DNA of 61,037 nucleotides, from the IMG/VR virus record IMGVR_UViG_3300020156_000441, positions 1-61,037 of that record; one strand, given 5' to 3'. Positions 1 through 61,037 of this stretch are shown piece after piece. The first letter of the stretch is position 1; the number at the start of each line of letters is the position of its first letter. Source of the stretch: a virus. Made by a program: the position numbers and the translations under genes. The notes under the pieces were generated by a model, which did no database searches, was not told where the DNA came from, and worked only from the letters and a program-made list of their open reading frames with translations.

Positions 1-291
1 ATGGCGGTGGTGCGCCAGCGTCGCCGCGAGGCGGTTCAGCCAGCCATCCCCGGCAACCTCGGCCGCTTTCAACATCATGCGTCGCCGTGCCGCACCCAGG
101 CGCGCGTCCGCCGCCAATCGCGCGTGATGACGCACGGTTGCGGCGTGCGCCAGCGACTCGGCCCGGCCACGGCCGCCCAGCAGCGCCATTCGCAGGGCCG
201 CCGCCGGCGGCGCGCCGTCGTGGCAGCGTTCAAGGTCGTCCAGCGGAATGGGGAGTAGCGGCGTAGGGCAGGGTGGGACAGCGCGCGTCAT
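1..291 (-). CDS. Hypothetical protein, partial (runs off left edge)
   Basis: An open frame on the reverse strand begins with ATG at 291 and stays open for 97 codons to the window edge. It begins MTRAVPPCPTPLLPIPLDDL and continues as an Ala/Arg-rich helical stretch (SLAHAATVRHHARLAADARL) with a normal alphaproteobacterial residue composition. The opposite-strand 85-residue frame over the same bases is Arg/Gln-rich and looks like a shadow. The gene lies immediately downstream of the repressor gene in the same orientation and might be co-transcribed with it. Function is not recognised. Confidence 0.5.
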   Translation of the reverse strand, partial: MTRAVPPCPTPLLPIPLDDLERCHDGAPPAAALRMALLGGRGRAESLAHAATVRHHARLAADARLGAARRRMMLKAAEVAGDGWLNRLAATLAHHRH

Positions 292-348
292 GCGGGCAAT
301 GCTGCCCGAGGACACGACTACCTGCAAGAATAAAATCCTAGGACGCCG

Positions 349-981
349 TTACTGGCTGGCCCAGATGATGCGCGCCATCCAGGCGATGTCGTTGCGCGGG
401 ATGACACGGTCGGGGTGGGCGCGGTTGATCGACATCAGCTCGATCCGCGTCGCGGTCTCGCGCGTCAGCTGCTTGGCCATCACCTCGCCGCCCTTGGTGC
501 GCACCACCACGCGGTCGCCGCGGCGGATCTGCGCGGCGGGGGAGACGATGATGGTGTCGCCGTCGCGGTACACCGGCTCCATGCTCTCGCCCGACACCTC
601 CAGCGCATAGGCGTGCGGATCGCCCAGGCTGGGGAACAGCAACTCGTCCCAGCCGGCGCCGGCGGGGTAGCCGGCATCGTCGAAATAGCCGGCGTTGCCG
701 GCCTGGGCATAGCCGATGACCGGCACGCGCTGCATCGGCCCGCCGGCCACGCCGTCGCCCACCAGGCTGACGAACTCCGGCAGCGAGGCGCCGGTCGCGT
801 CCAACACCTTCGAGATGCTCTCGGTCGAGGGCCAGCGCAGCTTGCCGTCGCCGGTGGTGCGCTTGCTCTTGTTGAAGGTCGTGGGATCGAGCCCGGCGCG
901 GCGCGCCAGCCCGGAGGCCGACAGCCCGTGTTGGGCTGCCAGGCGGTCGATCGCCCGCCAGATGTCCGCGTGTTTCAACAT
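349..981 (-). CDS. CI/LexA-like repressor with HTH and S24 peptidase domains
   Basis: This 210-residue protein has an N-terminal helix-turn-helix region (about residues 1-70, with GLSASGLARRAGLDPTTFNK) and a C-terminal S24/LexA-type self-cleaving domain (about 115-205). The serine region is EVSGESMEPVYRDGDTIIV and the lysine region is RTKGGEVMAKQL, both as in the family. Such repressors bind operators until RecA-stimulated autocleavage. It is divergent from the outer phage late genes and separated from them by a 190-bp promoter region that carries a LexA-type box, so it is the likely master repressor of the outer element. A chromosomal S24 regulator next to the prophage is the alternative. 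Confidence 0.8.
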   Translation of the reverse strand: MLKHADIWRAIDRLAAQHGLSASGLARRAGLDPTTFNKSKRTTGDGKLRWPSTESISKVLDATGASLPEFVSLVGDGVAGGPMQRVPVIGYAQAGNAGYFDDAGYPAGAGWDELLFPSLGDPHAYALEVSGESMEPVYRDGDTIIVSPAAQIRRGDRVVVRTKGGEVMAKQLTRETATRIELMSINRAHPDRVIPRNDIAWMARIIWASQ

Positions 982-1038
982 GGGACCATAGTCTCAGAAA
1001 CCGACTTCCCTGTCCCTAGGAACGTTTTCACAATTCGC

Positions 1039-1067
1039 TTGACATAGGAATATAAACAGAACATAAG
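1039..1067 (+). promoter_or_regulatory. Sigma-70-like promoter for the outer late operon
   Basis: TTGACA at 1039-1044 is followed after 17 bp by a weaker -10 (CATAAG, 1062-1067). It lies in an AT-rich pocket between the divergent repressor and the first late gene. The -10 overlaps the SOS box described separately. Confidence 0.5.
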
Positions 1068-1073
1068 AAGAAC
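1059..1073 (+). promoter_or_regulatory. LexA-type SOS box GAAC-N7-GAAC
   Basis: The sequence GAAC-ATAAGAA-GAAC matches the direct-repeat LexA box known from alphaproteobacteria (GTTC-N7-GTTC on the other strand). It overlaps the -10 region of the late promoter, a position suited to repression. The right half also forms a short dyad, GAAC-ACTT-GTTC (1070-1081). It could be bound by host LexA or by the adjacent S24 repressor. Confidence 0.6.
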
Positions 1074-1172
1074 ACTTGTTCCACCATGCCGCGTGCCTGC
1101 GGCGGTGATGCCCGCCACGGACGAGCGGGCGCCCGCCACGGTCCGCCGGCAGACGCACGGGAGCCCTTGCCG

Positions 1173-1604
1173 ATGATCCTCGCCCACCCCCGTTCCCGGC
1201 CCAAGCCGGCCGCCCCCACGGCCGCCCCCACGGCCGCCCTCGCCGCCAGCCTCCCCGACAGTCCGGGCGGCGTTCCGTTCGGCAGCGCCGAGGAGGCGTG
1301 GTTCTGGTCCGTCCAGGCGCACGAGGCCAAGGCGGAAGGGGCGCGCGTGACGGCCGGCAAGGGTCTGGTCCCCCGCCCGTGCGAGCCCGGCGACGTGATC
1401 CGCGCCGTGGACCGGCTGTACCGCCAGCGCCGGCTGGTGCGCGACCACCTGCACGTGCTGGTGCACTACGGCCGCCGCCTGATGGCGCCCGACCCCGAGC
1501 GGTTCCGCGAGCAGCGCGCCAGCACCCTGTGGCGCGAGGCGTTCGACCACATCGGCCCGCTGCTGCGCGAGAAGGGCATCGTGCAGGCGGGACTAGCACC
1601 GTGA
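1173..1604 (+). CDS. Conserved phage-region protein of unknown function
   Basis: First gene of the outer rightward operon. ATG at 1173 is preferred because GGGAG lies 9 bp upstream; an earlier ATG at 1086 would add only low-complexity residues. The 143-residue product has a Pro/Ala-rich start and then a well-formed core (EEAWFWSVQAHEAKAEGARV, RPCEPGDVIRAVDRLYRQRR, LREKGIVQ) rich in Arg and aromatic residues. I do not recognise the family with certainty. Its position before the portal allows a small terminase or a late regulator, but no helix-turn-helix is obvious. The stop overlaps the next GTG start by 4 bp (GTGA), so the two are translationally coupled. Confidence 0.6.
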   Translation: MILAHPRSRPKPAAPTAAPTAALAASLPDSPGGVPFGSAEEAWFWSVQAHEAKAEGARVTAGKGLVPRPCEPGDVIRAVDRLYRQRRLVRDHLHVLVHYGRRLMAPDPERFREQRASTLWREAFDHIGPLLREKGIVQAGLAP

Positions 1605-1993
1605 GCCGTCCCGCCTCGGCGCCGGTCCCGCCGGCCCCGCGCGCCTGGGTGGTGTTCAGCGGCGCGGCCGAGCTGTGGTGGCTGCGGCTGCTGCGGCCGG
1701 GCTTCCGCCATTGCTTCGTGGCGCTCGACGACGGGCGGCACTGGGTGGTGGTGGACCCGCTGGCGCCCTTCACCGACGTCGCCGTGCTGGGCGTACCGGC
1801 CGGCTGGGACGTGCCGGGCTGGTTCCGCTCGCTCGGCATGACGGTGGTCGCCGCCCCGGTGCGCCGCGGCCTGACGCGCCCCGCCCCCTGGGGCCCCTTC
1901 ACCTGCGTGGAGGCGGTCAAGCGCGTGCTGGGCCTGCACGCCCCCTTCGTGCTGACGCCCTGGCAGCTGTACCGCCGCCTGGGCGGCGCCTGA
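1601..1993 (+). CDS. Hypothetical protein, possible permuted papain-like fold
   Basis: A GTG start at 1601 overlaps the previous stop. The 130-residue product has a His-Cys pair near the middle (LRPGFRHCFVALDDGRHWVV) and a later cysteine in GPFTCVEAVKRVLGL. A His-first, Cys-last order with an Asp between them resembles circularly permuted NlpC/papain-like enzymes, so a peptidase or amidase role is possible, but this rests on spacing only. It is part of the rightward outer operon before the portal. No signal peptide or membrane segment is visible. Confidence 0.55.
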   Translation: MSRPASAPVPPAPRAWVVFSGAAELWWLRLLRPGFRHCFVALDDGRHWVVVDPLAPFTDVAVLGVPAGWDVPGWFRSLGMTVVAAPVRRGLTRPAPWGPFTCVEAVKRVLGLHAPFVLTPWQLYRRLGGA

Positions 1994-2024
1994 CCCGTCT
2001 CCCCGTTTCTTCGGAGGTCCGTCC

Positions 2025-2480
2025 ATGGCCAACCTCTTCTCCGCCCCGAAGCCGCCGACGCCCGCCCCCGCGCCGGCTCCCGCCCCGGCACCGCCCCCGG
2101 CGCCGCCCCCGGCACCAGTTGTGGTCGAAACGCCGCCTCCGCCTCCGGCGCCCACCCCGCCGCCGGCCCCGCCGCCAGCGCCGGTCGTCGAACCGGCGCC
2201 GGTGGTGACGCCGTCGCCGCCGCAATGGGACCCGCCCTGGTGGGTGACCAACCCGCCGCCCCCGCCGTCCTACACGCCGGCTCCGGCACCCGCTCCGGCC
2301 CCTGCGCCAGCGCCGGTGCAGCAGCCGCCCGCCGAGCCGGACCAGGACCCGGAGGCGGTGGCCGAGAAGGCCATGCAGCGCCGCACGCGCAGCCGCGCCG
2401 GGACGGTGCGCACCTCCTGGCGCGGCGTGCTCGACACCAACGCGCTGGCGCCCGCGCGCAAGCGCCTCCTGGGGGAGTGA
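2025..2480 (+). CDS. Pro/Ala-rich small virion-associated protein
   Basis: ATG at 2025 follows TCGGAGG at good spacing. The 151-residue product has a long Pro/Ala low-complexity region (about residues 8-110, repeats of PAPA and PPPAPP) and a compact basic C-terminus containing RRTRSRAGTVRTSWRGVLD and a final RKRLLGE. Small proteins that start MxNLFSAPK and end in this RAGT-RTSWRGVLD type of tail occur just before the portal in T7-like and BPP-1-like podophages. The exact role is unknown; the Pro-rich region may be a flexible linker. Confidence 0.6.
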   Translation: MANLFSAPKPPTPAPAPAPAPAPPPAPPPAPVVVETPPPPPAPTPPPAPPPAPVVEPAPVVTPSPPQWDPPWWVTNPPPPPSYTPAPAPAPAPAPAPVQQPPAEPDQDPEAVAEKAMQRRTRSRAGTVRTSWRGVLDTNALAPARKRLLGE

Positions 2481-2484
2481 CGCC

Positions 2485-4002
2485 GTGACCGCCGCGAAGA
2501 AGACCCAACCGGAACCGGCCCTCCTCCTCGAACGCTACAACGCCGCGCGCCAGCGCCGGTCGGTGTGGGAGAACCATTGGCAGGACTGCTACGACTACGC
2601 CCTGCCCAACGGCCGGCCGTTCCTGCACGCCGCCCGCCCCGGCGAGCGCCGCGTCGACCGGCTGTTCGACGGCACCGCGCCCGACGCGGTGGAGCAGCTG
2701 GCTGCCAGCCTGCTGGCGCAGCTCACCCCGCCGTGGTCCAGCTGGTTCGCGCTGGTCCCCGGCCCCGACCTGTCGGACGCCGAGCGCGACCGCGTCGCCC
2801 CCATGCTCGACCGCGCCACGGCCATCGCCCAGGCGCACTTCGACCGCTCCAACTATGCCGTGGAGGCGCACCAGGCCTTCCTCGACCTCGCCACCGTCGG
2901 CACCGCCTGCCTGCTGATGGAGGAGTCCGCTCCCGGGGAGGCGTCCAGCTTCCGCTTCACCGCCGTGCCGCTGGCCGAGGCGGTGCTGGAGGAGGGGCCG
3001 GAGGGCCGCCTGGACGGCACCTACCGCCGCAGCGAGCGCACGCTGGCCCAGATCGTCCGGCGTTTTGCCGCCGCCGAGATCCCGGAGGAGGTGCGCCGCC
3101 GCGCGCAGGAGGACCCCGACGCCCGCTTCGCCGTGGTCGAGGCGGTGCTGCCGGAGGGCACCGCCTACCGCTGGACGGTGGTGCTGGACAGCGGCATCGC
3201 CGAACCGGTTCTGCTGGCCGAGGGACGCTTCGCCCAATCCCCGTTCATCAGCTTCCGCTGGCTGAAGGCGCCGGGCGAGGTCTACGGCCGCTCCCCCGTC
3301 ATGAAGGCGCTGCCGGACATCAAGACGGCGAACAAGGTGGTCGAACTCGTGCTGAAGAACGCCTCCATCGCCGTCACCGGCATCTGGCAGGCGGACGACG
3401 ACGGCGTGCTGAACCCGGCCAGCATCCGCCTCGTTCCCGGCACCATCATCCCGAAGGCGGTGGGCTCGGCCGGGCTGACGCCGCTGGCCGCCCCCGGCCG
3501 GTTCGACGTCTCCCAACTCGTGCTCGACGACCTGCGCGCGCGCATCCGCCACGCGCTCATGGCCGACCGCCTCGCCCCCATCGCCGAAGGGCGCATGACG
3601 GCGACCGAGGTGCTGGAGCGCTCGGCCGAGATGGCGCGCCTGCTGGGCGCCACCTACGGCCGGCTGCAGGCGGAGCTGCTGACCCCGCTGGTGCTGCGCG
3701 GCGTGGCCATCCTGCGCCGGCGCGGCGAGATCCCCGACGTGATGGTCGACGGCCGGCTGGTGCAGCTCCAGCACCGCTCGCCGCTGGCCCAGGCGCAGGC
3801 GCAGCGCGATGCCCAGGCGACGCTGCGCTGGCTGGAGGCGGCGCAGGCGCTCGGCCCCTCGGCGCTGGCCACGGTGGACGCCGCCGCGACATCCCGCTGG
3901 CTGGCCGAGGCGTTCGGCGTCCCGGCCAAGCTGGTGCGCAGCGCCGCCCCGCCGCCACCCTCGCCACCACCACCGGTGCCGGCGGAGGTGCCGCATGGCT
4001 GA
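2485..4002 (+). CDS. Podovirus portal (head-tail connector) protein
   Basis: GTG start at 2485, five bases after the previous stop region; 505 residues, close to the usual 500-550 of T7-like portals. The N-terminus (ALLLERYNAARQRRSVWENH, WQDCYDYALPNG) and the segment RRVDRLFDGTAPDAVEQLAA are characteristic of the podovirus head-to-tail connector family. A conserved core follows (YGRSPVMKALPDIKTANKVV, ADRLAPIAEGRMTATEVLER). The portal forms the dodecameric ring through which DNA is packaged and on which the tail is built. The C-terminus is Pro-rich. Its stop overlaps the next ATG by 8 bp. Confidence 0.92.
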   Translation: MTAAKKTQPEPALLLERYNAARQRRSVWENHWQDCYDYALPNGRPFLHAARPGERRVDRLFDGTAPDAVEQLAASLLAQLTPPWSSWFALVPGPDLSDAERDRVAPMLDRATAIAQAHFDRSNYAVEAHQAFLDLATVGTACLLMEESAPGEASSFRFTAVPLAEAVLEEGPEGRLDGTYRRSERTLAQIVRRFAAAEIPEEVRRRAQEDPDARFAVVEAVLPEGTAYRWTVVLDSGIAEPVLLAEGRFAQSPFISFRWLKAPGEVYGRSPVMKALPDIKTANKVVELVLKNASIAVTGIWQADDDGVLNPASIRLVPGTIIPKAVGSAGLTPLAAPGRFDVSQLVLDDLRARIRHALMADRLAPIAEGRMTATEVLERSAEMARLLGATYGRLQAELLTPLVLRGVAILRRRGEIPDVMVDGRLVQLQHRSPLAQAQAQRDAQATLRWLEAAQALGPSALATVDAAATSRWLAEAFGVPAKLVRSAAPPPPSPPPPVPAEVPHG

Positions 4003-4258
4003 CGCCGCCGGCTGGGACTGGTTCGCCGATCCCGCAAACCCCAACCCGACGGACGACCCGGCGCCCAGCTTCGCCCGCTGCTTCGCCGGCCCGGACGGGG
4101 AGCGCGTGCTGGCCGTGCTGCGCGCCATGACGCTGGGCCGCACGCTGGGCCCCGACGTGCCGGAGGCGGCGCTGCGCCACCTGGAGGGCCAGCGCGCCCT
4201 CGTCGCCACCATCCTCGCCCTGGCCGCGCGCGGCCGGGGGACCTCCACCTCACCCTGA
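3995..4258 (+). CDS. Bbp19-like small phage protein
   Basis: ATG at 3995 lies inside the end of the portal gene (8-bp overlap). The 87-residue product has the pattern F-x-RCFAGPDGERVLAVLRAM followed by LRHLEGQRALVATILALA, which resembles the Bbp19 family found between portal and scaffold genes in BPP-1-like podophages. The order portal, this gene, scaffold is the same as in those phages. Its molecular role is not known. Confidence 0.7.
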   Translation: MADAAGWDWFADPANPNPTDDPAPSFARCFAGPDGERVLAVLRAMTLGRTLGPDVPEAALRHLEGQRALVATILALAARGRGTSTSP

Positions 4259-4279
4259 CCCCTGCTTGGGAGAACCGCC

Positions 4280-5011
4280 ATGGCCGAAAACCTGCTGACC
4301 GCCACCATGCCCGAGGGCTTACCCGCCGCCCCGCCGACGGACCCGTCGTTATCCGGCGCCCGCCCGCCGCTGCTGCCCGAGAAGTTCTGGGACGCGCAGG
4401 CCGGCGCCGTGCGCGTCGACGCGCTGCTGAAATCCTACCTGGAGCTGGAACGCCGGCTGGCGGCGGGCGTCGACCCGGCGCGCATCAACAGCCTGCTCGG
4501 CGTGCCGGACAACCCGGACGGCTACTGCATCGCCTGCGACCACGGCATGTTCACGCCGGATCCGGCGATCAACGCCCGCCTGCACGGCGCCGGCTTCTCG
4601 CCGCAGCAGGCGCAGCTGGTCTACGACCTTGCGGCGGAGCACCTGATGCCGCTGATCCAGCAGCTGGCCGCCGAGTTCCAGGCCGAGCGCGAGGTCGAAC
4701 GTCTGGTCGAGCATTTCGGCGGCGAGGCCAAATGGCGGGAGGTGTCGCGCCAGCTGCTCGCCTGGGCGGCCAAGAACCTGCCGGCGGCGGCGGTCGAGGG
4801 CCTGTCGACCACCTATGAAGGGGTGATGGCGCTTCACCGGATGATGACCGGCGGCGAACCCTCGGCCCTGGAGCGCGGCGAGCCCGCCGCCGCGGCGGGC
4901 GAGGGCGACCTGCACGCCCTGATGCGCGACCCCCGCTACTGGCGCGACCGCGACCCCGCCACCGTCGCCAAGGTGACCGAGGGCTTCCAGCGCCTGTATC
5001 CGGGGGCGTGA
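4280..5011 (+). CDS. Capsid scaffolding protein
   Basis: ATG at 4280 follows GGGAGAA at 4268-4274. The 243-residue acidic product contains ARPPLLPEKFWDAQAGAVRV and a long helical region (about 85-150, PQQAQLVYDLAAEHLMPLIQ onward), then a C-terminal RDPRYWRDRDPATVAKVTEG. The opening EKFWD motif and the RDPxYWRDRDP end are typical of podovirus scaffolds. Scaffolds guide capsid assembly and leave before maturation. In the ancestral order the capsid gene should follow directly; here a 2.3-kb GGDEF-EAL gene lies between. Confidence 0.82.
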   Translation: MAENLLTATMPEGLPAAPPTDPSLSGARPPLLPEKFWDAQAGAVRVDALLKSYLELERRLAAGVDPARINSLLGVPDNPDGYCIACDHGMFTPDPAINARLHGAGFSPQQAQLVYDLAAEHLMPLIQQLAAEFQAEREVERLVEHFGGEAKWREVSRQLLAWAAKNLPAAAVEGLSTTYEGVMALHRMMTGGEPSALERGEPAAAAGEGDLHALMRDPRYWRDRDPATVAKVTEGFQRLYPGA

Positions 5012-5019
5012 TATTGTCT

Positions 5020-5046
5020 CCCTCCCCCGCCTCCGGCGGGGGAGGG
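5020..5046. repeat. GC-rich palindrome after the scaffold gene
   Basis: Arms CTCCCCCGCC (5022-5031) and GGCGGGGGAG (5035-5044) with a 3-base loop form a perfect hairpin that extends a few bases further. Closely related palindromes occur at about 52261-52285 and 56037-56060. It has no T-tract, so it is better read as a dispersed palindromic repeat, although it may also slow transcription. Confidence 0.6.
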
Positions 5047-5210
5047 GCATCAGCTTCCCTTCGATTGATAATGATCGCGAGCCGCAACGAAAAGGCGCAA
5101 GAATCCGCGCCGCGACGCCGAAAAAGATGTTGCATCCCTGTAATGAAATCGTCAGTTTGATTACGGAAACATAACCCGGCCCGCTGCTTCCCCGCGCGGC
5201 CGGAAGGGAC

Positions 5211-7538
5211 GTGCGGCAGGGCATGACACTGCGTCGGAAGATCCGCTGGCTGACCATCATCGGCCTGCTCGGCTGCCTGTTGGCGGCCATTCCGGCGTTG
5301 TACCTCCTGCGCCAGGGCATGATCGGCGAGCGCGAGCGGCTGGCCGCCGGGCTGGTCGAGTCCGCGCAGTCCATGCTGGCCAGCCTGAACGGCGCCGTCC
5401 AGCGTGGCGAGCTGTCGGTCAGCGACGCCCGCGCCCGCGCCACCCTGGCCGTGCAGGGGCTGGGCGGCGACGTCTTCCGCCTGACCGTCTTCACCGATGG
5501 GCAGGCGCCCGCCGGCTGGCCCGAGAGCGGCCGGGCCGTCGTCGCCACCGGCCGGTTCGAGCCGTGGGGCTGGACCATCGGCGCCGCCTTCGGCACCGCC
5601 GACCTGGACCGCGAGTTCACCCGCAACGTGCTGGCCTTCGGCGGCTTCCTGGCGCTGCTGCTGGTGCTGTCCTGGCCGCTGTCGGCCTTTTTGTCGGAAC
5701 ACGTGCTTGGGCCGCTGGAGGCGCTGTCGTCGCGCATGGCGCGCCTCACCCAGGGGCGCACGGACATCGACATCCCCGGCCAGGACCGCACCGACGAGTT
5801 CGGCGCCATGGCCCGCGCGCTGGAGTACTTCCGCCGCGCCGCCGGCGCCATCATCGAGCGCGACGAGCGGCTGTCCGGCATCATGCGCAACGTCGGCGAG
5901 GCGATCGTCCTGGTCGGCGAGGACGGCGCCATCGCCGAGCACAACCCGGCCGCCGAGTCGCTGTTCGGCCTCGCCGGCCCGGAGCTGGTCGGCCATGGTT
6001 TCGCCGCCCTGTTTGCCGAGGAGGACCGCGGCCGGGTCGAGGCCATGTTCGAGACGCGCCGGGCCAACGCGTCGGGCGGCAAGGCGGTGCGCGCCGAAGG
6101 GCTGGGCATTGAGCGCCCCGGCCAGCCGCGGGCGGAGGTGTCGCTGTCGCTGTCCGGCCTGCCGCTGGGCGGGCGGCACCACTACATCGCCGTGCTGGCC
6201 GACATCACCGAACGGCTGGAGCACGAGCGCGAGCTGCTGCGTCTCGCCACCCGCGACCGGCTGACCGGCCTGCCCAACCGCGCGCTCATCGAGTCGCTGG
6301 TGGAAAGCGCCGTCGAGCGGGCGCGCCGCCACAACCGGCGTTTCGCCGTGCTGTGCATGGACCTGTCGCGCTTCAAGCTGATCACCGACACGCTGGGCCA
6401 CCACGCGGGCGACGCCCTGCTGCTGGAGGTCGCCAAGCGCGTGCAGGCCACCGTGCGCACGGCCGACACGGTGGGCCGCATCGGCTCCGACGACTTCGCC
6501 ATCCTGCTGGAGGAGGTCGCGGATGGCGAGGAGTCCGCCGCCGTGGCCCAGCGCATCCTCACCGCCTTCGACACCCCGGTGGAACTGCTGGGGACCGAGC
6601 ACTACGTGCGCCCCTCCATCGGCATCGCGCTGTTCCCCGATCATGCCGACGACGTGCACGAGCTGATCCGCGCCGCCGACACCGCGCTGTACGCCGCCAA
6701 GCGCATGGGCGGCCGGCGCCACGCCTTCTTCCAGAAGGAGATGGCCGACCAGGCGCGCCGCCACCTGGCGCTGGACCGCGACCTGCGCGCCGCGCTCGCG
6801 GCCGGCGAATACCGGCTGCACTACCAGCCCAAGGTCTCCCTGGTCGACTTCGCGCTGGAGGGGTTCGAGGCACTGCTGCGCTGGGAACGGCCCGGCCACG
6901 GCATGGTCCCGCCCGGCGAGTTCATCCCGGTGGCCGAGGAAACCGGCTTCATCGTGCCGCTGGGCGACTGGGTGCTGGAGGAAGCCTGCCGGCAGATGCG
7001 CGAGTGGATCGATCAGGGCATGGAGCCGGTGCCGGTGGCCGTCAACATCTCGCCCCGGCAGCTGCGCCAGCGCTCCAGCGAAGACTTCCTGCGCGTCATG
7101 GCGAAGTATGCGCTCACCCCAGACCTGATCGAGCTGGAGATCACCGAGGGTGCGGTGATGCAGGACCTGGAGCACGCGCTGACCGTGCTGGAGGAGTTGA
7201 AGGCGGCCGGCGTGCGCGTGGCGGTGGATGATTTCGGCACCGGCCATTCCAGCTTGAGCTACCTGAAGCGGCTGCCGATCACGACGCTGAAGATCGACCG
7301 CTCCTTCGTCGGCGGCGTTCCGCGCGAACGCGAGGACGCCGGCATCGTCTCCACCATCATCTCCATGGCCGACCTCCTGGGCCTGACCGTGGTGGCCGAG
7401 GGGGTGGAGCGGCCGGAACAGGCGCACTTCCTGCGCCACCACAACTGCCTCGTCGTCCAGGGCTGGCTGACCGGCCGCCCGGTCCCCGCCGCCGAGGCCG
7501 CCGGCCTGCTGGAACAGCGCCTGAAGCAGCGCGCGTGA
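5211..7538 (+). CDS. Membrane GGDEF-EAL protein (c-di-GMP phosphodiesterase likely)
   Basis: The 775-residue protein has a membrane segment (about 10-32), a periplasmic loop, a second membrane segment (about 138-162), a HAMP region, a PAS domain (about 220-335), a GGDEF domain (about 344-505) and an EAL domain (about 525-770). The cyclase motif is degenerate (GSDDF, near residue 424), but an RxxD inhibitory site (RTAD) stands five residues before it. The EAL domain keeps EALLRW, NISPRQL, DDFGTG and AEGVE motifs, so c-di-GMP hydrolysis is likely. It would act at the inner membrane. It interrupts a phage head operon and is flanked by palindromes on both sides. The start may be GTG 5211 or ATG 5223; neither has ideal spacing. 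Confidence 0.93.
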   Translation: MRQGMTLRRKIRWLTIIGLLGCLLAAIPALYLLRQGMIGERERLAAGLVESAQSMLASLNGAVQRGELSVSDARARATLAVQGLGGDVFRLTVFTDGQAPAGWPESGRAVVATGRFEPWGWTIGAAFGTADLDREFTRNVLAFGGFLALLLVLSWPLSAFLSEHVLGPLEALSSRMARLTQGRTDIDIPGQDRTDEFGAMARALEYFRRAAGAIIERDERLSGIMRNVGEAIVLVGEDGAIAEHNPAAESLFGLAGPELVGHGFAALFAEEDRGRVEAMFETRRANASGGKAVRAEGLGIERPGQPRAEVSLSLSGLPLGGRHHYIAVLADITERLEHERELLRLATRDRLTGLPNRALIESLVESAVERARRHNRRFAVLCMDLSRFKLITDTLGHHAGDALLLEVAKRVQATVRTADTVGRIGSDDFAILLEEVADGEESAAVAQRILTAFDTPVELLGTEHYVRPSIGIALFPDHADDVHELIRAADTALYAAKRMGGRRHAFFQKEMADQARRHLALDRDLRAALAAGEYRLHYQPKVSLVDFALEGFEALLRWERPGHGMVPPGEFIPVAEETGFIVPLGDWVLEEACRQMREWIDQGMEPVPVAVNISPRQLRQRSSEDFLRVMAKYALTPDLIELEITEGAVMQDLEHALTVLEELKAAGVRVAVDDFGTGHSSLSYLKRLPITTLKIDRSFVGGVPREREDAGIVSTIISMADLLGLTVVAEGVERPEQAHFLRHHNCLVVQGWLTGRPVPAAEAAGLLEQRLKQRA

Positions 7539-7553
7539 CGGCGCGTTCTCGAC

Positions 7554-7628
7554 GTTGGGTTTTCGCTGGCGCTCAGCCCAACCTACGGCTGCATTGTAGG
7601 TTGGGCTGAGCGCCAGCAAAAACCCAAC
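7554..7628. repeat. Large near-perfect palindrome (REP-like), copy C
   Basis: Two 33-base arms (7554-7586 and 7596-7628) pair with one mismatch around a 9-base loop. The arm core GTAGGTTGGG..CCCAACC is shared with the larger elements at 52304-52468 and 55863-56019. It directly follows the GGDEF-EAL gene and could act as a transcription terminator or transcript stabiliser. Confidence 0.8.
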
Positions 7629-7674
7629 GCCCGCATCCGCACGTGCGCATACGTTTGAATGTAGGACTTTTTTC

Positions 7675-7703
7675 TTGACAGGGCCCGTCTCCTGTCCTAC
7701 AAC
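7675..7703 (+). promoter_or_regulatory. Sigma-70-like promoter upstream of the capsid gene
   Basis: A consensus TTGACA (7675-7680) is followed after exactly 17 bp by TACAAC (7698-7703). It lies in a locally AT-richer stretch between the palindrome and the capsid gene. Transcription would start near 7710. Confidence 0.6.
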
Positions 7704-7709
7704 TTTCCT

Positions 7710-7827
7710 TGTCAACGCCCGTCGTGTGTCTCCCCTCCACGGCGGGTTCTGACGCTTCCACTCCTGCATGCCTAGCCTGGAAAGGGCTGGCCGGACAACC
7801 GAAAGGCCCGGCCAGCCCTTTCCTTTT
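7710..7827 (+). ncRNA. Candidate small RNA or capsid leader/attenuator
   Basis: The stretch runs from the predicted start of the promoter at 7675-7703 to a strong intrinsic terminator at 7779-7827, giving a transcript of about 118 nt. It has no convincing reading frame. It contains a pyrimidine-rich TCTCCCCTCCAC stretch that could pair with ribosome binding sites, as in some alphaproteobacterial small RNAs. The capsid gene begins about 105 bp after the terminator, so an attenuated leader is the alternative. Confidence 0.4.
7779..7827 (+). terminator. Intrinsic terminator before the capsid gene
   Basis: A perfect 16-bp stem (GGAAAGGGCTGGCCGG at 7779-7794 with its complement at 7808-7823) and a 13-base loop are followed by TTTT. 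It lies between a promoter and the capsid gene. Confidence 0.75.
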
Positions 7828-7933
7828 GTGCGCTCGCCCACGGCCGGACGCGCCGGATCCATCGCGCCCGACAACCGGATGGCGGATCGCGCTCCCCGAT
7901 CCCTCTTCGGCTTTTCAAAAGGAGCACAATCCT

Positions 7934-8611
7934 ATGTCCACCACCGTGGCCAACGCCTTCGTCAAACAGTTCGAGCGCGAGGTGCACGAGGCCTTCCAGC
8001 GCATGGGTTCCAAGCTGCGCAACACGGTCCGTGCCAAGAACAACGTCCAGGGCGCCTCCACCGTCTTCCAGAAGGTCGGCAAGGGCACCGCCTCCACCAA
8101 GGCGCGGCACGGCCAGGTGCCGGTGATGAACGTCGAGCACGAGCCGGTGGAGTGCCTGCTGGCCGACTATTACGCCGGCGACTGGGTCGACAAGCTGGAC
8201 GAGCTGAAGACCAACATCGACGAGCGGCAGGTGATCGCCAACGCCGGCGCCTACGCGCTGGGCCGCAAGACGGACGAGCTGATCATCCTGGAACTCGACA
8301 AGTCCGCCAACCACGCCGGGGCCGCCACCGACGGCCTGACCAAGAGCAAGGTCCTGGAGGCGTTCGAGAAGATGGGCAACGCCGACGTGCCCGACGACGG
8401 CCAGCGCTACGCCGTGGTCGGCTGGAAACAGTGGAGCCAGCTGCTGGGCATCGACGAGTTCGCCAACTCCGACTACGTCGGCGCGGACGAGCTGCCCTGG
8501 CGCGGCACCCAGGCCAAGCGCTGGCTGGGCACGCTGTGGGTCCCGCATTCCGGCCTGACGCTGAAGGACGGCGCGCGCCTGTGCCACTGGAAGGCATCGG
8601 CATTGAAATAA
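7934..8611 (+). CDS. Outer phage major capsid protein, 5' part (interrupted)
   Basis: ATG at 7934 follows AAGGAG. The first 219 residues are capsid sequence (GQVPVMNVEHEPVECLLADY, DWVDKLDELKTNIDERQVIA, RYAVVGWKQWSQLL, GTQAKRWLGTLWVPHSGL), of the type found in BPP-1-like and related podophages. After ARLCHW at the repeat GCCACTGG the frame runs into the inner prophage and adds only KASALK before a stop. The missing 52 residues, starting YHKTAVGHASGADVKTD, are at 51777-51935. The truncated 225-residue protein would lack its last strand region and is unlikely to assemble properly (inference). Confidence 0.88.
   Translation: MSTTVANAFVKQFEREVHEAFQRMGSKLRNTVRAKNNVQGASTVFQKVGKGTASTKARHGQVPVMNVEHEPVECLLADYYAGDWVDKLDELKTNIDERQVIANAGAYALGRKTDELIILELDKSANHAGAATDGLTKSKVLEAFEKMGNADVPDDGQRYAVVGWKQWSQLLGIDEFANSDYVGADELPWRGTQAKRWLGTLWVPHSGLTLKDGARLCHWKASALK
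8583..8590. repeat. Left attachment core (attL) GCCACTGG
   Basis: The 8-bp sequence GCCACTGG is repeated at 51769-51776. It encodes part of CHW in the capsid. The bases on either side differ between the two copies, so the shared core is exactly 8 bp. Confidence 0.8.
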
Positions 8612-8625
8612 AAGGCGATTTCAGC

Positions 8626-8645
8626 CGTTTTGCAGCGTTTTGCAG
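8626..8645. repeat. Tandem 10-bp repeat near left end (arm-type site)
   Basis: CGTTTTGCAG occurs twice in perfect tandem, starting 36 bp inside the left core. An inverted, slightly diverged pair stands 39 bp inside the right core (51710-51730). The symmetric placement suggests integrase or accessory-protein binding sites. Confidence 0.55.
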
Positions 8646-8791
8646 AAGCGCCATTTGGGACGTCTGGGCGAGCTGCAATATGGCTCAGGTGCGTGCGCAC
8701 ATATCATCGTATGTTAAATGGTCTTTAGGACTGATTAACCGAGAAGGGGGTATTGAATGTCCCCGCATGCCATCCATCGTGCGGAGCCATT

Positions 8792-9865
8792 ATGACAGTC
8801 ATCGAAGCCGACGAAGCCGACGAAGCAGATGCGATCACTATTGATCGAATGATCTTCCACATCGTTGGAGCTGACCTCGCTGATCCTGACCTACTTGAAG
8901 AAATTGTGGATATCACACCTTATGCCGACTTTTTTATTGAGCGGCTAAAGTCGGCATTCCGTGGGTCTGCTTATCGCTTTAAGCACGCCTCGACTTTGCG
9001 CGACCGCGTGAGGGAAGCGTTGGATGACCCTGCCAAGTTCGTCTCCACTTCCCACACCGTGGCGCACCGCTTTCAGGAACTCTATTTGATTGATCGGCGC
9101 CTTTCCCCCGGTGCTGTTATGTTCTTCCTGTTCCGGCGGGGAGAAGAGCGACTGGCTGCGGTCATGAAGTTCGATGACACCCGCGTCATCGCCTATCGCA
9201 CCGAACTCCGTGCTGGAAGGAAGCACCCGATCCTTCAGGATCTGATGCACACCTTTGTCCAGGAGCGCACCGCCATGCAGAAGTCGGCGGTCATCGCCAT
9301 AGACGAGGATGGCGGGCGGTTGATCTGCACTGACCGGAATGGGCAGCACGGAGACCTGACGGACCGCTTCCGAGATTTTTTGGATGCGCGGCGCGAAATG
9401 TCGCATGCAGACATGACGAAGCGCCTTTTCAATGCCATCATGGCGACAGGAAAGGCATGCGCGGACGTACTGCCCAGGGAGGTGCGCAATCAACTTCGTG
9501 GCCGTGCTCGCCAAGCGTTGGACCAGATGCAGGGGTATGATCCCGAGCGTCGGGGCGAATTGGTAAATGCGGTGTTCGGCCCTCTTGACGAAGGGTCGAA
9601 AGTTCACGAAAAGTTCTCGTCGGAGCTTAAAAAGGCAAAGATCCGGGATGAGCCGATCCACTTCGACACGGCCCAGCTTCCGGCTGCCACGCGGCGCATC
9701 AAGGAGACCACCGAGGGCGTTCTGGTGGTCTACAAGGTCGAAGACGTGCAGGCTGGTACCATCCAATTCGCCGATGCTGCCGGCGGTCGGAAACGGATCA
9801 TTATCGAAACGGACGGCTATTTGATCGACGATGAGTTGGACGACAAGACTCGCATCCGCCGCTAG
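8792..9865 (+). CDS. NA37/YejK-like nucleoid-associated protein
   Basis: ATG at 8792 has GGAG 5 bp upstream; a TTG at 8753 would add a poor N-terminus. The 357-residue product matches the 37-kDa nucleoid-associated family in its layout: an opening ITIDRMIFHIV segment, SPGAVMFFLFRRGEERLAAV, AVMKFDDTRVIAYRTE, then HPILQDLMHTFVQERTAMQK and AVIAIDEDGGRLICTDRNG. Family members bind DNA. Here it is a cargo gene at the left end of the inner prophage, between the attachment site and the integrase, and overlaps the next gene by 35 bp, so the two are probably one operon. In this context a DNA-sensing role in defence is plausible but unproven. Confidence 0.75.
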   Translation: MTVIEADEADEADAITIDRMIFHIVGADLADPDLLEEIVDITPYADFFIERLKSAFRGSAYRFKHASTLRDRVREALDDPAKFVSTSHTVAHRFQELYLIDRRLSPGAVMFFLFRRGEERLAAVMKFDDTRVIAYRTELRAGRKHPILQDLMHTFVQERTAMQKSAVIAIDEDGGRLICTDRNGQHGDLTDRFRDFLDARREMSHADMTKRLFNAIMATGKACADVLPREVRNQLRGRARQALDQMQGYDPERRGELVNAVFGPLDEGSKVHEKFSSELKKAKIRDEPIHFDTAQLPAATRRIKETTEGVLVVYKVEDVQAGTIQFADAAGGRKRIIIETDGYLIDDELDDKTRIRR

Positions 9866-11198
9866 GCGATTGGCCGCAGAAGGGGGCGCCTTCAACGAGA
9901 CCGCCGACGCGCTCGTTGCCAGCGGTCGCCTTGCCGAGGTCGAGCAGTTGATGGAATGGCATGCCTTGGCGGCCAGTGCCGCCGAGCATGACATGCTGTT
10001 GACGGTACGCGACGGGATTGGCGAAGCGCTCGATGCAGGCGCATCCTCGGATGAGATCACGCTTGGTCAGGAGGTGCGCGTTCGCGTATCGAAGGGGATA
10101 GGCCCCCTCGTCCGGTTCTTCACGTTCGAAGGGCTCTGTAATGGACTTACTTCTCCAGAGATTGTCCGTCGTGCTCGTTTGATCCTAGTTGCCGAGGATT
10201 TTGCGCCCTTCCGCACGCTTTCCTGCGAGTTTCGCCCTTGGGATGTCGAGGCGGACGTACTTCCTCCGCCAGATGACCCGTCCAAGGTGGAAGTCGATCC
10301 GAGAAAACTCGTCCGGGATTTGACGGGCCACTTGCTTCCCGCGTCAGTTGATTTCTGGCTGCTGGCCGGCACTCCGGAAGAGCCATCGCGTGTGCACGAC
10401 GCCTGGGTGCACGCGTCAGCGCGAGCTCTGCTCACCCTGCCTGCGGCCGAGCTTTGGCCCGACGGGCGTGACTGCAAGGTGATGTTAGCCGGGCCGCGCA
10501 AACGCACACTTCGTATGAATGTTGATGCGTTTGATCCGCGGGGCGCCCATGGTCAGCTAACGGACGCAGTCCGTTGGGTCTGCGACGTGCCGCGGGAAGC
10601 GGAAGTGCGGCACGCGCTACTGGTAAAGCGGTTGGCGACCGAATGGCCGTCCGATGATCCGGCGTGGGAAGAGGGGCTACCCCGCGTTCTAGGTGTTGCG
10701 CTGGAAGGTGCAAAAGCCGACTACAAGGCTCATCTTCACGAGAAGACGGCGGAAACCCTCAAGGCTCTTGGGGATCTGCGAAAGGCGCTGAACGAGGAAA
10801 CGTCGAAAGTCGTTGAGCGGACGCAAGGGCTGACAGCCGCGCTTTACCGCGACTTGGCGCTTGCTGTTGGTGCGTTGTCGGTCCGTATGCTGGCGTTATC
10901 CGGTGATGGTAAGGCATTGCCCGGTACGCGTTTGGTGGTTTGGGCAATGGCGATCTGGATGATGGCCAGTCTGTGGTTGAGCTTCAATACGAACCGACGC
11001 TTCCTGCGGCTTCAGTCGCGCATGCGCGCTTCATGGCATCGCCGTATCCATGCTGTTCTGTCGAGTCGCGATTTCAATGCGCTCGCGCGGCGTCCATTGA
11101 AAGAGGCCACGAAAGCATATCGTATAACGGCCCAATGGGTAGGGCTGATCTATGTGCTTATCGCTTTCGCGCTCTTTGTGTCGGGATTCATTCTGTAA
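9831..11198 (+). CDS. Coiled-coil protein with C-terminal membrane anchor
   Basis: ATG at 9831 lies inside the end of the NA37-like gene. The 455-residue product has a soluble N-terminal region of about 300 residues with no domain I recognise, a predicted coiled coil (about 300-345, ETLKALGDLRKALNEETSKV), and two membrane segments (about 365-385 and 433-453), the last ending at the C-terminus. The topology, a sensor-like partner gene followed by a membrane protein, resembles two-gene abortive-infection modules. It is the last gene before the convergent integrase. Function is unknown. Confidence 0.7.
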   Translation: MSWTTRLASAARRLAAEGGAFNETADALVASGRLAEVEQLMEWHALAASAAEHDMLLTVRDGIGEALDAGASSDEITLGQEVRVRVSKGIGPLVRFFTFEGLCNGLTSPEIVRRARLILVAEDFAPFRTLSCEFRPWDVEADVLPPPDDPSKVEVDPRKLVRDLTGHLLPASVDFWLLAGTPEEPSRVHDAWVHASARALLTLPAAELWPDGRDCKVMLAGPRKRTLRMNVDAFDPRGAHGQLTDAVRWVCDVPREAEVRHALLVKRLATEWPSDDPAWEEGLPRVLGVALEGAKADYKAHLHEKTAETLKALGDLRKALNEETSKVVERTQGLTAALYRDLALAVGALSVRMLALSGDGKALPGTRLVVWAMAIWMMASLWLSFNTNRRFLRLQSRMRASWHRRIHAVLSSRDFNALARRPLKEATKAYRITAQWVGLIYVLIAFALFVSGFIL

Positions 11199-11211
11199 GG
11201 CTCTTCTCACG

Positions 11212-12360
11212 TCATCGTCCGAGCGCCACCACATTGTTTAGGGTCGGCTCGACCATGGCCGATGCCAGCTTGGTATACGCCGCCATCGCCAGCTTCTTCG
11301 TGCGTGCCTGATAGTCGCGCAGGCTGGTCGATGACTTGTTGGCGTGGCCGGAAATGGAACTGACCTCGGCGTCGGTGCAGCCGGCCTCGTACAGACGGGT
11401 GATCAGCGTACCGCGCAGGTCGTGCCAGTGCAGGTCCACGTCCTCACCCAACACGGCGTCGCGCAGGCTGCGCCACGCGTAGTCCACGTTGCCCGGCTCC
11501 AATGGCCGGTAGCCGCGTTCACCATCCCACGGCAGCAGGCGACCCGCGCAGTCGGGCAGGGCGAGGAGTTCGTCCATCAGCTCCTTGAGTGGCGGCAGCA
11601 GGAAGACCGGCAGCCACACCTGGGCGCCGGTGGACTTCCTGGTCTTCGACGGAATCACGTGCAGCCAACCGTCGCGGTACTGGTCGCGCCGGAGGTCGCA
11701 CATGTCGCCACGCCGCAGGCCGGTGAGCAGGGAGAAGCGCATGGCACGCTGCATGTGCGGCCCCGCGGCAGCCAGAAGCGCGGCTTCCTGTTCGGGCAGC
11801 ATGATGATGTCCTTGCGGGTGCCGTGGCCGGTAAGGCGCTTGATGCGGGCGGCGTGGTTCACGTCCACCATGCCGCGGTCATACGCGAACTGGAGCAGCA
11901 ACGACAGCAGGCCCATCATCTTGTCGGCCTTGGCCGGCGTGTCGGCCAGCTCGTCGCGCCAACCGTAGAAATCCTCGCGCACGCGGCGCCGGCCGAGGTC
12001 GGCGAAGGTCTGGAAGCCGAACTTGTCGATCACCTCTCCGATCATGCGGTCACGGTCGTGCCGTGTGCGCGGGACAAGGGTCTTGTATTCCGGGCTCTCC
12101 TGATAGGCTTTAGCGATGACCTTCCAGGCGCCTTCCGGCTTCTTCGCTTTGGATCGGCGCGGCCGGCCGGCGCGGCGGGCGCGCCGCAGGTTGGCATCGA
12201 ACTCGGCCGAACCCGGTTCACCTTCGATCTTCTGCCCGCTGATCCGGTCGTAGTGGTAGACGCGGACGGTGCCGTCAGCGAGCGTGCGCTTGACGGTGTT
12301 GATGCCCTTTGGCTTTGCGCTTGGCTTCGTGCTCGGTCCGCCGCCGCTCATAGTCGTCAT
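11212..12360 (-). CDS. int: Tyrosine-recombinase integrase
   Basis: This 382-residue protein has an N-terminal basic arm-binding region, a SAM-like core-binding domain (about 90-170) and a catalytic domain. The first arginine is in LLTGLRRGDMCDLR, the HxxR motif in LHWHDLRGTLITRLYEAG, the second histidine in SSISGHANKSST and the tyrosine in SLRDYQARTKK. It should integrate and excise the inner prophage. It is transcribed leftward and converges on the cargo pair. Its start overlaps the excisionase-like gene, typical of int/xis pairs. Confidence 0.92.
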   Translation of the reverse strand: MTTMSGGGPSTKPSAKPKGINTVKRTLADGTVRVYHYDRISGQKIEGEPGSAEFDANLRRARRAGRPRRSKAKKPEGAWKVIAKAYQESPEYKTLVPRTRHDRDRMIGEVIDKFGFQTFADLGRRRVREDFYGWRDELADTPAKADKMMGLLSLLLQFAYDRGMVDVNHAARIKRLTGHGTRKDIIMLPEQEAALLAAAGPHMQRAMRFSLLTGLRRGDMCDLRRDQYRDGWLHVIPSKTRKSTGAQVWLPVFLLPPLKELMDELLALPDCAGRLLPWDGERGYRPLEPGNVDYAWRSLRDAVLGEDVDLHWHDLRGTLITRLYEAGCTDAEVSSISGHANKSSTSLRDYQARTKKLAMAAYTKLASAMVEPTLNNVVALGR

Positions 12361-12601
12361 CCTCCGCCGTCTGAATCAGCGACGCGAACGGGCCGTTGTC
12401 AACCGCCCGGTCGAGGGCGACGCGGTCCCACGTGATGCGTCCCTCCTTTTTGCCGCGGCGAACCCCCGGCGGCCAGACCCCGGCGGCAACCTCGTCGTCG
12501 AAAGTGGATGCCGAAACGCCGAGATAGGCGGCGGCCTGCTCGCGGCTGAGGAAGCGCGGCCAAAATGGTAAACCGGCGAGGTCGGCGAGGCTGGCAGCCA
12601 T
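12275..12601 (-). CDS. Excisionase-like DNA-binding protein
   Basis: The 108-residue product contains a helix-turn-helix of the MerR/AlpA type, LSREQAAAYLGVSASTFDDE, followed by a wing-like VWPPGVRRGKKEGRITWDR. Such proteins are common next to phage integrases and control excision. ATG at 12601 lies just after the upstream stop and has GGAG upstream; ATG 12625 would overlap it. The 3' end overlaps the integrase start by 86 bp. The charged Lys/Arg-rich tail may come from reading across the integrase start. Confidence 0.75.
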   Translation of the reverse strand: MAASLADLAGLPFWPRFLSREQAAAYLGVSASTFDDEVAAGVWPPGVRRGKKEGRITWDRVALDRAVDNGPFASLIQTAEDDDYERRRTEHEAKRKAKGHQHRQAHAR

Positions 12602-12606
12602 GTCCG

Positions 12607-13071
12607 TCAGTCTCCGTCGCTCCATGCGGTCATGACCGCATCGGAAAGAAGCGCCAGCACGGCAGCGGCAGCGGCGAGGTTCATGCCGGCGGCGGTCCTG
12701 GGCGAACCGAGAACGGCCAGTGTGGCGGCGTCAATGGTGCGGGCTTCCCATACCATCGACCGACCCAGCTCCGGCACCGGGCGTACCGCCAGCTCGACGC
12801 CGGCCGGCAGGGCGGCGCGCAGTGCGCGCAGGTCGCCATCGTGGCGGGTGTAGGCCGGCGCGGTGGCGTACAGCTTGCGCGCGATGGGGGCCGGCCAGTT
12901 CGGCAGCAGCGGCGCAGCACGAAGGAGCAGCCGGTGCACGCGTTGGTCGAGGTCCGGGCCGCCGGTGCTCCGCTGGGCGGCTTCGTGGGCGGCGTTGCCG
13001 AGTTCTAGCACAAGGCCCCACGCGGATCCGGTGGCGACCTGTCGCGTGGTAGTGTCTTGCAGGGCGAGCAT
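12607..13071 (-). CDS. Hypothetical protein of the leftward early operon
   Basis: ATG at 13071 has AGGAG about 11 bp upstream. The 154-residue product is Ala/Leu-rich and acidic-basic mixed, with GSAWGLVLELGNAAHEAAQR near the start and an alanine-rich helix near the end (AAGMNLAAAAAVLALLSDAV) that might be a single membrane-associated helix. I do not recognise a family. It lies between the zinc-finger gene and the excisionase-like gene, all leftward. Confidence 0.55.
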   Translation of the reverse strand: MLALQDTTTRQVATGSAWGLVLELGNAAHEAAQRSTGGPDLDQRVHRLLLRAAPLLPNWPAPIARKLYATAPAYTRHDGDLRALRAALPAGVELAVRPVPELGRSMVWEARTIDAATLAVLGSPRTAAGMNLAAAAAVLALLSDAVMTAWSDGD

Positions 13072-13085
13072 GTCGTCTGTCGCTC

Positions 13086-13502
13086 CTAAAGGCTGGATTT
13101 CTGCGGCGGCAGCTCGCGTGTGCCGCGGTGGGGATTGAAGATCCGGGGGCGGTAGGTGCGGCCGGCTTCGCGATCCTCGGCCCGCCAGTCGCGCACGAGG
13201 GCGCAGAGGGCGCTGATCAGCGACCAGCGCCGCCGGGCACGCCATTCCATGAGCAGTTCATAGGCGGCGAGGCCGCGCACCATGGCCCGGTTGTTCCATG
13301 CCTTCTTGCAGGTGTCCGAGCAGAACTCCTGTTGCAGGTGGCGGGGCGTGTACTGCTTCCCGCATTCGCGGCAGGGGCACGCCGGATAGCTGGTGCGCAC
13401 CGTCCGTGCCCGCGCCGGGCTTCCGGCGGTCTCCGTGCCATCCTGCACAGAGCGACTAGTCGCTTTGTCGTCGGGCTGAGGGGCGGCGGGCGCGTCGGTC
13501 AT
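13086..13502 (-). CDS. Small zinc-ribbon protein
   Basis: ATG at 13502 overlaps the upstream stop (ATGA). In the middle of the 138-residue product is a four-cysteine cluster, CPCRECGKQYTPRHL then QEFCSDTCKKAWNNR, which resembles the DksA-like or MYND-like short zinc fingers found in small phage proteins. The C-terminal half is basic and helical (RRRWSLISALCALVRDWRAE). A nucleic-acid-binding role in early gene control is likely but unspecified. Confidence 0.65.
   Translation of the reverse strand: MTDAPAAPQPDDKATSRSVQDGTETAGSPARARTVRTSYPACPCRECGKQYTPRHLQQEFCSDTCKKAWNNRAMVRGLAAYELLMEWRARRRWSLISALCALVRDWRAEDREAGRTYRPRIFNPHRGTRELPPQKSSL
13451..13464. repeat. Palindrome AGCGACTAGTCGCT, copy 1
   Basis: A perfect 14-bp palindrome preceded by CCTGCACAG. 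The same palindrome, with the same CCTGCACA lead, recurs at 21894-21907. It lies near the start of the zinc-ribbon gene. Role unknown. Confidence 0.6.
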
Positions 13503-13882
13503 GACACCCTCAGGCGGACGTTGCGGTAGTGCATGACGCCGGACTTCATCGAGCGCAGGCGCTTGCTCATGGCGCGGCCGAAGGCGTTGCGTGTCTCCGG
13601 CTCCATCCCCCGTTCGGCGCACCAGGAGCGGTATGCCGCCCACAGCGCGTCGGAGCGCAGGCGTGCCCCTGGCGAGGGCTCGGTGCACCCGGCAAGGAAA
13701 GCGTCGGTCCAGTCCGTCTCGACCGGGGACGCGGCGTTCAGCGACGGCAGCGGCGAGAGCAGCCACAGGCGGCGGGCGGCGTCGCGTCCGCCGATGGCTC
13801 GGGCCTCGCGGATGATGTCGATCCACAGGCGCAGCTCGTCCTGCGCGTCGGAACGGGCCGGCGCCGGGGTGGGCTCGGTCAT
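13499..13882 (-). CDS. Small protein with a D5-primase C-terminal-like winged helix
   Basis: The 127-residue product ends in SDALWAAYRSWCAERGMEPE, RNAFGRAMSKRL and SGVMHYRNVRLR. This pattern is the same as the end of the D5-type helicase at 21933-23609 (YKRYEDWCERNGQEPMKQNG, FSRKLRERGF, SGTMHW), so it appears to be a free-standing copy of the winged-helix module that ends phage primase-helicases. It could bind the origin or modulate the helicase. ATG 13882 is chosen; an ATG at 13951 is possible. Confidence 0.65.
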   Translation of the reverse strand: MTEPTPAPARSDAQDELRLWIDIIREARAIGGRDAARRLWLLSPLPSLNAASPVETDWTDAFLAGCTEPSPGARLRSDALWAAYRSWCAERGMEPETRNAFGRAMSKRLRSMKSGVMHYRNVRLRVS

Positions 13883-14075
13883 GATCGTCTCGGGTGCGGT
13901 GCCGGTTGGGTGCATGCGGCCAGCCGGGCACTGGCCGCATGCTCTCGACACGGGACACTCGCTTGATTGCCGGGAATGCGCCCGGCGCGCTCACCGCCTG
14001 CGGCGGCTACCGGAAGGGGCGATGCCAAGTCCCCTCGGGCAGCCGTCGCCGGGGCCGAAGCCCCGGCGGTGGTGC

Positions 14076-14285
14076 TCAGGCAGCGGCCGACTCGCGCGTG
14101 CCGAGGCGCTCGGCAGCAAGGTCGCGGGCAGCGGCGAGGTGCGCCTTGATGTCGTCGCGGGTGAAACGGCGCGACAGGTCGGCCTCGGTGCAAGTGCCGA
14201 ACGCCTCGGTCACCTCGACGATGAAGCCGGCCATGCGGCGGACAATGAGGGGGTGCTTGGTGGCGGCGGTGGACGGATGGCGCAT
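14076..14285 (-). CDS. Small hypothetical protein, first gene of the leftward early operon
   Basis: A 69-residue protein starting MRHPSTAATKHPLIV, with AGGGG upstream of ATG 14285. It is mostly helical and charged (TEADLSRRFTRDDIKAHLAA). The upstream region holds two repressor-type operators, so it is probably an early gene under CI control. The spacer 13883-14075 downstream has no supported gene. Confidence 0.5.
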   Translation of the reverse strand: MRHPSTAATKHPLIVRRMAGFIVEVTEAFGTCTEADLSRRFTRDDIKAHLAAARDLAAERLGTRESAAA

Positions 14286-14397
14286 GCGATGACCCCTGGG
14301 AAAGAACCCGCCGGGCGGGCCGCGCCCGGCGGGCAGTTTTGGGAGGGACGCACCCACATGAGGTACACCATACCTCGTTCGGGCGCCGATCAAATAT

Positions 14398-14411
14398 ATG
14401 CGCATACGCAT
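14398..14411. promoter_or_regulatory. Operator ATGCG-CATA-CGCAT
   Basis: One of four copies of ATGCG-N4-CGCAT flanking the CI-type repressor gene. This one and the next lie downstream of the repressor and upstream of the leftward early gene that starts at 14285. Confidence 0.65.
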
Positions 14412-14430
14412 AAAGAGCGTCAACGAAAAA

Positions 14431-14444
14431 ATGCGGAGGCGCAT
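14431..14444. promoter_or_regulatory. Operator ATGCG-GAGG-CGCAT
   Basis: Second copy of the ATGCG-N4-CGCAT dyad, 33 bp from the first (about three helical turns), in the control region of the leftward early operon. Confidence 0.6.
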
Positions 14445-14488
14445 AGACGCTCCGCTGGCGATGCGTGTTTATGCGTGCGGCGAGGTGC

Positions 14489-15157
14489 TCAGCGGCGGAA
14501 AAAGTGCCGGTACGACCCGATCACGAGCGAGGTGATGATGACGCTGTCAACGTCGTCTTCCTGCCCGTCGTGCGGGCGGATTGGCTGCTGAAAGGCCGGG
14601 TGATCCGACTCCGGCATCAGCCACGGTTCACCTTCGTGCAAGACGAATTTCTTGACCGTCGCCTCGATAAAGCCGTCGTGGCGGTGCCGCTCGACGACGA
14701 CATAGTCGCCGGGCTGCGGGTCGGTTCCGAGTTCCTCGAACCGCACGCATTCGACGACGCTGCCTTCTGGAAAAACTCTGTTCATGGAAGGCCCGCGCAC
14801 TTCCAAGCCGTAGCGCTTAACGTTTGGGAACTGAGGATGCGGCGGAAGGGAAACCGAATACCACTCGTCGCTCACCCACTCCACGGCTTCCACCCAATGA
14901 CCGGCCTGCACAGCGCCCATCACGAATACGGGCCGCAACGTTAACTCTTCGTTGACCCGCTCACCATAGGCGAACTGCTGCGGTGTTTCGCCGGCCAGCT
15001 CGGCAAGGGCGACGATCTGGTCGAACTCCGGTTCCTGTGTGCCCTTTTCCCAGCGGCTCACTGTCGATTGAGACACGCCGAGCAGCTCCGCGAACTCGTG
15101 TTGGTTGAGTCCGCGCGACTTGCGCAATCGCTTGATCCGGGCTGGGAGCTGGCTCAT
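14489..15157 (-). CDS. CI-type repressor of the inner prophage (HTH + S24)
   Basis: ATG at 15157 gives a 222-residue protein starting MSQLPARIKRLRKSRGLNQH. The XRE-type helix-turn-helix is in residues 8-62 (EFAELLGVSQSTVSRWEKG). The C-terminal S24 peptidase domain has the serine in LEVRGPSMNRVFPEGSVV and the lysine in FIEATVKKFVLHEG. It should maintain lysogeny of the inner phage and be inactivated by SOS-driven autocleavage. It is divergent from a Cro-like gene and surrounded by four ATGCG-N4-CGCAT operators. Confidence 0.9.
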   Translation of the reverse strand: MSQLPARIKRLRKSRGLNQHEFAELLGVSQSTVSRWEKGTQEPEFDQIVALAELAGETPQQFAYGERVNEELTLRPVFVMGAVQAGHWVEAVEWVSDEWYSVSLPPHPQFPNVKRYGLEVRGPSMNRVFPEGSVVECVRFEELGTDPQPGDYVVVERHRHDGFIEATVKKFVLHEGEPWLMPESDHPAFQQPIRPHDGQEDDVDSVIITSLVIGSYRHFFRR

Positions 15158-15193
15158 GGCAATCGGATTATGCGTGGTCGGATGGCAAGGCAA

Positions 15194-15207
15194 ATGCGGA
15201 TGCGCAT
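15194..15207. promoter_or_regulatory. Operator ATGCG-GATG-CGCAT
   Basis: Third copy of the ATGCG-N4-CGCAT dyad, in the divergent control region between the CI-type and Cro-type genes. A further half site, TTATGCGT, lies at 15168-15175. Confidence 0.7.
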
Positions 15208-15235
15208 AATCGGTTGAGTTACCCCTTGCGATGTT

Positions 15236-15249
15236 ATGCGTATGCGCAT
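15236..15249. promoter_or_regulatory. Operator ATGCG-TATG-CGCAT
   Basis: Fourth copy, within the larger dyad TTATGCGTATGCGCATAA (15234-15251), 42 bp from the third copy (four helical turns) and immediately before the Cro-like start. Confidence 0.75.
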
Positions 15250-15262
15250 AAATTCAGAGCCC

Positions 15263-15499
15263 ATGAACGCCATCCGCTATATCCGCAAGACGGTGCTTGG
15301 CCTGTCGCAAGGCGAACTGGCCCGGATTGCCGGCACCACGCAGACCACCGTCAGCCGGTGGGAGCGGGGAGAACTGGAGCCCTCGCATGGGGAGATGGCC
15401 GCCATCCGGCGGCACGCCATCGAGAAGGGCACCACCTGGAACGACGCTTGGTTCTTCGAAGCGCCGGACGACCGAACGGTCGCCGCGGACGCGGCTTAG
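15263..15499 (+). CDS. Cro-like XRE repressor
   Basis: ATG at 15263 gives a 78-residue protein with an XRE helix-turn-helix (LGLSQGELARIAGTTQTTVS, RWERGELEPSHGEMAAIRRH). It is the first gene rightward from the divergent control region, the position of cro. It should bind the same operators as the CI-type protein and favour lytic growth. An upstream ATG at 15236 lies inside the operator and is not preferred. Confidence 0.82.
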   Translation: MNAIRYIRKTVLGLSQGELARIAGTTQTTVSRWERGELEPSHGEMAAIRRHAIEKGTTWNDAWFFEAPDDRTVAADAA

Positions 15500-15505
15500 G
15501 GAGGC

Positions 15506-16066
15506 ATGACGATGTGTGCATCGGCCTGCCTGCCCACCCTCCGTGCTGCCTACCGGCAAGACTGTGCCAAGCGCATCGCCCGACAGGGGTGGTGCCCCAC
15601 CGCCGCCGCCGCCCATCAAGCGTGGGTTGACATGCGGTGGAGCGCCCGGCCTTGGCCGCCCGCCATCGAGGCGGCCTTCTTGCTGGCGGCCATAGAGCGG
15701 CCGTCCGGCAGCTTCGATCAGCCTTCGGAAGGGTCGGACACGGCTTGCCCCCTGCGGAACATGAAGATGGCCGCATTGACGGTGCGTTGCCCCTGCAAGC
15801 GCGCCTGCGGTGACAGGGTCTGCGCGGTCTCCCGCAGCTTTGCTTCCACCTCGTCGGGCGGCAGCCCGGCGGCGACCAGACCGCGCGCCAAGGTGGCGCA
15901 AAGCGCTGTCAGCGCGGTGATTTCGTATTGCATCCGCGTCAGCGCGGCTGCGTTTGAATCTCGGTTCATGAGGACGCTCCATCGTCTGTTGGGGAACGGC
16001 GATGGTAGCGCGCGCGGGCGGAGTCGTCACGGCTCCGCCCGCAACCGCCGCGCGCGGGAGGCGTGA
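15506..16066 (+). CDS. Uncertain early protein
   Basis: ATG at 15506 has GGGAGG just upstream and follows the Cro-like gene by 6 bp. The first 70 residues look protein-like (RAAYRQDCAKRIARQGWCPT, AAAHQAWVDMRWSARPWPPA), but the second half runs antisense to a better gene at 15718-15969 and has an odd composition. Either the true protein is shorter through an unseen frameshift, or the two genes overlap in opposite directions. Confidence 0.35.
   Translation: MTMCASACLPTLRAAYRQDCAKRIARQGWCPTAAAAHQAWVDMRWSARPWPPAIEAAFLLAAIERPSGSFDQPSEGSDTACPLRNMKMAALTVRCPCKRACGDRVCAVSRSFASTSSGGSPAATRPRAKVAQSAVSAVISYCIRVSAAAFESRFMRTLHRLLGNGDGSARGRSRHGSARNRRAREA
15718..15969 (-). CDS. Small helical protein, paralogue of 16261-16560
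   Basis: An 83-residue protein containing MQYEITALTALCATLARGLV. The related protein encoded at 16261-16560 has LGAQISALTALCAVLAREVA, and both follow it with a helix rich in Glu/Ala and a C-terminal alpha segment (RTVNAAIFMFRRG and AAVIDTVLAMLRA). They are leftward genes set among rightward early genes. Function unknown. Confidence 0.5.
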   Translation of the reverse strand: MNRDSNAAALTRMQYEITALTALCATLARGLVAAGLPPDEVEAKLRETAQTLSPQARLQGQRTVNAAIFMFRRGQAVSDPSEG

Positions 16067-16067
16067 C

Positions 16068-16316
16068 ATGGGGCGCCGACTCCGCATCCTCCTCGGCCGC
16101 GTGCTGCTGTGGTTCATCGATGCCGCGCAGGCGGAATGCCGGTGCGCGCCGCAAAGCCTGCTAACGCCCCTATCCGAGTCGCAGGGTGCGGAACGTTTTG
16201 CCGCAGCCTTGGCCGCACTGTCCAAGCCGGGAACTGCTGCCCTTGCCGGCTTGCGGGGGATCAATGCGCCGTCGGCGTCTCGTGAGCCCGCAGCATCGCA
16301 AGGACCGTGTCTATGA
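16068..16316 (+). CDS. Small hypothetical protein with an N-terminal hydrophobic helix
   Basis: ATG at 16068 follows GGGAGGCGTGAC. The 82-residue product starts MGRRLRILLGRVLLWFIDAA, a possible membrane helix, and contains FAAALAALSKPGTAALAGLR, which resembles LAMRLAALAKPGTQVLADLR in the protein encoded at 23906-24568. The end overlaps the leftward gene at 16261. Confidence 0.45.
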   Translation: MGRRLRILLGRVLLWFIDAAQAECRCAPQSLLTPLSESQGAERFAAALAALSKPGTAALAGLRGINAPSASREPAASQGPCL

Positions 16317-16560
16317 CCGCCGCGGCATGTTCCCGTCCATGGGCGGGCAAACACCGCACTGTGTCGTCGATGGCGGCCTCGACCCTGTCGATGCTCGTGT
16401 GGTCCGTCGCAACGGTGCGCGCTGCTACTTCGCGCGCCAGCACGGCGCACAGCGCCGTCAGCGCTGAGATCTGCGCGCCCAGTTGGTTTCCCATGGCCTC
16501 CATGGCTGCTGCCAGTTGCGCGCCCTCGCGCGACAGCGCGCCCGGTTCGTCTTCCGCCAT
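16261..16560 (-). CDS. Small helical protein, paralogue of 15718-15969
   Basis: ATG at 16560 gives 99 residues starting MAEDEPGALSREGAQLAAAM. It shares the ISALTALCAVLARE helix with the neighbour at 15718-15969, which suggests duplication. No known domain is recognised. Confidence 0.5.
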   Translation of the reverse strand: MAEDEPGALSREGAQLAAAMEAMGNQLGAQISALTALCAVLAREVAARTVATDHTSIDRVEAAIDDTVRCLPAHGREHAAAVIDTVLAMLRAHETPTAH

Positions 16561-16624
16561 CGCTTGGCTCCGTCGTCGGTCTGTGCTCGGCGGCGATGTT
16601 AGCCGCTGTCCGCGGTGACGCGCC

Positions 16625-16834
16625 ATGCCGCCGAAGCTCGCCGCCATGCTCGCCCCCTTCGGAACGGACCCGGCGCACCGCGTCGGCCTTGGCCTCGCCG
16701 TGCTGGCGGTGCTGGTGCCGGTCGCCCTGTGGCTGCTGGCCGTGCTGTGCGGGGTTGTGAGCGGTCATGGGGAAAACCTACCGCCGCGAGAGCCGGCGGT
16801 CTTGTTCAATCGCGACACGGGAATCGGACAATGA
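16625..16834 (+). CDS. Small single-pass membrane protein
   Basis: A 69-residue protein with one strong membrane segment (about residues 22-45, VGLGLAVLAVLVPVALWLLA). Its stop overlaps the next ATG (ATGA). The ribosome binding site is weak. Function unknown; small early membrane proteins are frequent in temperate phages. Confidence 0.5.
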   Translation: MPPKLAAMLAPFGTDPAHRVGLGLAVLAVLVPVALWLLAVLCGVVSGHGENLPPREPAVLFNRDTGIGQ

Positions 16835-17313
16835 CCAAGCGCCGCGCGCCGGACAGCATCGAAGACGCGGTCACGCAGGCCCTCGCCATCCTGGGCGACG
16901 CCGGGGCATCGGCCGCGACCGGCAAGAGCGCTCGCCTCGTGCGTCAGTGGGGCGACCCCGACGCGGACGCGCACCAGATTCAACATCAACAGGCGCTGCG
17001 CCTTGACCTCGCGTGCATCGCCGAGGGCGAGGCCCCGCCGTTCCACACCCACTTCGCGGAGCAGATCCGCCGGGCCACACAGAAGGCCGGCGGCACGCTC
17101 CACCCCGTCGAGCGGCTGGCCGAGGTGATGGCCGAGGTGGGCGACGTGGCCGCCGCGGTGCGGGCCGGCCTGTTGCCGAGCAGCCCGGGCGGTTCGCGCT
17201 TCACGCACGACGAGGCGGCGACCCTGCGCCGCGAGCTGGCCGAGTTGCGCGCCGTGCTCGACTGCCTCGACGCGGATGTTGTGGCGGCCCTGACCTCTGC
17301 GGCGGGGGCCTAG
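16831..17313 (+). CDS. Phage regulator-like protein (possible CII-type HTH)
   Basis: ATG at 16831 overlaps the previous stop. The 160-residue product contains TGKSARLVRQWGDPDADAHQ and QQALRLDLACIAEG. A short HTH followed by a W-(S/G)-DP and an Ile/Gln-x-QALxLD segment is typical of phage CII/YdaS-like regulators. The second half is a leucine-rich helix (LRRELAELRAVLDCLDADVV) that may oligomerise. It lies a few genes after Cro, where CII-type activators are found. Family assignment is by pattern only. Confidence 0.55.
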   Translation: MTKRRAPDSIEDAVTQALAILGDAGASAATGKSARLVRQWGDPDADAHQIQHQQALRLDLACIAEGEAPPFHTHFAEQIRRATQKAGGTLHPVERLAEVMAEVGDVAAAVRAGLLPSSPGGSRFTHDEAATLRRELAELRAVLDCLDADVVAALTSAAGA

Positions 17314-17315
17314 CC

Positions 17316-17690
17316 ATGGCCTGCGGAGAAGACCGCGACCTGTCGCCCGCCATGGGGCTGGCGGTCGCCGCCGGGATGCTGCGGCTCTCCGGCTCCGGCC
17401 CGGCCGAGCGCGAAAAGCTGCTGCGGCGCATCGCCGAGGCCAAGGCCGCCGGGCTCACCGGTGCCGCGCAGGAACTGCTCGCGGCGTCCGAGGGCTATCT
17501 CGCCGGCACCGTGCCCATGCAGGCGCTGAGCGACGTGTTGGACCGCTTCTGCACCCCCTTCATCGCCGCGCGCTGCTCGCCCGGTCGCGGGCGTCCACCC
17601 GCCCGGCCGATTCCGCCCGGCACCACCCATGCGGCCCGCGTCGCCGAGGCCGTCGATCCTCTCGACCTCTACGGGGAGCACAGATCATGA
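17316..17690 (+). CDS. Hypothetical early protein
   Basis: ATG at 17316, 5 bp after the previous gene; 124 residues. The N-terminal two-thirds is helical (AEREKLLRRIAEAKAAGLTG) and the C-terminus is Pro/Arg-rich. It ends in VDPLDLYGEHRS. No family recognised. Its stop overlaps the next start (ATGA). Confidence 0.6.
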   Translation: MACGEDRDLSPAMGLAVAAGMLRLSGSGPAEREKLLRRIAEAKAAGLTGAAQELLAASEGYLAGTVPMQALSDVLDRFCTPFIAARCSPGRGRPPARPIPPGTTHAARVAEAVDPLDLYGEHRS

Positions 17691-18316
17691 CCCAAGCCGC
17701 CGCTGTCGCAGCGGTCTTGCCGCCGTCCACGGACCTCGTGGCCCGGTTTCTCGACGCCTGCATCCTGCGCGAACCGGGCGCGTACGTCGGAGTGGCCCGC
17801 CTGCACGACGTGTTCGTTGTGTGGTGCGAGCGGCACGCTGCTGCCCCTATCGGTCCGTTCGCCTTCGCCGCCGCTCTCGCCCGCCTTCGGTACGACGTGT
17901 CGCTGCGGCACGGCGTGGTGAAGGTGGTTGAGGGTGTGGCCGTCAGCTGGGATCCGTTCCCCGCCGGTCCGCGTCATCTGGTGGTGCCGCAGGAGCTGCG
18001 GCCGGAAGACGTGATGATGCTCGGCCGTATCGCCAATGAGCGAGCCGGGCAGATCAGCCGCGAAGGCTACCGGCAGGAACACGATGACCAGCACGACGGC
18101 GGCGCGCTGGCCGGCGCGGCGTCGGCCTACGCGCTCTCGTCGGTGGCACACGGGCTGGGCGGCGTCGCCCGCCGGGCGGTGCTGCTGCTGTCCCGCATCA
18201 TCTGGCCGTGGGGCCGCGAGTGGTGGAAGCCGAAGGACCCGTTGCGGGACATCGAGCGGGCCGGCGCGCTGCTGGTTGCTGACGGCGCCCGCCGGCTGCG
18301 GAACCGGGAGGGCTGA
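17687..18316 (+). CDS. Phage protein with C-terminal dATP/dGTP-diphosphohydrolase-type region
   Basis: The 209-residue product has two parts. Residues 1-95 resemble a winged-helix module (ACILREPGAYVGVARLHDVF, VVWCERHAA). The rest has the arrangement ERAGQISREGYRQEHDDQHD, GALAGAASAYA, WPWGREWWKPKDPLRDIERA, which matches a widespread phage domain (often annotated as an N-terminal dATP/dGTP diphosphohydrolase-like region). The acidic HDDQHD could bind metal. It may act in nucleotide metabolism during early infection; this is inference from the family name. Confidence 0.65.
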   Translation: MTQAAAVAAVLPPSTDLVARFLDACILREPGAYVGVARLHDVFVVWCERHAAAPIGPFAFAAALARLRYDVSLRHGVVKVVEGVAVSWDPFPAGPRHLVVPQELRPEDVMMLGRIANERAGQISREGYRQEHDDQHDGGALAGAASAYALSSVAHGLGGVARRAVLLLSRIIWPWGREWWKPKDPLRDIERAGALLVADGARRLRNREG

Positions 18317-18319
18317 GCC

Positions 18320-18514
18320 ATGGTGCAGCACTCCCCCAACAGCAATGTACTCGGCCTTCTTGAACGCGTCGGGCTCACCGGGCTGCTGATCCTCGGCAAT
18401 CCCAATGATCTGCGGGCAATCGCCCACGCCTGCGCGAGCGCGCCGGATACGCAGTCCGCCCGGCGCTTGATCGCCGAGCGGCACGGGCGCGCCCTCGACC
18501 TTCTGGCCGGGTGA
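18320..18514 (+). CDS. Small hypothetical protein
   Basis: A 64-residue protein starting MVQHSPNSNVLGLLERVGLT, with two short helices. ATG follows GGGCTGAGCC; spacing is short. It is in the early rightward operon between the diphosphohydrolase-like and ASCH genes. No family recognised. Confidence 0.55.
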   Translation: MVQHSPNSNVLGLLERVGLTGLLILGNPNDLRAIAHACASAPDTQSARRLIAERHGRALDLLAG

Positions 18515-18522
18515 GGTGCGGC

Positions 18523-18978
18523 ATGGGCAACCGTTTGACCAAGGGCCTGTCCGTACGCGCGCCGTGGTGGTGGTTCATCCTGCACGGCGGCAAGGACGTG
18601 GAGAACCGCACGCGGCCCACCAGCTTCCGCGGCACCGTCTGCCTGCACGCCTCCGCGTGGTGGCGCACCTGGGAGGCGCTGGAAACCATGCACGACTTCG
18701 GCAAGCTGGCGGAGCGTGCCGGCGCGCCGATGGTGACGATGCCGGTGGTCCGCCCCTACGGCGGCTGCATCGTCGGCACCGTCGATATCATCGACTGCGT
18801 GTCGGAGAGCGCCAGCCCGTGGTTCTTCGGGCCGTACGGGTACGTGCTCTCCAACCCGGTGTCCTTCGCCGAACCGATTCCCTGCAAGGGCATGCTCGGC
18901 TTCTTCACCGTGCCGCCCGACGTACAGGTTCGCGCCGCCGGGGCTGAAATCGGCATGGCCCCGGAGGTGCGGTCATGA
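18523..18978 (+). CDS. ASCH-domain protein
   Basis: ATG at 18523 has GAGG upstream. The 151-residue product has the ASCH features: an early GLSVRAPWWWFILHGGKDVE followed by NRTRPTSFRGTVCLHAS, and a later IVGTVDIIDCV strand. ASCH domains have a PUA-like beta-barrel and bind RNA or modified nucleotides; many are in phages beside replication genes. Its stop overlaps the next ATG. Confidence 0.82.
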   Translation: MGNRLTKGLSVRAPWWWFILHGGKDVENRTRPTSFRGTVCLHASAWWRTWEALETMHDFGKLAERAGAPMVTMPVVRPYGGCIVGTVDIIDCVSESASPWFFGPYGYVLSNPVSFAEPIPCKGMLGFFTVPPDVQVRAAGAEIGMAPEVRS

Positions 18979-20693
18979 CCGAAGAAATCCCCGGCCCCGA
19001 GCTGAAGGAGGCTGCGCTCACCTACGCCAAGGGCGGGTGGTACGTCTTCCCCTGCGCGGCGCGGGGGAAGATGCCGTACCGCAAGGACGGCTTCTTTGAG
19101 CACGGCTGCAAGGACGCGTCCAAGTCGCCGTGGTCGGTGAAGGCGTTCTGGGGCGAGTGGCCGCAGGCCAACATCGGCTTGGCCTGCGGCGAAGAGACGG
19201 GCGTGTGGGTGGTCGATGCCGACGTGAAGGCGCCGACCGACGATCAGCCGGGCTACGACGGCTTCGATACCATGCGCCAGCTGCAGGAACTGTTCGGCGA
19301 GGCGTTGCCGCCGACGCTGGGGCAAAAGACGCCGAGCGGCGGCTATCACTGGCTGTTCCGCTGGCCGGGGAAGAAGGTGCCGAACTCGGCCAAGAAGCGG
19401 CTCGGCCCCGGCCTCGACGTGCGCGGCGACGGTGGGTACATCCTCGTCGCCCCCAGCGTCCACCCGAACGGCGGGCGGTACGCCTGGGACGGTGACCCGG
19501 CGTCCACCCCCATCGCCCGCGCGCCTGAATGGCTGTTGCGGCTGCTGTTCGTCGAGCCCTCGGACCAAGAGGGGCTCGACTGGCTGCAACACGCGGTCGA
19601 GGGCAAGGAGCTTCCCGACTGGCTGGCGAAGCGCATCGGCATCGCCCTGCCGAAGGCGGCCGGCAAGCGTGCCGCCGCGCCGAAGGTCGAGCGGGTGTCG
19701 CCCTACGTTCGGAAAGCGCTGGAAGACGAATGCCTCAAGGTGCGGGCCGCACCGCCTGGCTGTCGGAATCAGACGCTGAACGAGGCGGCGTTTTCCATGG
19801 GCCGCTTTGTCGGGGCGGGGGCGCTGGAACGCGCCGTCGCCGAACTGCACCTGCGCGCGGCCATGCTGTCGTGGGACGGGGTGGAACCGGCCAAGCGGGC
19901 GCGGGACGAGAAGACGCTGCAAAGCGCCCTGGACTCCGGGGCGTTGCAGCCGCGCGAGGTGCCGGAGCAGCAGGAACGCCGCTCCCTGGCCCGGCCGCGC
20001 ACCATCCGGCCGGGCGGCCCGCCCCCGGCGCGCGTGGACCTGTCGGCGCTGATCGGGCAGGCGCGGGCCATCTGGCAGCCCCGGCATCCGCTGGACGGCA
20101 CGCCGGCTGCGGCCTACCTGACGGCGCAGGGCATCGCCCCGGCGCAGAGTGGGCCATGGCTGGGCTTTGTGCCGGCGCTCGACCGCCTTTGGTCGGTGGA
20201 TGGGGATGAGCCGGTGTGCGTCGGGACCGCCCCGGCCCTGATTGCCGGTCTGGCCCGCTGGCCGGACCGCAGCGACCGGCCGGAGGTGGTTGCGGTCCTG
20301 GCCTACTGGCTGCGCGAAGATGGCGCGTTGCAGCTCTTCCGCGACCCGGCGACCGGACGGGAGTTGCCGGGGCGGGCGCTGATCGGCGCGTGGCACGGCG
20401 CGGCGGTGCGCCTGGGGCGCGGCGCGCCCGGTGCCTCCACCATGTTGGTCGCCACCGGCCTCGTCGAGGGGCTGCGCGCGCGCCTCGCCACGCCCGAGCT
20501 GCCCGTGTGGGTAGCCGGCACCATTGCCGCCATGGAACGCCTGTCGCTGCCGGAAGCCATCCGGGAAGTGATCCTGCTGGGAGCGGGGCGGGCCGATCCG
20601 GCGGCCATCGCCCGCATCGGCGCGGCGCTGGGGCACGGGCGCGGACGCATCGTCAAGCGCGTCATCCGCGCCAGGGACAAGGCGGTGGCGTGA
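18975..20693 (+). CDS. Prim-Pol / Toprim DNA primase fusion
   Basis: A 572-residue protein. Residues 10-195 form a bifunctional primase-polymerase (Prim-Pol) domain with NIGLACGEETGVWVVDADVK carrying the metal-binding acidic pair, TPSGGYHWLFRWPGK with the conserved His, and GLDVRGDGGYILVAPSVH. Residues about 340-560 form a Toprim-like region: TPAAAYLTAQGIAP, then TMLVATGLVEGL with the Toprim glutamate, and VILLGAGRADPAA. It would prime phage DNA synthesis together with the D5-type helicase at 21933. A large middle region may hold a primase C-terminal linker. Confidence 0.88.
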   Translation: MTEEIPGPELKEAALTYAKGGWYVFPCAARGKMPYRKDGFFEHGCKDASKSPWSVKAFWGEWPQANIGLACGEETGVWVVDADVKAPTDDQPGYDGFDTMRQLQELFGEALPPTLGQKTPSGGYHWLFRWPGKKVPNSAKKRLGPGLDVRGDGGYILVAPSVHPNGGRYAWDGDPASTPIARAPEWLLRLLFVEPSDQEGLDWLQHAVEGKELPDWLAKRIGIALPKAAGKRAAAPKVERVSPYVRKALEDECLKVRAAPPGCRNQTLNEAAFSMGRFVGAGALERAVAELHLRAAMLSWDGVEPAKRARDEKTLQSALDSGALQPREVPEQQERRSLARPRTIRPGGPPPARVDLSALIGQARAIWQPRHPLDGTPAAAYLTAQGIAPAQSGPWLGFVPALDRLWSVDGDEPVCVGTAPALIAGLARWPDRSDRPEVVAVLAYWLREDGALQLFRDPATGRELPGRALIGAWHGAAVRLGRGAPGASTMLVATGLVEGLRARLATPELPVWVAGTIAAMERLSLPEAIREVILLGAGRADPAAIARIGAALGHGRGRIVKRVIRARDKAVA

Positions 20694-20959
20694 TGGATGA
20701 TCTCGACGCCCGATACCTCGCCTATCGCTTCATGATCACGACCGACCGCCGGGCCGGCGAGGTGTTCGACCTCTGCCGCCGCGTGCTCGGCTTCCGCGGG
20801 CGCTCGCGCCACCGGGTGGTGTGGTCGGACGCCATCGACTTGCTGACGGTGCTCATCATGGACAACGCGCTTTTCGCCGCCGGCATCTGGCGGAGGGTGG
20901 CTGCCGCTGAGCGCCGGGCCGGAACTTCGGTCTCGGTCGAACGGAGGGCGGTGGCGTGA
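20693..20959 (+). CDS. Small hypothetical protein
   Basis: ATG at 20693 overlaps the primase stop. The 88-residue product is helical and basic (YRFMITTDRRAGEVFDLCRR, VVWSDAIDLLTVLIMDNAL). It sits between primase and methyltransferase genes and overlaps the latter's GTG start. No family recognised. Confidence 0.6.
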   Translation: MDDLDARYLAYRFMITTDRRAGEVFDLCRRVLGFRGRSRHRVVWSDAIDLLTVLIMDNALFAAGIWRRVAAAERRAGTSVSVERRAVA

Positions 20960-21648
20960 CGGCGCCTGATCTGCTCTCCCTCCCCGCACCCCACCCGCAC
21001 GATGGAATGCCCGCCGCAAAGGGCGCGGGTTCCTTGCCTGTCGCCACGAACGCGCTGTCCCGCCACCGGTCCGGCGACTACGCCCACGATCCACACGACT
21101 GGTACGTCGAAGAGGCGTGGTGCACCGAAGGGCTTGCCGATGCCGTGCCCTTCGTCGGCACGGTGCTGGACCCGGCGTGCGGCTCCGGCCGCATAGTCGA
21201 AGTGTTCCGCCGCCGCGGCTTCGACGCCGTGGGTTCGGATTTGGTGGACCGGGGCTATCCGCACTGCACGCCGCGCGTCGACTTCACCTTACCCGGTTCC
21301 TGGCCGCCGGGCTCGTTCGACAACGTGGTGTGCAACCCGCCCTACTACTCGGGCAAGGGTTCCGTCGTCTTCCTCGAACACGGGCTTGTGGTGGCGCGCC
21401 GCCGCGTCGCCGTGCTGGTGCCGCTGCCCTTCCTGGCCGGCCAGCGCCGGCATGCGCTGTTCACCTCCTTGCCGGTCAGTCACGTGCTGGTGCTTTCACG
21501 CCGGCCGTCCATGCCCCCCGGCGTGCTGCTGGGGCAGGTGGAGCAGAAGGGCGGCAAGGAAGACTACTGCTGGATCGTCTGCACCCATGGCCATGCGGGG
21601 CCGCCCTCGCTCGGCTGGCTGCTGCCAGGGCGCGAGGTTCGGCCATGA
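20956..21648 (+). CDS. DNA methyltransferase (adenine-type motifs)
   Basis: A GTG start at 20956 overlaps the previous stop. The 230-residue product has SAM-binding motif I, VLDPACGSGRIVEVFRRRGF (about 70), an acidic residue at the second strand (AVGSDLVDRGY), and catalytic motif IV NPPYYS (about 125), typical of N6-adenine or related amino methyltransferases. No restriction partner is nearby, so it is an orphan phage methyltransferase, probably used to protect phage DNA from host restriction. Confidence 0.85.
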   Translation: MTAPDLLSLPAPHPHDGMPAAKGAGSLPVATNALSRHRSGDYAHDPHDWYVEEAWCTEGLADAVPFVGTVLDPACGSGRIVEVFRRRGFDAVGSDLVDRGYPHCTPRVDFTLPGSWPPGSFDNVVCNPPYYSGKGSVVFLEHGLVVARRRVAVLVPLPFLAGQRRHALFTSLPVSHVLVLSRRPSMPPGVLLGQVEQKGGKEDYCWIVCTHGHAGPPSLGWLLPGREVRP

Positions 21649-21700
21649 CCGAATGCGGCCAGCCTGACCCGCACAGCGAGACCTCGGGAGCATCAGGGCC

Positions 21701-21943
21701 TTGACCGTCCCAGACGAGAGCAGGGGCGCGAAGCGTCGCCGTCGCGGCGCCTCGATCCTCCCCGCACCCCTCCCTTTCATGATGGCCCTTCGGGCAACCG
21801 GCCGGTGGCCGCACTGGCGGGGCGGCGGCGGGGTGGAGAGGTGCGGCAGGGCGGGCGCGTGGGCGCGTTGCGTCCTGCGGACCGCCTGCACAAAGCGACT
21901 AGTCGCTCTTCGCGACGCCGTGGGGGTGAGCCATGCCCGATGA
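21701..21943 (+). CDS. Doubtful small ORF before the helicase gene
   Basis: A TTG start at 21701 with GGGAG about 10 bp upstream would give an 80-residue basic product (RGAKRRRRGASILPAPLPFM) overlapping the helicase start. The composition is not convincing. The interval 21649-21932 otherwise holds only a short 19-codon frame (21645-21704) and the palindrome at 21894-21907. Confidence 0.25.
   Translation: MTVPDESRGAKRRRRGASILPAPLPFMMALRATGRWPHWRGGGGVERCGRAGAWARCVLRTACTKRLVALRDAVGVSHAR
21894..21907. repeat. Palindrome AGCGACTAGTCGCT, copy 2
   Basis: Second perfect copy of the 14-bp palindrome seen at 13451-13464, again preceded by CCTGCACA. It is 26 bp upstream of the helicase start, a position suited to regulation. 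Confidence 0.6.
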
Positions 21944-23609
21944 TCGCCTGCCGCCGGATGGCTTCGACCTCGACGCGTTGCGCGACGGCATCCACAACGC
22001 CGAGCCGCTGGCCCCGGCCGGCGGTGGTCCGCTGCGGCCACCGGAGCCGGGCGAGGGGGAGCCGCCCAACGAAAAGTGGCTGGCGAAGCTGGAACGCAAC
22101 GACACCGGCAACGCGGCGCGGCTGGTGGCCCGGTACGGGACCGATCTCGTGCACGTGGACGGGGTGGGCTGGCATTGCTGGGCCGAGACCGAACAGAGCG
22201 GCGGGCGCTTCGCGTTCGAGCTGGGCGCGACCGAAGCGGTGCGCCGGGCGCAGTGGACGCAGGCGGCCATGTACAACGAGGTCAAGGTGCTGCGGGACGA
22301 GGGGCCGCCGCCGCCGTCGCCCGAGGAAGAGAACGAGCAGATCGACGAAGTGAAGGCCATGCTGCGCAAGGAGCGGCTGAAGGCGTGGACGCAGTCCATC
22401 GACGCCGCCCAGCGGCACGCCCTGCAATCGGGCAACGCCGGCAGGATCAACGCCATGCTCGAAATGGCGATCCCCGACCTTGCCAGACCCATGCGGGCGA
22501 TGGACGCCAACCCGTGGCTGGTCACGGTCGAGAACGGCACCTTGGAGCTGATGCCGCCGGAGCCCACGTCCGATCAGGTGCAGGACGGCTGTTCCGATCC
22601 ACCGCCCTGGAAGCCGGTCAAGCGGGCGTCGCGGCGCGGCGACCTGATCACCCGCATGATGGGGGCCGCCTACCGCCCGGACGCCGCGTGCCCGAAGTTC
22701 GAGGCGTTCCTCAAGCGCATCCTGCCCAGCGAGGCGGTCAGGCGATACCTTCAGCGCCTGTTCGGCTACAAGCTGACGGGCCTGTCGGACGAGCACGTGT
22801 TCGTGATCTTCTGGGGCACCGGGCGCAACGGCAAGTCCACGCTCGTGGATATCCTGCGTCGGGTGTACGGCGACTATGCCGCGACGGTGCAGGTCAACCT
22901 GTTCCTCGACGATGGCCGGGTGAAGGCGGACGGGCCGCGCCCGTCGCTGGCGAAGCTGCCGGGCGTGCGCGTCGTCTTCATGTCGGAGCCGAAGAAGGGC
23001 GCGCGCCTGGACGAGAGCCTCGTCAAGGAGACGACGGGCGGCGAACCCCTGGAAACCCGCAAACTTCAGCGCGACCCGTTCGAGTTCCGGCCGCAGTTCA
23101 TCCCGGTCATGTCCACCAACTTCAAGCCCCAGATCCTGGGCCTCGATCCCGGCATCTGGGGGCGGCTCAATCTGGTGCCCTTCACCGAGTTCATTCCCCC
23201 GGAAGAGCGGGACAAGCGCCTCGCGGAGAAGTTGTGGCGGGACGAGCGTGACGGGATCCTGGGGTGGTTGCTCGACGGGTTGGCGGCATACCACGAGGAA
23301 GGGTTGAACCCGCCGGCCGAGATCCTCGCCGCTGTCGAGGAATACCGCGCGGAGAGCGACCCGCTGGGCGATTTCCTCGACATGGAGACGGCGGCCAAGG
23401 CGGGGGCGCGGTGCGCGTCGGCCGACCTGTACAAGCGCTATGAGGACTGGTGCGAGCGGAACGGGCAGGAGCCCATGAAGCAGAACGGTTTCTCGCGCAA
23501 GTTGCGGGAGCGCGGGTTCGTCAGCACCAAGTCCGGCACCATGCATTGGGTCGGGCTGGAACTGCTGCCGAACAACGAGCCGCCGTCCATGGGCGGCGGG
23601 ATGGGCTGA
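21933..23609 (+). CDS. D5-type primase-helicase (SF3)
   Basis: A 558-residue phage/plasmid primase of the P4/D5 type. A D5_N-like region (about 170-275) is followed by an SF3 ATPase with Walker A in VFVIFWGTGRNGKSTLVDIL (about 290), a Walker-B-like strand RVVFMSEPKKG, sensor-type PVMSTNFKPQILGLDPGIWG and arginine finger RLNLVPF. The C-terminal winged helix has YKRYEDWCERNGQEP and FSRKLRERGFVSTKSGTMHW. It should unwind the origin, which probably lies just downstream at 23610-23905. The N-terminal 170 residues are not assigned. Confidence 0.9.
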   Translation: MPDDRLPPDGFDLDALRDGIHNAEPLAPAGGGPLRPPEPGEGEPPNEKWLAKLERNDTGNAARLVARYGTDLVHVDGVGWHCWAETEQSGGRFAFELGATEAVRRAQWTQAAMYNEVKVLRDEGPPPPSPEEENEQIDEVKAMLRKERLKAWTQSIDAAQRHALQSGNAGRINAMLEMAIPDLARPMRAMDANPWLVTVENGTLELMPPEPTSDQVQDGCSDPPPWKPVKRASRRGDLITRMMGAAYRPDAACPKFEAFLKRILPSEAVRRYLQRLFGYKLTGLSDEHVFVIFWGTGRNGKSTLVDILRRVYGDYAATVQVNLFLDDGRVKADGPRPSLAKLPGVRVVFMSEPKKGARLDESLVKETTGGEPLETRKLQRDPFEFRPQFIPVMSTNFKPQILGLDPGIWGRLNLVPFTEFIPPEERDKRLAEKLWRDERDGILGWLLDGLAAYHEEGLNPPAEILAAVEEYRAESDPLGDFLDMETAAKAGARCASADLYKRYEDWCERNGQEPMKQNGFSRKLRERGFVSTKSGTMHWVGLELLPNNEPPSMGGGMG

Positions 23610-23905
23610 GGGAGCAATCCGGGCCGAGGGAGCAATCTTCGGCAAGGTCTTCTTGGGGCGCGGGGCGCAAGCCATTGATCAATAAGGAGTTTGGAACGAT
23701 GGGAACGATGGGAGCAATTCCGCAGGGTCTTGTGTACGCACGTGCGGGCGCGGGCCTGCGCGCGCGAGCGTGCGTGTGCGGGACATCGCGGAATTGTTCC
23801 CATTGTTCCCAATATTCCCAGAAGTGAATGAAATCAACACGTTACAGGCTGGCCGGTGACGGCCCCTTTGGGAACAATCCGGGTATCAGGGAGCAATGGT
23901 CAGCG
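23610..23905. other. Putative replication origin with GGGARCAAT iterons
   Basis: The spacer after the helicase holds repeated GGGAGCAAT/GGGAACAAT/GGGAACGAT motifs: 23610-23618, 23628-23636, three in a row in 23692-23718, inverted copies in 23790-23819, and two more near 23870 and 23890. The central copies form an inverted repeat (arms about 23692-23723 and 23788-23819) around a 64-base alternating purine-pyrimidine GC-rich core. Iterons beside a D5-type helicase are the usual layout of a phage or satellite origin. Reading frames through these repeats on both strands look like artefacts. Confidence 0.6.
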
Positions 23906-24568
23906 ATGACGAGCGACAGCGTGACGGATCGGGAGAAGGGCGAGGGGGCGGCGGTGACCGCGCAGGTGTGGGACGCGGTGCTCGGCGTCGCGGAGGCCGC
24001 ATGCGGACGCAAGCAGGGACGGGAGGCCGTGGCCGGGCTGGCGCGCAAGCTCTCGGAGGTGCCGGGCTGTGATGAGCTGGCCATGCGGTTGGCCGCCCTG
24101 GCGAAGCCGGGCACGCAGGTGCTGGCGGATCTTCGGGGTTGGGTGGGCACCATGTGGCGGGCAGGGAAGCTAACAGAGGCGGAGCACCGCGCGGCGCTGG
24201 AAATCGGGCGCGGTGTCGAGTTGGCGGCCGGGGCCGCGTCGGACGGGCTGCGCGCGGTGAACCCGGCGCGGCTGGTGGTGGACGGCGGACCGTTGCCGCA
24301 GCCGCGCCTTGGTGGGGTGGGGCGCAGCAGCCCCGAGTTGGCGCGGGTGGCCGCGTGGCGGGCGGACATTGCCGCTCGGCCCGCCCTGCGTCGGGTGGTC
24401 AAGGGCAGCAAGGGGAGCATGGCCGTGGACGAGCTGGTGTTGAAGGTGCTCGTCGAGGGTGTGGCGCCCTTCAAGTTGGCTTCTCAGCTTGGTCTGAGGT
24501 CGGAACGCCCGCAACAGGTGGTGCTCAGCGAGTTGAGGGCGTACGCACGAATGCACTTTTCCGCTTGA
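23906..24568 (+). CDS. Hypothetical helical protein after the origin
   Basis: ATG at 23906 gives a 220-residue protein; ATG 23828 is in frame but would translate the iterons. It is Ala/Arg-rich and helical, with LAMRLAALAKPGTQVLADLR and a C-terminal region (VDELVLKVLVEGVAPFKLAS, QLGLRSERPQQVVLSELRAY) that might be an HTH or late regulator. An intrinsic terminator follows, ending the early transcript. Family unknown. Confidence 0.6.
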   Translation: MTSDSVTDREKGEGAAVTAQVWDAVLGVAEAACGRKQGREAVAGLARKLSEVPGCDELAMRLAALAKPGTQVLADLRGWVGTMWRAGKLTEAEHRAALEIGRGVELAAGAASDGLRAVNPARLVVDGGPLPQPRLGGVGRSSPELARVAAWRADIAARPALRRVVKGSKGSMAVDELVLKVLVEGVAPFKLASQLGLRSERPQQVVLSELRAYARMHFSA

Positions 24569-24615
24569 CAAGCGCGGGAATGGATCGCAACCATTCCCGT
24601 CATTCTGAGGAAGTA

Positions 24616-24647
24616 CGCCCGGCGGGTTAGCCCGACCGGGCGTTTTT
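24616..24647 (+). terminator. Intrinsic terminator ending the early region
   Basis: CGCCCGG (24616-24622) pairs with CCGGGCG (24636-24642), followed by TTTTT. It separates the early region from the packaging genes. Confidence 0.75.
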
Positions 24648-24668
24648 CGTTTCCGCCTTCCCCCCGAC

Positions 24669-25046
24669 ATGCCCTGGCTTCCCAACAAACCATGCGCTCA
24701 CCCCGGCTGCGGCCGGCTGGTGCCGTCTGGCGACCGGCATTGCGACGAGCACGCCCGGCAGCACCGGCAGCAGTTCGACGCCAAGCGCCGGGCCGAACAG
24801 CCGTGGCGTCGCTGGTACAACACGGCGCGCTGGCGGGCGCTGCGGTCGTGGCGTCTCGCGACGGAGCCGCTGTGCCGCATGTGCCAGGGCTCGGGCTTGG
24901 TCACGGCGGGAACCGTGGTTGACCATGTCGAGCCGCATCGCGGCGACGAGACCATGTTCTTCGATCCCGAGAACACGCAATCCCTCTGCAAGCCCTGCCA
25001 CGACGGGGCCAAGCAGAGCCAGGAGCGGCGCGGCCGGGCCGGCTGA
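24669..25046 (+). CDS. HNH endonuclease (packaging-associated)
   Basis: A 125-residue protein with two N-terminal cysteines (CAHPGCGRLV) and the HNH core: LCRMCQGSGLVTAGTVVDHV with the first Asp-His, then FDPENTQSLCKPCHDGAKQ with the Asn and final His; the four CxxC cysteines bind structural zinc. HNH proteins next to the terminase genes of HK97-like phages are needed for cos-type DNA cutting, so this phage probably packages by cohesive ends. Confidence 0.9.
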   Translation: MPWLPNKPCAHPGCGRLVPSGDRHCDEHARQHRQQFDAKRRAEQPWRRWYNTARWRALRSWRLATEPLCRMCQGSGLVTAGTVVDHVEPHRGDETMFFDPENTQSLCKPCHDGAKQSQERRGRAG

Positions 25047-25167
25047 GCCGCGCCCGCGGCCGAGGGGGAGGGGGGTCTAAATCCCTGCAACCCTGCCCGC
25101 CGCGGACCGGCGCCTTCCCCTTACGCACGCGTGCGCGAAACCTGGAAAAAAGTTTTTTCGGCAGAGA

Positions 25168-25722
25168 TTGATCTTGGCTCGCCCGACGAAGCCCCAGGCG
25201 CTGAAGGACTTGGCCGGCAATCCTGGCCGTCGCAAGCGGTCTGCCCCATCCCAGGGGAGTGGGGTGCAGGCTGCGGCGGACGCGGTCCATGCTGGCGAGT
25301 TCGCGCCGCCGAAGGATCTGACCGCGGCGGAGCGGAAGGTGTGGCTTGATGAGCTGCACCGCTGGCAGGCGGCCGGGCTGGCGAAGCCGTCCGACCTGAC
25401 CGCGTTCCGTTCCTGGGTTGAGGCCCGCGCGTTGTTCCTGCGCTGCAAGCGTGTGGTGGACAAGGACGGCCCCACCTACATCACGGAATCGAAGCACGGC
25501 TCGATGATCCGCGAGCGGCCGGAAGTGAAGATCATGAACGGGCTGGCCCGCCTCATGACCAAGCTGTCCGATCAGCTCGCCTCGAACACCAAACAGCGCA
25601 TCGCCACCACGTCGCAGCTCGCGACGGCGAAGCAATACGACCTCTTCCCGTCCGCCGCTCCGGACGGCGCGCAGCAGGACCAGAAGAAGAACTCCGATGA
25701 CCCGGTTGGCTGGCTCCAGTAA
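25168..25722 (+). CDS. terS: Terminase small subunit (P27 family)
   Basis: A TTG start at 25168 (or 25174) is used; the product opens ARPTKPQALKDLAGNPGRRK, the signature of P27-type small terminases. A helical DNA-binding region follows (LTAAERKVWLDELHRWQAAG) and the C-terminus includes RPEVKIMNGLARLMTKLSDQ. It recognises phage DNA for packaging with the large subunit, whose start it overlaps by 26 bp. Confidence 0.88.
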   Translation: MILARPTKPQALKDLAGNPGRRKRSAPSQGSGVQAAADAVHAGEFAPPKDLTAAERKVWLDELHRWQAAGLAKPSDLTAFRSWVEARALFLRCKRVVDKDGPTYITESKHGSMIRERPEVKIMNGLARLMTKLSDQLASNTKQRIATTSQLATAKQYDLFPSAAPDGAQQDQKKNSDDPVGWLQ

Positions 25723-27415
25723 CGCCGCTGCCCAGGCCCCGGCCCCCGCGATCCTGCGCGGGCTGGCAGTGTCCAAGGAGGAGGTACTGCGCGTCGCCGA
25801 AGAGCACGCGCGCGCCGTCATGGATCGGCTGTGGCGGCGGTACGCCAACGACAACCGGCTGATCTTCGATGAACAGACGGCGGAGAAGGCGTGCGCCTTC
25901 TTCCCCCGTTTCCTTCGGCACTCGAAGGGCCGCCTTGCTGGCAAGCCCTTCCACCTCAAGCCGTGGCAGCGCGAACTCGTGCGCATCGTCTTCGGCTTCA
26001 AGTGGGCGGAGAACGGCCTGCGCGTGGTGCGGCGCGTTCTGCTGTTCATCGCCCGCAAGAACGGCAAGTCCACCTTCGCCGCCGGGCTGGCGCTGCTGAT
26101 GCTGCTGTCCGAACCGGCGGGGGAAATCTACTCCGCCGCCGCGGACAAGGCGCAGGCGGCCATCGTCTTCAGCGAAGCCGTGTCCATGGTGGCCGCCTCA
26201 CCCGAGTTGAAGCGCTCGCTGGAGAGCTTCAAGACGGCCATTGTCTGCGCCAAGCTGTCGGCGGCCTACAAGGTGCTGTCCGCCGATGCCCACACCAAGC
26301 ACGGCTTGAACCCCTCCGGCTTCCTGTTCGATGAGTTGCACACTCAGCCGAACCGCGATCTGGTGGACGTTCTCCACACCGCAGTGGGAGCCCGGCCGCA
26401 GCCGCTGGAGTGGTACATGACCACGGCGGGCGCGGGCCGGCGCGGCATCTGCTGGGAGATGTTCGAGTTCGCCGTGCGCGTGCTGGAAGGCGTCATCGAT
26501 GACCTGTCCTTCCTGCCCGTCCTGTTCATGGCGGACGACGGGGACGATTGGACGGACCCGCGCACCTGGGCGAAGGCCAATCCCAGCGTCGGCGACGCCG
26601 TGTCGCTGGACTACCTGGCCGGCGAGTGCGCCCATGCCCAGCGCGTGCCCGGCTACGAGAACACCTTCAAGCGCCTGCACCTCAACCTCTGGACCGAACA
26701 GGCTACGCGGTGGCTGCCCATGGCGGACTGGCGGGCCTGCGGCGGCGACGTGGCGTGGCAGGATCTGCCGGAGCGCCTGTTGGGCCGCCCGTGCTTCGGC
26801 GGCCTGGACCTGTCCAGCACCACGGACATCACGGCCCACGTCAAGGTGTTCCCGCCGGAGGATGAGGGGGAACCCTGGTGGCTCGTGCCGCGCTTCTTCG
26901 TGCCCATGGCGAACATCGACCTGCGCGCCCGGCGCGACCGCGTGCCCTACGACGAATGGGCGCGCCAGGGCGCGTTGGTCGCCACGCCCGGCAACGTGGT
27001 GGATCAGCAGGCGGTGGAGGACGCGGTGCGGCAGGACGCCGAACACTACCGGCTGGTGGAAGAGGCGTACGACCGCTGGAACGCGTCCGGCCTTGTAACC
27101 CGCCTGAGCGCGGACGGGCTCACAATGGTGCCGTTCGGGCAGGGTTTCGCCTCCATGTCCGCGCCGGCCAAGGAGCTGGAAGCCAAGGTGATCGGGCACA
27201 CGCTGGGGCACGGCATGCACCCGGTGCTCGAATGGATGGCGGGCAACGTCGCCATCGACACGGACCCGGCCGGAAATATCAAGCCGAACAAAGCCACGTC
27301 CGGCGAACGCATTGACGGCATCGTGGCGTCCGTCATGGGCATCGGGCGGGCCATGGTGTTCGGCAACGACAACGGCACCGAAGTTCCCTCCGACTATGAG
27401 GTTGCGGTGGCATGA
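25697..27415 (+). CDS. terL: Terminase large subunit (HK97-type)
   Basis: A 572-residue protein. The ATPase has a Walker A variant ARKNGKST (about 118-125, in RVLLFIARKNGKSTFAAGLA) and Walker B in PSGFLFDELHTQPN. The nuclease half has FGGLDLSSTTDITAHVKVFP with the first catalytic Asp and a C-terminal GNIKPNKATSGERIDGIVA with the last Asp. Length and motifs fit the Terminase_1 (HK97/phiC31) group. It pumps DNA into the prohead through the portal encoded next. Confidence 0.93.
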   Translation: MTRLAGSSNAAAQAPAPAILRGLAVSKEEVLRVAEEHARAVMDRLWRRYANDNRLIFDEQTAEKACAFFPRFLRHSKGRLAGKPFHLKPWQRELVRIVFGFKWAENGLRVVRRVLLFIARKNGKSTFAAGLALLMLLSEPAGEIYSAAADKAQAAIVFSEAVSMVAASPELKRSLESFKTAIVCAKLSAAYKVLSADAHTKHGLNPSGFLFDELHTQPNRDLVDVLHTAVGARPQPLEWYMTTAGAGRRGICWEMFEFAVRVLEGVIDDLSFLPVLFMADDGDDWTDPRTWAKANPSVGDAVSLDYLAGECAHAQRVPGYENTFKRLHLNLWTEQATRWLPMADWRACGGDVAWQDLPERLLGRPCFGGLDLSSTTDITAHVKVFPPEDEGEPWWLVPRFFVPMANIDLRARRDRVPYDEWARQGALVATPGNVVDQQAVEDAVRQDAEHYRLVEEAYDRWNASGLVTRLSADGLTMVPFGQGFASMSAPAKELEAKVIGHTLGHGMHPVLEWMAGNVAIDTDPAGNIKPNKATSGERIDGIVASVMGIGRAMVFGNDNGTEVPSDYEVAVA

Positions 27416-28638
27416 GCGTCCTGAACTGGCTCACCGAACTGCTCTGGGGCGCCGGCCGCGGGGCCTCCGTCGTGCAGGTTGTCGGCACCGAGGCGGGCGA
27501 AATCGTGACCGATGCCACGGGTCTGGCCCTGCCCATCGTGCACGATTGCCTCGGTATCCGCGCGCGCACGGTAGCGACGCTGCCGTTGCAGGTGTTTCGC
27601 CGCCTGGACGACGGCGCGCGCGAACCGGCCCCGGAGCATACCCTGTCCCTGGTGCTGGGACTGCGGCCGAACGAGCACCAGACGAGCTGGGAGTTCCGGC
27701 AGCAGATGCAGCGCTGGCTCGACTGGCACCGCAACGCCTACGCCGAGATTGTGCCCGGTGTCCGTGGCGCCGTTGACCGTCTGGTGCCGCTCAACCCGAA
27801 GGTGACCTATCCCGAGCGGATCGCCGGGCGGCTCTGGTATCGCACCTGGGACAAGGACCGGGGCTCGCGCCTGCTGGCGCCCGAAGAGGTGTTCCATCTG
27901 AAGGACGCCCCGTTCGACGACGCCGGCCTTGCCGGTCTGCCGGTGCTGAAGACCCATGCCGAAACCATCGGCGCGGCCATCGCCGTGCACAACTACGGCC
28001 GGCGCTTCTTCCGCAACGACGGGCAGGCCGGCGGCATCCTGGAACATCCCGGTCAGTTCAAGGACAGCACGGCGCGCGACACGTTCATGGGAGCGTGGCG
28101 CAAGGCCCGCACCGCCGGAAAGCAGCACCGCGACGCCTTGCTTGAGTTCGGCATCAAGTACAACCGCGCCACCCTTGACAACGAAAAGGCGCAGTTCCTT
28201 GAAACGCGCAAGGAGAATGCGCTCGAACTTGCCCGCCTTTGGCACATCCCGGCCCACAAGCTCAACATGCTGGACGGGGCGACCTTCAGCAACATCGAGC
28301 ACCAATCCATCGAGTTCCTGACCGACACGGCGCTGCCGATGTTGGAAATGTGGGAACAGAAGATCAATGCGGACCTGATTGTTGATCAGGAGTATTTCGC
28401 CGAGTTCAACGTTGCCGGCCTTCTGCGCGGCGACCTGAAGAGCATGTACGAAGCCTTCAAGATGGGCCGGGAAGGCGGCTGGCTGTCCATCAACGACATT
28501 CGCCGCATGCTCAACATGAACCCGATCAAGAACGGCGACGATCACTTGCAGCCGCTGAACATGGCGCCGGCCGGCACCGTGCCGGACCGGCCGGCGGCAC
28601 GCCCGCGCCAAGCCATGGCTGGCGACCTCGGCCTCTAG
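27412..28638 (+). CDS. HK97-type portal protein
   Basis: A 408-residue portal overlapping the terminase stop by 4 bp. Typical features are HDCLGIRARTVATLPLQVFR, LGLRPNEHQTSWEFRQQMQR, NAYAEIVPGVRGAVDRLVPL and FLETRKENALELARLWHIPA. The length is normal for the HK97 family. It forms the dodecameric portal of the inner phage and is unrelated in sequence to the podovirus portal at 2485-4002. Confidence 0.93.
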   Translation: MSVLNWLTELLWGAGRGASVVQVVGTEAGEIVTDATGLALPIVHDCLGIRARTVATLPLQVFRRLDDGAREPAPEHTLSLVLGLRPNEHQTSWEFRQQMQRWLDWHRNAYAEIVPGVRGAVDRLVPLNPKVTYPERIAGRLWYRTWDKDRGSRLLAPEEVFHLKDAPFDDAGLAGLPVLKTHAETIGAAIAVHNYGRRFFRNDGQAGGILEHPGQFKDSTARDTFMGAWRKARTAGKQHRDALLEFGIKYNRATLDNEKAQFLETRKENALELARLWHIPAHKLNMLDGATFSNIEHQSIEFLTDTALPMLEMWEQKINADLIVDQEYFAEFNVAGLLRGDLKSMYEAFKMGREGGWLSINDIRRMLNMNPIKNGDDHLQPLNMAPAGTVPDRPAARPRQAMAGDLGL

Positions 28639-28654
28639 ACGACGGAGAAGAGCG

Positions 28655-29653
28655 GTGGAAGATCAGGAGGACGCCCTGTCGAGCGAGGGCGCGAACGAGG
28701 TTGTCAGCGAAGCGGCGCTGTACGCCCACGTGGTGCGGCTGGTGTCGGAAACGGCCTGGGCGGTGCTGCCGGAGACGCTGGCGGTGATCGCCGACGTGTT
28801 GTCGCTGCGGGCCAGCGGCGGCCTGATGAGCAAGGCGGAGATCCGCGCGCGCATCGCCGCCAGCGCCCGCCAGCCCGTCCGCGTCGGGGCCGCCCGGTCC
28901 GGTTCGGTCGCAGTGATTCCCGTGCAGGGCGTCATCACCCGCCGGGCCGGCATGTTCACCGAAACGTCCGGCATGGTCTCGCTGGAAGGCTTCATGGCGA
29001 AGGTGCGCGCCGCCCACGCCGACGACGGTGTCGGTGCCGTCGTCATGGCGTTCGACAGCCCCGGCGGCGATGCGGCCGGCGTGCACGAGGCGGCGGCCGA
29101 GCTGCGCTCGATGCGCGGCACCAAGCCGCTGGTGGCGGTGGCGGACGGCATGGCCGCGAGCGGCGCCTACTGGCTGGCGTCCCAGGCGGATGAGCTGGTG
29201 GTCACGCCCTCCGGCAGCGCTGGCAGCATCGGCGTCTACACCATCCACCGCGACATGAGCGCCGCCATGGAGCGCCAGGGCGTCAAGGCCACGGTGATCC
29301 GGGCCGGCAAGTACAAGGCCGAGGGCAACCCGTTCCAGCCGTTGGGCAATGACGCCCAGGCCGCCATTCAGGAGCGCATCGACGCCACGTACGACATGTT
29401 CGTGCGCGACGTGGCTGCCGGTCGCGGCGTGACGGCGGCCAGCGTGCGCAACGGCTACGGCGAAGGCCGGGTGGTGACGGCGGCCCGCGCCAAGGAACTT
29501 GGCATGGTGGACCGGGTGGCGACGCTGGCCGAGACCATCACGCGCCTGCAAGGCCGCCGCGCCGCCCCTCCGCCGTCCACCGGCAACCGCGCGTCTGCCC
29601 CTGGCGGGCTGGAAGCGCGCCTCGCATCCCTGCGCCTCGCGGCGCTCGCCTGA
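28655..29653 (+). CDS. S49-family (SppA-like) prohead protease
   Basis: GTG start at 28655; 332 residues. The ClpP-like fold shows AVVMAFDSPGGDAAGVHEAA with the oxyanion loop, the nucleophile in DGMAASGAYWLASQADELVV (Ser near 167) and the general base in VIRAGKYKAEGNPF (Lys near 217). Such Ser-Lys proteases replace the usual prohead protease in many alphaproteobacterial siphophages and trim the capsid delta-domain. It lies between portal and capsid as expected. Confidence 0.9.
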   Translation: MEDQEDALSSEGANEVVSEAALYAHVVRLVSETAWAVLPETLAVIADVLSLRASGGLMSKAEIRARIAASARQPVRVGAARSGSVAVIPVQGVITRRAGMFTETSGMVSLEGFMAKVRAAHADDGVGAVVMAFDSPGGDAAGVHEAAAELRSMRGTKPLVAVADGMAASGAYWLASQADELVVTPSGSAGSIGVYTIHRDMSAAMERQGVKATVIRAGKYKAEGNPFQPLGNDAQAAIQERIDATYDMFVRDVAAGRGVTAASVRNGYGEGRVVTAARAKELGMVDRVATLAETITRLQGRRAAPPPSTGNRASAPGGLEARLASLRLAALA

Positions 29654-29759
29654 CATCACCGGCAGGCCCGCGCGACCCGCGGGTTCACCGTCGCCGCCGG
29701 CCGGGCGGCGGCGACGGTGCCGTTCGCCCCGGCACGGGCAACTTACGGAGGTAGCAACG

Positions 29760-31073
29760 ATGCCCACCCTGAAGGAACTGAACCAGCGGGTCGCCGACCT
29801 GAAGGCCGCTGCGGACAAGACGCTGGCCGAAATCAAGGGGCTGGAAGCCAAGGCGGACCGCACGGAGGACGAGGAAAAGGCCCTGGCCGCCGCCACGGCC
29901 AAGCTGGAACAGCAGCTCACCGCCGCCGAAAAGGCGGTGGCCGAGCGTGACGAGCTGCGCGCCCAGGTGGAGCGTGACCGCCGCGTGGCGCTGCTGTCCA
30001 GCTCCATCATCACCCGTCCCGGTTCGATCATCACCAGCAGCGAGCCGGACCCGGCGCAGACCTACGGCTTCAAGGACATCGGCGAGTTCGCCATGTCCGT
30101 GATGCGCGCCCACACGGCCGGCGGGCAGGTGGACGAACGCCTCGCGGCGGCGACCAACTTCCACCAGGGGGACGGTTCCAACGACGGCTACCTGCTGCCG
30201 CCGATGTTCCGCGACACGATCTGGGAACTCGTGCTCGATGTGCCGGACATCGTCACGATGGTGGACAGCGAGCCCACCTCGGCCCGCTCCGTGGAAATGC
30301 TGGCGGACGAGTCCACGCCGTGGAGCGCTGGCGGCATCGAGGTGCGGTGGGAGAAGGAAGGCGCCCAGCTCACCGGCAGCAAGGCACAGGCGCCGGATCC
30401 CCGCACCACGGCGCTGCACCGCCTGTTCGCGTTTGTGCACGCGACGGAGGATCTGCTCGAAGACGCCCCGCGTCTGGGCAACCGTCTGACCAACAAGTCG
30501 GCGCTCGCCATCCGCTGGAAGATCGGCAACGCGATCATCTACGGCGACGGCGTGGGCAAGCCGCTGGGGTGGATGAAGTCGGCGGCCAAGGTTGCCGTGG
30601 CGAAGGAAGGTGGGCAGGCGGCCAAGACCATCGTCGTCGACAATCTGGTAAACATGCTGACCCGCCTGCTGGTGCAGCCGGGCGACCAGCCGGTGTGGAT
30701 CGCCAACCGCGATATCCTTCCGCAGCTCGTGAAGCTGACCATCGGCGACCGTCCGGTGTGGCTGCCGCCGCAGGGGCTCACCGTGGCGCCGGAGGGCACC
30801 ATTCTGGGCTACCCGGTGCGGTTCATGGAGTACGCCCAGACGCTGGGCACCGAAGGCGACATCCAGCTCGTCAGCCCCAAGGGCTACTACTGCCCGGTGC
30901 GGCAGGGCGGGGTGAAGTTCGACACCTCCATCCACCTGTACTTCGACCAGGGCCTTCAGTCGTTCCGCTGGGGCTTCCGTCTGGGCGGCCAGCCGCACCT
31001 GTCGAAGCCGGTGAGCCCGGCCAACGGCACGAACACCCGCAGCCACTTCGTCACCCTCGCGACCCGCGCGTAA
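29760..31073 (+). CDS. Inner phage major capsid protein (HK97 fold)
   Basis: ATG at 29760 has GGAGG 8 bp upstream. The 437-residue protein starts with a coiled-coil delta-domain (about 1-80, MPTLKELNQRVADLKAAADK) that the S49 protease probably removes. The mature HK97-type shell region follows (GYLLPPMFRDTIWELVLDVP, FAFVHATEDLLEDAPRLGNR, GNAIIYGDGVGKPLGWM, GYPVRFMEYAQTLGTEGDI). It is unrelated to the outer capsid gene that the prophage interrupts. Confidence 0.92.
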   Translation: MPTLKELNQRVADLKAAADKTLAEIKGLEAKADRTEDEEKALAAATAKLEQQLTAAEKAVAERDELRAQVERDRRVALLSSSIITRPGSIITSSEPDPAQTYGFKDIGEFAMSVMRAHTAGGQVDERLAAATNFHQGDGSNDGYLLPPMFRDTIWELVLDVPDIVTMVDSEPTSARSVEMLADESTPWSAGGIEVRWEKEGAQLTGSKAQAPDPRTTALHRLFAFVHATEDLLEDAPRLGNRLTNKSALAIRWKIGNAIIYGDGVGKPLGWMKSAAKVAVAKEGGQAAKTIVVDNLVNMLTRLLVQPGDQPVWIANRDILPQLVKLTIGDRPVWLPPQGLTVAPEGTILGYPVRFMEYAQTLGTEGDIQLVSPKGYYCPVRQGGVKFDTSIHLYFDQGLQSFRWGFRLGGQPHLSKPVSPANGTNTRSHFVTLATRA

Positions 31074-31088
31074 GGAGGCCCGGAACTC

Positions 31089-31541
31089 ATGAACACCTCT
31101 CTCCCCGCCTCGAATATTGCCGGTGTGGCCGGCGTGATCGACCCCGATGCCTATGCGGCTGGCTCCTACTCCACCGGCTGGGTCTCCATGGCCGTGTTCC
31201 ATTGCATGCTGGCGGTGATCATGGCCGGCGACCTGGGCGCGTCCGCGACGCTCGACGCCAAGATCGAGCAGGCCAAGGACGCGGCCGGCACCGACGCCAA
31301 GGACGTGACCGGCAAGGCCATCGCGCAGATGACCAAGGCCGACGCCGACGACAACAAGCAGGCCCTGATCAACGTCCGCGCCGACGAGCTGGACGTGAAC
31401 AACGGCTTCACCCACGTCCGCCTCACCATCACGGTGGGCACCGCCGCTTCGGATGCCGGCGGTCTGCTGCTGGGCCTGCACCCGCGCTACGGCACGGCGG
31501 CGGCCAACGACGCCGCCACGGTCGCCGAGATCGTGGCCTGA
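31089..31541 (+). CDS. Conserved head-associated phage protein
   Basis: ATG at 31089, 15 bp after the capsid stop, with AAGGAGG upstream. The 150-residue product (GSYSTGWVSMAVFHCMLAVI, DAKIEQAKDAAGTDAKDVTG, VRLTITVGTAASDAGGLLLG) is a family seen directly after the capsid gene in many Proteobacterial siphophages. It may be a head decoration or stabilising protein. A strong hairpin follows. Confidence 0.72.
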   Translation: MNTSLPASNIAGVAGVIDPDAYAAGSYSTGWVSMAVFHCMLAVIMAGDLGASATLDAKIEQAKDAAGTDAKDVTGKAIAQMTKADADDNKQALINVRADELDVNNGFTHVRLTITVGTAASDAGGLLLGLHPRYGTAAANDAATVAEIVA

Positions 31542-31542
31542 C

Positions 31543-31573
31543 GGAAAGGGGCGGCCTTCGGGCCGCCCCTTCC
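31543..31573 (+). terminator. Strong hairpin after the head-protein gene
   Basis: GGAAAGGGGCGGCC and its near-complement GGCCGCCCCTTCC form a stem around TTCG. Only a short pyrimidine tract follows, so partial termination is likely, which would reduce transcription past the abundant head genes. Confidence 0.6.
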
Positions 31574-31593
31574 GCTTTCACGGAGCCGAACCC

Positions 31594-32175
31594 ATGGGCT
31601 TGAAGCTGATCACGCCTCCCGCCGCCGGTCCGGTGTCGCTGGAAGAGCAGAAGCTGCACATGCGGGTGGACCATGCGGAAGAAGACACGCTGATCACCGC
31701 GCAACTCGCCGCCGCCGTCTCCCTGGCGGAAAGCTTCATGTCCGCCTGCATCGTCACGCAGGTGTGGGAATGGACGCTCGACGGGTTCTCGGGCTGCCTG
31801 ACCTTGCCCGTGGGGCCGGCGCAGTCGGTGGACGCGATCACCTACCTCGACGCGGACGGGACCGCGCAGACGCTCGACGGTGCGGCCTATGTGGTGGACG
31901 TGACCGAGCGCCCGGCCCGCATCGTCCCGGCCTGCGGGCACGGCTGGCCGGTCACGCGCCGCCAGCTCGCCGCCGTGACCGTCCGCTTCACCGCCGGCTA
32001 CGGTGACGCCGCCACGGTCGCGGCGCGGCATGCGGACATCGTGGCGGCGGTGAAGCTGCTGGCCGCACACCTCTACGTGAACCGCGAACCGGTCAACATC
32101 GGCAACATCGTCAACGATCTGCCCATGACGGTGCAGGCGCTGCTGCTGCCGCACAAGCAATGGGGCTTTGGCTGA
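31594..32175 (+). CDS. Head-tail connector (gp6-like)
   Basis: ATG at 31594 has CGGAG upstream. The 193-residue product starts with the family pattern LEEQKLHMRVDHAEEDTLIT and AAAVSLAESFMSACIVTQVW, then a beta region and the C-terminal DIVAAVKLLAAHLYVNREPV. This is the HK97 gp6/SPP1 gp15-type connector (phage_connect) that binds under the portal. It shares one base with the next ATG. Confidence 0.88.
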   Translation: MGLKLITPPAAGPVSLEEQKLHMRVDHAEEDTLITAQLAAAVSLAESFMSACIVTQVWEWTLDGFSGCLTLPVGPAQSVDAITYLDADGTAQTLDGAAYVVDVTERPARIVPACGHGWPVTRRQLAAVTVRFTAGYGDAATVAARHADIVAAVKLLAAHLYVNREPVNIGNIVNDLPMTVQALLLPHKQWGFG

Positions 32176-32708
32176 TGACCCGTCCCCTGCTCATTCTCGG
32201 TTCCGCCGCCTGCCTGTTCGATGATCTGGCGGCGCTGGGGCCGTTCGACGGCGAGGTTATGGCGGTGAACGAGTCCGGCGCGTTCGTCGGCGGAGCCATC
32301 GACCATTGGGCGTCGCTTCACCCGGAACGCTTCGGCGGCTGGCTGGCCGAACGCGCGCGGCGCGGCGGCAACACCGACTGCACCACGTGGAGCTTCACGG
32401 CGGCCCCCGGAGTCGACCGGCAGGAGCCGAAGGTGGAGCGCTCCGGCTCGTCCGGTCTCTTCGCCGTGCGTCTGGCGCTCCACGTTCTGGGCTGCCCGCG
32501 CGTGGTGTTGGCCGGCATGCCGCTCGACGACAGCCGCCACGTCACCGATGGGCCGCGCCGCTCCGGCCCGTCCTTCGTGCCCTACCGGCCGGAGTGGCGG
32601 CAGGCGGCCCGTGGCGAGTTCGAGGGACGTGTGCGCGCGCTGTCCGGCTGGACGGCGGGCGTGCTCGGCCGTCCAACCGTCTCGTGGCTCGCCGGGGGTG
32701 CGGCATGA
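32175..32708 (+). CDS. Rossmann-like phage protein of unknown role
   Basis: The 177-residue product has an alternating alpha/beta pattern: TRPLLILGSAACLFDDLAAL, FDGEVMAVNESGAFVGGAID, HWASLHPERFGGWL and SGLFAVRLALHVLGCPRVVL followed by AGMPLD. This resembles the MptE/DUF115-type Rossmann fold proteins occasionally encoded in phage head-tail clusters. A catalytic role is not evident. It is placed between two connector genes with tight junctions, so it is probably a stable member of the operon. Confidence 0.55.
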   Translation: MTRPLLILGSAACLFDDLAALGPFDGEVMAVNESGAFVGGAIDHWASLHPERFGGWLAERARRGGNTDCTTWSFTAAPGVDRQEPKVERSGSSGLFAVRLALHVLGCPRVVLAGMPLDDSRHVTDGPRRSGPSFVPYRPEWRQAARGEFEGRVRALSGWTAGVLGRPTVSWLAGGAA

Positions 32709-33043
32709 GCGGTGCCCACACCGGCGCTGGCGAACTCAACCAGCGCGTCCGCGTCGAGCGCGTCACCAGCGTGCCCGACGAGGGGGGCGGCAGCGCCGAA
32801 GCGTGGGTGGAGGTGGCCCACGTGTGGGCGAAGGTCTGGCCCGTGTCGGGCGGCGAGCGCGCCGCCGCGCAGCAGGTGCAGGCCGCCGCCATGGTCCGCG
32901 TCAAGATCCGCCGCCGCACCGACGTGTCGGCCGACATGCGCGTGATCTGGCAGGGCCGCGCCCACAACATCCGGCACGTGGCCGACGCCGGCCCGTCCGA
33001 GCCCTTCCTCACCCTCGACTGCGAAAGCGGGGTGGCAATCTGA
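32705..33043 (+). CDS. Head closure / head-tail joining protein
   Basis: A 112-residue protein with the SPP1 gp16-like pattern: GELNQRVRVERVTSVPDEGG, WVEVAHVWAKVWPVSGGERA, MRVIWQGRAHNIRHVADAG. Such small beta-barrel stoppers close the connector channel. It overlaps both neighbours by 1-4 bp. Confidence 0.87.
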   Translation: MSGAHTGAGELNQRVRVERVTSVPDEGGGSAEAWVEVAHVWAKVWPVSGGERAAAQQVQAAAMVRVKIRRRTDVSADMRVIWQGRAHNIRHVADAGPSEPFLTLDCESGVAI

Positions 33044-33489
33044 TGAGCAAGGTTTCCGGCATCAAGGGCGGGGCGCGTCTGCGCAGCACGTTGCGCCGTC
33101 TGCCCGTCGCCATCCTGGGCGAGGTGCGCGGCGCCGTCGCCGCGTCCGCCCAGGCCGTCTATGACGAGGCGAGGGTGCGGATGCCGACCCCCGGAACGCA
33201 CCCCTATGCGACCGGCGAGCTGCAGCGCAAGTTCCGCCTGTTCGTCAGCAAGGACGGGCTGCGCGCCCGCATCGGCAGCTGGGGCAAGCGCCGGGCGCGG
33301 CACATCCATCTCGTGGAGTTCGGCGCGGCCCCGCACGCGATTCCCATGCCGGACGGCGGCACGGTCCAGCATCCCGGCGCGCCGGCGCAGCCCTTCCTCT
33401 TCCCCGCCTACAAGGCGAAGGCGCGGGGCGCGCGGCTGACGATCCGCGCCGCCGTGCGCAAGGCCCTGGACCGGGAGGCGCGGCGATGA
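33043..33489 (+). CDS. HK97 gp10-like tail-connector protein
   Basis: A 148-residue protein with RRLPVAILGEVRGAVAASAQ, HPYATGELQRKFRLF, HIHLVEFGAAPHAIPMPDGG and GAPAQPFLFPAYKAKARGAR, the classical HK97 gp10 arrangement. It joins the tail to the head connector. Overlaps the next gene by 4 bp. Confidence 0.88.
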   Translation: MSKVSGIKGGARLRSTLRRLPVAILGEVRGAVAASAQAVYDEARVRMPTPGTHPYATGELQRKFRLFVSKDGLRARIGSWGKRRARHIHLVEFGAAPHAIPMPDGGTVQHPGAPAQPFLFPAYKAKARGARLTIRAAVRKALDREARR

Positions 33490-33875
33490 GCGGCGCGTCC
33501 TGGCCCCTACAGGTGGCGATGTTCAATGTGCTGGGGCCGGCGCTCGTCCCGGTGCCCGTGCTCGACGACGTGCCGCAGGGACAGGCGTTCCCCTATGTCG
33601 TGATCGGCGAGGACGTGGCGACCATCTTCCCCGTGCTCGACCGCGACGGCGAGGACATCGACGTCACCATCCACGTGTGGAGCCGCTACGCCGGCCGCAA
33701 GGAGGCCAAGGAGCTGATGGGCAAGGTGCGGGAGACCCTGCACGATCAGCGCCTGACCGTCGCCGGGCACCACCTTGTCGGCCTGCGCCACACCTTCGCC
33801 ACCGTCTTCACCGAGCCGGACGGCAAGACCCGCCACGGCGTGATGCGCTTCCGCGCCGTCCTGCTCGCCCCCTGA
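33486..33875 (+). CDS. Tail completion protein (DUF3168)
   Basis: A 129-residue protein with ASWPLQVAMFNVLGPALVPV, GQAFPYVVIGEDVATIFPVL, VTIHVWSRYAGRKEAKELMG and GLRHTFATVF, matching the DUF3168/gpU-like tail terminator family. It caps the tail tube before head joining. A terminator hairpin follows. Confidence 0.87.
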   Translation: MSGASWPLQVAMFNVLGPALVPVPVLDDVPQGQAFPYVVIGEDVATIFPVLDRDGEDIDVTIHVWSRYAGRKEAKELMGKVRETLHDQRLTVAGHHLVGLRHTFATVFTEPDGKTRHGVMRFRAVLLAP

Positions 33876-33906
33876 ACCCTTCGGCATAGCCGGAGCCGCC
33901 GCCGCC

Positions 33907-33928
33907 CCGTCCGGGCGGCTTTTTTCGT
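33907..33928 (+). terminator. Intrinsic terminator after the tail completion gene
   Basis: GCCGCCC and GGGCGGC form a stem in the segment GCCGCCCCGTCCGGGCGGC, followed by TTTTTT. It lies between the head-tail joining genes and the major tail protein. Confidence 0.75.
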
Positions 33929-33949
33929 CTGGAAAGGAGCAACCGAGCC

Positions 33950-34423
33950 ATGGCTGGCCCGATTTCCACCCCGAAGACCAGGGTCTACATCGCCCCGTAC
34001 ACCGACGAGAGCACCGCGACCGAATACGACGCCCTGCCGTGGGAGCGGATCGGCACCGTGCTGGACGTGGGCGAGTTCGGCCCGCAGTACCAGGAAATCA
34101 CCTACACCCCCCTCGACGACGGCATCGTGCACCGCCTGAAGGGCGCGCTCGACAACGGCAGCATTCCGCTGATCCTCGGTCGTGACCCCGACAATGCCGG
34201 ACAGGCGGACCTGCTGTCCGCGCTGCCGGATTACGACAACTACGCCTTCAAGATCGAGCTGAACGACAAGCCGTCCGGGGCTGGGGCAAAGCCGACGCGC
34301 TTCATGTTCCCCGGCAAGGCCATGTCGTACCGCACGCAGATCGGCGACGCGAACCAGATCGTGCGGGCGAACGTCAACATCGCCATCGACGGCGACATCG
34401 TCACCGGCGCGCGCGGCACCTGA
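33950..34423 (+). CDS. Major tail tube protein
   Basis: ATG at 33950 has AAAGGAG upstream. The 157-residue product (MAGPISTPKTRVYIAPYTDE, ERIGTVLDVGEFGPQYQEIT, YTPLDDGIVHRLKGALDNGS, PTRFMFPGKAMSYRTQIGDA) fits siphovirus tail tube proteins of the lambda gpV/HK97 type in length, beta content and place before the tail chaperone. Confidence 0.85.
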   Translation: MAGPISTPKTRVYIAPYTDESTATEYDALPWERIGTVLDVGEFGPQYQEITYTPLDDGIVHRLKGALDNGSIPLILGRDPDNAGQADLLSALPDYDNYAFKIELNDKPSGAGAKPTRFMFPGKAMSYRTQIGDANQIVRANVNIAIDGDIVTGARGT

Positions 34424-34530
34424 TCGGGCCGGCGCTTCGGGCCGGGCCGGCGGTGTCGCGTGGGGTGCGCCGCCGGCCCTCATCCTCCATCCACCCCACG
34501 AACCCAGAACCCCACGAAAGGACCGTTTCC

Positions 34531-34905
34531 ATGTCGCTGAACAAGGGCGAAGTCGCCTTCACCGTCGAGGGCACCACCTACACCCTCGTGCCCTCGCTCA
34601 CCGCCTTTTCGCAGCTCTCCAACGAGTATTCGAACTATCAGGATCTGCTGCGCAAGTTGGCCTCCAACAACGTGCCGGCCATTGCCCGCGTGATCCGTCT
34701 GGGGTTGGGCTGGAACGATCAGCAGTCCAAGAAGCTGCCGGAACTGATGATGCGCGCCGGTCTGGCGCCGCTGGTGGAGGCCACGTCGGACTACGCCTTC
34801 CGCCTGTTCAACGGCGGCAAGTCGGCGGACGAGGTGCTGGCCGAGCAGGCCGGCGAGACTGACAACGACAAGGAGGGCAAGGCCGGCGCCCCTTTCGCCG
34901 GCTGA
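34531..34905 (+). CDS. Tail assembly chaperone, frame-0 product (gpG-like)
   Basis: ATG at 34531. The 124-residue product (LNKGEVAFTVEGTTYTLVPS, LTAFSQLSNEYSNYQDLLRK, FRLFNGGKSADEVLAEQAGE) is a tail assembly chaperone of the GTA-gp10/gpG kind, encoded between the major tail protein and the tape measure. The last codons contain a slippery heptamer, C CCT TTC, at 34890-34896, which leads to an extended -1 product. Confidence 0.85.
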   Translation: MSLNKGEVAFTVEGTTYTLVPSLTAFSQLSNEYSNYQDLLRKLASNNVPAIARVIRLGLGWNDQQSKKLPELMMRAGLAPLVEATSDYAFRLFNGGKSADEVLAEQAGETDNDKEGKAGAPFAG

Positions 34906-35153
34906 CGCACGCGCAGTACGCGGCCGAACTCTACAAGTACGCGACGGGGTGGCTCGGTTGGACCGACCGGGCCGCCCTGGCCACCAACATCTTCCGCATC
35001 GAACTGGCGCTCGAAGGCAAGGTGGACTTCGTGAAGAAGACGAACCCGTGGGGAGGCAGCGAAGAGGACAAGCCCTTGCCGAGCCCCGACGAGGTGGCCG
35101 ACAAGGTGTCCGCCCTGCTGCGGGCTCACCCGCGGTTCAAGGGTGGGGCGTGA
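34531..35153 (+). CDS. Tail assembly chaperone, -1 frameshift product (gpGT-like)
   Basis: At CCCTTTC (34890-34896) the codons CCT-TTC can re-pair as CCC-TTT after a -1 slip. The new frame (from 34896) encodes 85 more residues with no start codon of its own: THAQYAAELYKYATGWLGWT, RAALATNIFRIELALEGKVD, PDEVADKVSALLRAHPRFKG. The fusion is about 207 residues. The sequence quality of the extension and its place before the tape measure match lambda gpGT-type frameshifting. Confidence 0.85.
34890..34896 (+). promoter_or_regulatory. Programmed -1 frameshift site CCCTTTC
   Basis: The heptamer fits X XXY YYZ with X=C and Y=T in the frame-0 reading, 6 bases before the frame-0 stop codon. Downstream GC-rich sequence could form a stimulating structure. 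Confidence 0.8.
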
Positions 35154-35575
35154 TGGCCGAGCTGCTCGTCCAGCAGGCGCAGGCGGCGTCCCACGTCGTC
35201 GAGGTAGGCGCGATCCCCGCCCCGGCGTTCCAGGCGCTGCTTTTCCGCCGCCAGTTCGTCGCGTTCGGCTTGCAGCGCCACCCGCTCTTCCGCCGCAAGC
35301 GGTGGGGGAGCGGGTGGCGCTGCCATGGCTTCTGCCATGATGCGACGGTTCCGCTCGTTTGCCCGCAGACGGCCCACGTTGATTGCCACGGCCAGGGCGA
35401 ACAGGCCAAGCCCTGCGGCGAGGTATGGCAGCAATCTGTCGAAGAACATCGCAACGATGATAACGCCCGCCAGCACAAGGGCGAATGCCAGTACCCCGCG
35501 CAGGAAGCCCAGCACGGCCGGCGCGCCGACGAGCAGCACGGCGAGGATCAGGATCAGCAGCACGGTTATCAGCAC
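35126..35575 (-). CDS. Small two-segment membrane protein on the opposite strand
   Basis: GTG start at 35575 with GGAGG about 9 bp upstream. The 149-residue product begins with two or three adjacent membrane segments (MLITVLLILILAVLLVGAPA, RGVLAFALVLAGVIIVAMFF, LAAGLGLFALAVAINVG) and ends in a charged coiled coil (EERVALQAERDELAAEKQRL). It is the only reverse-strand gene among the tail genes and overlaps the end of the frameshift product by 28 bp. Such single reverse genes in late regions are often expressed in lysogens, so superinfection exclusion is a reasonable guess. Confidence 0.65.
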   Translation of the reverse strand: MLITVLLILILAVLLVGAPAVLGFLRGVLAFALVLAGVIIVAMFFDRLLPYLAAGLGLFALAVAINVGRLRANERNRRIMAEAMAAPPAPPPLAAEERVALQAERDELAAEKQRLERRGGDRAYLDDVGRRLRLLDEQLGHHAPPLNRG

Positions 35576-35634
35576 GGGCGCCGCCTCCGGCGGTTGAGCG
35601 CCCCCTAATGTCGTATCGCATGACGAAGCCTGTC

Positions 35635-35660
35635 AACCCGCCCTCCGGCGGGTTTTTCTT
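35635..35660 (+). terminator. Intrinsic terminator before the tape measure gene
   Basis: AACCCGCC-CTCC-GGCGGGTT followed by TTTCTTT. It lies 15 bp upstream of the tape measure start, which implies that readthrough or antitermination is needed for the long tail gene. Confidence 0.7.
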
Positions 35661-35674
35661 TGGAGCCGAGACGC

Positions 35675-38600
35675 ATGGCTGAAGTCGAAGGTCTGTACGT
35701 TCAGCTCGCCGCCGACGACGCCAACCTGCGCCGTGGCTTCGCCTCGGCCGAACAGGCGGCGGCGCGCGCGGAACGGTCCATGGGATCGTCGCTGCGCCGC
35801 ATTGACGCGGCGTTGGCCTGCGTCAACCGCACCACCGAAGGCGTGGTGAAGCGGCTAGACCAACTGGCCGTCGTCGCCGGCATGGGCAGCCTAGGCATGC
35901 TGGCGCAGAAGGCGCTGGCGGCGGCCGACGCCTGGACGCGGGCGGGCAGCAAGATCGCCCTCTACACCAGCTCGGTGCAGGAATCGGCGCAGGTGCAAGA
36001 GCGCCTGTTCCAGGTGGCCCAGCGCACCCGGTCGCAGCTCGAACCCACCGTCGGCCTGTACACCAGCCTCGCCGACTCCGTGCAGCGCTATGGCCGGTCG
36101 CAGGACGAGGCCATCAGGCTGACCGAGACCATCAACAAGACGTTCAAGATCAGCGGCACCGAAGCCGGTGCGGCTGCCGACGCGGTGCGCCAGTTCGCCC
36201 AGGGACTGCAATCCGGCGTGCTGCGCGGCGACGAGTTCAACAGCGTCATCGAGCAATCGCCCCGTCTCGCCAAGGCCCTGGCGGAGGGGCTGCGCGTGCC
36301 GAGGGAGCAGCTCCGCGCGCTGGCCGAGCAGGGGGCGCTCACCGCCGACAAGATCATCGACGCGCTGCTGCGCCAGTCCGTCACCATCGACGCCGAATAC
36401 AAGCGGATGGCCGTCACGGTGGGCGACGCCATGACGGTGCTGGGCACCGCGGCCGAACGCCTCGTCGGCCGGGTGGATCAAGCCACCGGCGTGACGGCGG
36501 CCCTGGCCCGCGGAGCCCTCACGCTGGCGGACAACCTCGACGACGTGGCGACGGCGGCGACAGCGGCCGGTGGGGTGATTGCTTCGGTGTACGTCGCGCG
36601 CGGCTTGAGGGTGGCCACTGCCGCTGTGTGGGAGTTCCTGTCGGGGCAATGGAAGCTGCGCGCTGGATTGTACGAAACGACAGGGCACATCCTGCAACAG
36701 GAAGCTGCCTTGCGGCAGTCCACTGGTGAGGCTCTCAACGCCGCTGCTCGCGACAGGGAGTTGGCCGCCGCGCGGCTGGCGCAGCTCACCACCGACCGTT
36801 CGGCCATGGCCGTACTGCGCGAGCAGGCCGCCCGGCAACGCGAAGCTGCGCAGGCGCAGGTCGAACTGGCCCGTGGCATTCAGACGGCGACGGGCCGGAC
36901 CGCGCAGTACGAAAAGGCGCTGGACAGCCGCAACGCTGCAACGCGGACGCTGATCGCGTACCAGCGTCTGGAACGCGACCTTGATACCCAGATCGCCGCC
37001 GCGCGGCTCGGGCTCGCGGAAACCACCGCCGCCGCCGCCATGGCGGAGGGGGCGCACGCTACCACACTGCAACGCACCTCCCTGTCGGCGACGGTGGCGG
37101 CGAAGTCGATGGCCGTGCTGCGCGGGGCGCTCGACTTCGTCGGTGGGCCGGTGGGGGCGGCACTTTTGGCCCTGGCCGGTGTGGTGGCCGCCTTTGCCTT
37201 GCGCACCACGGAAGCCGAGGCGGCGACGCAGGCTTTCACCACCGCACAGCAGGCCGCGCGCGACGTGGTCAAGGAGCAGGTCACCGACGTGGAGGCCCTG
37301 GCCGGCGAGTACCGCCGCCTGGGCGACGAAATGCGTGCGGTGACGCAGCTCAAGCTGGAAGACGCGCTGGCCAAGCAACGCGACGCCATCAAGGCGGCCC
37401 GGCGGGAGACGGAAACGGCGCTCTACCGCTCGCCCATGCTCGACACGGTGGAGGGCAACCACGGCTCCGATAACCTGCCGTCCGTGCAGCGCTTCGAGCG
37501 GATGGGATTGGCGGCCGAGCAGGTGGAGCGGCTGCGCGCCGCGCTCGACGCCTTCCGCGTCGCCGCCGCCGACGATCCGCAGGCGATCATCGCCCTCGTC
37601 ACCGCGCTGAACGGCATCGGCCGGGAGGCGGGGGCGGCGGGCGGCCCTCTGCTGGAACTGGCCCGCTCCCTGGCCGATCCCGCATCGCGGTCCGAAGACC
37701 TGCGCAAGACGGCGCAGGAACTGGGCGCGCGGCTGGCGCTGCTGAAGGACCCCAGCGACGTTGCGGCCAAGGCCCTGCTCGCTGGCAGCCAGACCGCCGG
37801 CACGGCGGCATCCTCGTTCAGGACCCTGGGCGGGGCCATCGGCGCGGCGGCTAGTAAGCTGGCCGATCTGGCGGAGAAAGCCCGCCTGCTGCGCCTGCCC
37901 GCCGGCTTCGAACGCAAGGTGGCGGAGCTGGCCGGCCCGCCGCCGGTGCCGCAGGTGCCCAACGTCACGGGGTTCCAGGACCGCAGCACCACGCCCGACG
38001 ACAAGGCTTACCAGCGTTACAACCTTGATCAGGAGATAGGGCGCGATCAGCTGCGCCGTCTGGCGGTGGCCGAGGCCGGCGACAAGGCCGAGGAAATCAC
38101 CCGGCAGGCCCAGGCCACGCGCTTGCTGTCCGGAGCGCTGACCGACGCTGCCAAGGCGCACGCGCAGAACCGGATCGAGCTGGCCCGCGCCGCGCTCGAT
38201 TACCCGGAGCTGGGGCAGAAGACCTATGAGACGTTGCTCACCACCCGCGACTTTGGACAGGTGCTGGCGACGCTGCCGCCCGAGCTGCAACGCATGTGGG
38301 CGGCCATGGAGACGGACAGCGCCGCCAAGCTGTCCGGAGACATCGCCCAGGCCACCCAGGCGCTGGAACTCCAGACCGCCGCCGAAGAGCGGTTGGCCGC
38401 CGCCGCCGGCCAGGGCGAGGCCGCCATGCGCCGCGCCCGCATCGAGAATGAGGTGGCAGCATCCGCGCTCAAGGGGTTGGCGGCGCAGACGCGCCTGTAC
38501 CTCGAACAGCAGGAACGCGCCGCGCAGCAGCAGATCCGCGCCGACTTCGCCGGCCAGATCGAACAGGAGGTGGCGGCCAACACCCGCCTCGCCGCCGCCA

Positions 38601-41600
38601 TCCGCACCGGCGTCTCGGCCCGGCGCGACGCGGAGATCCGCAGCAAGGCCGTCGCCCAGGCGATGAAGGAAGTCCCCCCGACCTACGACACGGCGGGGCG
38701 GGCCACGGGGAAGTTCAGCGAGGCCATTGAGCGCAACGTCGCCCTGCTGAAGCGCCAGCAGGCGGCGGCTGATGACGTGGACTTCGCCTCGTACGAGCAG
38801 GAACTCGAACGGGCGGGCAAGGTGCTTGGCCGCCGGCAGGGCCTCGTCGGCGCGCCGGAGGACGTGCGCGCCGCCAGCGAGGCCCGGCAGGACGTACTCG
38901 ACTGGCTGGAGAAGCAGGGCAAGGAGTACGACAAGCTCGACGCGGCCGAACGCCGCCGCGTCGACAACATGATCGCCGTGGCCCAGCGCAACGCGGACAT
39001 CGACCTCGGCATCCGCCGGCAGGAAGACGCGCTGAAGGCGGTGGGCGACGCCGTCGAAAACAGCCTCGTGCGCCCCCTGGAATCGGCCGTTGACGCCATC
39101 GTCAAGGGCGAGGGCGCATCGATCAAGTGGTCGAACGTGCTGAAGGGCATGGGCGCGTCCCTGCTAGGCGACGGGCTGAAGATGGCCGTCCTCAACCCGG
39201 CCCGGAACCTGCTCGGCCTGAACGGCGGCTCCCATGCCCCCACGCTGTTCGACCTGCCGCTGTTCGGCGGCGGGGGCGGCAGCGGGCAGTCGATTGCCAG
39301 CAACGCGCCGGTGGCGCAGGGCGGCAACAGCCTGATGGGCAGCATGAGCAACTGGGCCATCGGCAAGGCCGGGTCCTGGCTGTTCGATCAGGTGTGGCAG
39401 GGCTCGTGGGCGCAGTCCGCCTGGAACAGCATCAGCGGTTCCGCGGCCGAATGGCTGGGGCTCGGTGGCGCCGCCGCCACGCCCGCCGCTGCCGGCGGCT
39501 TGGGGGCCGGGGGCAGCTACGTCTCCGGGCAGGTGGTGAACGGCTTCATCGTCGGCGGCGAGGCCGGCGGTGCGGCGGCGGCCGGTGCCGGGGCGGGGGC
39601 CGGCGGAAGCGGTGCCGGTGCCGGCGCCAGCGCGGGCAGCGCCAGCCTGGGCGCGGTTGGCGGTGTCGGTCTCGGGGCGGCCGGCCTGGGCTATGCCTGG
39701 GGCGGGTACTGGGGCACGAAGGCCAACAGCAAGGCCGTGGGCGCCCTGCACGGTGCCGGTGCCGGTGCCCTCTACGGCACGATGATGCTGCCCGGCATCG
39801 GCACCATCGTTGGCGCCATCGTCGGTGCCATCGCCGGCATGCTCGGCACCCAGAAGAAAGCCACCCAGTATGGTGGCGGCTGGATCGACACCGACGACAC
39901 CGGCACCATCACGAAGTCGGACTCCGGCGGCGAGAACGGAATCGACGGCAACGACCTGCTGAACCGGGCCAAGGCCGTCAACGAGGTGCTGGCGACCGTC
40001 AACAAGAACGCCGGCATCTCCTACGGCGCCCTGCGCATCTCGACGGAGTACCACGAGGAAAAGGGGCACTCGACGCTCATCGGCGGGTGGGAGGGCCAGA
40101 AGGTCTCGTCGGCCGAGCAGCCGGGCATGATCGCGCTGGATATCCTGCGGGCCTTCGCCAAGGACGACAAGCTGGCCGCCCGGTACAATTTCCAGGCGCC
40201 GGAGGTGGTGCTCAAGGCCCTGCGCAGCATGGGCGCGGTGGATCAGGAGACGGGCGCCAAGATCCTGGCCGTCGCCGCCGCCATCGACAAGGGGAACACG
40301 GCGCTCGACTCCTACATCCGCTCCCTGTCCGGCGTGACCAAGGCGGCGCGCCAGTCGATCGAAGACAACCTGGAACCGCTGAAGGACGATCTGGAGCTTG
40401 CCCGCAAGGGTGGCATCGAAACGGAGTGGAAGGATCTGATCACCCGTCAGTTCCGTGCCGTGTGGAGCACCGCCACGTCGAGCTTCACCGAGGTCGAGAC
40501 GGCCCTTGCCGAACTGGACGGGGCGTTCGAGGCTTACGGCAAGTCAATCAAGGAGCTGAACCTTGCGATCACCGATGCCGAGCTGACGGCGGCCAAGGCC
40601 GCGCAGGTCGCCCGTATGCGCGCCGATTACGCGCGGCAGCAGGGCGCCCAGCTCAACAGCGCGCGCGGGACCGGCTACCTCAACGAGGTGGATGGCATCA
40701 CCGAGGGCTACCGCACCGAGCTGCGCAACGTGGCGGCGCTGTACGGCGGAACGTCGGAGGCGGCCCTGCGCGCCGCCAACGCCAACGAGCTGTACAACCG
40801 TTCGCTCTGGACCTTCGTCGCCCAGCTCGACCGCTCGCAGCTCAGCAAGGTTCTGGAGCAGTACGGCGACAGCGTGGTGGGGCTGGCCGACACCATCGCC
40901 TATGCCTCGACGGTCATGGAGGCCCGCGACGGGGCCGCCCGCGCCGATGCGGTGCGGCGCGCCTATCTGGGTCTGCGCGGGCGGCTGCACGCCAACGACG
41001 ACACGCCGGGCGCGGCGCAGTCGCTGCTGAACGCGGGCCTGAACCCCCGCGACTTCCCCGAGATGACGGCGACGCTGAACGCCGGGTACTACAGCAAGGT
41101 GGCGGCGGGCACGGCATCGGCCGGCGACCTCGTGGACGCCTACGACCGCATCACCAAGGCTTTCAACAACAACCGGTTCAGCGCCGAGCAGTACGCCCAG
41201 CTGTTGGGCGACCTCGACCGCGCGTTCGAGGCGACGGCCCAGCGTATGGCGAACGCCGCGCAGCTCGTGGGGCGCGTCGATTCCTTCCTGCGCCAGATGG
41301 ACACCGATGAATACTCGGTGCTGGCCCCCGATCAGCAGCTTGCCGCCGCCGCCTCGCAGTTCCGCGACCTGCTGGGCAAGGTGAAGGGCGGCGATGCCAG
41401 CCTGACGGACGAGCTGTTCCGCGTCGCCCAGGTGTACCGGGAACTGGCGCGCCGCGACTTCGCCACCAGCGACGGGCCGGACGCTGCCAACCGCATCGGT
41501 GCCGGGGCCATCGACGCGGAGATCCGCGCCGGCCTCGCCGGGCTGAAGAGCGAGGCGCAGCAGCAGCTCGCCGCCGCGCAGCAGCAGCTGTCCCTCATCC

Positions 41601-42409
41601 AGGATCAGGCCAACACGCTGTCCCGCATCAACGCCACCATCGGCCGGGCGCGGGACGATCAGGTGTCGTGGCTGTCCAGGCTGCATGCCCTGCAAAGCGA
41701 CCTGAACACCAAGCTGGAAAAGGGCTTCGGGCGGGATCTGCGCGACTATGGGGGCAACCCGGTGCTCAACCGGATGCTGGCCGCCGCGCTGCCGCAGTAC
41801 ACCGGCGGGTTCGCGCCGGGCGAGTTCGAAGCGTGGGTGGCATCGCAGAACGTCAGCGTCAGCAAGGTCAACCCGTCCTTCCCCCACCTCAACCAGATCC
41901 TCACGCTGTTGGGCGCCGACCCCACCGGCTTCGGGAAGGGCACCTGGGGCGCCCCGTTCAGCTCCATGGGGGAAACCTGGCAGAAGGTCGCCGCGCGCGA
42001 GATCCTCAAGCTGCACGGCTACGTCCCTGGCTTCGCGGAGGGTGGGCAGCACACCGGCGGTCTCCGCCTCGTCGGTGAGAAGGGGCCGGAACTGGAGGTG
42101 ACGGGGCCGGCCCGCTATTGGTCCGCCGCACAGACGGCGCGGATGCTGGCCGCCGCCAACGACCGGCTGCCGTCCAACGTGGTGCTGTTCCGCCCGCCGT
42201 CCCTGTCGCCGGGCGGCGATGCGGCGGCCGTGGTGGTCGCCGTCAACCGGGTGGCGGATCGCCTCGACGCCGTGCTCTCCGCCCTGCACGAGGTGGAGGC
42301 CGATGCCCAGGAACAGCGCGCGCGCATCGCGGCCGACACCAGCCAGCGCCTGGGTGAGCTGAAGTCGGAAGTCGAGGAACTGCCGCGCCGTCTTGCGGGG
42401 GCCATGTGA
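35675..42409 (+). CDS. Tape measure protein
   Basis: ATG at 35675 has GGAG upstream; 2244 residues. The N-terminal domain is of the common tape-measure type (YVQLAADDANLRRGFASAEQ, GAAADAVRQFAQGLQSGVLR, GDEFNSVIEQSPRLAKALAE). Long coiled coils fill residues 350-480 and 800-1150, a Gly/Ala-rich hydrophobic segment lies near 1290-1400 (GIGTIVGAIVGAIAGMLGTQ), and the C-terminus has the usual GFAEGGQHTGGLRLVGEKGP motif. At about 1.5 angstrom per residue a tail of roughly 300 nm would be expected (inference), so this is a long-tailed siphovirus. Confidence 0.95.
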   Translation: MAEVEGLYVQLAADDANLRRGFASAEQAAARAERSMGSSLRRIDAALACVNRTTEGVVKRLDQLAVVAGMGSLGMLAQKALAAADAWTRAGSKIALYTSSVQESAQVQERLFQVAQRTRSQLEPTVGLYTSLADSVQRYGRSQDEAIRLTETINKTFKISGTEAGAAADAVRQFAQGLQSGVLRGDEFNSVIEQSPRLAKALAEGLRVPREQLRALAEQGALTADKIIDALLRQSVTIDAEYKRMAVTVGDAMTVLGTAAERLVGRVDQATGVTAALARGALTLADNLDDVATAATAAGGVIASVYVARGLRVATAAVWEFLSGQWKLRAGLYETTGHILQQEAALRQSTGEALNAAARDRELAAARLAQLTTDRSAMAVLREQAARQREAAQAQVELARGIQTATGRTAQYEKALDSRNAATRTLIAYQRLERDLDTQIAAARLGLAETTAAAAMAEGAHATTLQRTSLSATVAAKSMAVLRGALDFVGGPVGAALLALAGVVAAFALRTTEAEAATQAFTTAQQAARDVVKEQVTDVEALAGEYRRLGDEMRAVTQLKLEDALAKQRDAIKAARRETETALYRSPMLDTVEGNHGSDNLPSVQRFERMGLAAEQVERLRAALDAFRVAAADDPQAIIALVTALNGIGREAGAAGGPLLELARSLADPASRSEDLRKTAQELGARLALLKDPSDVAAKALLAGSQTAGTAASSFRTLGGAIGAAASKLADLAEKARLLRLPAGFERKVAELAGPPPVPQVPNVTGFQDRSTTPDDKAYQRYNLDQEIGRDQLRRLAVAEAGDKAEEITRQAQATRLLSGALTDAAKAHAQNRIELARAALDYPELGQKTYETLLTTRDFGQVLATLPPELQRMWAAMETDSAAKLSGDIAQATQALELQTAAEERLAAAAGQGEAAMRRARIENEVAASALKGLAAQTRLYLEQQERAAQQQIRADFAGQIEQEVAANTRLAAAIRTGVSARRDAEIRSKAVAQAMKEVPPTYDTAGRATGKFSEAIERNVALLKRQQAAADDVDFASYEQELERAGKVLGRRQGLVGAPEDVRAASEARQDVLDWLEKQGKEYDKLDAAERRRVDNMIAVAQRNADIDLGIRRQEDALKAVGDAVENSLVRPLESAVDAIVKGEGASIKWSNVLKGMGASLLGDGLKMAVLNPARNLLGLNGGSHAPTLFDLPLFGGGGGSGQSIASNAPVAQGGNSLMGSMSNWAIGKAGSWLFDQVWQGSWAQSAWNSISGSAAEWLGLGGAAATPAAAGGLGAGGSYVSGQVVNGFIVGGEAGGAAAAGAGAGAGGSGAGAGASAGSASLGAVGGVGLGAAGLGYAWGGYWGTKANSKAVGALHGAGAGALYGTMMLPGIGTIVGAIVGAIAGMLGTQKKATQYGGGWIDTDDTGTITKSDSGGENGIDGNDLLNRAKAVNEVLATVNKNAGISYGALRISTEYHEEKGHSTLIGGWEGQKVSSAEQPGMIALDILRAFAKDDKLAARYNFQAPEVVLKALRSMGAVDQETGAKILAVAAAIDKGNTALDSYIRSLSGVTKAARQSIEDNLEPLKDDLELARKGGIETEWKDLITRQFRAVWSTATSSFTEVETALAELDGAFEAYGKSIKELNLAITDAELTAAKAAQVARMRADYARQQGAQLNSARGTGYLNEVDGITEGYRTELRNVAALYGGTSEAALRAANANELYNRSLWTFVAQLDRSQLSKVLEQYGDSVVGLADTIAYASTVMEARDGAARADAVRRAYLGLRGRLHANDDTPGAAQSLLNAGLNPRDFPEMTATLNAGYYSKVAAGTASAGDLVDAYDRITKAFNNNRFSAEQYAQLLGDLDRAFEATAQRMANAAQLVGRVDSFLRQMDTDEYSVLAPDQQLAAAASQFRDLLGKVKGGDASLTDELFRVAQVYRELARRDFATSDGPDAANRIGAGAIDAEIRAGLAGLKSEAQQQLAAAQQQLSLIQDQANTLSRINATIGRARDDQVSWLSRLHALQSDLNTKLEKGFGRDLRDYGGNPVLNRMLAAALPQYTGGFAPGEFEAWVASQNVSVSKVNPSFPHLNQILTLLGADPTGFGKGTWGAPFSSMGETWQKVAAREILKLHGYVPGFAEGGQHTGGLRLVGEKGPELEVTGPARYWSAAQTARMLAAANDRLPSNVVLFRPPSLSPGGDAAAVVVAVNRVADRLDAVLSALHEVEADAQEQRARIAADTSQRLGELKSEVEELPRRLAGAM

Positions 42410-44055
42410 TGCGCATCCACCTGTTCGAACTGGACGCCCACCACAAGCCCAGCGGGCACCTGCACCGCTGGCATCTGGCGACCGCGCCCGGCTACCGCTC
42501 GCGCAGCGACGACACGCCGCCATCCGTCGCGTGGCTGCCGCTCGTCGCGCAGTGGGCGTCGGTCGCCGTGCAGGCGTCCGGCTCGCGCGCCGGGCGGGCC
42601 GGGGCCGATGATCTGCGCCTGATCAACGTCCGCACGGCGGATGACCTGCCGCGCTGGGCGAACGTCTACGACCTGACGGCTGCAGCCTGGATCCGCGTCC
42701 AGCTGGGGGAACGCCCGCTCAACCCGTTGCTGACCGACTACGTGGTGCGGCGCGTCGTGGAAAAGGAGGTGGAGGCGGGGGCTCCCTATGCCACCGCTGT
42801 GACGGTGTGGCAGGCCAGGGCCGGCTTCGTCCAGCCGGACCGCTCCGAGATCCGCATTCCGGTCTACGACCGGCAGCGGGACTTCGACGTGCCGGTGTTG
42901 CCCTCCACCGTCACCTATGCCGGCACGGGCGGGCTCGAAGGTCCGGCCGAGCTGAAGAACGTGACCAAAGAGCGGTGCATCGGCTGGGTGCCCATCTGCG
43001 CGCCCACCTATCTGGGCGTCGTCGCGGGCAAGCACACCTATTCGGTCAACGGTGGCCGGCCCATTCATGCCATCGTGCGCGCCTGGGACAGCGCCGCCCC
43101 CTATCTGCCCGTCGCCGGCACGCCCGCGGCCACGGGCGAATACGCCGTAAACCTCGCGACCGGCATCATCACCGTGGGTGGCAGCAAGCCGCTCGACTTC
43201 CGCTGCGAGGTGCAGGGCGACGCGCCGGGCGGCATCTGGAACCGCTACATCGGCGCGGTGATCGCGCAGCTCGCGATGGAAGCCGAACTGGCCTCGACGG
43301 TGGACGTGTCGGGCATGGACGCCGTGCCCCGCACCGTGGGCGTCTATCTGCCGGCCGGCGACACCACCACGCACCGGGCGCTGTATGACCGGCTCGTTGG
43401 CTCCGTGGCGCGCGGTCGCTGGTACATGGGCCTCGACGATGGACAGCTCGTCGTCACGCGGCTGCCCAGGCCGTCCACGGCTCTGCCGGTGCGCACCTAC
43501 CGGCTTGCGCTGGGCGACACGCCGGGGCTGAAGCCGCTGTCCGTCAGCAGTCTGACGCCGGCCCGGCAGGCGGTGGTGCGCTATGCCGAGAACCCGAGCC
43601 CGGCCACCTCCACCGCCACCACGGCGACGGCGGCCGACGTGGCATTGTGGACCACGCGGTGGCGCGCCGCCGCGTCTGCCGACGATGCGGCCTTGGCCGC
43701 CGCCTGGGGCAATTCGGCCAAGGTCGAATATCCCGAAACGGCGCTGACGCTGGCAGCCGACGCGGAGGCGGAAGCGCCGCTGTGGGCGGCCGAACTGGGC
43801 GACCCGCCGCGCCCGTACGAACTGAAGGTGCGCGACGGTGCCCCCGGTCTGTGGATCGGTGACGCGGTCATGGTGGAAGACAACGTGGCCGGGTTCGAAG
43901 ACGGCGACGTGGTGGTGATCACCGGCCGGACCAACAAAGACAGAGGTGGCGGCGCCACCCTTTACGTCGAGGCGCAGACGACTGAGCCGCGCCTGCTGAC
44001 CGAAGACGGCTTCTTCCTCACCACCGAAGACGACGACTTCCTGATTGTGGGGTGA
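42409..44055 (+). CDS. Tail tip / distal tail protein
   Basis: ATG at 42409 shares a base with the tape-measure stop. The 548-residue product is largely beta (YRSRSDDTPPSVAWLPLVAQ, YDRQRDFDVPVLPSTVTYAG, DAVPRTVGVYLPAGDTTTHR, LWIGDAVMVEDNVAGFEDGD). Segments near 350-380 and the late GDAVMVEDN region resemble tail hub or baseplate proteins. Position after the tape measure supports a tail-tip role. I cannot name the exact family. Confidence 0.65.
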   Translation: MRIHLFELDAHHKPSGHLHRWHLATAPGYRSRSDDTPPSVAWLPLVAQWASVAVQASGSRAGRAGADDLRLINVRTADDLPRWANVYDLTAAAWIRVQLGERPLNPLLTDYVVRRVVEKEVEAGAPYATAVTVWQARAGFVQPDRSEIRIPVYDRQRDFDVPVLPSTVTYAGTGGLEGPAELKNVTKERCIGWVPICAPTYLGVVAGKHTYSVNGGRPIHAIVRAWDSAAPYLPVAGTPAATGEYAVNLATGIITVGGSKPLDFRCEVQGDAPGGIWNRYIGAVIAQLAMEAELASTVDVSGMDAVPRTVGVYLPAGDTTTHRALYDRLVGSVARGRWYMGLDDGQLVVTRLPRPSTALPVRTYRLALGDTPGLKPLSVSSLTPARQAVVRYAENPSPATSTATTATAADVALWTTRWRAAASADDAALAAAWGNSAKVEYPETALTLAADAEAEAPLWAAELGDPPRPYELKVRDGAPGLWIGDAVMVEDNVAGFEDGDVVVITGRTNKDRGGGATLYVEAQTTEPRLLTEDGFFLTTEDDDFLIVG

Positions 44056-44058
44056 TCC

Positions 44059-44469
44059 ATGCTGAAGCGAATTTCGGACCTCCCGGCGGCCACGTCGGTG
44101 GGGGCGGGAGACCTGTTGCTGCTCGTCCAGGGCGGCACCGCCAAGCGCGTGACGGCGGAGGTCCTGGGCGTGGTCCGGCCCGGCACCATCGAGACCTTCG
44201 CGGCCGGCTCGGTGCCGGCAGGCCGTCTCGAATGCGACGGCTCCGCTGTGCCGCGCTCCACCTTCGCGGCCCTCTTCGCGGCCATCGGCACGACCTGGGG
44301 GGCGGGCGACGGCACCACGACCTTCACCCTTCCCCACTTCCGCCGCCGCACGATCCCGGTGCCGGCCGGCACGGCCACCATCGCCGCCGGAGCGCCGCAG
44401 CCTGACGGCGGGGCGGACATTCCCGTGACGGTCCCGGTTGCGACCATCGTCACCACCATCAAGACCTGA
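44059..44469 (+). CDS. Phage tail collar-domain protein
   Basis: A 136-residue protein. Residues 8-30 (DLPAATSVGAGDLLLLVQGG) form a short fibre-like strand region and residues 45-115 the tail collar fold: PAGRLECDGSAVPRSTFAAL, FAAIGTTWGAGDGTTTFTLP. Collar domains are used at the tips of tail fibres. Confidence 0.85.
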   Translation: MLKRISDLPAATSVGAGDLLLLVQGGTAKRVTAEVLGVVRPGTIETFAAGSVPAGRLECDGSAVPRSTFAALFAAIGTTWGAGDGTTTFTLPHFRRRTIPVPAGTATIAAGAPQPDGGADIPVTVPVATIVTTIKT

Positions 44470-44486
44470 TCGGCGGGGGTATCGCG

Positions 44487-45383
44487 ATGGGTATGGGCTA
44501 TCTGGCCGATCAGAACGAGTTGGTGTTGAGCGCCTGCGAAATCACCAGCAACGTCGCCTTCGCCGCGACGGCGCCGCTGGAATCGCTGCGTACCACGCCG
44601 CTGATCGACCCGGCGGTGTCCGCCGTGGTGGGGACCGAAGACGAGCCGGTGGTGATTGAGGTGGAGTACGAGCACCCCATCGACCTCACCTACGCCGGCC
44701 TGTTCGACACCAACCTGCGGCAGGAAGCCTACTATCGGTTCGAGGCGTTCGCCGATGCCGGGCGGACCGAGCGCCTGTTCACCACCACCGACGCGAGCGG
44801 CCTGGAACGCAACGTGGTTCCCCCGCTCACCGATCCGGAGCTGATGCGGGCCGGCGCGCCCAACCAGATGCGCGGCGACCTTCCGCCCCGTGACTTCATG
44901 CTGCTGCCCACGAACCTGCACGTCACCGTGCCGCTGTGCCCGGCGCTGGTGCTGCGATGGACCCTGTGGGGCCGGGCCTACCGTCCCGACGACAGCGACG
45001 ACAGCGGGTACAGCGTCGGGCTGGCCTGGGCCGGCGACGGGCTTCCCATCTCCCGCCACGTCGGCGGCTCCGGCGACGGCGTGAAAGACGGGGACGAGGT
45101 GATCACCACGCCCGGCGGTGGGGTGTGGGTGGAGCCGGGCATTCCGCGGCGCGTGGCGCTGATCGACCGGACGGCGACCGACCTGCACCTGCGGGACGAG
45201 ATTTTCAAGCTCGTGCTGCGTGGCGGGAAGCGCAAGCCGCTGGTGTGGCTGCCCGACATGGACAGCCCGGCCGACTGCTTCCTCTATGGCGGCCTGTACC
45301 GCCGGGCCGGCGACTACCAGCACAAGTTCATCTCCCGCCGGTACGTCTCCAACTCGCTCGACCTGGAGGAATGGAAGGAATGA
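44487..45383 (+). CDS. Tail-associated protein of unknown function
   Basis: A 298-residue, mostly beta protein (SACEITSNVAFAATAPLESL, EYEHPIDLTYAGLFDTNLRQ, VTVPLCPALVLRWTLWGRAY, GGKRKPLVWLPDMDSPADCF). The pattern of a short N-terminal strand block followed by a carbohydrate-binding-like beta sandwich resembles tail proteins found in similar alphaproteobacterial prophages. It overlaps the next start. Confidence 0.6.
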   Translation: MGMGYLADQNELVLSACEITSNVAFAATAPLESLRTTPLIDPAVSAVVGTEDEPVVIEVEYEHPIDLTYAGLFDTNLRQEAYYRFEAFADAGRTERLFTTTDASGLERNVVPPLTDPELMRAGAPNQMRGDLPPRDFMLLPTNLHVTVPLCPALVLRWTLWGRAYRPDDSDDSGYSVGLAWAGDGLPISRHVGGSGDGVKDGDEVITTPGGGVWVEPGIPRRVALIDRTATDLHLRDEIFKLVLRGGKRKPLVWLPDMDSPADCFLYGGLYRRAGDYQHKFISRRYVSNSLDLEEWKE

Positions 45384-46315
45384 CAGAACTGTCCGAAGCC
45401 CTAGACCGGCTGAACCAATACAACCTTGGTGTCTATTCGGTGACGGTCAACCCCTATGGCCTGTCGGGCGTCGGTGGCATGGCCGCCAATTGGCGCCGTC
45501 ACAGCCAGGACTTGAGAACGGTTGGGCTGGCGGTGGCGCAGGCTGCCGGCTCCGTGGGCCTGGGCGTGCGGTACGCCTGGGACGCCAGCACCACCGATGC
45601 CGATCCGGGCGCGGGCGAGATCCGCATCAACACGCTGACCTCCGGTTCGGCGACCTGGATCTACGCCAGCACGAGCGATGCTGGCGGCACGGACGTGTCG
45701 GCGCTGTTGGCCGCCATGGATGACAGCACGAACCCCACGATCAAGGCGTTCCTGATCCTCCGTCATGTGACCGACCCGGACCGGTGGGCCATCCTGGCGT
45801 TGACAGGGGCCGTGGTGTCGGTGGCCGGTTACCGCAAGCTGCCCGTGTCCTTCGTCTGCGGTCCTGGTGGGTTCGTGGCCGGGGAAACCGTGTCGCTGGG
45901 CTTCGTGCCGGTGGGCAACATGGGCGCGACCGGCGCCACGGGCGGCCTCGTCGGCGGCAACCTTACCGGGGCGCTGAACGAAACCGCCGTCACCCTCGCG
46001 AGCGCCGCCACCACCGACCTGGGCGCGGCGGCCGGCAATGCGGTGCGGATCACCGGCACCGCGACCATCACGGCGCTGGGGACGGCGCAGAACGGGGCGC
46101 GCCGCACCGTCACGTTCCTGGACGCCCTGACCCTCACCCACAACGCCGCCAGCCTGATCCTGCCCGGCGGGGCGAGCATCGCCACCGCGGCCGGCGACAC
46201 GGCGGTGTTCGAGAGCTTGGGAGGCGGCAACTGGCGGTGCACCGCCTACACCGTCGCCAGCGTCGCCCCCGGCTCCGGCGGCACCTCCCTGACCCGTCAC
46301 TTCCTCTCGATGTGA
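45380..46315 (+). CDS. Putative tail fibre protein with a short collagen-like turn
   Basis: ATG at 45380, GGAAGG upstream. The 311-residue product has a globular N-terminal half and a Gly/Ala/Thr-rich beta C-terminal half that contains GNMGATGATGG. Repeated short strands (VTLASAATTDLGAAAGNAVR, ITGTATITALGTAQNGARRT) suit a trimeric fibre shaft. Tail-tip location supports a fibre role. Confidence 0.55.
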   Translation: MTELSEALDRLNQYNLGVYSVTVNPYGLSGVGGMAANWRRHSQDLRTVGLAVAQAAGSVGLGVRYAWDASTTDADPGAGEIRINTLTSGSATWIYASTSDAGGTDVSALLAAMDDSTNPTIKAFLILRHVTDPDRWAILALTGAVVSVAGYRKLPVSFVCGPGGFVAGETVSLGFVPVGNMGATGATGGLVGGNLTGALNETAVTLASAATTDLGAAAGNAVRITGTATITALGTAQNGARRTVTFLDALTLTHNAASLILPGGASIATAAGDTAVFESLGGGNWRCTAYTVASVAPGSGGTSLTRHFLSM

Positions 46316-46324
46316 GAACCCACC

Positions 46325-46660
46325 ATGGCCGAAACTCCGAACCGCATTCACGCCCAGCTGGGCACCGGCGCCATCACGGATGCCGGCTCCGTACTCGCCA
46401 CGTTCACGGCGCCCAAGACCACGGTGCAGCTGCTCATCAACCATGTCGAAGGCACCACCGCCTGCAACATCGACCTCGCCCTCGACGTGGGCGGCTCGGG
46501 TGCCACGCTGCGCCGGGTGGTGCCGAAAGATTACCTGCTGGAACCGAAGAACGGCATCACGCATGTGACCTTCATCGCGCTTGCCGGAGACAAGCTGCGC
46601 GGCCGGGCCAGTGCTCCGACCTCCGTGGACGTGTACGGCAACACCGTCGAGAGCACCTGA
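46325..46660 (+). CDS. Small tail-region beta protein
   Basis: A 111-residue beta-rich protein (TFTAPKTTVQLLINHVEGTT, VPKDYLLEPKNGITHVTFIA). It lies between the fibre-like gene and the RCC1-like gene and is probably a minor virion component or fibre-assembly partner. No family recognised. Confidence 0.55.
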   Translation: MAETPNRIHAQLGTGAITDAGSVLATFTAPKTTVQLLINHVEGTTACNIDLALDVGGSGATLRRVVPKDYLLEPKNGITHVTFIALAGDKLRGRASAPTSVDVYGNTVEST

Positions 46661-46662
46661 TC

Positions 46663-47895
46663 ATGAGCCGGAACATGTTCGGCCCTCAGGCTGCCAACCG
46701 CGCGGGAAGCGCCATCCGCAGCCTGAACGAGCGCCGGGACCTGCTCAGCCTTGCGGGCCGGCCCCTGTATTTCGGGGACGGGCCATACAACGTCTACATG
46801 GCGTCGGAGAGCCTGCACCTTGTTCACCTTGCCACAGGCGTGCGCGATCCAAGCATGGTTTATTCGCCGCGCTATCCAGTGTTGGTAGCGATCGGGGTGA
46901 AGGACTTCTTTTATTCGTGGAACATCGGCAATTGCTACGCTCTGACTGCCTCCGGGAAGATTTATGCGTGGGGATCCTCTCCCGGTTACTACGGTGACGG
47001 ATCATCCGTCATCAGTTGGACGCCTAAGCAGGTCGGAACCGGCAAGACGTGGAGCAAGCTGGCGGTCCACTACAACGCTGTTTACGCCATCGCCACGGAC
47101 GGCACTGTGTGGCGCTGCGGGGACACCGCCAACGGCGTCATGGCGAACGGCTCCACTGCGTCGGGCACGATGACCACGCTGACGCAGCTGGGCACGGCGA
47201 CGAACTGGACGGACGTTTGGGTACGCTATGGCTCGGTCTATCTGCGCAATGCCAGCGGTCAACTTTGGGTGGCCGGCGCCAACAACAATGGGCAGCTCGG
47301 TATCGGCACCACCGCCGCGACTGGAACTCTGACGTTGGTGTCCGGTGCCTATCAGATGGTATGCCCGGCCGACTACAGCGTTACGGCGCTCGGAACCAAC
47401 GGGTGGGTGTATGCGTGGGGCTGGAAAGCGGGTGCGGTGGACGCGGCATCTGCAACTTCTCCGTCTGAGTTGGCTGGTCCGAGCAGCTGGATGACTGTCG
47501 CGCGTTCGGACTTCTATCAAGCCAACTATTACCACGTTCACCACCTCATCAAGACCGATGGGACGCTGTGGGAACTGGGCTACTACAACTCCGGTGGTTC
47601 GAGCACCGGGCCGACCTTCCGAACGACCCCCTTCTCCGCTGGCGGGGTGACCACCCCGTTCCAGGTGGCGACCGGCCAGACGTGGAAGCAGGTAATGGGA
47701 ATCGCTCGTGGCTCGGTGATGCTCGCGCTGACGACTGCCGGCCGGTTGTATTCCAACGGCAGTACCGGAAACGGACAGCAATTCGACCCTCTGGTGTCGG
47801 CCAGCGGCATCCTGCAAGCGCACTCCTTCAACAAGACCATCGCGCGCATGTCGTCGCTCGACGACTACTCCCTGCTGCTCTTTGTCCAGGAGTAA
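46663..47895 (+). CDS. RCC1-type beta-propeller tail protein
   Basis: A 410-residue protein with repeated RCC1-like blades: YALTASGKIYAWGSSPGYYG, YAIATDGTVWRCGDTANGVM, VYLRNASGQLWVAGANNNGQ, VTALGTNGWVYAWGWKAG, HLIKTDGTLWELGYYNS and LALTTAGRLYSNGSTGNGQ, about six to seven in all. An N-terminal segment (about 1-60) probably joins it to the tail. RCC1 propellers are binding platforms, so this is the best candidate receptor-binding protein of the inner phage. Local GC is lower than in neighbouring tail genes, suggesting recent exchange. Confidence 0.82.
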   Translation: MSRNMFGPQAANRAGSAIRSLNERRDLLSLAGRPLYFGDGPYNVYMASESLHLVHLATGVRDPSMVYSPRYPVLVAIGVKDFFYSWNIGNCYALTASGKIYAWGSSPGYYGDGSSVISWTPKQVGTGKTWSKLAVHYNAVYAIATDGTVWRCGDTANGVMANGSTASGTMTTLTQLGTATNWTDVWVRYGSVYLRNASGQLWVAGANNNGQLGIGTTAATGTLTLVSGAYQMVCPADYSVTALGTNGWVYAWGWKAGAVDAASATSPSELAGPSSWMTVARSDFYQANYYHVHHLIKTDGTLWELGYYNSGGSSTGPTFRTTPFSAGGVTTPFQVATGQTWKQVMGIARGSVMLALTTAGRLYSNGSTGNGQQFDPLVSASGILQAHSFNKTIARMSSLDDYSLLLFVQE

Positions 47896-47900
47896 CCATC

Positions 47901-48515
47901 ATGAGACTCTACACCCATGCCGGAGGCCCGCCGATGCCGCTTCCGGAAGTGATTATTCTTTCCGACGGACGCCCGCGCACCAAGCCCGACACCTTCACCG
48001 AAGAGGAAATCGCGGAGGCGGGGTACGCCGAGGCTCCGTCGATGCCAGCGTTCGACCCGGTGACGCAGCGCTGCCTCTGGATCGAGGGCGCTTGGGTGGT
48101 CGAAGATCTTCCGGTCCCGACGCTGCAACAGCGTGTCGAAGAGGCTGCCCGCGTGGCCGTGGCGCGTGTCAACGCCGAGGCCGGGCAGCAGCGCGCGAAG
48201 TACATCACCGTGACCACCGGCCAGGAAGGCACCTATGTCGTCAAGGCGGAAGAGGCCAGACGGTTCCGGGACCTTCCCGAGGGCGAAGCCGCCACCGCCG
48301 AAGCCTTCCCGTACCTGAGCGCCGAGGCGCTGTGCTGCGGCACGACGATGGAGGCGGTGGCCGCCCTCGTGCTCGCCACCGAGACGGCGTGGCACCAGCT
48401 CAACGCGCTGATCGAAGGCCGGCGGCGCGGGGCGCTCGTCGCCATCGAGGCCGCCCGGCAGGCTGGCGACCTGTCGGGCGTCGAGTCCGTGTTCCCCGTC
48501 GCGTGGCCGGACTGA
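47901..48515 (+). CDS. Tail fibre accessory-like protein
   Basis: A 204-residue protein: a short N-terminal strand region (PLPEVIILSDGRPRTKPDTF), a tryptophan-containing linker (QRCLWIEGAWVVEDLPVPTL), then a helical region with a DUF4376-like arrangement (QRAKYITVTTGQEGTYVVKA, EEARRFRDLPEGEAATAEAF, AALVLATETAWHQLNALIEG). Proteins of this layout follow fibre genes and may help fibre assembly. Confidence 0.6.
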   Translation: MRLYTHAGGPPMPLPEVIILSDGRPRTKPDTFTEEEIAEAGYAEAPSMPAFDPVTQRCLWIEGAWVVEDLPVPTLQQRVEEAARVAVARVNAEAGQQRAKYITVTTGQEGTYVVKAEEARRFRDLPEGEAATAEAFPYLSAEALCCGTTMEAVAALVLATETAWHQLNALIEGRRRGALVAIEAARQAGDLSGVESVFPVAWPD

Positions 48516-48844
48516 TGATACGCCGCGCCGCTCCCCCCGCCGCCGGCATCGCCTTAGCTGTGGCTGCCCTCTACGGCCCGGCACTGGCCGCCGACCTCGA
48601 CCCCGCCGCCATCGCCGACCGTGCCTTTGACGCCTGGGGCGTCTCTCACCCTTGGGTGCAGATGACCGCCCTCGTGGTGTCCGGGGCGCTGTGGGGCTGG
48701 CGCATGTGGCTGAACCGGCCGCAGCCCGCTCACCACACCACCGACGAACTGTTCGCGTTGCTCAACAGCCTGTCCGACCGCGTGGACGCCCTGGCCGTCC
48801 GCATGGACCAGCACGTTGACTCCGGCGCCTGCCGGCCCGACTGA
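48515..48844 (+). CDS. Holin-like membrane protein
   Basis: A 109-residue protein with a signal-like N-terminal segment (PAAGIALAVAALYGPALAAD), a second membrane segment (WVQMTALVVSGALWGWRMWL) and a charged C-terminus (HHTTDELFALLNSLSDRVDA). Next to the lysozyme gene this fits a class II holin or related lysis protein. Confidence 0.6.
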   Translation: MIRRAAPPAAGIALAVAALYGPALAADLDPAAIADRAFDAWGVSHPWVQMTALVVSGALWGWRMWLNRPQPAHHTTDELFALLNSLSDRVDALAVRMDQHVDSGACRPD

Positions 48845-48984
48845 CCTTCATCGACACTTCGGAGCCCGGCCCTCTGCCGTCCGCTCCGAAGTGCTGTCCG
48901 GCAGCCCGCATCACCCATCACGCGCCTTCCATGGCCCGCCATTCCGGCGGGGCCTTCCTGCTGCCCAAAGGAGGGGCACAACTC

Positions 48985-49746
48985 ATGACCACCAGAGCCG
49001 TTACCGTCGCCTGTCTGGCCCTCGTCAAGCATTACGAGGGCTTGTACCTGAACGCCTACCTCTGCCCGGCCGGCGTGCCCACCATCGGGTGGGGCCACAC
49101 CAAAGGCGTGACCATGGGCCAGAGCATCAGCAGGGAAAAGGCCGACGTCCTGCTCGCCGCCGACATGGCCGAGGCGGCGCGGCATGTGGACCGCCTCGTC
49201 ACCGCGCCACTGATGGATCACCAGCGCGACGCGCTCGCCAGCTTCGTGTTCAACCTGGGGGCCGGGAACCTCGCGTCCTCGACCTTGCTGAAGAAGCTGA
49301 ACGCCAAGGACTATGAGGGTGCGGCGGGCGAGTTCGGCAAGTGGGTCTATGCGACCGTGGGCGGGGTCAAGACTCAGCTCGCCGGCCTCGTCGCTCGCCG
49401 CGCCGCCGAGGCCGCCATGTTCCGTGGCGCGGACTGGAAGGCGGCGGCCGAGCAGCAGCAGCGCATGCCGCAAGCGGTGGTTCCGGCGGCCCCGATGAAG
49501 CCGTTGGCGCAGTCCCGCACGATGCAGGCCGGGCAGGTCGGTCTGGGGCTGAGCGTGGTGACCGGCACACTGGCGCAGGTGTCGCCGATGCTCGAACAGG
49601 TCCAGGGGATCGGCGGCCAGATCGGGGCCATTCGCGCCGCCCTGCCGGATGGCAGTGCCGGCTATGTCATGGCGGCGCTGCTCGCCGGGGCGGTGGTGTT
49701 CATGCTTTGGCGTCGGTACGAGGATCACCGCCAGCAGCGGGCGTGA
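48985..49746 (+). CDS. GH24 lysozyme (endolysin) with C-terminal membrane segments
   Basis: ATG at 48985 with AAAGGAGG upstream. The 253-residue protein has the T4/P21-type catalytic triad spacing Glu-x8-Cys-x5-Thr in HYEGLYLNAYLCPAGVPTIG, followed by WGHTKGVTMG. It cleaves peptidoglycan at lysis. After the enzyme (about 1-150) comes a linker and two hydrophobic segments (GQVGLGLSVVTGTLAQVSPM and AGYVMAALLAGAVVFMLWRR). The C-terminal membrane anchor is unusual and may combine endolysin and holin-like functions. Confidence 0.92.
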   Translation: MTTRAVTVACLALVKHYEGLYLNAYLCPAGVPTIGWGHTKGVTMGQSISREKADVLLAADMAEAARHVDRLVTAPLMDHQRDALASFVFNLGAGNLASSTLLKKLNAKDYEGAAGEFGKWVYATVGGVKTQLAGLVARRAAEAAMFRGADWKAAAEQQQRMPQAVVPAAPMKPLAQSRTMQAGQVGLGLSVVTGTLAQVSPMLEQVQGIGGQIGAIRAALPDGSAGYVMAALLAGAVVFMLWRRYEDHRQQRA

Positions 49747-49753
49747 CGCTAGC

Positions 49754-49782
49754 GCGGGCTGGTGTTGGTCGCGCCAGCCCGC
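49754..49782. terminator. Hairpin after the lysozyme gene
   Basis: GCGGGCTGG and CCAGCCCGC form a 9-bp stem with an 11-base loop. No T-tract follows on the plus strand, so it is a weak terminator candidate. Confidence 0.4.
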
Positions 49783-49853
49783 AAAGCAATCACTGTTGTT
49801 CCGCGTGCGCTCTCATCATAGGATTCCGTAGTTCTATATCGGATAAGGTTCCT

Positions 49854-50195
49854 ATGAACGATCGAATCGCGGGGCAGATTGAGAGAGTGGCTATCGCCTT
49901 GGCCGGCGGGCCTGACGAGTGGGCCAGTATCGGCGAGCCTATCTGCGAGCAACACCGAGAACTGGCGCGGCGCGCAATCCGTGTGCTGGGGCTGGGTAAC
50001 GCGGTGCCGTGGGACGAAGTGCAAATCCCGATACAGGTTGAGCTGACGGAGCGGCGCGGTATGCTGCATCCCCGCAAGCCGGGCGATGGAGCGACAGCGG
50101 TTGTCGCGCGCTGTATCGTGGATCGGCTCAAGCTAGCAGGCTTCACGGTGATCGCTGGGCCGCCGGCACTCATGACCAACGACAAGTGGCCTTAG
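49854..50195 (+). CDS. Hypothetical protein at the right end of the inner prophage
   Basis: A 113-residue protein starting MNDRIAGQIERVAIALAGGP. It is helical at first, with a later strand region (EVQIPIQVELTERRGMLHPR) and VVARCIVDRLKLAGFTVIAG. It has its own AT-rich upstream region, so it is probably separate from the late operon. Function unknown. Confidence 0.55.
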   Translation: MNDRIAGQIERVAIALAGGPDEWASIGEPICEQHRELARRAIRVLGLGNAVPWDEVQIPIQVELTERRGMLHPRKPGDGATAVVARCIVDRLKLAGFTVIAGPPALMTNDKWP

Positions 50196-50400
50196 CGCTC
50201 CGTCGAGGCGCAAGATTCTGGCGAAGTGGTGGCTCAATCGGTTCTGTGATCGAGTGTTCCAAGCGATGTCGAATTGTTGTATATGGTGCGGGCGCTGGTT
50301 GGAACTTTCCGGACCGAATACTTGTGGCCTAAGGGTGAAGCTCGCTCCATGGGCGTGGCTTTCGCCGTAAATCTAGATCTCAAGGACGATGGGGAGCATT

Positions 50401-51138
50401 ATGCATCTGCGAAGAATGATCATTCCGAAGAGTATTGCAGCTCGTGCCGACGATAAAGATATGAATTTTTTCTTGTCTGCTGGGCACGTATCAAATGAAT
50501 TGGCTGTCTTAAACAAGCTTGTTTTGGTGGCTACAAATTATTCTTCTGATGAGCATATTGCGAAGTATGAGATCTCTCAATCGTTATTTTTGATTCGCAT
50601 CGCGTGTGGAAAGTTGCATGAGGCCCATGAGCTAATTAGAAAAGGCTTTAACGCTACGCAGCTGTCAAAAAAATATCGAGACACTATGGGTAGTAGCGGG
50701 CTCGTGGCACTAAAGAACTTTCAGACGTACTTCTCAACAAGTTCAAACATACTAACTCGCCTGAGGAACGATTATTCATTTCATTATGATCCAAATAATA
50801 TGACTACTAATCTGGAGGATCTTGGTGACGACGACTGGTGCGTTTATCTCACTGAGTACTCGGGAAACTCGCTATATTATATTTCTGAGGTCGCTTTAGT
50901 TGCGTCAATGGTAAAGGCCATGGGCATGTCTGATGCTAAGGGTGCTCTTAAGCGGATCCTGGAAGATTTGGGAAAATGCATTAATTGGTTCGTTGAATTT
51001 TCAGAAAGCTACATGGTGGCCTTCCTTAATAAGCACTCATCTGCGGACGATATAAATCGAGGATCGACGGTCCATGTTGTTAAGGATGCCCCTGGTTTGC
51101 GGGAGTATCGTTTGCCAACAATCGTCAAGTTACCGTAG
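50401..51138 (+). CDS. AT-rich cargo gene with a HEPN-like RxxxxxH motif
   Basis: ATG at 50401 has GGGGAG just upstream. The 245-residue product (IIPKSIAARADDKDMNFFLS, AGHVSNELAVLNKLVLVATN, SLFLIRIACGKLHEAHELIR) is nearly all helical and contains ILTRLRNDYSFHYDPNNM, whose R-x5-H fits the HEPN ribonuclease consensus R-x4-6-H. HEPN proteins act as RNases in toxin-antitoxin and phage-defence systems. The gene has much lower GC than its surroundings, a sign of recent transfer, and is followed by a terminator. Assignment to HEPN is by motif and helical character only. Confidence 0.6.
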   Translation: MHLRRMIIPKSIAARADDKDMNFFLSAGHVSNELAVLNKLVLVATNYSSDEHIAKYEISQSLFLIRIACGKLHEAHELIRKGFNATQLSKKYRDTMGSSGLVALKNFQTYFSTSSNILTRLRNDYSFHYDPNNMTTNLEDLGDDDWCVYLTEYSGNSLYYISEVALVASMVKAMGMSDAKGALKRILEDLGKCINWFVEFSESYMVAFLNKHSSADDINRGSTVHVVKDAPGLREYRLPTIVKLP

Positions 51139-51140
51139 GT

Positions 51141-51163
51141 GGGGCAAGGCTGTGCCCCTTTAT
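51141..51163 (+). terminator. Intrinsic terminator after the HEPN-like gene
   Basis: GGGGCA (51141-51146) pairs with TGCCCC (51153-51158), followed by TTTATT. Confidence 0.65.
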
Positions 51164-51339
51164 TGATTGCAGTTCCGCCGGGCAAGGTGCAGCCGCAGTC
51201 GAGCGGCGTACCGGCCCGCGAATTGCTATCGCTGGACCCGCGCTGGAGGCCAATGAGCAAGCGTAATAGTGGAAGGCACAAAGCTGACCTAAGTGATTGA
51301 AAGAAAAGCCTGTTGGATAGCATCATAGTCCCTTGGTCG

Positions 51340-51367
51340 GGGGTTCAAATCCCTCCGCAGCTACTAG
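51340..51367 (+). tRNA. tRNA/tmRNA 3'-end fragment (T-arm and acceptor strand)
   Basis: GGGGG (51340-51344), loop TTCAAAT (51345-51351) and CCCTC (51352-51356) form a T-arm, followed by a 7-base acceptor-like strand CGCAGCT, then A and CTA in place of CCA. No matching acceptor 5' strand, D-arm or anticodon arm is present upstream, so this is a remnant rather than a working gene. Phages that integrate into tRNA or tmRNA genes carry such 3' ends at an attachment site. Confidence 0.5.
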
Positions 51368-51709
51368 CGCGGAAGTCTGTTGCTGCCGAAACACCGTCCA
51401 TCATCCGTCTCGCTTGTCGCAGACGTGGGTGAAAGGTGATCGTTGCACAAAGTTGAATTGGCGTGAGAGAAATGCGCGCGTCGGCCTCGGCCCCACCCGG
51501 GCCGTCCGGAGTACCGCATCAGCCCAATGGTGCGCCGGACGGGGGGCCGTATGCCCGCTGGGATGCGCTGGGGGTATGAGCCAGCGCAGGGCTACCAACG
51601 CCGGGGCTGACACTACAGCATTTGTGTGCGTGCGTGTGGCTATCACGGTGCGATCGGGAACGAGTGTGGAACAAAGCGGCGAGCCAAACGCCAGGAGCAG
51701 CAAGGTGTT

Positions 51710-51730
51710 CTGCAAAACGTTCTACAAAAC
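51710..51730. repeat. Inverted arm-type repeats near right end
   Basis: CTGCAAAAC at 51710-51718 and CTACAAAAC at 51722-51730 are the inverted counterparts of the tandem CGTTTTGCAG at the left end. They lie 39 bp inside the right core. Confidence 0.55.
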
Positions 51731-51768
51731 AACTTCCTAAGTAACTGGAAACACGCCTTTGGTGGGCC

Positions 51769-51776
51769 GCCACTGG
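51769..51776. repeat. Right attachment core (attR) GCCACTGG
   Basis: Second copy of the 8-bp core. The base after it (51777) begins the codon that continues the outer capsid frame. Confidence 0.8.
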
Positions 51777-51935
51777 TACCACAAGACGGCGGTCGGCCAC
51801 GCCTCGGGTGCGGATGTGAAGACCGACGTGACGTGGCATGGCGACCGCGCCTCGCACTTCGTCAACAACATGATGAGCCAGGGCGCCTGCCTCATCGACC
51901 CCACGGGCGTCGTCACGCTGCGCTGCCTCGAATAG
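51777..51935 (+). pseudogene. Outer phage major capsid protein, 3' part (separated)
   Basis: The frame reads YHKTAVGHASGADVKTDVTW, HGDRASHFVNNMMSQGACLI, DPTGVVTLRCLE and then TAG at 51933-51935. It has no ribosome binding site or start of its own. Joined at the 8-bp core to the 5' part (7934-8590) it gives one continuous 271-residue capsid protein. Capsid C-termini of this type commonly end with a GA-x-LIDPTGVV-type strand, which supports the join. Confidence 0.88.
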
Positions 51936-51979
51936 GCGCGCCGGCCGCTTCCGTTCCCCTTTCCTTGATGGAGTTCCCC

Positions 51980-52249
51980 ATGGCCTTCGCCCCGAAGGAC
52001 CTGAGCGTGCTGGCCTACGCCAACGGCTTCACGCTCTGGCACTACACCACCGCCGACGCGCACGGCGACGTCGACACTACCGGCTACTTCAACGGTGCCG
52101 CCGACCTGCTGCGGACCGGCGACATGATCCTCGCCAACACCGGCGCCGGCGGCACGGCTGTGGGCGGCATCTTCCTGGTCGCCGGCAACGCCTCCGGCAC
52201 CGTCGACGTCGCCAACCTGACCCAGGTCGGCGCGACCGACAGCGATTGA
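51980..52249 (+). CDS. Small virion-associated protein after the capsid gene
   Basis: ATG at 51980 with TGGAG upstream. The 89-residue product (FAPKDLSVLAYANGFTLWHY, TTADAHGDVDTTGYFNGAAD, RTGDMILANTGAGGTAVGGI) is beta-rich and of a kind commonly encoded next to podophage capsid genes. It may be a head decoration or cement protein. Confidence 0.68.
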   Translation: MAFAPKDLSVLAYANGFTLWHYTTADAHGDVDTTGYFNGAADLLRTGDMILANTGAGGTAVGGIFLVAGNASGTVDVANLTQVGATDSD

Positions 52250-52303
52250 CGAACAACTCCCTCCCCCGCCCCCGGCGGGGGAGGGAAGGGGCCCGCCGGA
52301 GGC

Positions 52304-52468
52304 GGGAAGGGTGGGGGCAACGCCTTGTCCAAGGATCAGTGATCGTAGGTTGGGTTGAGCGTCAGCGAAAACCCAACAGTTCCAGCGACGCGAGGGGTGT
52401 TGGGTCTCGACCCAACCTACGCCGGGCGGGCCGCTGATCCTCGGGCAGGCCGCTGCCCCCACCCTCCC
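52304..52468. repeat. Nested palindromic intergenic element, copy A
   Basis: Outer arms GGGAAGGGTGGGGGCA (52304-52319) and TGCCCCCACCCTCCC (to 52468) enclose AAGGATCAG/CTGATCCT and an inner core whose left part begins GTAGGTTGGGTTGAGC (52345) and whose right part ends GACCCAACCTAC (52420). The core is itself made of short hairpins. A closely related copy lies at 55863-56019 and the core alone at 7554-7628. The whole gap 52250-52609 has no gene; it also holds GC-rich palindromes at 52261-52285 and near 52466-52482. Confidence 0.75.
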
Positions 52469-52609
52469 ACGCTGCGCGTGGGTCCCTCCACGGTCGCCCG
52501 CAAGTCGGGCGACCGCGTTCCGCCTACGATCGCCTCCGGCGCTCGTTGCCTTCGGCACCGGCTCCACGCCCCCAGCGGGGCTGGGGGAGGGTTCAAAAAG
52601 GAATTCCCC

Positions 52610-53176
52610 ATGGCACTCACCGCGATCGGATTGTGCAGCCGGGCGCTGCTGAAGATCGGCGCGGCGCCGATCGCCGCCTTCGACGAGGGCACGGCGGAAG
52701 CCGAAGTGGCGGACGCGCTGTACGCCCCCACCCGCGACGCGCTGCTCTCGGCCCGCGCCTGGAGCTTCGCCACCGCGCAGGCCGCCTTGCCGCGCCTCGC
52801 CACCGCGCCGCTGGCCGACTACGCGCACGCCTTCCAGCTTCCCGCGGACTTCCTGCGGGCGCTGTCCGCCGGGGCCGGGCGGGGCCGCGGGCTGGACTAC
52901 CGGATCGCCGGGAAGGCGCTGCACACGGCCAGCAACGCCGTCGTGCTGACCTACGTCTGCCGCCCGGAGCCCGAGGATTTTCCGGCCTTCTTCGATCAGG
53001 CGCTCATCGCCCGCCTCGCGGCCGAGTTCTGCCTGCCGCTGACCGAGAACTCCAGCCGGGCCGAGGTGCTCCAGCGGCTGGCCGAGCAGGAGTTCCGCCG
53101 CGCCCGGCTGATCGACGCGCAGCAGGACGTGCAGCCCGGCTTCGAGGACTTCTCGCTGATCGAGGCGCGCGGCTGA
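52610..53176 (+). CDS. Tail tubular protein A-like adaptor (T7 gp11 type)
   Basis: ATG at 52610 with AAAAGGAAT upstream. The 188-residue product (TAIGLCSRALLKIGAAPIAA, YAPTRDALLSARAWSFATAQ, FDQALIARLAAEFCLPLTEN) has the typical helical layout of podovirus adaptor proteins, which form the ring under the portal and hold the nozzle. Confidence 0.82.
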   Translation: MALTAIGLCSRALLKIGAAPIAAFDEGTAEAEVADALYAPTRDALLSARAWSFATAQAALPRLATAPLADYAHAFQLPADFLRALSAGAGRGRGLDYRIAGKALHTASNAVVLTYVCRPEPEDFPAFFDQALIARLAAEFCLPLTENSSRAEVLQRLAEQEFRRARLIDAQQDVQPGFEDFSLIEARG

Positions 53177-55071
53177 TGCCCCGGATCCGGCAGGTCAAGA
53201 CCAACTTCACGGCGGGCGAGATCTCGCGCCGCCTGCTCGGGCGCGGCGACCTGCGCGCCTACGACAACGGGGCGCTGTCCCTGCGCAACCTGTTCATCCA
53301 CCCCACCGGCGGCGTCACCCGCCGCTCCGGCCTCGCCTTCGTCGATGCGGCGCGCGGCCCCGGCCGGCTGGTGGCGTTCGAATTCAACACGGAGCAGGTC
53401 TACCTGCTGGCCTTCTCGGCCGGCGTCATCGACGTCTACCAGGACGACGCGCGCATCGCCTCGGTCGACGCCCCCTGGACCGCCGCGCAGCTCGACCAGA
53501 TCACCTGGACGCAGAGTGCGGACACCCTGCTGGTCTGCCACCCCGACGTGGCGCCGCGCAAACTGACGCGCAGCGGCGCCACCAGCTGGACGCTGGCCGA
53601 ATGGACGTACGTGGAGGAGGACGGGGCGCTGCGCACGCCCTTCTACCGTTTCGCCGATGCCGCCGTGACGCTCACCCCGTCCGGCACCACCGGCGCCATC
53701 ACCGTCACCGCGTCCGCCCCCGTGTTCGACCCGCTGCACGAGGACACGCGCCTGCGCATCCAGGGCAGGCAGGTGCTGGTCACCGGCGTCGTCTCCGCCA
53801 CCCAGGTCAACGTCACGGTGCGGCAGACGCTGCCCAACACCGGCGCCACGGTGAACTGGGACGAACAGGCCTTCGGCCCCCGCCGCGGCTGGCCGGTGGC
53901 GGCGGCGTTCCACCAGGACCGGCTGGTCATCGGCGGCTCGCGCGACCTGCCCAACCGGCTGTGGCTGTCACGCTCGGCCGACATCTGGAACTTCGACCTC
54001 GGCACCGGCCAGGACGACGAGGCGATCGAGTTCGGCATCCTGTCCGATCAGGTGAACGCCATCCGCGCCGTCTTCTCCGGCCGCCACCTGCAGCTCTTCA
54101 CCTCGGGGGCCGAGTACATGGTGTCGGGCGATCCGCTGACGCCGCAGAACATCCAGCTGAACCGGCAGACGCGCATCGGTTCCCCCGTCGACCGCACGCT
54201 GGCCCCGCGCGACGTGGACGGCGCCACCCTGTTCGTCTCGCGCAACGGCAAGGAGGTGCGGGAGTTCCTCTACACCGACGCCGAGGCCGCCTATCAGGCG
54301 AACGACCTTGCCCTGCTGGCCCGCCACATCGTCGGCAAGCCGCGCGACCAGGACTTCGACAAGAGCCGCCGCCTGCTGTTCGTGGTGATGGAGGACGGCG
54401 CCATCGGCGCGCTGACCGTCTACCGGGCGGAGCAGGTGACCGCCTGGACGCGCCTGACCACCGACGGGCAGGCGCGCTCCGTCGCCGTGGTCGGCGACGA
54501 CGTCTACCTGCTGGTCCGGCGCGGCAGCGCCTGGACCATCGAGCGGTTCGACGACACCCTCAACCTCGACAGCGCCCTGGTGGGGGAGAGCGAGACGCCC
54601 ATCGCCGTCTGGTCCGGGCTGGACCACCTGGAGGGCCGCAGCGTCGCCGTCGTGGCCGACGGCGTGCAGCGCGCCGCCGTCCCCGTCACCGCCGGGCGCA
54701 TCACGCTCGACCCGCCGGCGGCGCGCGTTGAGGCCGGGCTGCCCTACGCCCACGTCATCGAACCGCTGCCTGCCAACCTGATCGGGCAGGTCGCCGATGG
54801 TGCCCTGGTGCGCCTCGTCGCCGTCACCTTCCGGCTGGAGGACACGGCGGCGCTGCGCGTCGACGTCGGGCGCGGGCTGTACGACTTGCCGCTGCACCGC
54901 TTCGGCCCCCAACCCGCCGACGGCGCGCCGCCGCGCGTGTCGGGCGACCGGCGGCTGCGCGCCCTGGGCTGGCGGCGCGACATCGACGTGCCGCTGTGGC
55001 GCATCGAACAGGACGCGCCGCTGCCCTTCACGCTCCTCTCCGTCACCATGGAATTGAAGGTGAGCGACTGA
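53176..55071 (+). CDS. Tail tubular protein B-like nozzle (T7 gp12 type)
   Basis: A 631-residue protein starting MPRIRQVKTNFTAGEISRRL with the conserved RNLFIHPTGGVTRRSGLAFV. It is a beta-propeller-like protein; typical motifs are GWPVAAAFHQDRLVIGGSRD, LPNRLWLSRSADIWNFD and LFTSGAEYMVSGDPLTPQNI. The N-terminal TAGEIS segment is the hallmark of the podovirus nozzle family. It forms the tip of the short tail. Confidence 0.88.
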   Translation: MPRIRQVKTNFTAGEISRRLLGRGDLRAYDNGALSLRNLFIHPTGGVTRRSGLAFVDAARGPGRLVAFEFNTEQVYLLAFSAGVIDVYQDDARIASVDAPWTAAQLDQITWTQSADTLLVCHPDVAPRKLTRSGATSWTLAEWTYVEEDGALRTPFYRFADAAVTLTPSGTTGAITVTASAPVFDPLHEDTRLRIQGRQVLVTGVVSATQVNVTVRQTLPNTGATVNWDEQAFGPRRGWPVAAAFHQDRLVIGGSRDLPNRLWLSRSADIWNFDLGTGQDDEAIEFGILSDQVNAIRAVFSGRHLQLFTSGAEYMVSGDPLTPQNIQLNRQTRIGSPVDRTLAPRDVDGATLFVSRNGKEVREFLYTDAEAAYQANDLALLARHIVGKPRDQDFDKSRRLLFVVMEDGAIGALTVYRAEQVTAWTRLTTDGQARSVAVVGDDVYLLVRRGSAWTIERFDDTLNLDSALVGESETPIAVWSGLDHLEGRSVAVVADGVQRAAVPVTAGRITLDPPAARVEAGLPYAHVIEPLPANLIGQVADGALVRLVAVTFRLEDTAALRVDVGRGLYDLPLHRFGPQPADGAPPRVSGDRRLRALGWRRDIDVPLWRIEQDAPLPFTLLSVTMELKVSD

Positions 55072-55805
55072 TGGCCGGAATCACCCCCTTCGTCACCGCC
55101 GTGGCGCCCGTCGTCTCCACGGTGTCCAGCGCCTTCTCGCGCGGCGGCTCGACCAGCTCAAGTGGCGGCGGCGGTGGCGCCGCCAGCGCCCAGCAGCAGT
55201 ACGACTACGAGCGCCAACTCCTGGCGCAGAAGGCCGAACAGGAACGCCGCCAGCGCGAGGAGGACGCCCGCCGCGCGGCCGAGCAGCAGCGCCTGGAATG
55301 GCAACGCCAGGACGAGCTGCGCCGCCAGGACTGGGAGCGCCAGCAGCAGCAGCGCGCCTGGGAACAGGCGCAGCAGACCGCCCAGCGCTCGCAGGAGCTG
55401 GGCTGGCTCGCCCGCTCCCAGGACCAGGAGGCGGCGCAGACCCTTGCCCGCCAGCAGGCCGAGACCGCCACCCAGGACGCCGATGCCCAGGGCCGCCTCG
55501 CGGCCCTCACCGCCCAGGCCGAAGCCGAGGAGCGCCGCCGCCGCGACGCGCTGCGCCGCGCCATGGCCCGCAGCCGCGCCAGCCTGGGCGGGCAGGGCGT
55601 CAGCGCCGCCGACGGCTCCGGCGAGGCGATCCTGCTCGGCCTCGTCAACGAGACCGACGTCGAGGGCAAGGAGGCCGCGCGCGTCGACCAGCTGAAGCGC
55701 CAGGCGATCCAGCAGGAGATCGACAACCGCCGCCGCCGCAACCTGCTCGAACAGGCCCAACTTGCCGAACGCCAGCGCCTGGCTTTCTTGAGCAAGTATT
55801 TCTGA
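55071..55805 (+). CDS. Coiled-coil internal/virion protein
   Basis: A 244-residue protein. A short hydrophobic N-terminus (GITPFVTAVAPVVSTVSSAF) is followed by a Ser/Gly linker and a long Gln/Arg/Glu-rich coiled coil (about 45-190), then a compact ending (SAADGSGEAILLGLVNETDV) and a final helix. It sits where T7-like phages encode internal ejection proteins, so a role in DNA ejection is likely. It overlaps the nozzle stop by one base. Confidence 0.65.
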   Translation: MAGITPFVTAVAPVVSTVSSAFSRGGSTSSSGGGGGAASAQQQYDYERQLLAQKAEQERRQREEDARRAAEQQRLEWQRQDELRRQDWERQQQQRAWEQAQQTAQRSQELGWLARSQDQEAAQTLARQQAETATQDADAQGRLAALTAQAEAEERRRRDALRRAMARSRASLGGQGVSAADGSGEAILLGLVNETDVEGKEAARVDQLKRQAIQQEIDNRRRRNLLEQAQLAERQRLAFLSKYF

Positions 55806-55862
55806 GCCTCTTCAACCCCTCCCCCTGCTCCGCAGGAGGAGGGAGGGACCCAAGCGAAGCTT

Positions 55863-56019
55863 GGGAGGGTGGGGGCAACGCCTTCCCCAAGGATCCACGG
55901 CCGTAGGTTGGGTTGAGCCGCAGGCGAAAACCCAACATTCCCCGCCGTGCGAAGGGCGTTGGGTCCAGACCCAACCTACAACTCGCTGATCCTCGGCAAG
56001 ACCTTGCCCCCACCCTCCC
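55863..56019. repeat. Nested palindromic intergenic element, copy B
   Basis: Outer arms GGGAGGGTGGGGGCAA (55863-55878) and TTGCCCCCACCCTCCC (56004-56019) enclose a core with left part from 55903 (GTAGGTTGGGTTGAGC) and right part ending 55979 (GACCCAACCTAC). It is the same composite as copy A. It fills most of the gap between the coiled-coil and tailspike genes; further GC-rich palindromes flank it at about 55819-55845 and 56037-56060. Confidence 0.78.
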
Positions 56020-56080
56020 GCTTCGCGGGTCCCTCCCTCCCCCGGCGGGGCCGGGGGAGGGGTGCCTTCCGGAGCCCCCC

Positions 56081-58111
56081 ATGACCGCGACCATCCAGAT
56101 CCCGCGCGGCACGCCGCGCGCGCAGTACGTCGCCGACGGCACGCAGGCCGCCTTCACCTTCCCGTTCCCGGTCTTCGCGTCGGAGGATGTGCAGGTCTTC
56201 CTGGGCGCCGCCCTCCAGTCCACCGGCTACACCGTGTCCGGCGCCGGGGACAGCGCCGGCGGCACCGTCGCCTTCGCGTCCGCCCCCGCCGCCGGCACCA
56301 CGGTCACCCTGCGCCGCCGCGTGCCGGTGGAGCGGATGACCGACTTCCTGGAGAGCGGTCCGCTGACAGCCTCCGCGCTGAACCGCGAGCTGGACGTGCT
56401 CACCGCCTGCCTCCAGCAGGTGGCCGGCGACCAGGAGCTGATGCTGCGCTACGCCGACACCGACCTGCCGGCGTCGCCCGTGCTGCCCGGCCGCACCGCG
56501 CGCGCCGGCGCGCTGCTGGCCTTCGACGGCGCCGGCAACCCCACCGTCCGCCCCCCCGTGAACGAGGAGGCGCTGTCCACCTACCTGCCGTCCGGCCCCG
56601 GCGCCGTCGCCCGGCCGATCCGCGACAAGCTGGCCGACGCCGTGTCGGTGAAGGACTTCGGCGCCATCGGCGACGGCATCGTCGACGACACGCTGGCCAT
56701 CCAGGCGGCGCTGACGGCGGCGCAAGCCGTGCACCTGCCGTCCGGCACCTACCGCGTCTCCAACACCATCACCGTGGGCTACGGCCAGACGCTGTCCGGC
56801 GCCGGGCAGTCGTCGATCCTGCGCGCCTCCGGCTTCGGCTTCGACCTGCTGCACCTGCCGGACGGCTATGCCACCGTGCGCGATCTGCGGCTGGAAAAGG
56901 GGCTGGCCGGCGTGCGCCTGTTCGGCCGCGACGGCCCGTGCGTGCAGAACACGCTGACCGACCTCACCATCTGGGAGTCGTCCTACGGCCTCGTCCTCGA
57001 CGGCCATGCGGATCCCGGCCGGCCGTGCTACTGGAACCAGATCGCCCGCGTGCTGGTGGCCAAGCCGGCGGTGCACGGCGTCTGGCTGACGAAAAGCGGG
57101 GCGGGCGATACGCCGAACGCCAACCGCTTCCACATGGTGCGCGTCTACTCGCTCTCGGCCGCCATCTCCGGCGACGGCTTCCGCGTCGAACACGGCCGCT
57201 TCAACAACGCCTTCGTGGATTGCGAGGCCAACCTGTCCACCGGGGCCGGCGCCTGCTTCCGCGTCGGTGCCGACACCGACAAGACGCTGATCCTCAACCT
57301 CTACTGCGAGACGCTGGGCGGCGTGCCCAACGTGGTGCTGGAGGCGGGATCGGTGGAGACCTGCATCGTCAACCTGCTGTCGGCCAGCGCCGGCCCGGCG
57401 ATCCTCGACCTCTCGGGTGGACGGTATACGGCCTACAACGCCGGCTACCCGGACAAGAATCGCCTGGGCGCCACCCGCGTCAGCGAACTGGTGGTGGAGG
57501 CGCTGCGCTACGACACCGAATACGTCGAACCCGCGGCCGGCGGCGTGGTGGCGCTGGAACTGTCCAGCTCCATGGTGCTGCTCAGCGCCTACGGCGGCGC
57601 GGTGGAGGCACGGCTGCCCACGGCCTCCGCCGCCAACGGCCACACGCTCACCATCAAGAAGACGGACGCCTCCGCCAACGCCGTCACGATCACCGAATCC
57701 GGCGGGCCGGGGCCGGACGGGCGCAGCGTCAGCCTGGGCAACCGCTTCGACTACGTCACCGTGGTGTCCAACGGTGCGAACTGGTGGATCGTCGGCGGCA
57801 ACGCGCATCCGCTCAACGCCGCCTACCGCGACCAGCCCGGCCTGTTCGAGCCGACGCTCGACCAGTCGCTCTATCTGGTCAGCGCCTTCGCGGGTGCGGT
57901 GGAGGTGCGGCTGCCCGCCCCCGGCGCCGCGCACGCCGTGGGCCGCCCGGTCACCATCAAGAAGGCCGACACCTCGGGCTCTGCCGTGACCGTCACCAAG
58001 CCGGGCGGCGGCGGGCCGGACAACGAGGCGATCGTTCTGGCCGCATACGGACACGCCGTCACCGTCCTGTCGAACGGCGCCAACTGGTTCATCCTGGGAC
58101 GCAACCCGTGA
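56081..58111 (+). CDS. Tailspike with pectate-lyase-type beta-helix
   Basis: ATG at 56081 with CGGAG upstream. The 676-residue protein has a podophage adaptor N-terminus (AQYVADGTQAAFTFPFPVFA, TVTLRRRVPVERMTDFLESG), a linker, then a right-handed beta-helix opening SVKDFGAIGDGIVDDTLAIQ (about 190), the start motif of pectate-lyase-3 fold depolymerases. Two similar C-terminal modules follow (VLLSAYGGAVEARLPTASAA, SNGANWWIVGG and LYLVSAFAGAVEVRLPAPGA, SNGANWFILG), an internal duplication. It should bind and probably degrade a surface polysaccharide of the host. Confidence 0.88.
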   Translation: MTATIQIPRGTPRAQYVADGTQAAFTFPFPVFASEDVQVFLGAALQSTGYTVSGAGDSAGGTVAFASAPAAGTTVTLRRRVPVERMTDFLESGPLTASALNRELDVLTACLQQVAGDQELMLRYADTDLPASPVLPGRTARAGALLAFDGAGNPTVRPPVNEEALSTYLPSGPGAVARPIRDKLADAVSVKDFGAIGDGIVDDTLAIQAALTAAQAVHLPSGTYRVSNTITVGYGQTLSGAGQSSILRASGFGFDLLHLPDGYATVRDLRLEKGLAGVRLFGRDGPCVQNTLTDLTIWESSYGLVLDGHADPGRPCYWNQIARVLVAKPAVHGVWLTKSGAGDTPNANRFHMVRVYSLSAAISGDGFRVEHGRFNNAFVDCEANLSTGAGACFRVGADTDKTLILNLYCETLGGVPNVVLEAGSVETCIVNLLSASAGPAILDLSGGRYTAYNAGYPDKNRLGATRVSELVVEALRYDTEYVEPAAGGVVALELSSSMVLLSAYGGAVEARLPTASAANGHTLTIKKTDASANAVTITESGGPGPDGRSVSLGNRFDYVTVVSNGANWWIVGGNAHPLNAAYRDQPGLFEPTLDQSLYLVSAFAGAVEVRLPAPGAAHAVGRPVTIKKADTSGSAVTVTKPGGGGPDNEAIVLAAYGHAVTVLSNGANWFILGRNP

Positions 58112-59613
58112 CGCCTGAGGACAACAGCGACATTTCCTTCCGCCACTTCGTGGAGGCGTGGAACCGGCAGCAAGATCAGACGACGCCGTTCCATCACCAC
58201 GGCATCGGCGCGTGGCTCAACTGCTTCCTCGACCGCGGGCAGCGGCACCTGCTGCTGATGGCCTTCCGCGGGGCGGGCAAGTCGACGCTGGTCGGGCTGT
58301 TCGCCGCGTGGCTGCTGTGCCGCGACCCCAACCGGCGCCTGCTGGTCCTGGCCGCCGACCTGCGGCTGGCGAAGAAGATGGTGCGCAACGTCAAGCGCAT
58401 CATCGAGCGCCACCCCATGACCCGCGGCCTGAAACCGAAGGAGCGCGACCAGTGGGCGGCCGACCAGTTCACCGTGGTGCGCCGGCTGGAACTGCGCGAC
58501 CCCTCCATGCTGGCGGCCGGGGTGGACGGCAACGTCACCGGCAACCGCGCCGACGTGGTGATCTGCGACGACGTCGAGGTCCCGCGCACCGCCGACACGG
58601 CGCTGAAGCGCGAAACCCTGCGCGAGGTGCTGCGCGAGGTCGACTTCCTGCTGGTGCCGGGGGGTGTGCAGCTCTACGTCGGCACGCCGCACAGCCACTA
58701 CACCATCTACGCCGAGGAGGGGCACGCCGACGCGGGCGAGAGCCGGCCATTCCTGGATGGCTTCCGCCGCCTCGTCCTGCCGGTCGTCGACAAGGATCGC
58801 AGCGCCTGGCCGGAGCGCTTCCCGCTGGAGCATGTGGAGCGCATCCGCCGCCGCTCCGGCCCCAACAAGTTCGCCAGCCAGATGCTGCTCCAGCCGGTGC
58901 CGGCGAGCGCCAGCCGCCTCGACCCCGACGACCTGCGCCCCTACCGGCACGAGCTGGTCTATCACGAGGGGCAGGGGCAGGCGATGCTGACGCTGAACGG
59001 CGTGCGCCTGATGTCGGCCACCGCGTGGTGGGACCCGTCCTGCGCGGCGCCGGACGAGGATGGCCGGCCGCCGGGCGACGACAGCGTGGTGGCCGCCGTG
59101 TTCACCGACGCGGCCGGGAACCACCACCTGCACCGCGTGCTGTACCTGCGCATCGACCGGAACGACCCGACGCAGCGCGCGGTGCAGCAGTGCCGCGCCG
59201 TCACCGCCTTCGTCCGCGACCTGAACCTGCCGGGCATCTATGTGGAGCAGAACGGGCTGGGCCGCTTCCTGCCCGAACAGCTGCGCGCGGAGATGCGGCG
59301 CGCCGGGGTGGCGGCGTCGGTGATCGGCGTGACCTCCACCAAGCCGAAGGCGAAGCGGATCCTGGAGGGGTTCGACGCGCGCCTCGCGGCGGGGCGCCTC
59401 CACGCGCACGTCTCGCTGTGGGACACGCCGTTCATCCGCGAGATGCGCGAATGGCGCCCGCAGGGGCGCAGCGGCGTGCGCGACGACGCGCTGGACGCGG
59501 TGGCCGGCTGCCTGCTGGCCGAACCCATCCGCTTCGAACACCCGCCGCCTCCCGCCCGGCCCACGGACTGGCGCCCGGGCGCGGTGGTGGCCGCGGCGGA
59601 GTGGGACGTATGA
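58108..59613 (+). CDS. terL: Podovirus-type terminase large subunit
   Basis: A GTG start at 58108 overlaps the tailspike stop. The 501-residue protein has Walker A in LLMAFRGAGKSTLVGLFAAW (about 54), Walker B in NVTGNRADVVICDDVEVPRT (about 150), and a C-terminal nuclease with MSATAWWDPSCAAPDEDG, YLRIDRN, GIYVEQNG and SGVRDDALDAVAGCLL. Location after the tail genes, not before the portal, follows T7-like order. The window therefore holds two unrelated packaging motors, this and the one at 25697-27415. Confidence 0.9.
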   Translation: MTPEDNSDISFRHFVEAWNRQQDQTTPFHHHGIGAWLNCFLDRGQRHLLLMAFRGAGKSTLVGLFAAWLLCRDPNRRLLVLAADLRLAKKMVRNVKRIIERHPMTRGLKPKERDQWAADQFTVVRRLELRDPSMLAAGVDGNVTGNRADVVICDDVEVPRTADTALKRETLREVLREVDFLLVPGGVQLYVGTPHSHYTIYAEEGHADAGESRPFLDGFRRLVLPVVDKDRSAWPERFPLEHVERIRRRSGPNKFASQMLLQPVPASASRLDPDDLRPYRHELVYHEGQGQAMLTLNGVRLMSATAWWDPSCAAPDEDGRPPGDDSVVAAVFTDAAGNHHLHRVLYLRIDRNDPTQRAVQQCRAVTAFVRDLNLPGIYVEQNGLGRFLPEQLRAEMRRAGVAASVIGVTSTKPKAKRILEGFDARLAAGRLHAHVSLWDTPFIREMREWRPQGRSGVRDDALDAVAGCLLAEPIRFEHPPPPARPTDWRPGAVVAAAEWDV

Positions 59614-59614
59614 G

Positions 59615-59645
59615 TTCCCGCCGCCGGGCATCCCGGCGGCGGGAA
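59615..59645. terminator. Bidirectional terminator between convergent genes
   Basis: A perfect 14-bp stem, TTCCCGCCGCCGGG (59615-59628) with its complement at 59632-59645, and a 3-base loop. It directly follows the terminase stop and lies at the end of the convergent secreted-protein gene. Confidence 0.7.
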
Positions 59646-59656
59646 ACACCGGCCGC

Positions 59657-60025
59657 TTACTTCTTCTTCCAGACCTCGGTGCCCTTGTTGCCCGGATCGG
59701 TGCGGCGCCACCACGGGCCCGACAGGGTGCCGTCGGGGTTCACGTTCATCAGCATGATGGTGTTCTTGCCATCCAGCACGGCCGCGATCGCCAGGACGCT
59801 GCCGGTCACCTGGCCGACGCCGACGTAGTCGCCGCCGTCCCACTTCACGCTCAGCGCGCCCGACTTCTCGTTCGTCACCACGACGGTGCCGGCCTCCTTG
59901 TAGGCCGAACCGTCGGTGTCGGTGCCGTTGTAGGTGTAGGTGCCGACGACGTTGGCCGACTGCGCCAGCGCCGCCCCCGCGAGGCCGACGACCAGCACCG
60001 ACGACAAAGCAAGCGTACGAAGCAT
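59657..60025 (-). CDS. Small secreted (periplasmic) protein
   Basis: ATG at 60025 gives 122 residues with a clear signal peptide, MLRTLALSSVLVVGLAGAAL ending AQS. The mature part is a small beta domain (NVVGTYTYNGTDTDGSAYKE, AGTVVVTNEKSGALSVKWDG). It is the only reverse-strand gene in the right arm of the outer element and has its own terminator, so it is probably expressed in the lysogen as cargo. Function unknown; a lipocalin-like barrel is possible. Confidence 0.7.
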   Translation of the reverse strand: MLRTLALSSVLVVGLAGAALAQSANVVGTYTYNGTDTDGSAYKEAGTVVVTNEKSGALSVKWDGGDYVGVGQVTGSVLAIAAVLDGKNTIMLMNVNPDGTLSGPWWRRTDPGNKGTEVWKKK

Positions 60026-60186
60026 TATTTCCCCCAGTCTTCGTGTCCCAAGACGTTGCCGCGCCGATGGGCCGGGCAACGACGCGAAGCTACCGCATCG
60101 GGGGTAATGCGCAAGAGTAATCGTCGATCTCGGCGCCCGTTTTGAACGGCCATCAACAATATTTTCTTTCTGTAACGGAGATGTCG

Positions 60187-60489
60187 ATGCCTGAAACCAT
60201 GAACGTGGTCTGGTGGATCACGGCCGTCGAGCTGCCTGTTTTCGGCGGCCTGTTCTGGCTGATCGCGCGGCTGCGCAAGGATTCCGAGGACGCCCTGGCC
60301 GCGCTGCGCACCCGCGCGGAGGCGGCGCAGGCGCAGGTCCGCGAAAGCCTCGCCGCCTACAAGCTGGAGGTCGCCAAGACCTACGTCTCCTTCGGCACGC
60401 TGAAGGACGTGGAAACGCGCCTGACCGATCACCTGCTGCGCATCGAGCGCAAGCTGGACTGCGGCGTCGCCGACGGGGGTGTGCGATGA
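60187..60489 (+). CDS. Holin-like membrane protein with coiled coil
   Basis: ATG at 60187 has GGAG 6 bp upstream. The 100-residue product has one membrane segment (NVVWWITAVELPVFGGLFWL) and a helical coiled-coil tail (DALAALRTRAEAAQAQVRES), ending in LTDHLLRIERKLD. Single-span proteins of this form precede endolysin genes in podophages. It overlaps the next gene by 4 bp. Confidence 0.7.
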   Translation: MPETMNVVWWITAVELPVFGGLFWLIARLRKDSEDALAALRTRAEAAQAQVRESLAAYKLEVAKTYVSFGTLKDVETRLTDHLLRIERKLDCGVADGGVR

Positions 60490-61037
60490 GCCGCGCCCGT
60501 CTGGTCCCGATGTCTCTGGTCCCGATGTCTCTGGTCCCGATGTCCGCCGCGACGCCGGCCGCCACTCCCGCCACCACGGCGCCGCCGGCCCCTTCCACCG
60601 CGCCCCCGGCCGCCGGTGGGCCCACCGAAGAAGCGGTCGACACCCTCGCCCGCACCCTGTGGGGCGAGGCGCGCGGCGAACCGGTTCGGGGAATCGAGGC
60701 GGTGGCGGCGGTGGTGGTCAACCGCGTCCGGCGAGCCGAACGGCGTGGCGGCCACTGGTGGGGCGGCAGCATCGTCGCCGTGTGCCGCAAGCCCTACCAG
60801 TTTTCGTGCTGGAACGCGAACGACCCGAACCGGGCCAAGCTGCTGGCGGTCACGGCGGCCGACCCGGTGTTCGCCACCTGCCTGCGCGTGGCGCGCCGCG
60901 CCGTTGCCGGGCTGCTGCCCGATCCGACCGGCGGGGCCACGCACTACCACCGTCTCGGCCTGCACCCGTCCTGGGCCACTGGCCATTCGCCGTGCGCGGA
61001 GATCGGCCGGCACCTGTTCTACGACGGCGTGGAATGA
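60486..61037 (+). CDS. SleB-type cell-wall hydrolase (endolysin)
   Basis: The 183-residue product ends at the window edge with a proper stop. After a low-complexity Pro/Ala/Thr N-terminus comes the SleB/CwlJ hydrolase_2 domain: VDTLARTLWGEARGEPVRGI with the catalytic Glu, EAVAAVVVNRVRRA, KPYQFSCWNANDPNRAKLLA and GATHYHRLGLHPSWATGHSP. It cleaves peptidoglycan at lysis. A 15-bp unit is repeated three times near the start (60501-60544), giving LVPMS repeats. Confidence 0.88.
   Translation: MSRARLVPMSLVPMSLVPMSAATPAATPATTAPPAPSTAPPAAGGPTEEAVDTLARTLWGEARGEPVRGIEAVAAVVVNRVRRAERRGGHWWGGSIVAVCRKPYQFSCWNANDPNRAKLLAVTAADPVFATCLRVARRAVAGLLPDPTGGATHYHRLGLHPSWATGHSPCAEIGRHLFYDGVE
60501..60544. repeat. 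Triplicated 15-bp unit in the hydrolase gene
   Basis: CTGGTCCCGATGTCT occurs three times in tandem, the last copy ending with a one-base change. Each unit brings an in-frame ATG, so several start codons are available. Confidence 0.75.

Follow-up and report, generated by a model that had tools for sequence, protein, structure and literature searches.

Can the head gene of one phage-derived region serve as the attachment site of another phage, and what becomes of the region that is interrupted? This question is raised by the stretch of DNA analysed here (hereafter the window), which comprises 61,037 nucleotides, i.e., positions 1 to 61,037 of IMG/VR virus record IMGVR_UViG_3300020156_000441. 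A reading of the letters and open reading frames alone had proposed that the window holds a complete siphophage lodged in the capsid gene of another prophage.

Split of the outer capsid gene

The capsid gene in question encodes a joined product of 271 aa and is split at codon 219 by a siphophage of 43.2 kb located between two copies of GCCACTGG (Table 1). We found that the joined protein matches the Pfam family Phage_capsid_2 (PF19821) with 279 bits over profile positions 1-293, against 214 bits for the left half and 54 for the right, and that the right fragment, taken alone, scores as the C-terminus of this family. Residues 2-267 of the joined protein match the solved phage major capsid chain 9eg4. 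In its interrupted form the frame stops at 8611, six foreign codons (KASALK*) past GCCACTGG, and the last 52 residues of the capsid are lost on integration. The core is present in the window in four 8-bp copies against 4.5 expected, which is chance level; therefore, the case rests on the profile matches and on empty-site evidence instead. The latter is provided by locus L002, whose uninterrupted capsid is 98% identical and runs continuously across the predicted joined site TGCCACTGGTACCACAAGACGGC. Furthermore, the genome of Azospirillum oryzae A2P exhibits the same junction with a 7-bp version of the window core, both capsid halves being located on one 2.87-Mb contig. This identical junction makes an assembly artefact very unlikely, and we reject a chimera. 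No tRNA attachment site was found within the window.

The sequence-only reading had followed the capsid frame from position 7934 through GCCACTGG to 51777 to obtain 271 residues, and this course is borne out by PF19821, L002 and A2P. It had also expected related capsids to continue as YHKTAVGH after CHW; intact and rejoined relatives indeed read CHWYHKTA(V/I)GHA, and the search that it had proposed for an uninterrupted capsid gene in related genomes yielded the L002 protein. The exact restoration of the frame by precise excision, as it had foreseen, is in agreement with the intact relatives in the form of a predicted join. At the level of sequence, we regard the split of the capsid gene by the siphophage as confirmed.

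Table 1. Features of the window, with their positions, strands and supporting profile matches.
Region	Feature	Position	Strand	Support
Outer	S24-type repressor	349..981	-	PF00717 E 7e-25; phrog_4
Outer	head-tail connector/portal	2485..4002	+	PF12236 500 bits; phrog_332
Outer	T7-type scaffold/capsid assembly protein	4280..5011	+	PF05396 E 8e-13
Outer	PAS-GGDEF-EAL protein, between scaffold and capsid	5211..7538	+	PF00990, PF00563
Outer	major capsid gene, 5' part, codons 1-219	7934..8590	+	PF19821 214 bits, profile 1-244
Junction	attL core GCCACTGG	8583..8590	+	
Inner	attP P' arm, two tandem CGTTTTGCAG, inverse of P arm	8626..8645	+	
Inner	cargo, NA37-like protein	8753..9865	+	PF04245 E 2e-11
Inner	cargo, 455-aa protein with hydrophobic C-terminus, no family	9831..11198	+	
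Inner	tyrosine integrase	11212..12360	-	PF00589 E 7e-12; 79% identical to A2P integrase
Inner	small HTH gene, AlpA-like, excisionase candidate	12275..12625	-	HTH_17 E 0.008, below Pfam cut-off
Inner	CI-type repressor, HTH and S24	14489..15193	-	PF01381, PF00717
Inner	Prim-Pol primase	18975..20693	+	PF09250 E 6e-40
Inner	D5-type primase/helicase	21933..23609	+	phrog_1156, PF08706
Inner	large terminase	25697..27415	+	PF20441, PF03354
Inner	portal	27412..28638	+	PF04860 E 3e-84; phrog_12
Inner	head maturation protease	28655..29653	+	PF01343; phrog_53
Inner	HK97-type major head protein (ORF)	29499..31073	+	PF05065 E 2.5e-37; phrog_10
Inner	tape measure protein, 2249 aa	35660..42409	+	PF20155 E 4e-56
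Inner	endolysin	48931..49746	+	PF00959, phrog_7
Inner	attP P arm, TTCTGCAAAACG and TTCTACAAAAC	51708..51730	+	
Junction	attR core GCCACTGG	51769..51776	+	
Outer	major capsid gene, 3' part, codons 220-271 and stop	51777..51935	+	PF19821 54 bits, profile 240-293
Outer	89-aa conserved protein	51980..52249	+	phrog_18004
Outer	tail (tubular A-like) protein	52610..53176	+	phrog_394 E 3e-48
Outer	main tail protein	53176..55071	+	phrog_376 E 2e-143
Outer	tail spike/fibre	56078..58111	+	phrog_1640
Outer	large terminase	58108..59613	+	phrog_38 E 6e-70
Outer	small conserved protein preceding hydrolase	60142..60489	+	phrog_29007
Outer	cell-wall hydrolase	60486..61037	+	PF07486 E 6e-18

The inserted siphophage

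Profile searches assigned to the inner element (8591-51768) a complete-looking gene set of a temperate siphophage, so that the earlier claim of a complete siphophage, inserted site-specifically in the major capsid gene, holds. The true start of its HK97-type head protein probably lies downstream of 29499. Reconstruction of attP revealed arm-type repeats on both sides; the A2P phage has like repeats, though its body differs: the integrases of the two phages are 78-79% identical, but their terminases only 28%. The A2P integrase gene is, moreover, adjoined by a counterpart of the small HTH gene with 74% identity.

Between attL and the integrase gene there is a cargo slot (8753-11198 in the window; L093 for A2P), which is occupied by unrelated genes in the two phages. 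It looks like a place for accessory or defence genes; PADLOC and NCBIfam gave no match to a known defence system for the cargo at attL.

Content and inheritance of the outer cluster

The outer genes represent a podoviral set of connector, scaffold, capsid, tail and packaging functions, in which profile searches found no integrase or replication gene. Among named phages, the outer capsid is nearest to the capsids of Pelagibacter and Vibrio phages, yet always below 60% identity.

We found the capsid in 45/45 Azospirillum species genomes and in 68 of the 82 Azospirillaceae genomes; in 40/45 Azospirillum genomes it is full-length and uninterrupted, with 81-88% identity. The connector and the terminase are likewise present in 45/45 Azospirillum genomes each, and the main tail protein in 44/45. 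The cluster occupies a fixed locus, sdhA-sdhB-cluster-thrS-infC, in those compact genomes that we inspected, the flanks being recognised by sequence; in genomes with two separate modules, thrS-infC still adjoins the capsid half. Capsid distances follow those of rpoB closely (Mantel r = 0.90, 0 of 2000 permutations, 38 genomes). The pairwise dN/dS of the capsid has a median of 0.20 and falls to a median of 0.08 in the closest intact pairs; between the window and L002, dN is 0.014 and dS 0.226. On these genomic grounds, the outer cluster can be described as a vertically inherited, kept, podovirus-derived locus under purifying selection. The family-wide fixed locus, the co-divergence with rpoB and the lack of an integrase argue against an ordinary prophage as the outer element, and it is on this point that the sequence-only reading, which had taken it for another prophage, has to be replaced.

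In the clade of A2P and genome G030, the head and capsid modules are on different contigs or separated by hundreds of kb, so that the cluster may in some cases not function as a whole. One Azospirillum clade (L133, L135 and others) has its break between the GGDEF-EAL and capsid genes, and in this broken-cluster clade the distance between the halves is ~200-300 kb or more, with 258 kb in G049.

Two genomes depart from the common organization. In G012 (L132), an internal deletion starts at codon 114 of the capsid gene and reaches into that of the terminase, and most of the tail module is lost, which means that the cluster is dispensable in this genome; a second partial terminase is encoded elsewhere in it. 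In G048 (L171, L204, L205), ~16.6 kb of extra DNA separates the capsid gene from the 89-aa gene, the latter being without a start. This extra DNA is possibly a further insertion, in an assembly that has many frameshifts.

The PAS-GGDEF-EAL gene sits at the same place in relatives; in G086, from another genus, no such gene is present between scaffold and capsid. The GGDEF motif of the encoded protein is degenerate (GSDDF) and its EAL motif looks intact. The sequence suggests that a c-di-GMP phosphodiesterase has been incorporated into a cluster of phage origin.

Recurrent insertions into head genes

The window and A2P, both with 43-kb inserts that split the capsid gene at codons 217-219, are not the only interrupted cases, and the extent of this recurrence had escaped the sequence-only reading. 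In genome G008 the capsid gene is split at codon 198 by a 39-kb insert with a 19-bp core, and in G030 at codon 248 by a 40-kb insert with an 11-bp core. The capsid gene of G086 is interrupted at the same codon as that of G030 by 11.4 kb of DNA with a 12-bp core and another integrase. IMG/VR locus L243 ends in the sequence of the G030 site, and its integrase is 58% identical to that of G030. In turn, the connector gene is split at codon 299 in G016, G021, G042 and G046 by elements of 15-17 kb with cores of 13-14 bp, which possess integrases 82-96% identical to each other and mosaic interiors; four IMG/VR contigs with this integrase and enough flank show the same connector site. In total, three att sites were found in the capsid gene and one in the connector gene, and all site-specific splits rejoin in frame to give an intact protein without stops. 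By contrast with these, the connector split of G009 (L152-L154, 46 kb) was rejected as a site-specific case, as it has no shared core and contains transposase-like ORFs.

Read from their sequence, the G008 and G030 inserts seem to be further phages, each encoding a terminase- and a portal-like protein. The connector inserts, although of satellite size, also possess genes for an HK97-type capsid, a portal and a terminase. In all site-specific cases the coding sequence of the insert is mainly oriented as the late genes of the outer cluster. The relationship between the integrases of different site groups is remote, with 38% identity between G008 and G030 and at most about a third, over partial alignments, for the others. 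Three groups of tyrosine integrases are involved, and a fourth insert is not fully typed. The interrupted species are scattered on the rpoB tree with uninterrupted sister species, which points to at least seven independent insertions: the window, A2P, G008, G030, G086, G042 and the G016/G021/G046 group. These comparisons show that several integrase lineages have taken the capsid and connector genes as attB repeatedly and independently of each other. No site-specific split was detected in the main tail gene (44 genomes) or in the outer terminase gene (45 genomes); four sites against none make a bias towards capsid and connector over tail and terminase suggestive only.

Interpretation and alternatives

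We consider it very probable that the window contains an ancient podovirus-derived host cluster in which capsid codons 217-219 form the attB of the siphophage, and that the reversible insertion of the latter would silence the cluster. A particle-based function such as gene transfer is probably what the cluster is kept for. In the proposed mechanism, the siphophage tyrosine integrase, probably together with the small HTH protein as excisionase, would recombine GCCACTGG cores flanked by arm sites. Integration, by removing the capsid C-terminus, should leave the cluster unable to build heads, and precise excision would give back the full capsid gene. We infer that the cluster makes particles, that the insert silences it and that excision restores it. 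The insertions may, however, all be recent, so that undecayed interrupted copies do not prove continued function.

As for the choice of site, the likeliest explanation would be a one-copy sequence that every host of the family possesses, in a gene whose loss is tolerated. The capsid att sites rank only at the 55th to 77th percentile of conservation within the gene, outside its best conserved parts, which weakens an account based purely on the most conserved sequence. The silencing of a rival lysis and packaging system is a plausible added benefit for the inserts.

It seems unlikely that the inner phage practises active lysogeny, i.e., that it excises without lysis under defined conditions and so switches the outer element on. 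The predicted exact in-frame restoration would suit such a switch, as would the integrase with its adjoining small HTH gene, the intact arm sites and the interrupted genes without decay. Yet, restoration is automatic in any conservative intragenic site-specific integration and does not speak for a switch. Phages residing at one and the same site differ in body, which implies quick turnover of the elements rather than co-adaptation, and sister species are without inserts.

We hold it quite improbable that the inserts are parasites embedded in a helper, exploiting the outer heads, late transcription and lysis in the manner of helper-embedded PICIs (HE-PICIs). The connector inserts have the size of satellites and an integrase at their upstream edge, most of their genes are co-oriented with the late genes, and the known cases have their sites in capsid and other late genes (PMC10111431). 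However, the window insert encodes a complete phage gene set, the A2P, G008 and G030 inserts possess their own terminase and portal-type genes, and an outer cluster without replication genes is not a replicating helper.

A simple prophage inside an ordinary, active outer prophage is very improbable. The structural, packaging, lysis and repressor genes of the outer element agree with it, but not its single orthologous copy at one locus in all 45 species, diverging with rpoB, nor the lack of integrase and replication genes and the two separate chromosomal modules of one clade. That the outer cluster is decaying junk which merely tolerates insertions is hardly tenable, since the large deletion in G012 and the ~16.6-kb gap after the capsid gene in G048 are outweighed by a dN/dS of about 0.2 (median 0.08 in the closest intact pairs) and by full-length genes, with capsid and connector kept in 45/45 genomes.

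Should the podovirus-derived host cluster make particles, plant-associated bacteria would have in it a candidate for a podoviral gene transfer agent (GTA) that is family-wide and whose locus is named. Unrelated integrase lineages would then be seen to converge on the head genes of a domesticated phage, and the helper-embedded idea would extend to whole phages and a host-owned target. The farthest-reaching version, an Azospirillaceae podoviral GTA under reversible control by phages and satellites lodged in its head genes, in which one virus decides on the gene exchange of a population, is rather unlikely. Sister species in which the gene is by nature split or intact lend themselves to a direct test.

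The literature searched, mostly outside subscription journals, yielded no paper on the outer cluster or on phages integrating into a GTA. Particles of Azospirillum lipoferum and B510 were reportedly described by Boyer in 2008 as siphovirus-like, and a link to the podoviral cluster is therefore not assumed. A later account presents these particles as carrying ~10 kb of host DNA and only guesses at the source of their genes (PMC3899980, citing Boyer 2008).

Comparison with known systems

Helper-embedded PICIs are the nearest precedent. These are tyrosine-integrase elements located inside phage late genes, most frequently the capsid gene; they are small satellites in active lambda-like helper prophages and belong to one integrase clade (PMC10111431). 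Elements lodged in phage late genes, above all the capsid gene, are thus already known. The present inserts are similar in that they occupy late genes with precise att junctions, have a predicted restoring excision, a DNA-binding gene adjacent to int and arm motifs in attP. They differ in that whole phages occur beside satellite-sized elements, that several integrase lineages are involved and that the target is domesticated and vertically inherited; it is the whole-phage inserts, the diversity of integrase lineages and the family-wide range of a domesticated target inherited with the host that are new here. An HE-PICI is a satellite without a full virion set, whereas the window insert encodes its own terminase, portal, protease, capsid, tape measure and endolysin. 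Its int and small HTH gene lie on the minus strand and the late gene on the plus strand, unlike HE-PICIs, in which int, alpA and primase are oriented as the late gene.

Similar to active lysogeny, as described for comK in Listeria and hlb in Staphylococcus (PMC6872733, PMC6597384), a chromosomal gene is split by a phage and can be restored by precise excision, the exact restoration being here a predicted join that agrees with intact relatives. In contrast to these systems, the gene that is split here encodes a virion protein and belongs to a phage-derived cluster. Prophages integrated into prophages are also found in Escherichia coli, where the attB sequences have their origin in the host chromosome and are found close to effector loci (PMC8112680). 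In both situations a temperate phage has its site inside another phage-derived region, but in the window attB is the coding sequence of a head gene.

The outer cluster itself resembles a gene transfer agent, and its genomic features agree with the definition given in PMC9662315. Its particle proteins (connector, scaffold, capsid, tail, spike and terminase) are derived from a tailed phage. It is mostly vertically inherited and co-diversifies with its hosts, as the Mantel correlation, the fixed locus and its presence in every Azospirillum species indicate, and it is fully endogenised, with no integrase or replication gene and, in one clade, with two modules, in keeping with GTAs that are often spread over several loci. 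By the same definition, GTAs also package random host DNA, are unable to package their own locus completely and deliver DNA to cells. The Faecalibacterium FpGTA has been called the first podovirus-like GTA (PMC12946183), and the outer cluster is likewise of podoviral type.

Follow-up and report, generated by a model that had tools for sequence, protein, structure and literature searches.

Near one end of a prophage that is itself inserted in another prophage lies a pair of overlapping genes, the first encoding a protein of the NA37/YejK family and the second a membrane protein of a family without a described name, and the two may together make up an anti-phage defence unit. The pair was found in the window (the whole stretch of DNA analysed here, 61,037 nucleotides, which is an IMG/VR virus record). 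We hold it to be an evenly poised question whether this is an undescribed anti-phage system of the Alpha- and Gammaproteobacteria, one in which a YejK-type protein would be devoted to immunity and connected to a membrane effector family of its own, and which would stand as a third independent coupling of DNA recognition to the membrane beside RexAB and Kiwa. The more specific explanation that we prefer, and hold only tentatively, is that the pair is a single mobile two-gene unit of defence against phages or other elements, carried as prophage cargo and following the RexAB order of events. A first-pass annotation had proposed a defence role from the layout of the two genes; that interpretation is partly supported by the evidence below, with protection as the candidate function on grounds of sequence and analogy.

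The gene pair and its nested prophage setting

The overlapping two-gene arrangement described in the first-pass annotation is real, with both reading frames intact (Table 1), and the pair at a second locus (L002) overlaps by the identical length. Because the partner frame opens before the stop codon of the NA37 gene ends in 42 of 44 full-length pairs, the overlap cannot be put down to chance. The GC3 of the two genes (0.67 for the NA37 gene, 0.64 for the partner gene, against a window median of 0.88) is the lowest among the 26 called window genes of at least 200 aa, a ranking made with a gene caller that prefers high GC3 and misses genes of low GC3, among them that at 50389-51138 (0.46).

Table 1. 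Features of the gene pair and its surroundings in the window (positions of the window; residues are those of the partner protein).
Feature	Position	Strand	Remarks
Outer-prophage major capsid gene, N-terminal part	7934..8590	+	Phage_capsid_2, E 2.7e-63; ~219 codons; cut by the insertion
attL core GCCACTGG	8583..8590	+	8-bp repeat common to 51769-51776
NA37/YejK-type protein gene	8792..9865	+	357 aa, intact; probable DNA-binding component, from sequence
Overlap of the NA37 and partner genes	9831..9865	+	35 bp
Membrane partner protein gene	9831..11198	+	455 aa, intact; family without a described name
Long helix of partner (residues 279-357)	10665..10901	+	predicted in AF2 model; holds the family's most conserved motif, around GDLRK..L.EE
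First, weaker membrane segment (residues 342-358)	10854..10904	+	predicted; family-mean Kyte-Doolittle 1.48 over 17 residues
Second membrane segment (residues 369-385)	10935..10985	+	predicted; family-mean hydropathy 1.99
Third membrane segment (residues 436-452)	11136..11186	+	predicted; family-mean hydropathy 2.16
Tyrosine integrase, inner prophage	11212..12360	-	Pfam Phage_integrase, E 6.9e-12; phrog_1, E 3.6e-35; convergent with the pair
attR core GCCACTGG	51769..51776	+	8-bp repeat common to 8583-8590
Outer-prophage major capsid gene, C-terminal part	51769..51935	+	completes the frame of the 7934..8590 part

When the flanks are joined at the 8-bp core, an uninterrupted, in-frame major capsid protein results, and the pair is therefore located, as had been proposed, between the attachment site attL and the integrase. 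A 12-base stretch beside the attL core recurs in inverted sense near the right end. The inner prophage so delimited spans some 43 kb (8583-51768), interrupts the capsid gene of a second prophage, and by PHROGs carries genes for a large terminase, a portal, primases and an endolysin; the outer prophage contributes a head-tail adaptor and a tail protein, and its capsid protein finds its nearest named phage in Pelagibacter phage Hodr (53.9% identity). The NA37 and partner genes are thus carried by the inner prophage as cargo, beside its integrase.

Such a position, near the end of one prophage that lies within another, would also suit a role in excluding superinfecting phages or in controlling the carrier prophage, with the pair acting only on related phages or on the interrupted outer prophage, and the pairs in other phage records, namely a Mu-like phage (L009) and IMG/VR proviruses (L022-L024), likewise lie near an end. 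Most of the copies seen, however, are on plasmids or on bacterial contigs with no prophage evident there, and we regard this explanation as quite improbable.

A divergent branch of the NA37/YejK family

By sequence and by predicted structure, the first protein belongs to the NA37/YejK family, much as the first-pass annotation had called it, and has the YejK fold. It matches Pfam NA37 (PF04245) at E 2e-11 and 44.3 bits (cut-off 24.6), and this family is matched by all nine members of its close family that were searched (E up to 10; best 2.8e-15). Its AF2 model (mean pLDDT 80.7) matches E. coli YejK (9be2) both by Foldseek (E 1.4e-7, probability 1.00, TM 0.39, rmsd 13.7) and by VIA (Z 15.0, 286 residues aligned, rmsd 12.9); the low TM and the Foldseek rmsd suggest that the domains are perhaps placed differently from those of YejK. 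By analogy with YejK-type proteins, we infer that this protein binds DNA.

Family and fold are thus common to the window protein and YejK/NdpA, from which it differs in representing a divergent branch tied to a membrane partner. A search of a Pseudomonas genome (G006) with the NA37 protein returned the paired gene only, so the NA37 proteins of the pair stand far from chromosomal NdpA. RexA, the DNA-binding protein of the RexAB system, is missing from the VIA matches listed for the model, an absence that excludes nothing; the fold matched is that of YejK.

The N-terminal domain (residues 1-198) also aligns in VIA with two structures of the Kiwa protein KwaB, 9nyu (Z 4.2, rmsd 4.2, 126 residues aligned) and 9mtn (Z 4.0, rmsd 4.1, 124 aligned), although the tool's own note places Z values of about 4 in the range of chance, and proteins without any relation score equally high in the same list. 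These alignments bear on the main rival to a RexAB order. Kiwa is described as consisting of a membrane protein that senses and a DNA-binding, non-cutting protein that blocks the phage genome (PMC12904381), and a Kiwa-like order here would have the membrane protein sense phage attachment or injection and bring the NA37 protein to the membrane, so that it coats the entering DNA and blocks replication and transcription, with membrane damage unneeded. The general composition is the same, and the faint fold resemblance of the N-terminal domain points in this direction, but no sequence link to KwaA or KwaB was seen: the KwaB family (PF16162) has no match among nine NA37 family members in Pfam (E up to 10), the 19 Pfam rows obtained for 15 partner family members at the same threshold include no KwaA-type family, and PADLOC-DB 2.0.0 (2023) returns no family for either protein of the pair at E up to 10. 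Membership in Kiwa was set aside; a further search for PF16162, in 13 genomes, gave no match even in its controls and so carries no weight either way. A Kiwa-like order of events, as distinct from membership, is one that we judge unlikely without dismissing it.

A membrane partner of a family without a name

The partner protein is without a family in PADLOC, Pfam and NCBIfam, all searched at E up to 10, and in PHROGs it gives a single row at chance level (E 0.36). Searched against the PDB by sequence and profile it yields chance matches only (best E 0.32), and its model has no fold match in the PDB or in the viral library at E <= 0.001. That AF2 model (pLDDT 78.2) places an alpha/beta N-terminal part before a middle part, the long helix and the C-terminal helices.

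The first-pass annotation had the protein ending in a coiled coil and two membrane segments, of which the membrane segments were borne out and the coiled coil was not. In a hydropathy profile averaged over 15 family members there are three peaks in place of two, and three C-terminal membrane segments, following some 340 soluble residues, are probably the better prediction from sequence. The coiled coil lacks support because the strongest hydrophobic period of the long helix, among nine tested, is 3.6 and not 3.5. Positively charged loops of membrane proteins tend to be cytoplasmic (the positive-inside rule); the stretch between the second and third segments averages 8.8 Lys/Arg against 5.2 acidic residues and would therefore be cytoplasmic, which would leave the C-terminus of the partner outside.

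Whether the C-terminal helices form a pore was considered from VIA rows for the model, which include a spectrin repeat (Z 10.6), CorA (7.1) and the AhlB/SmhB pore proteins (about 7), all aligned to these helices only. No pore was read from these rows, as such scores are at chance level for helical bundles by the tool's note, and the predicted fold carries no clear pore sign. The architecture is unlike that of the Kiwa membrane protein, and the two belong to different families.

Co-occurrence and co-inheritance

In tblastn searches of 72,556 plasmid records and 50,697 phage records, the partner matched 12 plasmid records and one phage record; for the NA37 protein there were 11 plasmid records and none from phages. 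Ten of the plasmid records and the one phage, vB_ThpS-P1 (L009), were examined among these matches; the phage does in fact carry a full NA37 gene (545-1597 of L009), missed by tblastn, which overlaps the partner gene by 11 bp. A profile search of genome and viral contigs added 12 further loci, and scans of the same contigs with single proteins found no relative.

When the loci and the window were scanned with both family profiles, the NA37 gene proved adjacent to the partner gene in 50 of 51 partner-bearing loci, which bears out the co-occurrence that the first-pass annotation had proposed to look for; the two adjoin on the same strand in 49, are rearranged in one (L021), and in the remaining locus (L007) the NA37 gene is absent at an IS26. 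One locus (L012) holds a broken NA37 gene alone. These 51 loci are non-independent, some being near-identical, and L018 and L022 give one and the same pair.

Whole-genome draws lead to the same result. Within the Rhizobiaceae draw, the NA37 gene occurs in 10 of 297 genomes and the partner gene in the identical ten; with the centre genome removed, nine of 296 have both, for which the probability by chance is 2e-17. Over all draws, 32 genomes (centres included) have a true partner match, and in every one of the 32 the NA37 gene is adjacent, with a broken frame in three. The trees of the two families also co-vary, with a Mantel r of 0.88 over 37 dereplicated full-length pairs, a value reached in none of 2000 permutations (best 0.17). 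From this correlation and the shared occurrence it follows that the NA37 and partner genes are co-inherited, which does not by itself prove contact between the proteins; stable co-inheritance would suit a complex, which speaks for a Kiwa-like order.

Distribution, mobility and decay

The spread of the pair over the Alpha- and Gammaproteobacteria is patchy. Centres included, matches number 17 of 328 genomes in the Pseudomonadaceae draw, 10 of 297 in the Rhizobiaceae and 4 of 299 in the Acetobacteraceae (families inferred from those centre loci that carry a name), and two class-wide draws have a true match in 2 of 385 and 1 of 369 genomes. The raw tallies, before removal of false matches, were 3/385, 2/369, 10/297, 5/299 and 17/328. 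Two of the class-draw matches, G088 and G609, look like ABC permeases, judged by eye from their reading frames, and a third (G1169; 43 positions, E 6.7e-4) appears similar; all three were dropped from the counts.

The pair is mobile, being found on plasmids, in prophages and on islands as well as in the Mu-like phage already mentioned. Both genes are present in seven of the ten plasmid records examined, with a shortened partner in one. Broken or rearranged copies are common (L007, L011, L019, L021, L085, L094 and L099). A fixed third gene in the operon was sought among 345 neighbour proteins from 36 loci and rejected, the widest cluster covering six loci and the next four.

These results bear on two further alternatives. 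According to the first, the pair would regulate or maintain its carrier element, the NA37 protein tuning expression, transfer or silencing and the partner tethering it to the membrane, for example in segregation or conjugation. There is a precedent in NdpA2 of the ICE PAPI-1, an NA37-type protein described as helping to control transfer (PMC8565334), and on large plasmids several copies of the pair have relaxase, ParB-like or T4SS genes nearby. Against this, the carriers are unrelated to one another (phage, plasmid and island) and share no constant third gene, and copies of the pair are frequently broken and have defence genes as neighbours. NdpA2, moreover, is reported to be 97% identical to chromosomal NdpA (PMC8565334), from which the NA37 proteins of the pair are far removed, and in the available part of that report it is described beside an RHH regulator and not beside a membrane partner. 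We consider such a role in element upkeep rather improbable.

The second is that the two genes form an addiction module of the toxin-antitoxin kind, in which the membrane protein would be the toxin and the NA37 protein its antitoxin, as their overlap, the presence of a membrane toxin candidate and the carriage on mobile DNA might suggest. But the partner frame stays open at L094 despite a broken NA37 frame, L007 keeps most of the partner without the NA37 gene, and both proteins are large for such pairs, so that this explanation has very little likelihood.

Neighbouring genes

The pair keeps company with defence genes to a greater extent than control regions do. At E <= 1e-10, 120 genes beside 20 pairs match 87 PADLOC models, against 8 for 120 control genes, figures that count models and not proteins, with controls taken from arbitrary places in the same genomes and unmatched for mobile DNA. 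The contrast overstates the number of defence genes because one protein can match many models; a single HamB-like neighbour matches 23. Of ten neighbours checked singly (hand-picked from the 120, mostly for size), four were matched, as HamB-like, as HEC-06/Orf5/SspE (GmrSD-like), as a type I restriction protein (REase_I) and, weakly, as DpdH, and six were unmatched.

In Pfam, the 120 genes beside pairs include four integrases, two GmrSD, two HSDR_N and two Fic matches, none of which appears among the 25 Pfam matches listed for the control genes. Many neighbours are nonetheless ordinary genes, and all were taken from our own rough caller, which disfavours low GC3 and may have a few frames wrong. 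On a plasmid of Methylocystis heyeri (L004:13509-24862), the pair adjoins DUF262 genes and a four-gene PLD/DUF1156/DUF3780/DUF499 island annotated as anti-phage.

Known systems and a proposed order of events

Mobility, low GC3, position at a prophage end, decay and the neighbouring defence genes all fit the reading of the pair as defence cargo. The likeness of its layout to abortive-infection systems, in which the sensing of foreign nucleoids would set off membrane damage, was drawn in the first-pass annotation and holds for RexAB-type systems, one of which causes membrane damage: RexABpp, from prophage P1 of Pseudomonas putida, is described as a pair of DNA-binding and membrane proteins that defends against phage with damage to the membrane (PMC12894663). 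In RexAB more generally, the DNA-binding protein is proposed to detect complexes of phage DNA with protein and to open the membrane effector (PMC12894663; PMC11077077). What the systems share is a two-gene unit on a prophage, in which a DNA-binding protein that is cytoplasmic and non-specific is paired with a membrane protein; this composition is known for RexAB of lambda and RexABpp (PMC12894663; PMC11077077) and predicted here.

The proteins themselves differ. RexA is described with an RdgC-like fold, whereas the first protein of our pair is modelled as YejK-type; RexB and RexBpp are described with four predicted membrane helices, whereas the partner has a large soluble N-terminal part and, by family hydropathy, probably three C-terminal segments. 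On our best reading, then, the pair belongs to neither the RexAB nor the Kiwa family.

In the mechanism that we prefer, the first protein would bind DNA and recognise some feature of the genome of an infecting phage, for instance an intermediate of replication or recombination, and, once engaged, would act on the second. In the partner, the signal would then be relayed by the cytoplasmic N-terminal part and the long helix to the membrane segments, which would damage or depolarise the membrane, so that growth would stop before phage are made. The sequence of events would be that of RexAB, carried out by unrelated protein families. For the direction of signalling we lean towards the RexAB order on account of the large soluble part that precedes the membrane segments, which suggests receipt of a cytoplasmic signal.

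In the literature searched, judged by its listings and short of preprints and most subscription journals, no NA37 protein with a membrane partner is named as a defence system, and a recent description may exist. A temperate phage with an NA37-type gene in its integrase cluster, as here, has been described, and the likeness is by description only; that description, so far as available, mentions no membrane partner.

If the preferred reading is correct, one branch of a family of nucleoid proteins that is familiar from chromosome biology and the control of transfer would have an immune role, and a nameless family of membrane effectors would be added to those described. The pairing of a DNA-binding with a membrane protein would then be a recurring solution (RexAB, Kiwa and the present pair), and which protein senses and which kills would become a directly testable question across three unrelated families. 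At 2.4 kb the pair is compact, and it occurs in about one in twenty of the Pseudomonadaceae sampled, so that cloning and testing it should be easy.

Other observations

In Thiobacimonas phage vB_ThpS-P1, the annotated NA37 gene starts too late, at 752 in L009; its frame opens upstream of this, and the pair stands at the end of the genome. In the window, the gene at 50389-51138, which encodes 249 aa and lies near attR, is probably a second cargo gene of foreign origin in the inner prophage. The inner prophage disrupts, perhaps reversibly, the capsid gene of a Pelagibacter-podovirus-like prophage (7934-51935), which is an unusual arrangement. Between a scaffold-like gene and the capsid gene of that outer prophage, at 5211-7538, lies a gene for a 775-aa protein with what appear by eye to be PAS, GGDEF and EAL domains.
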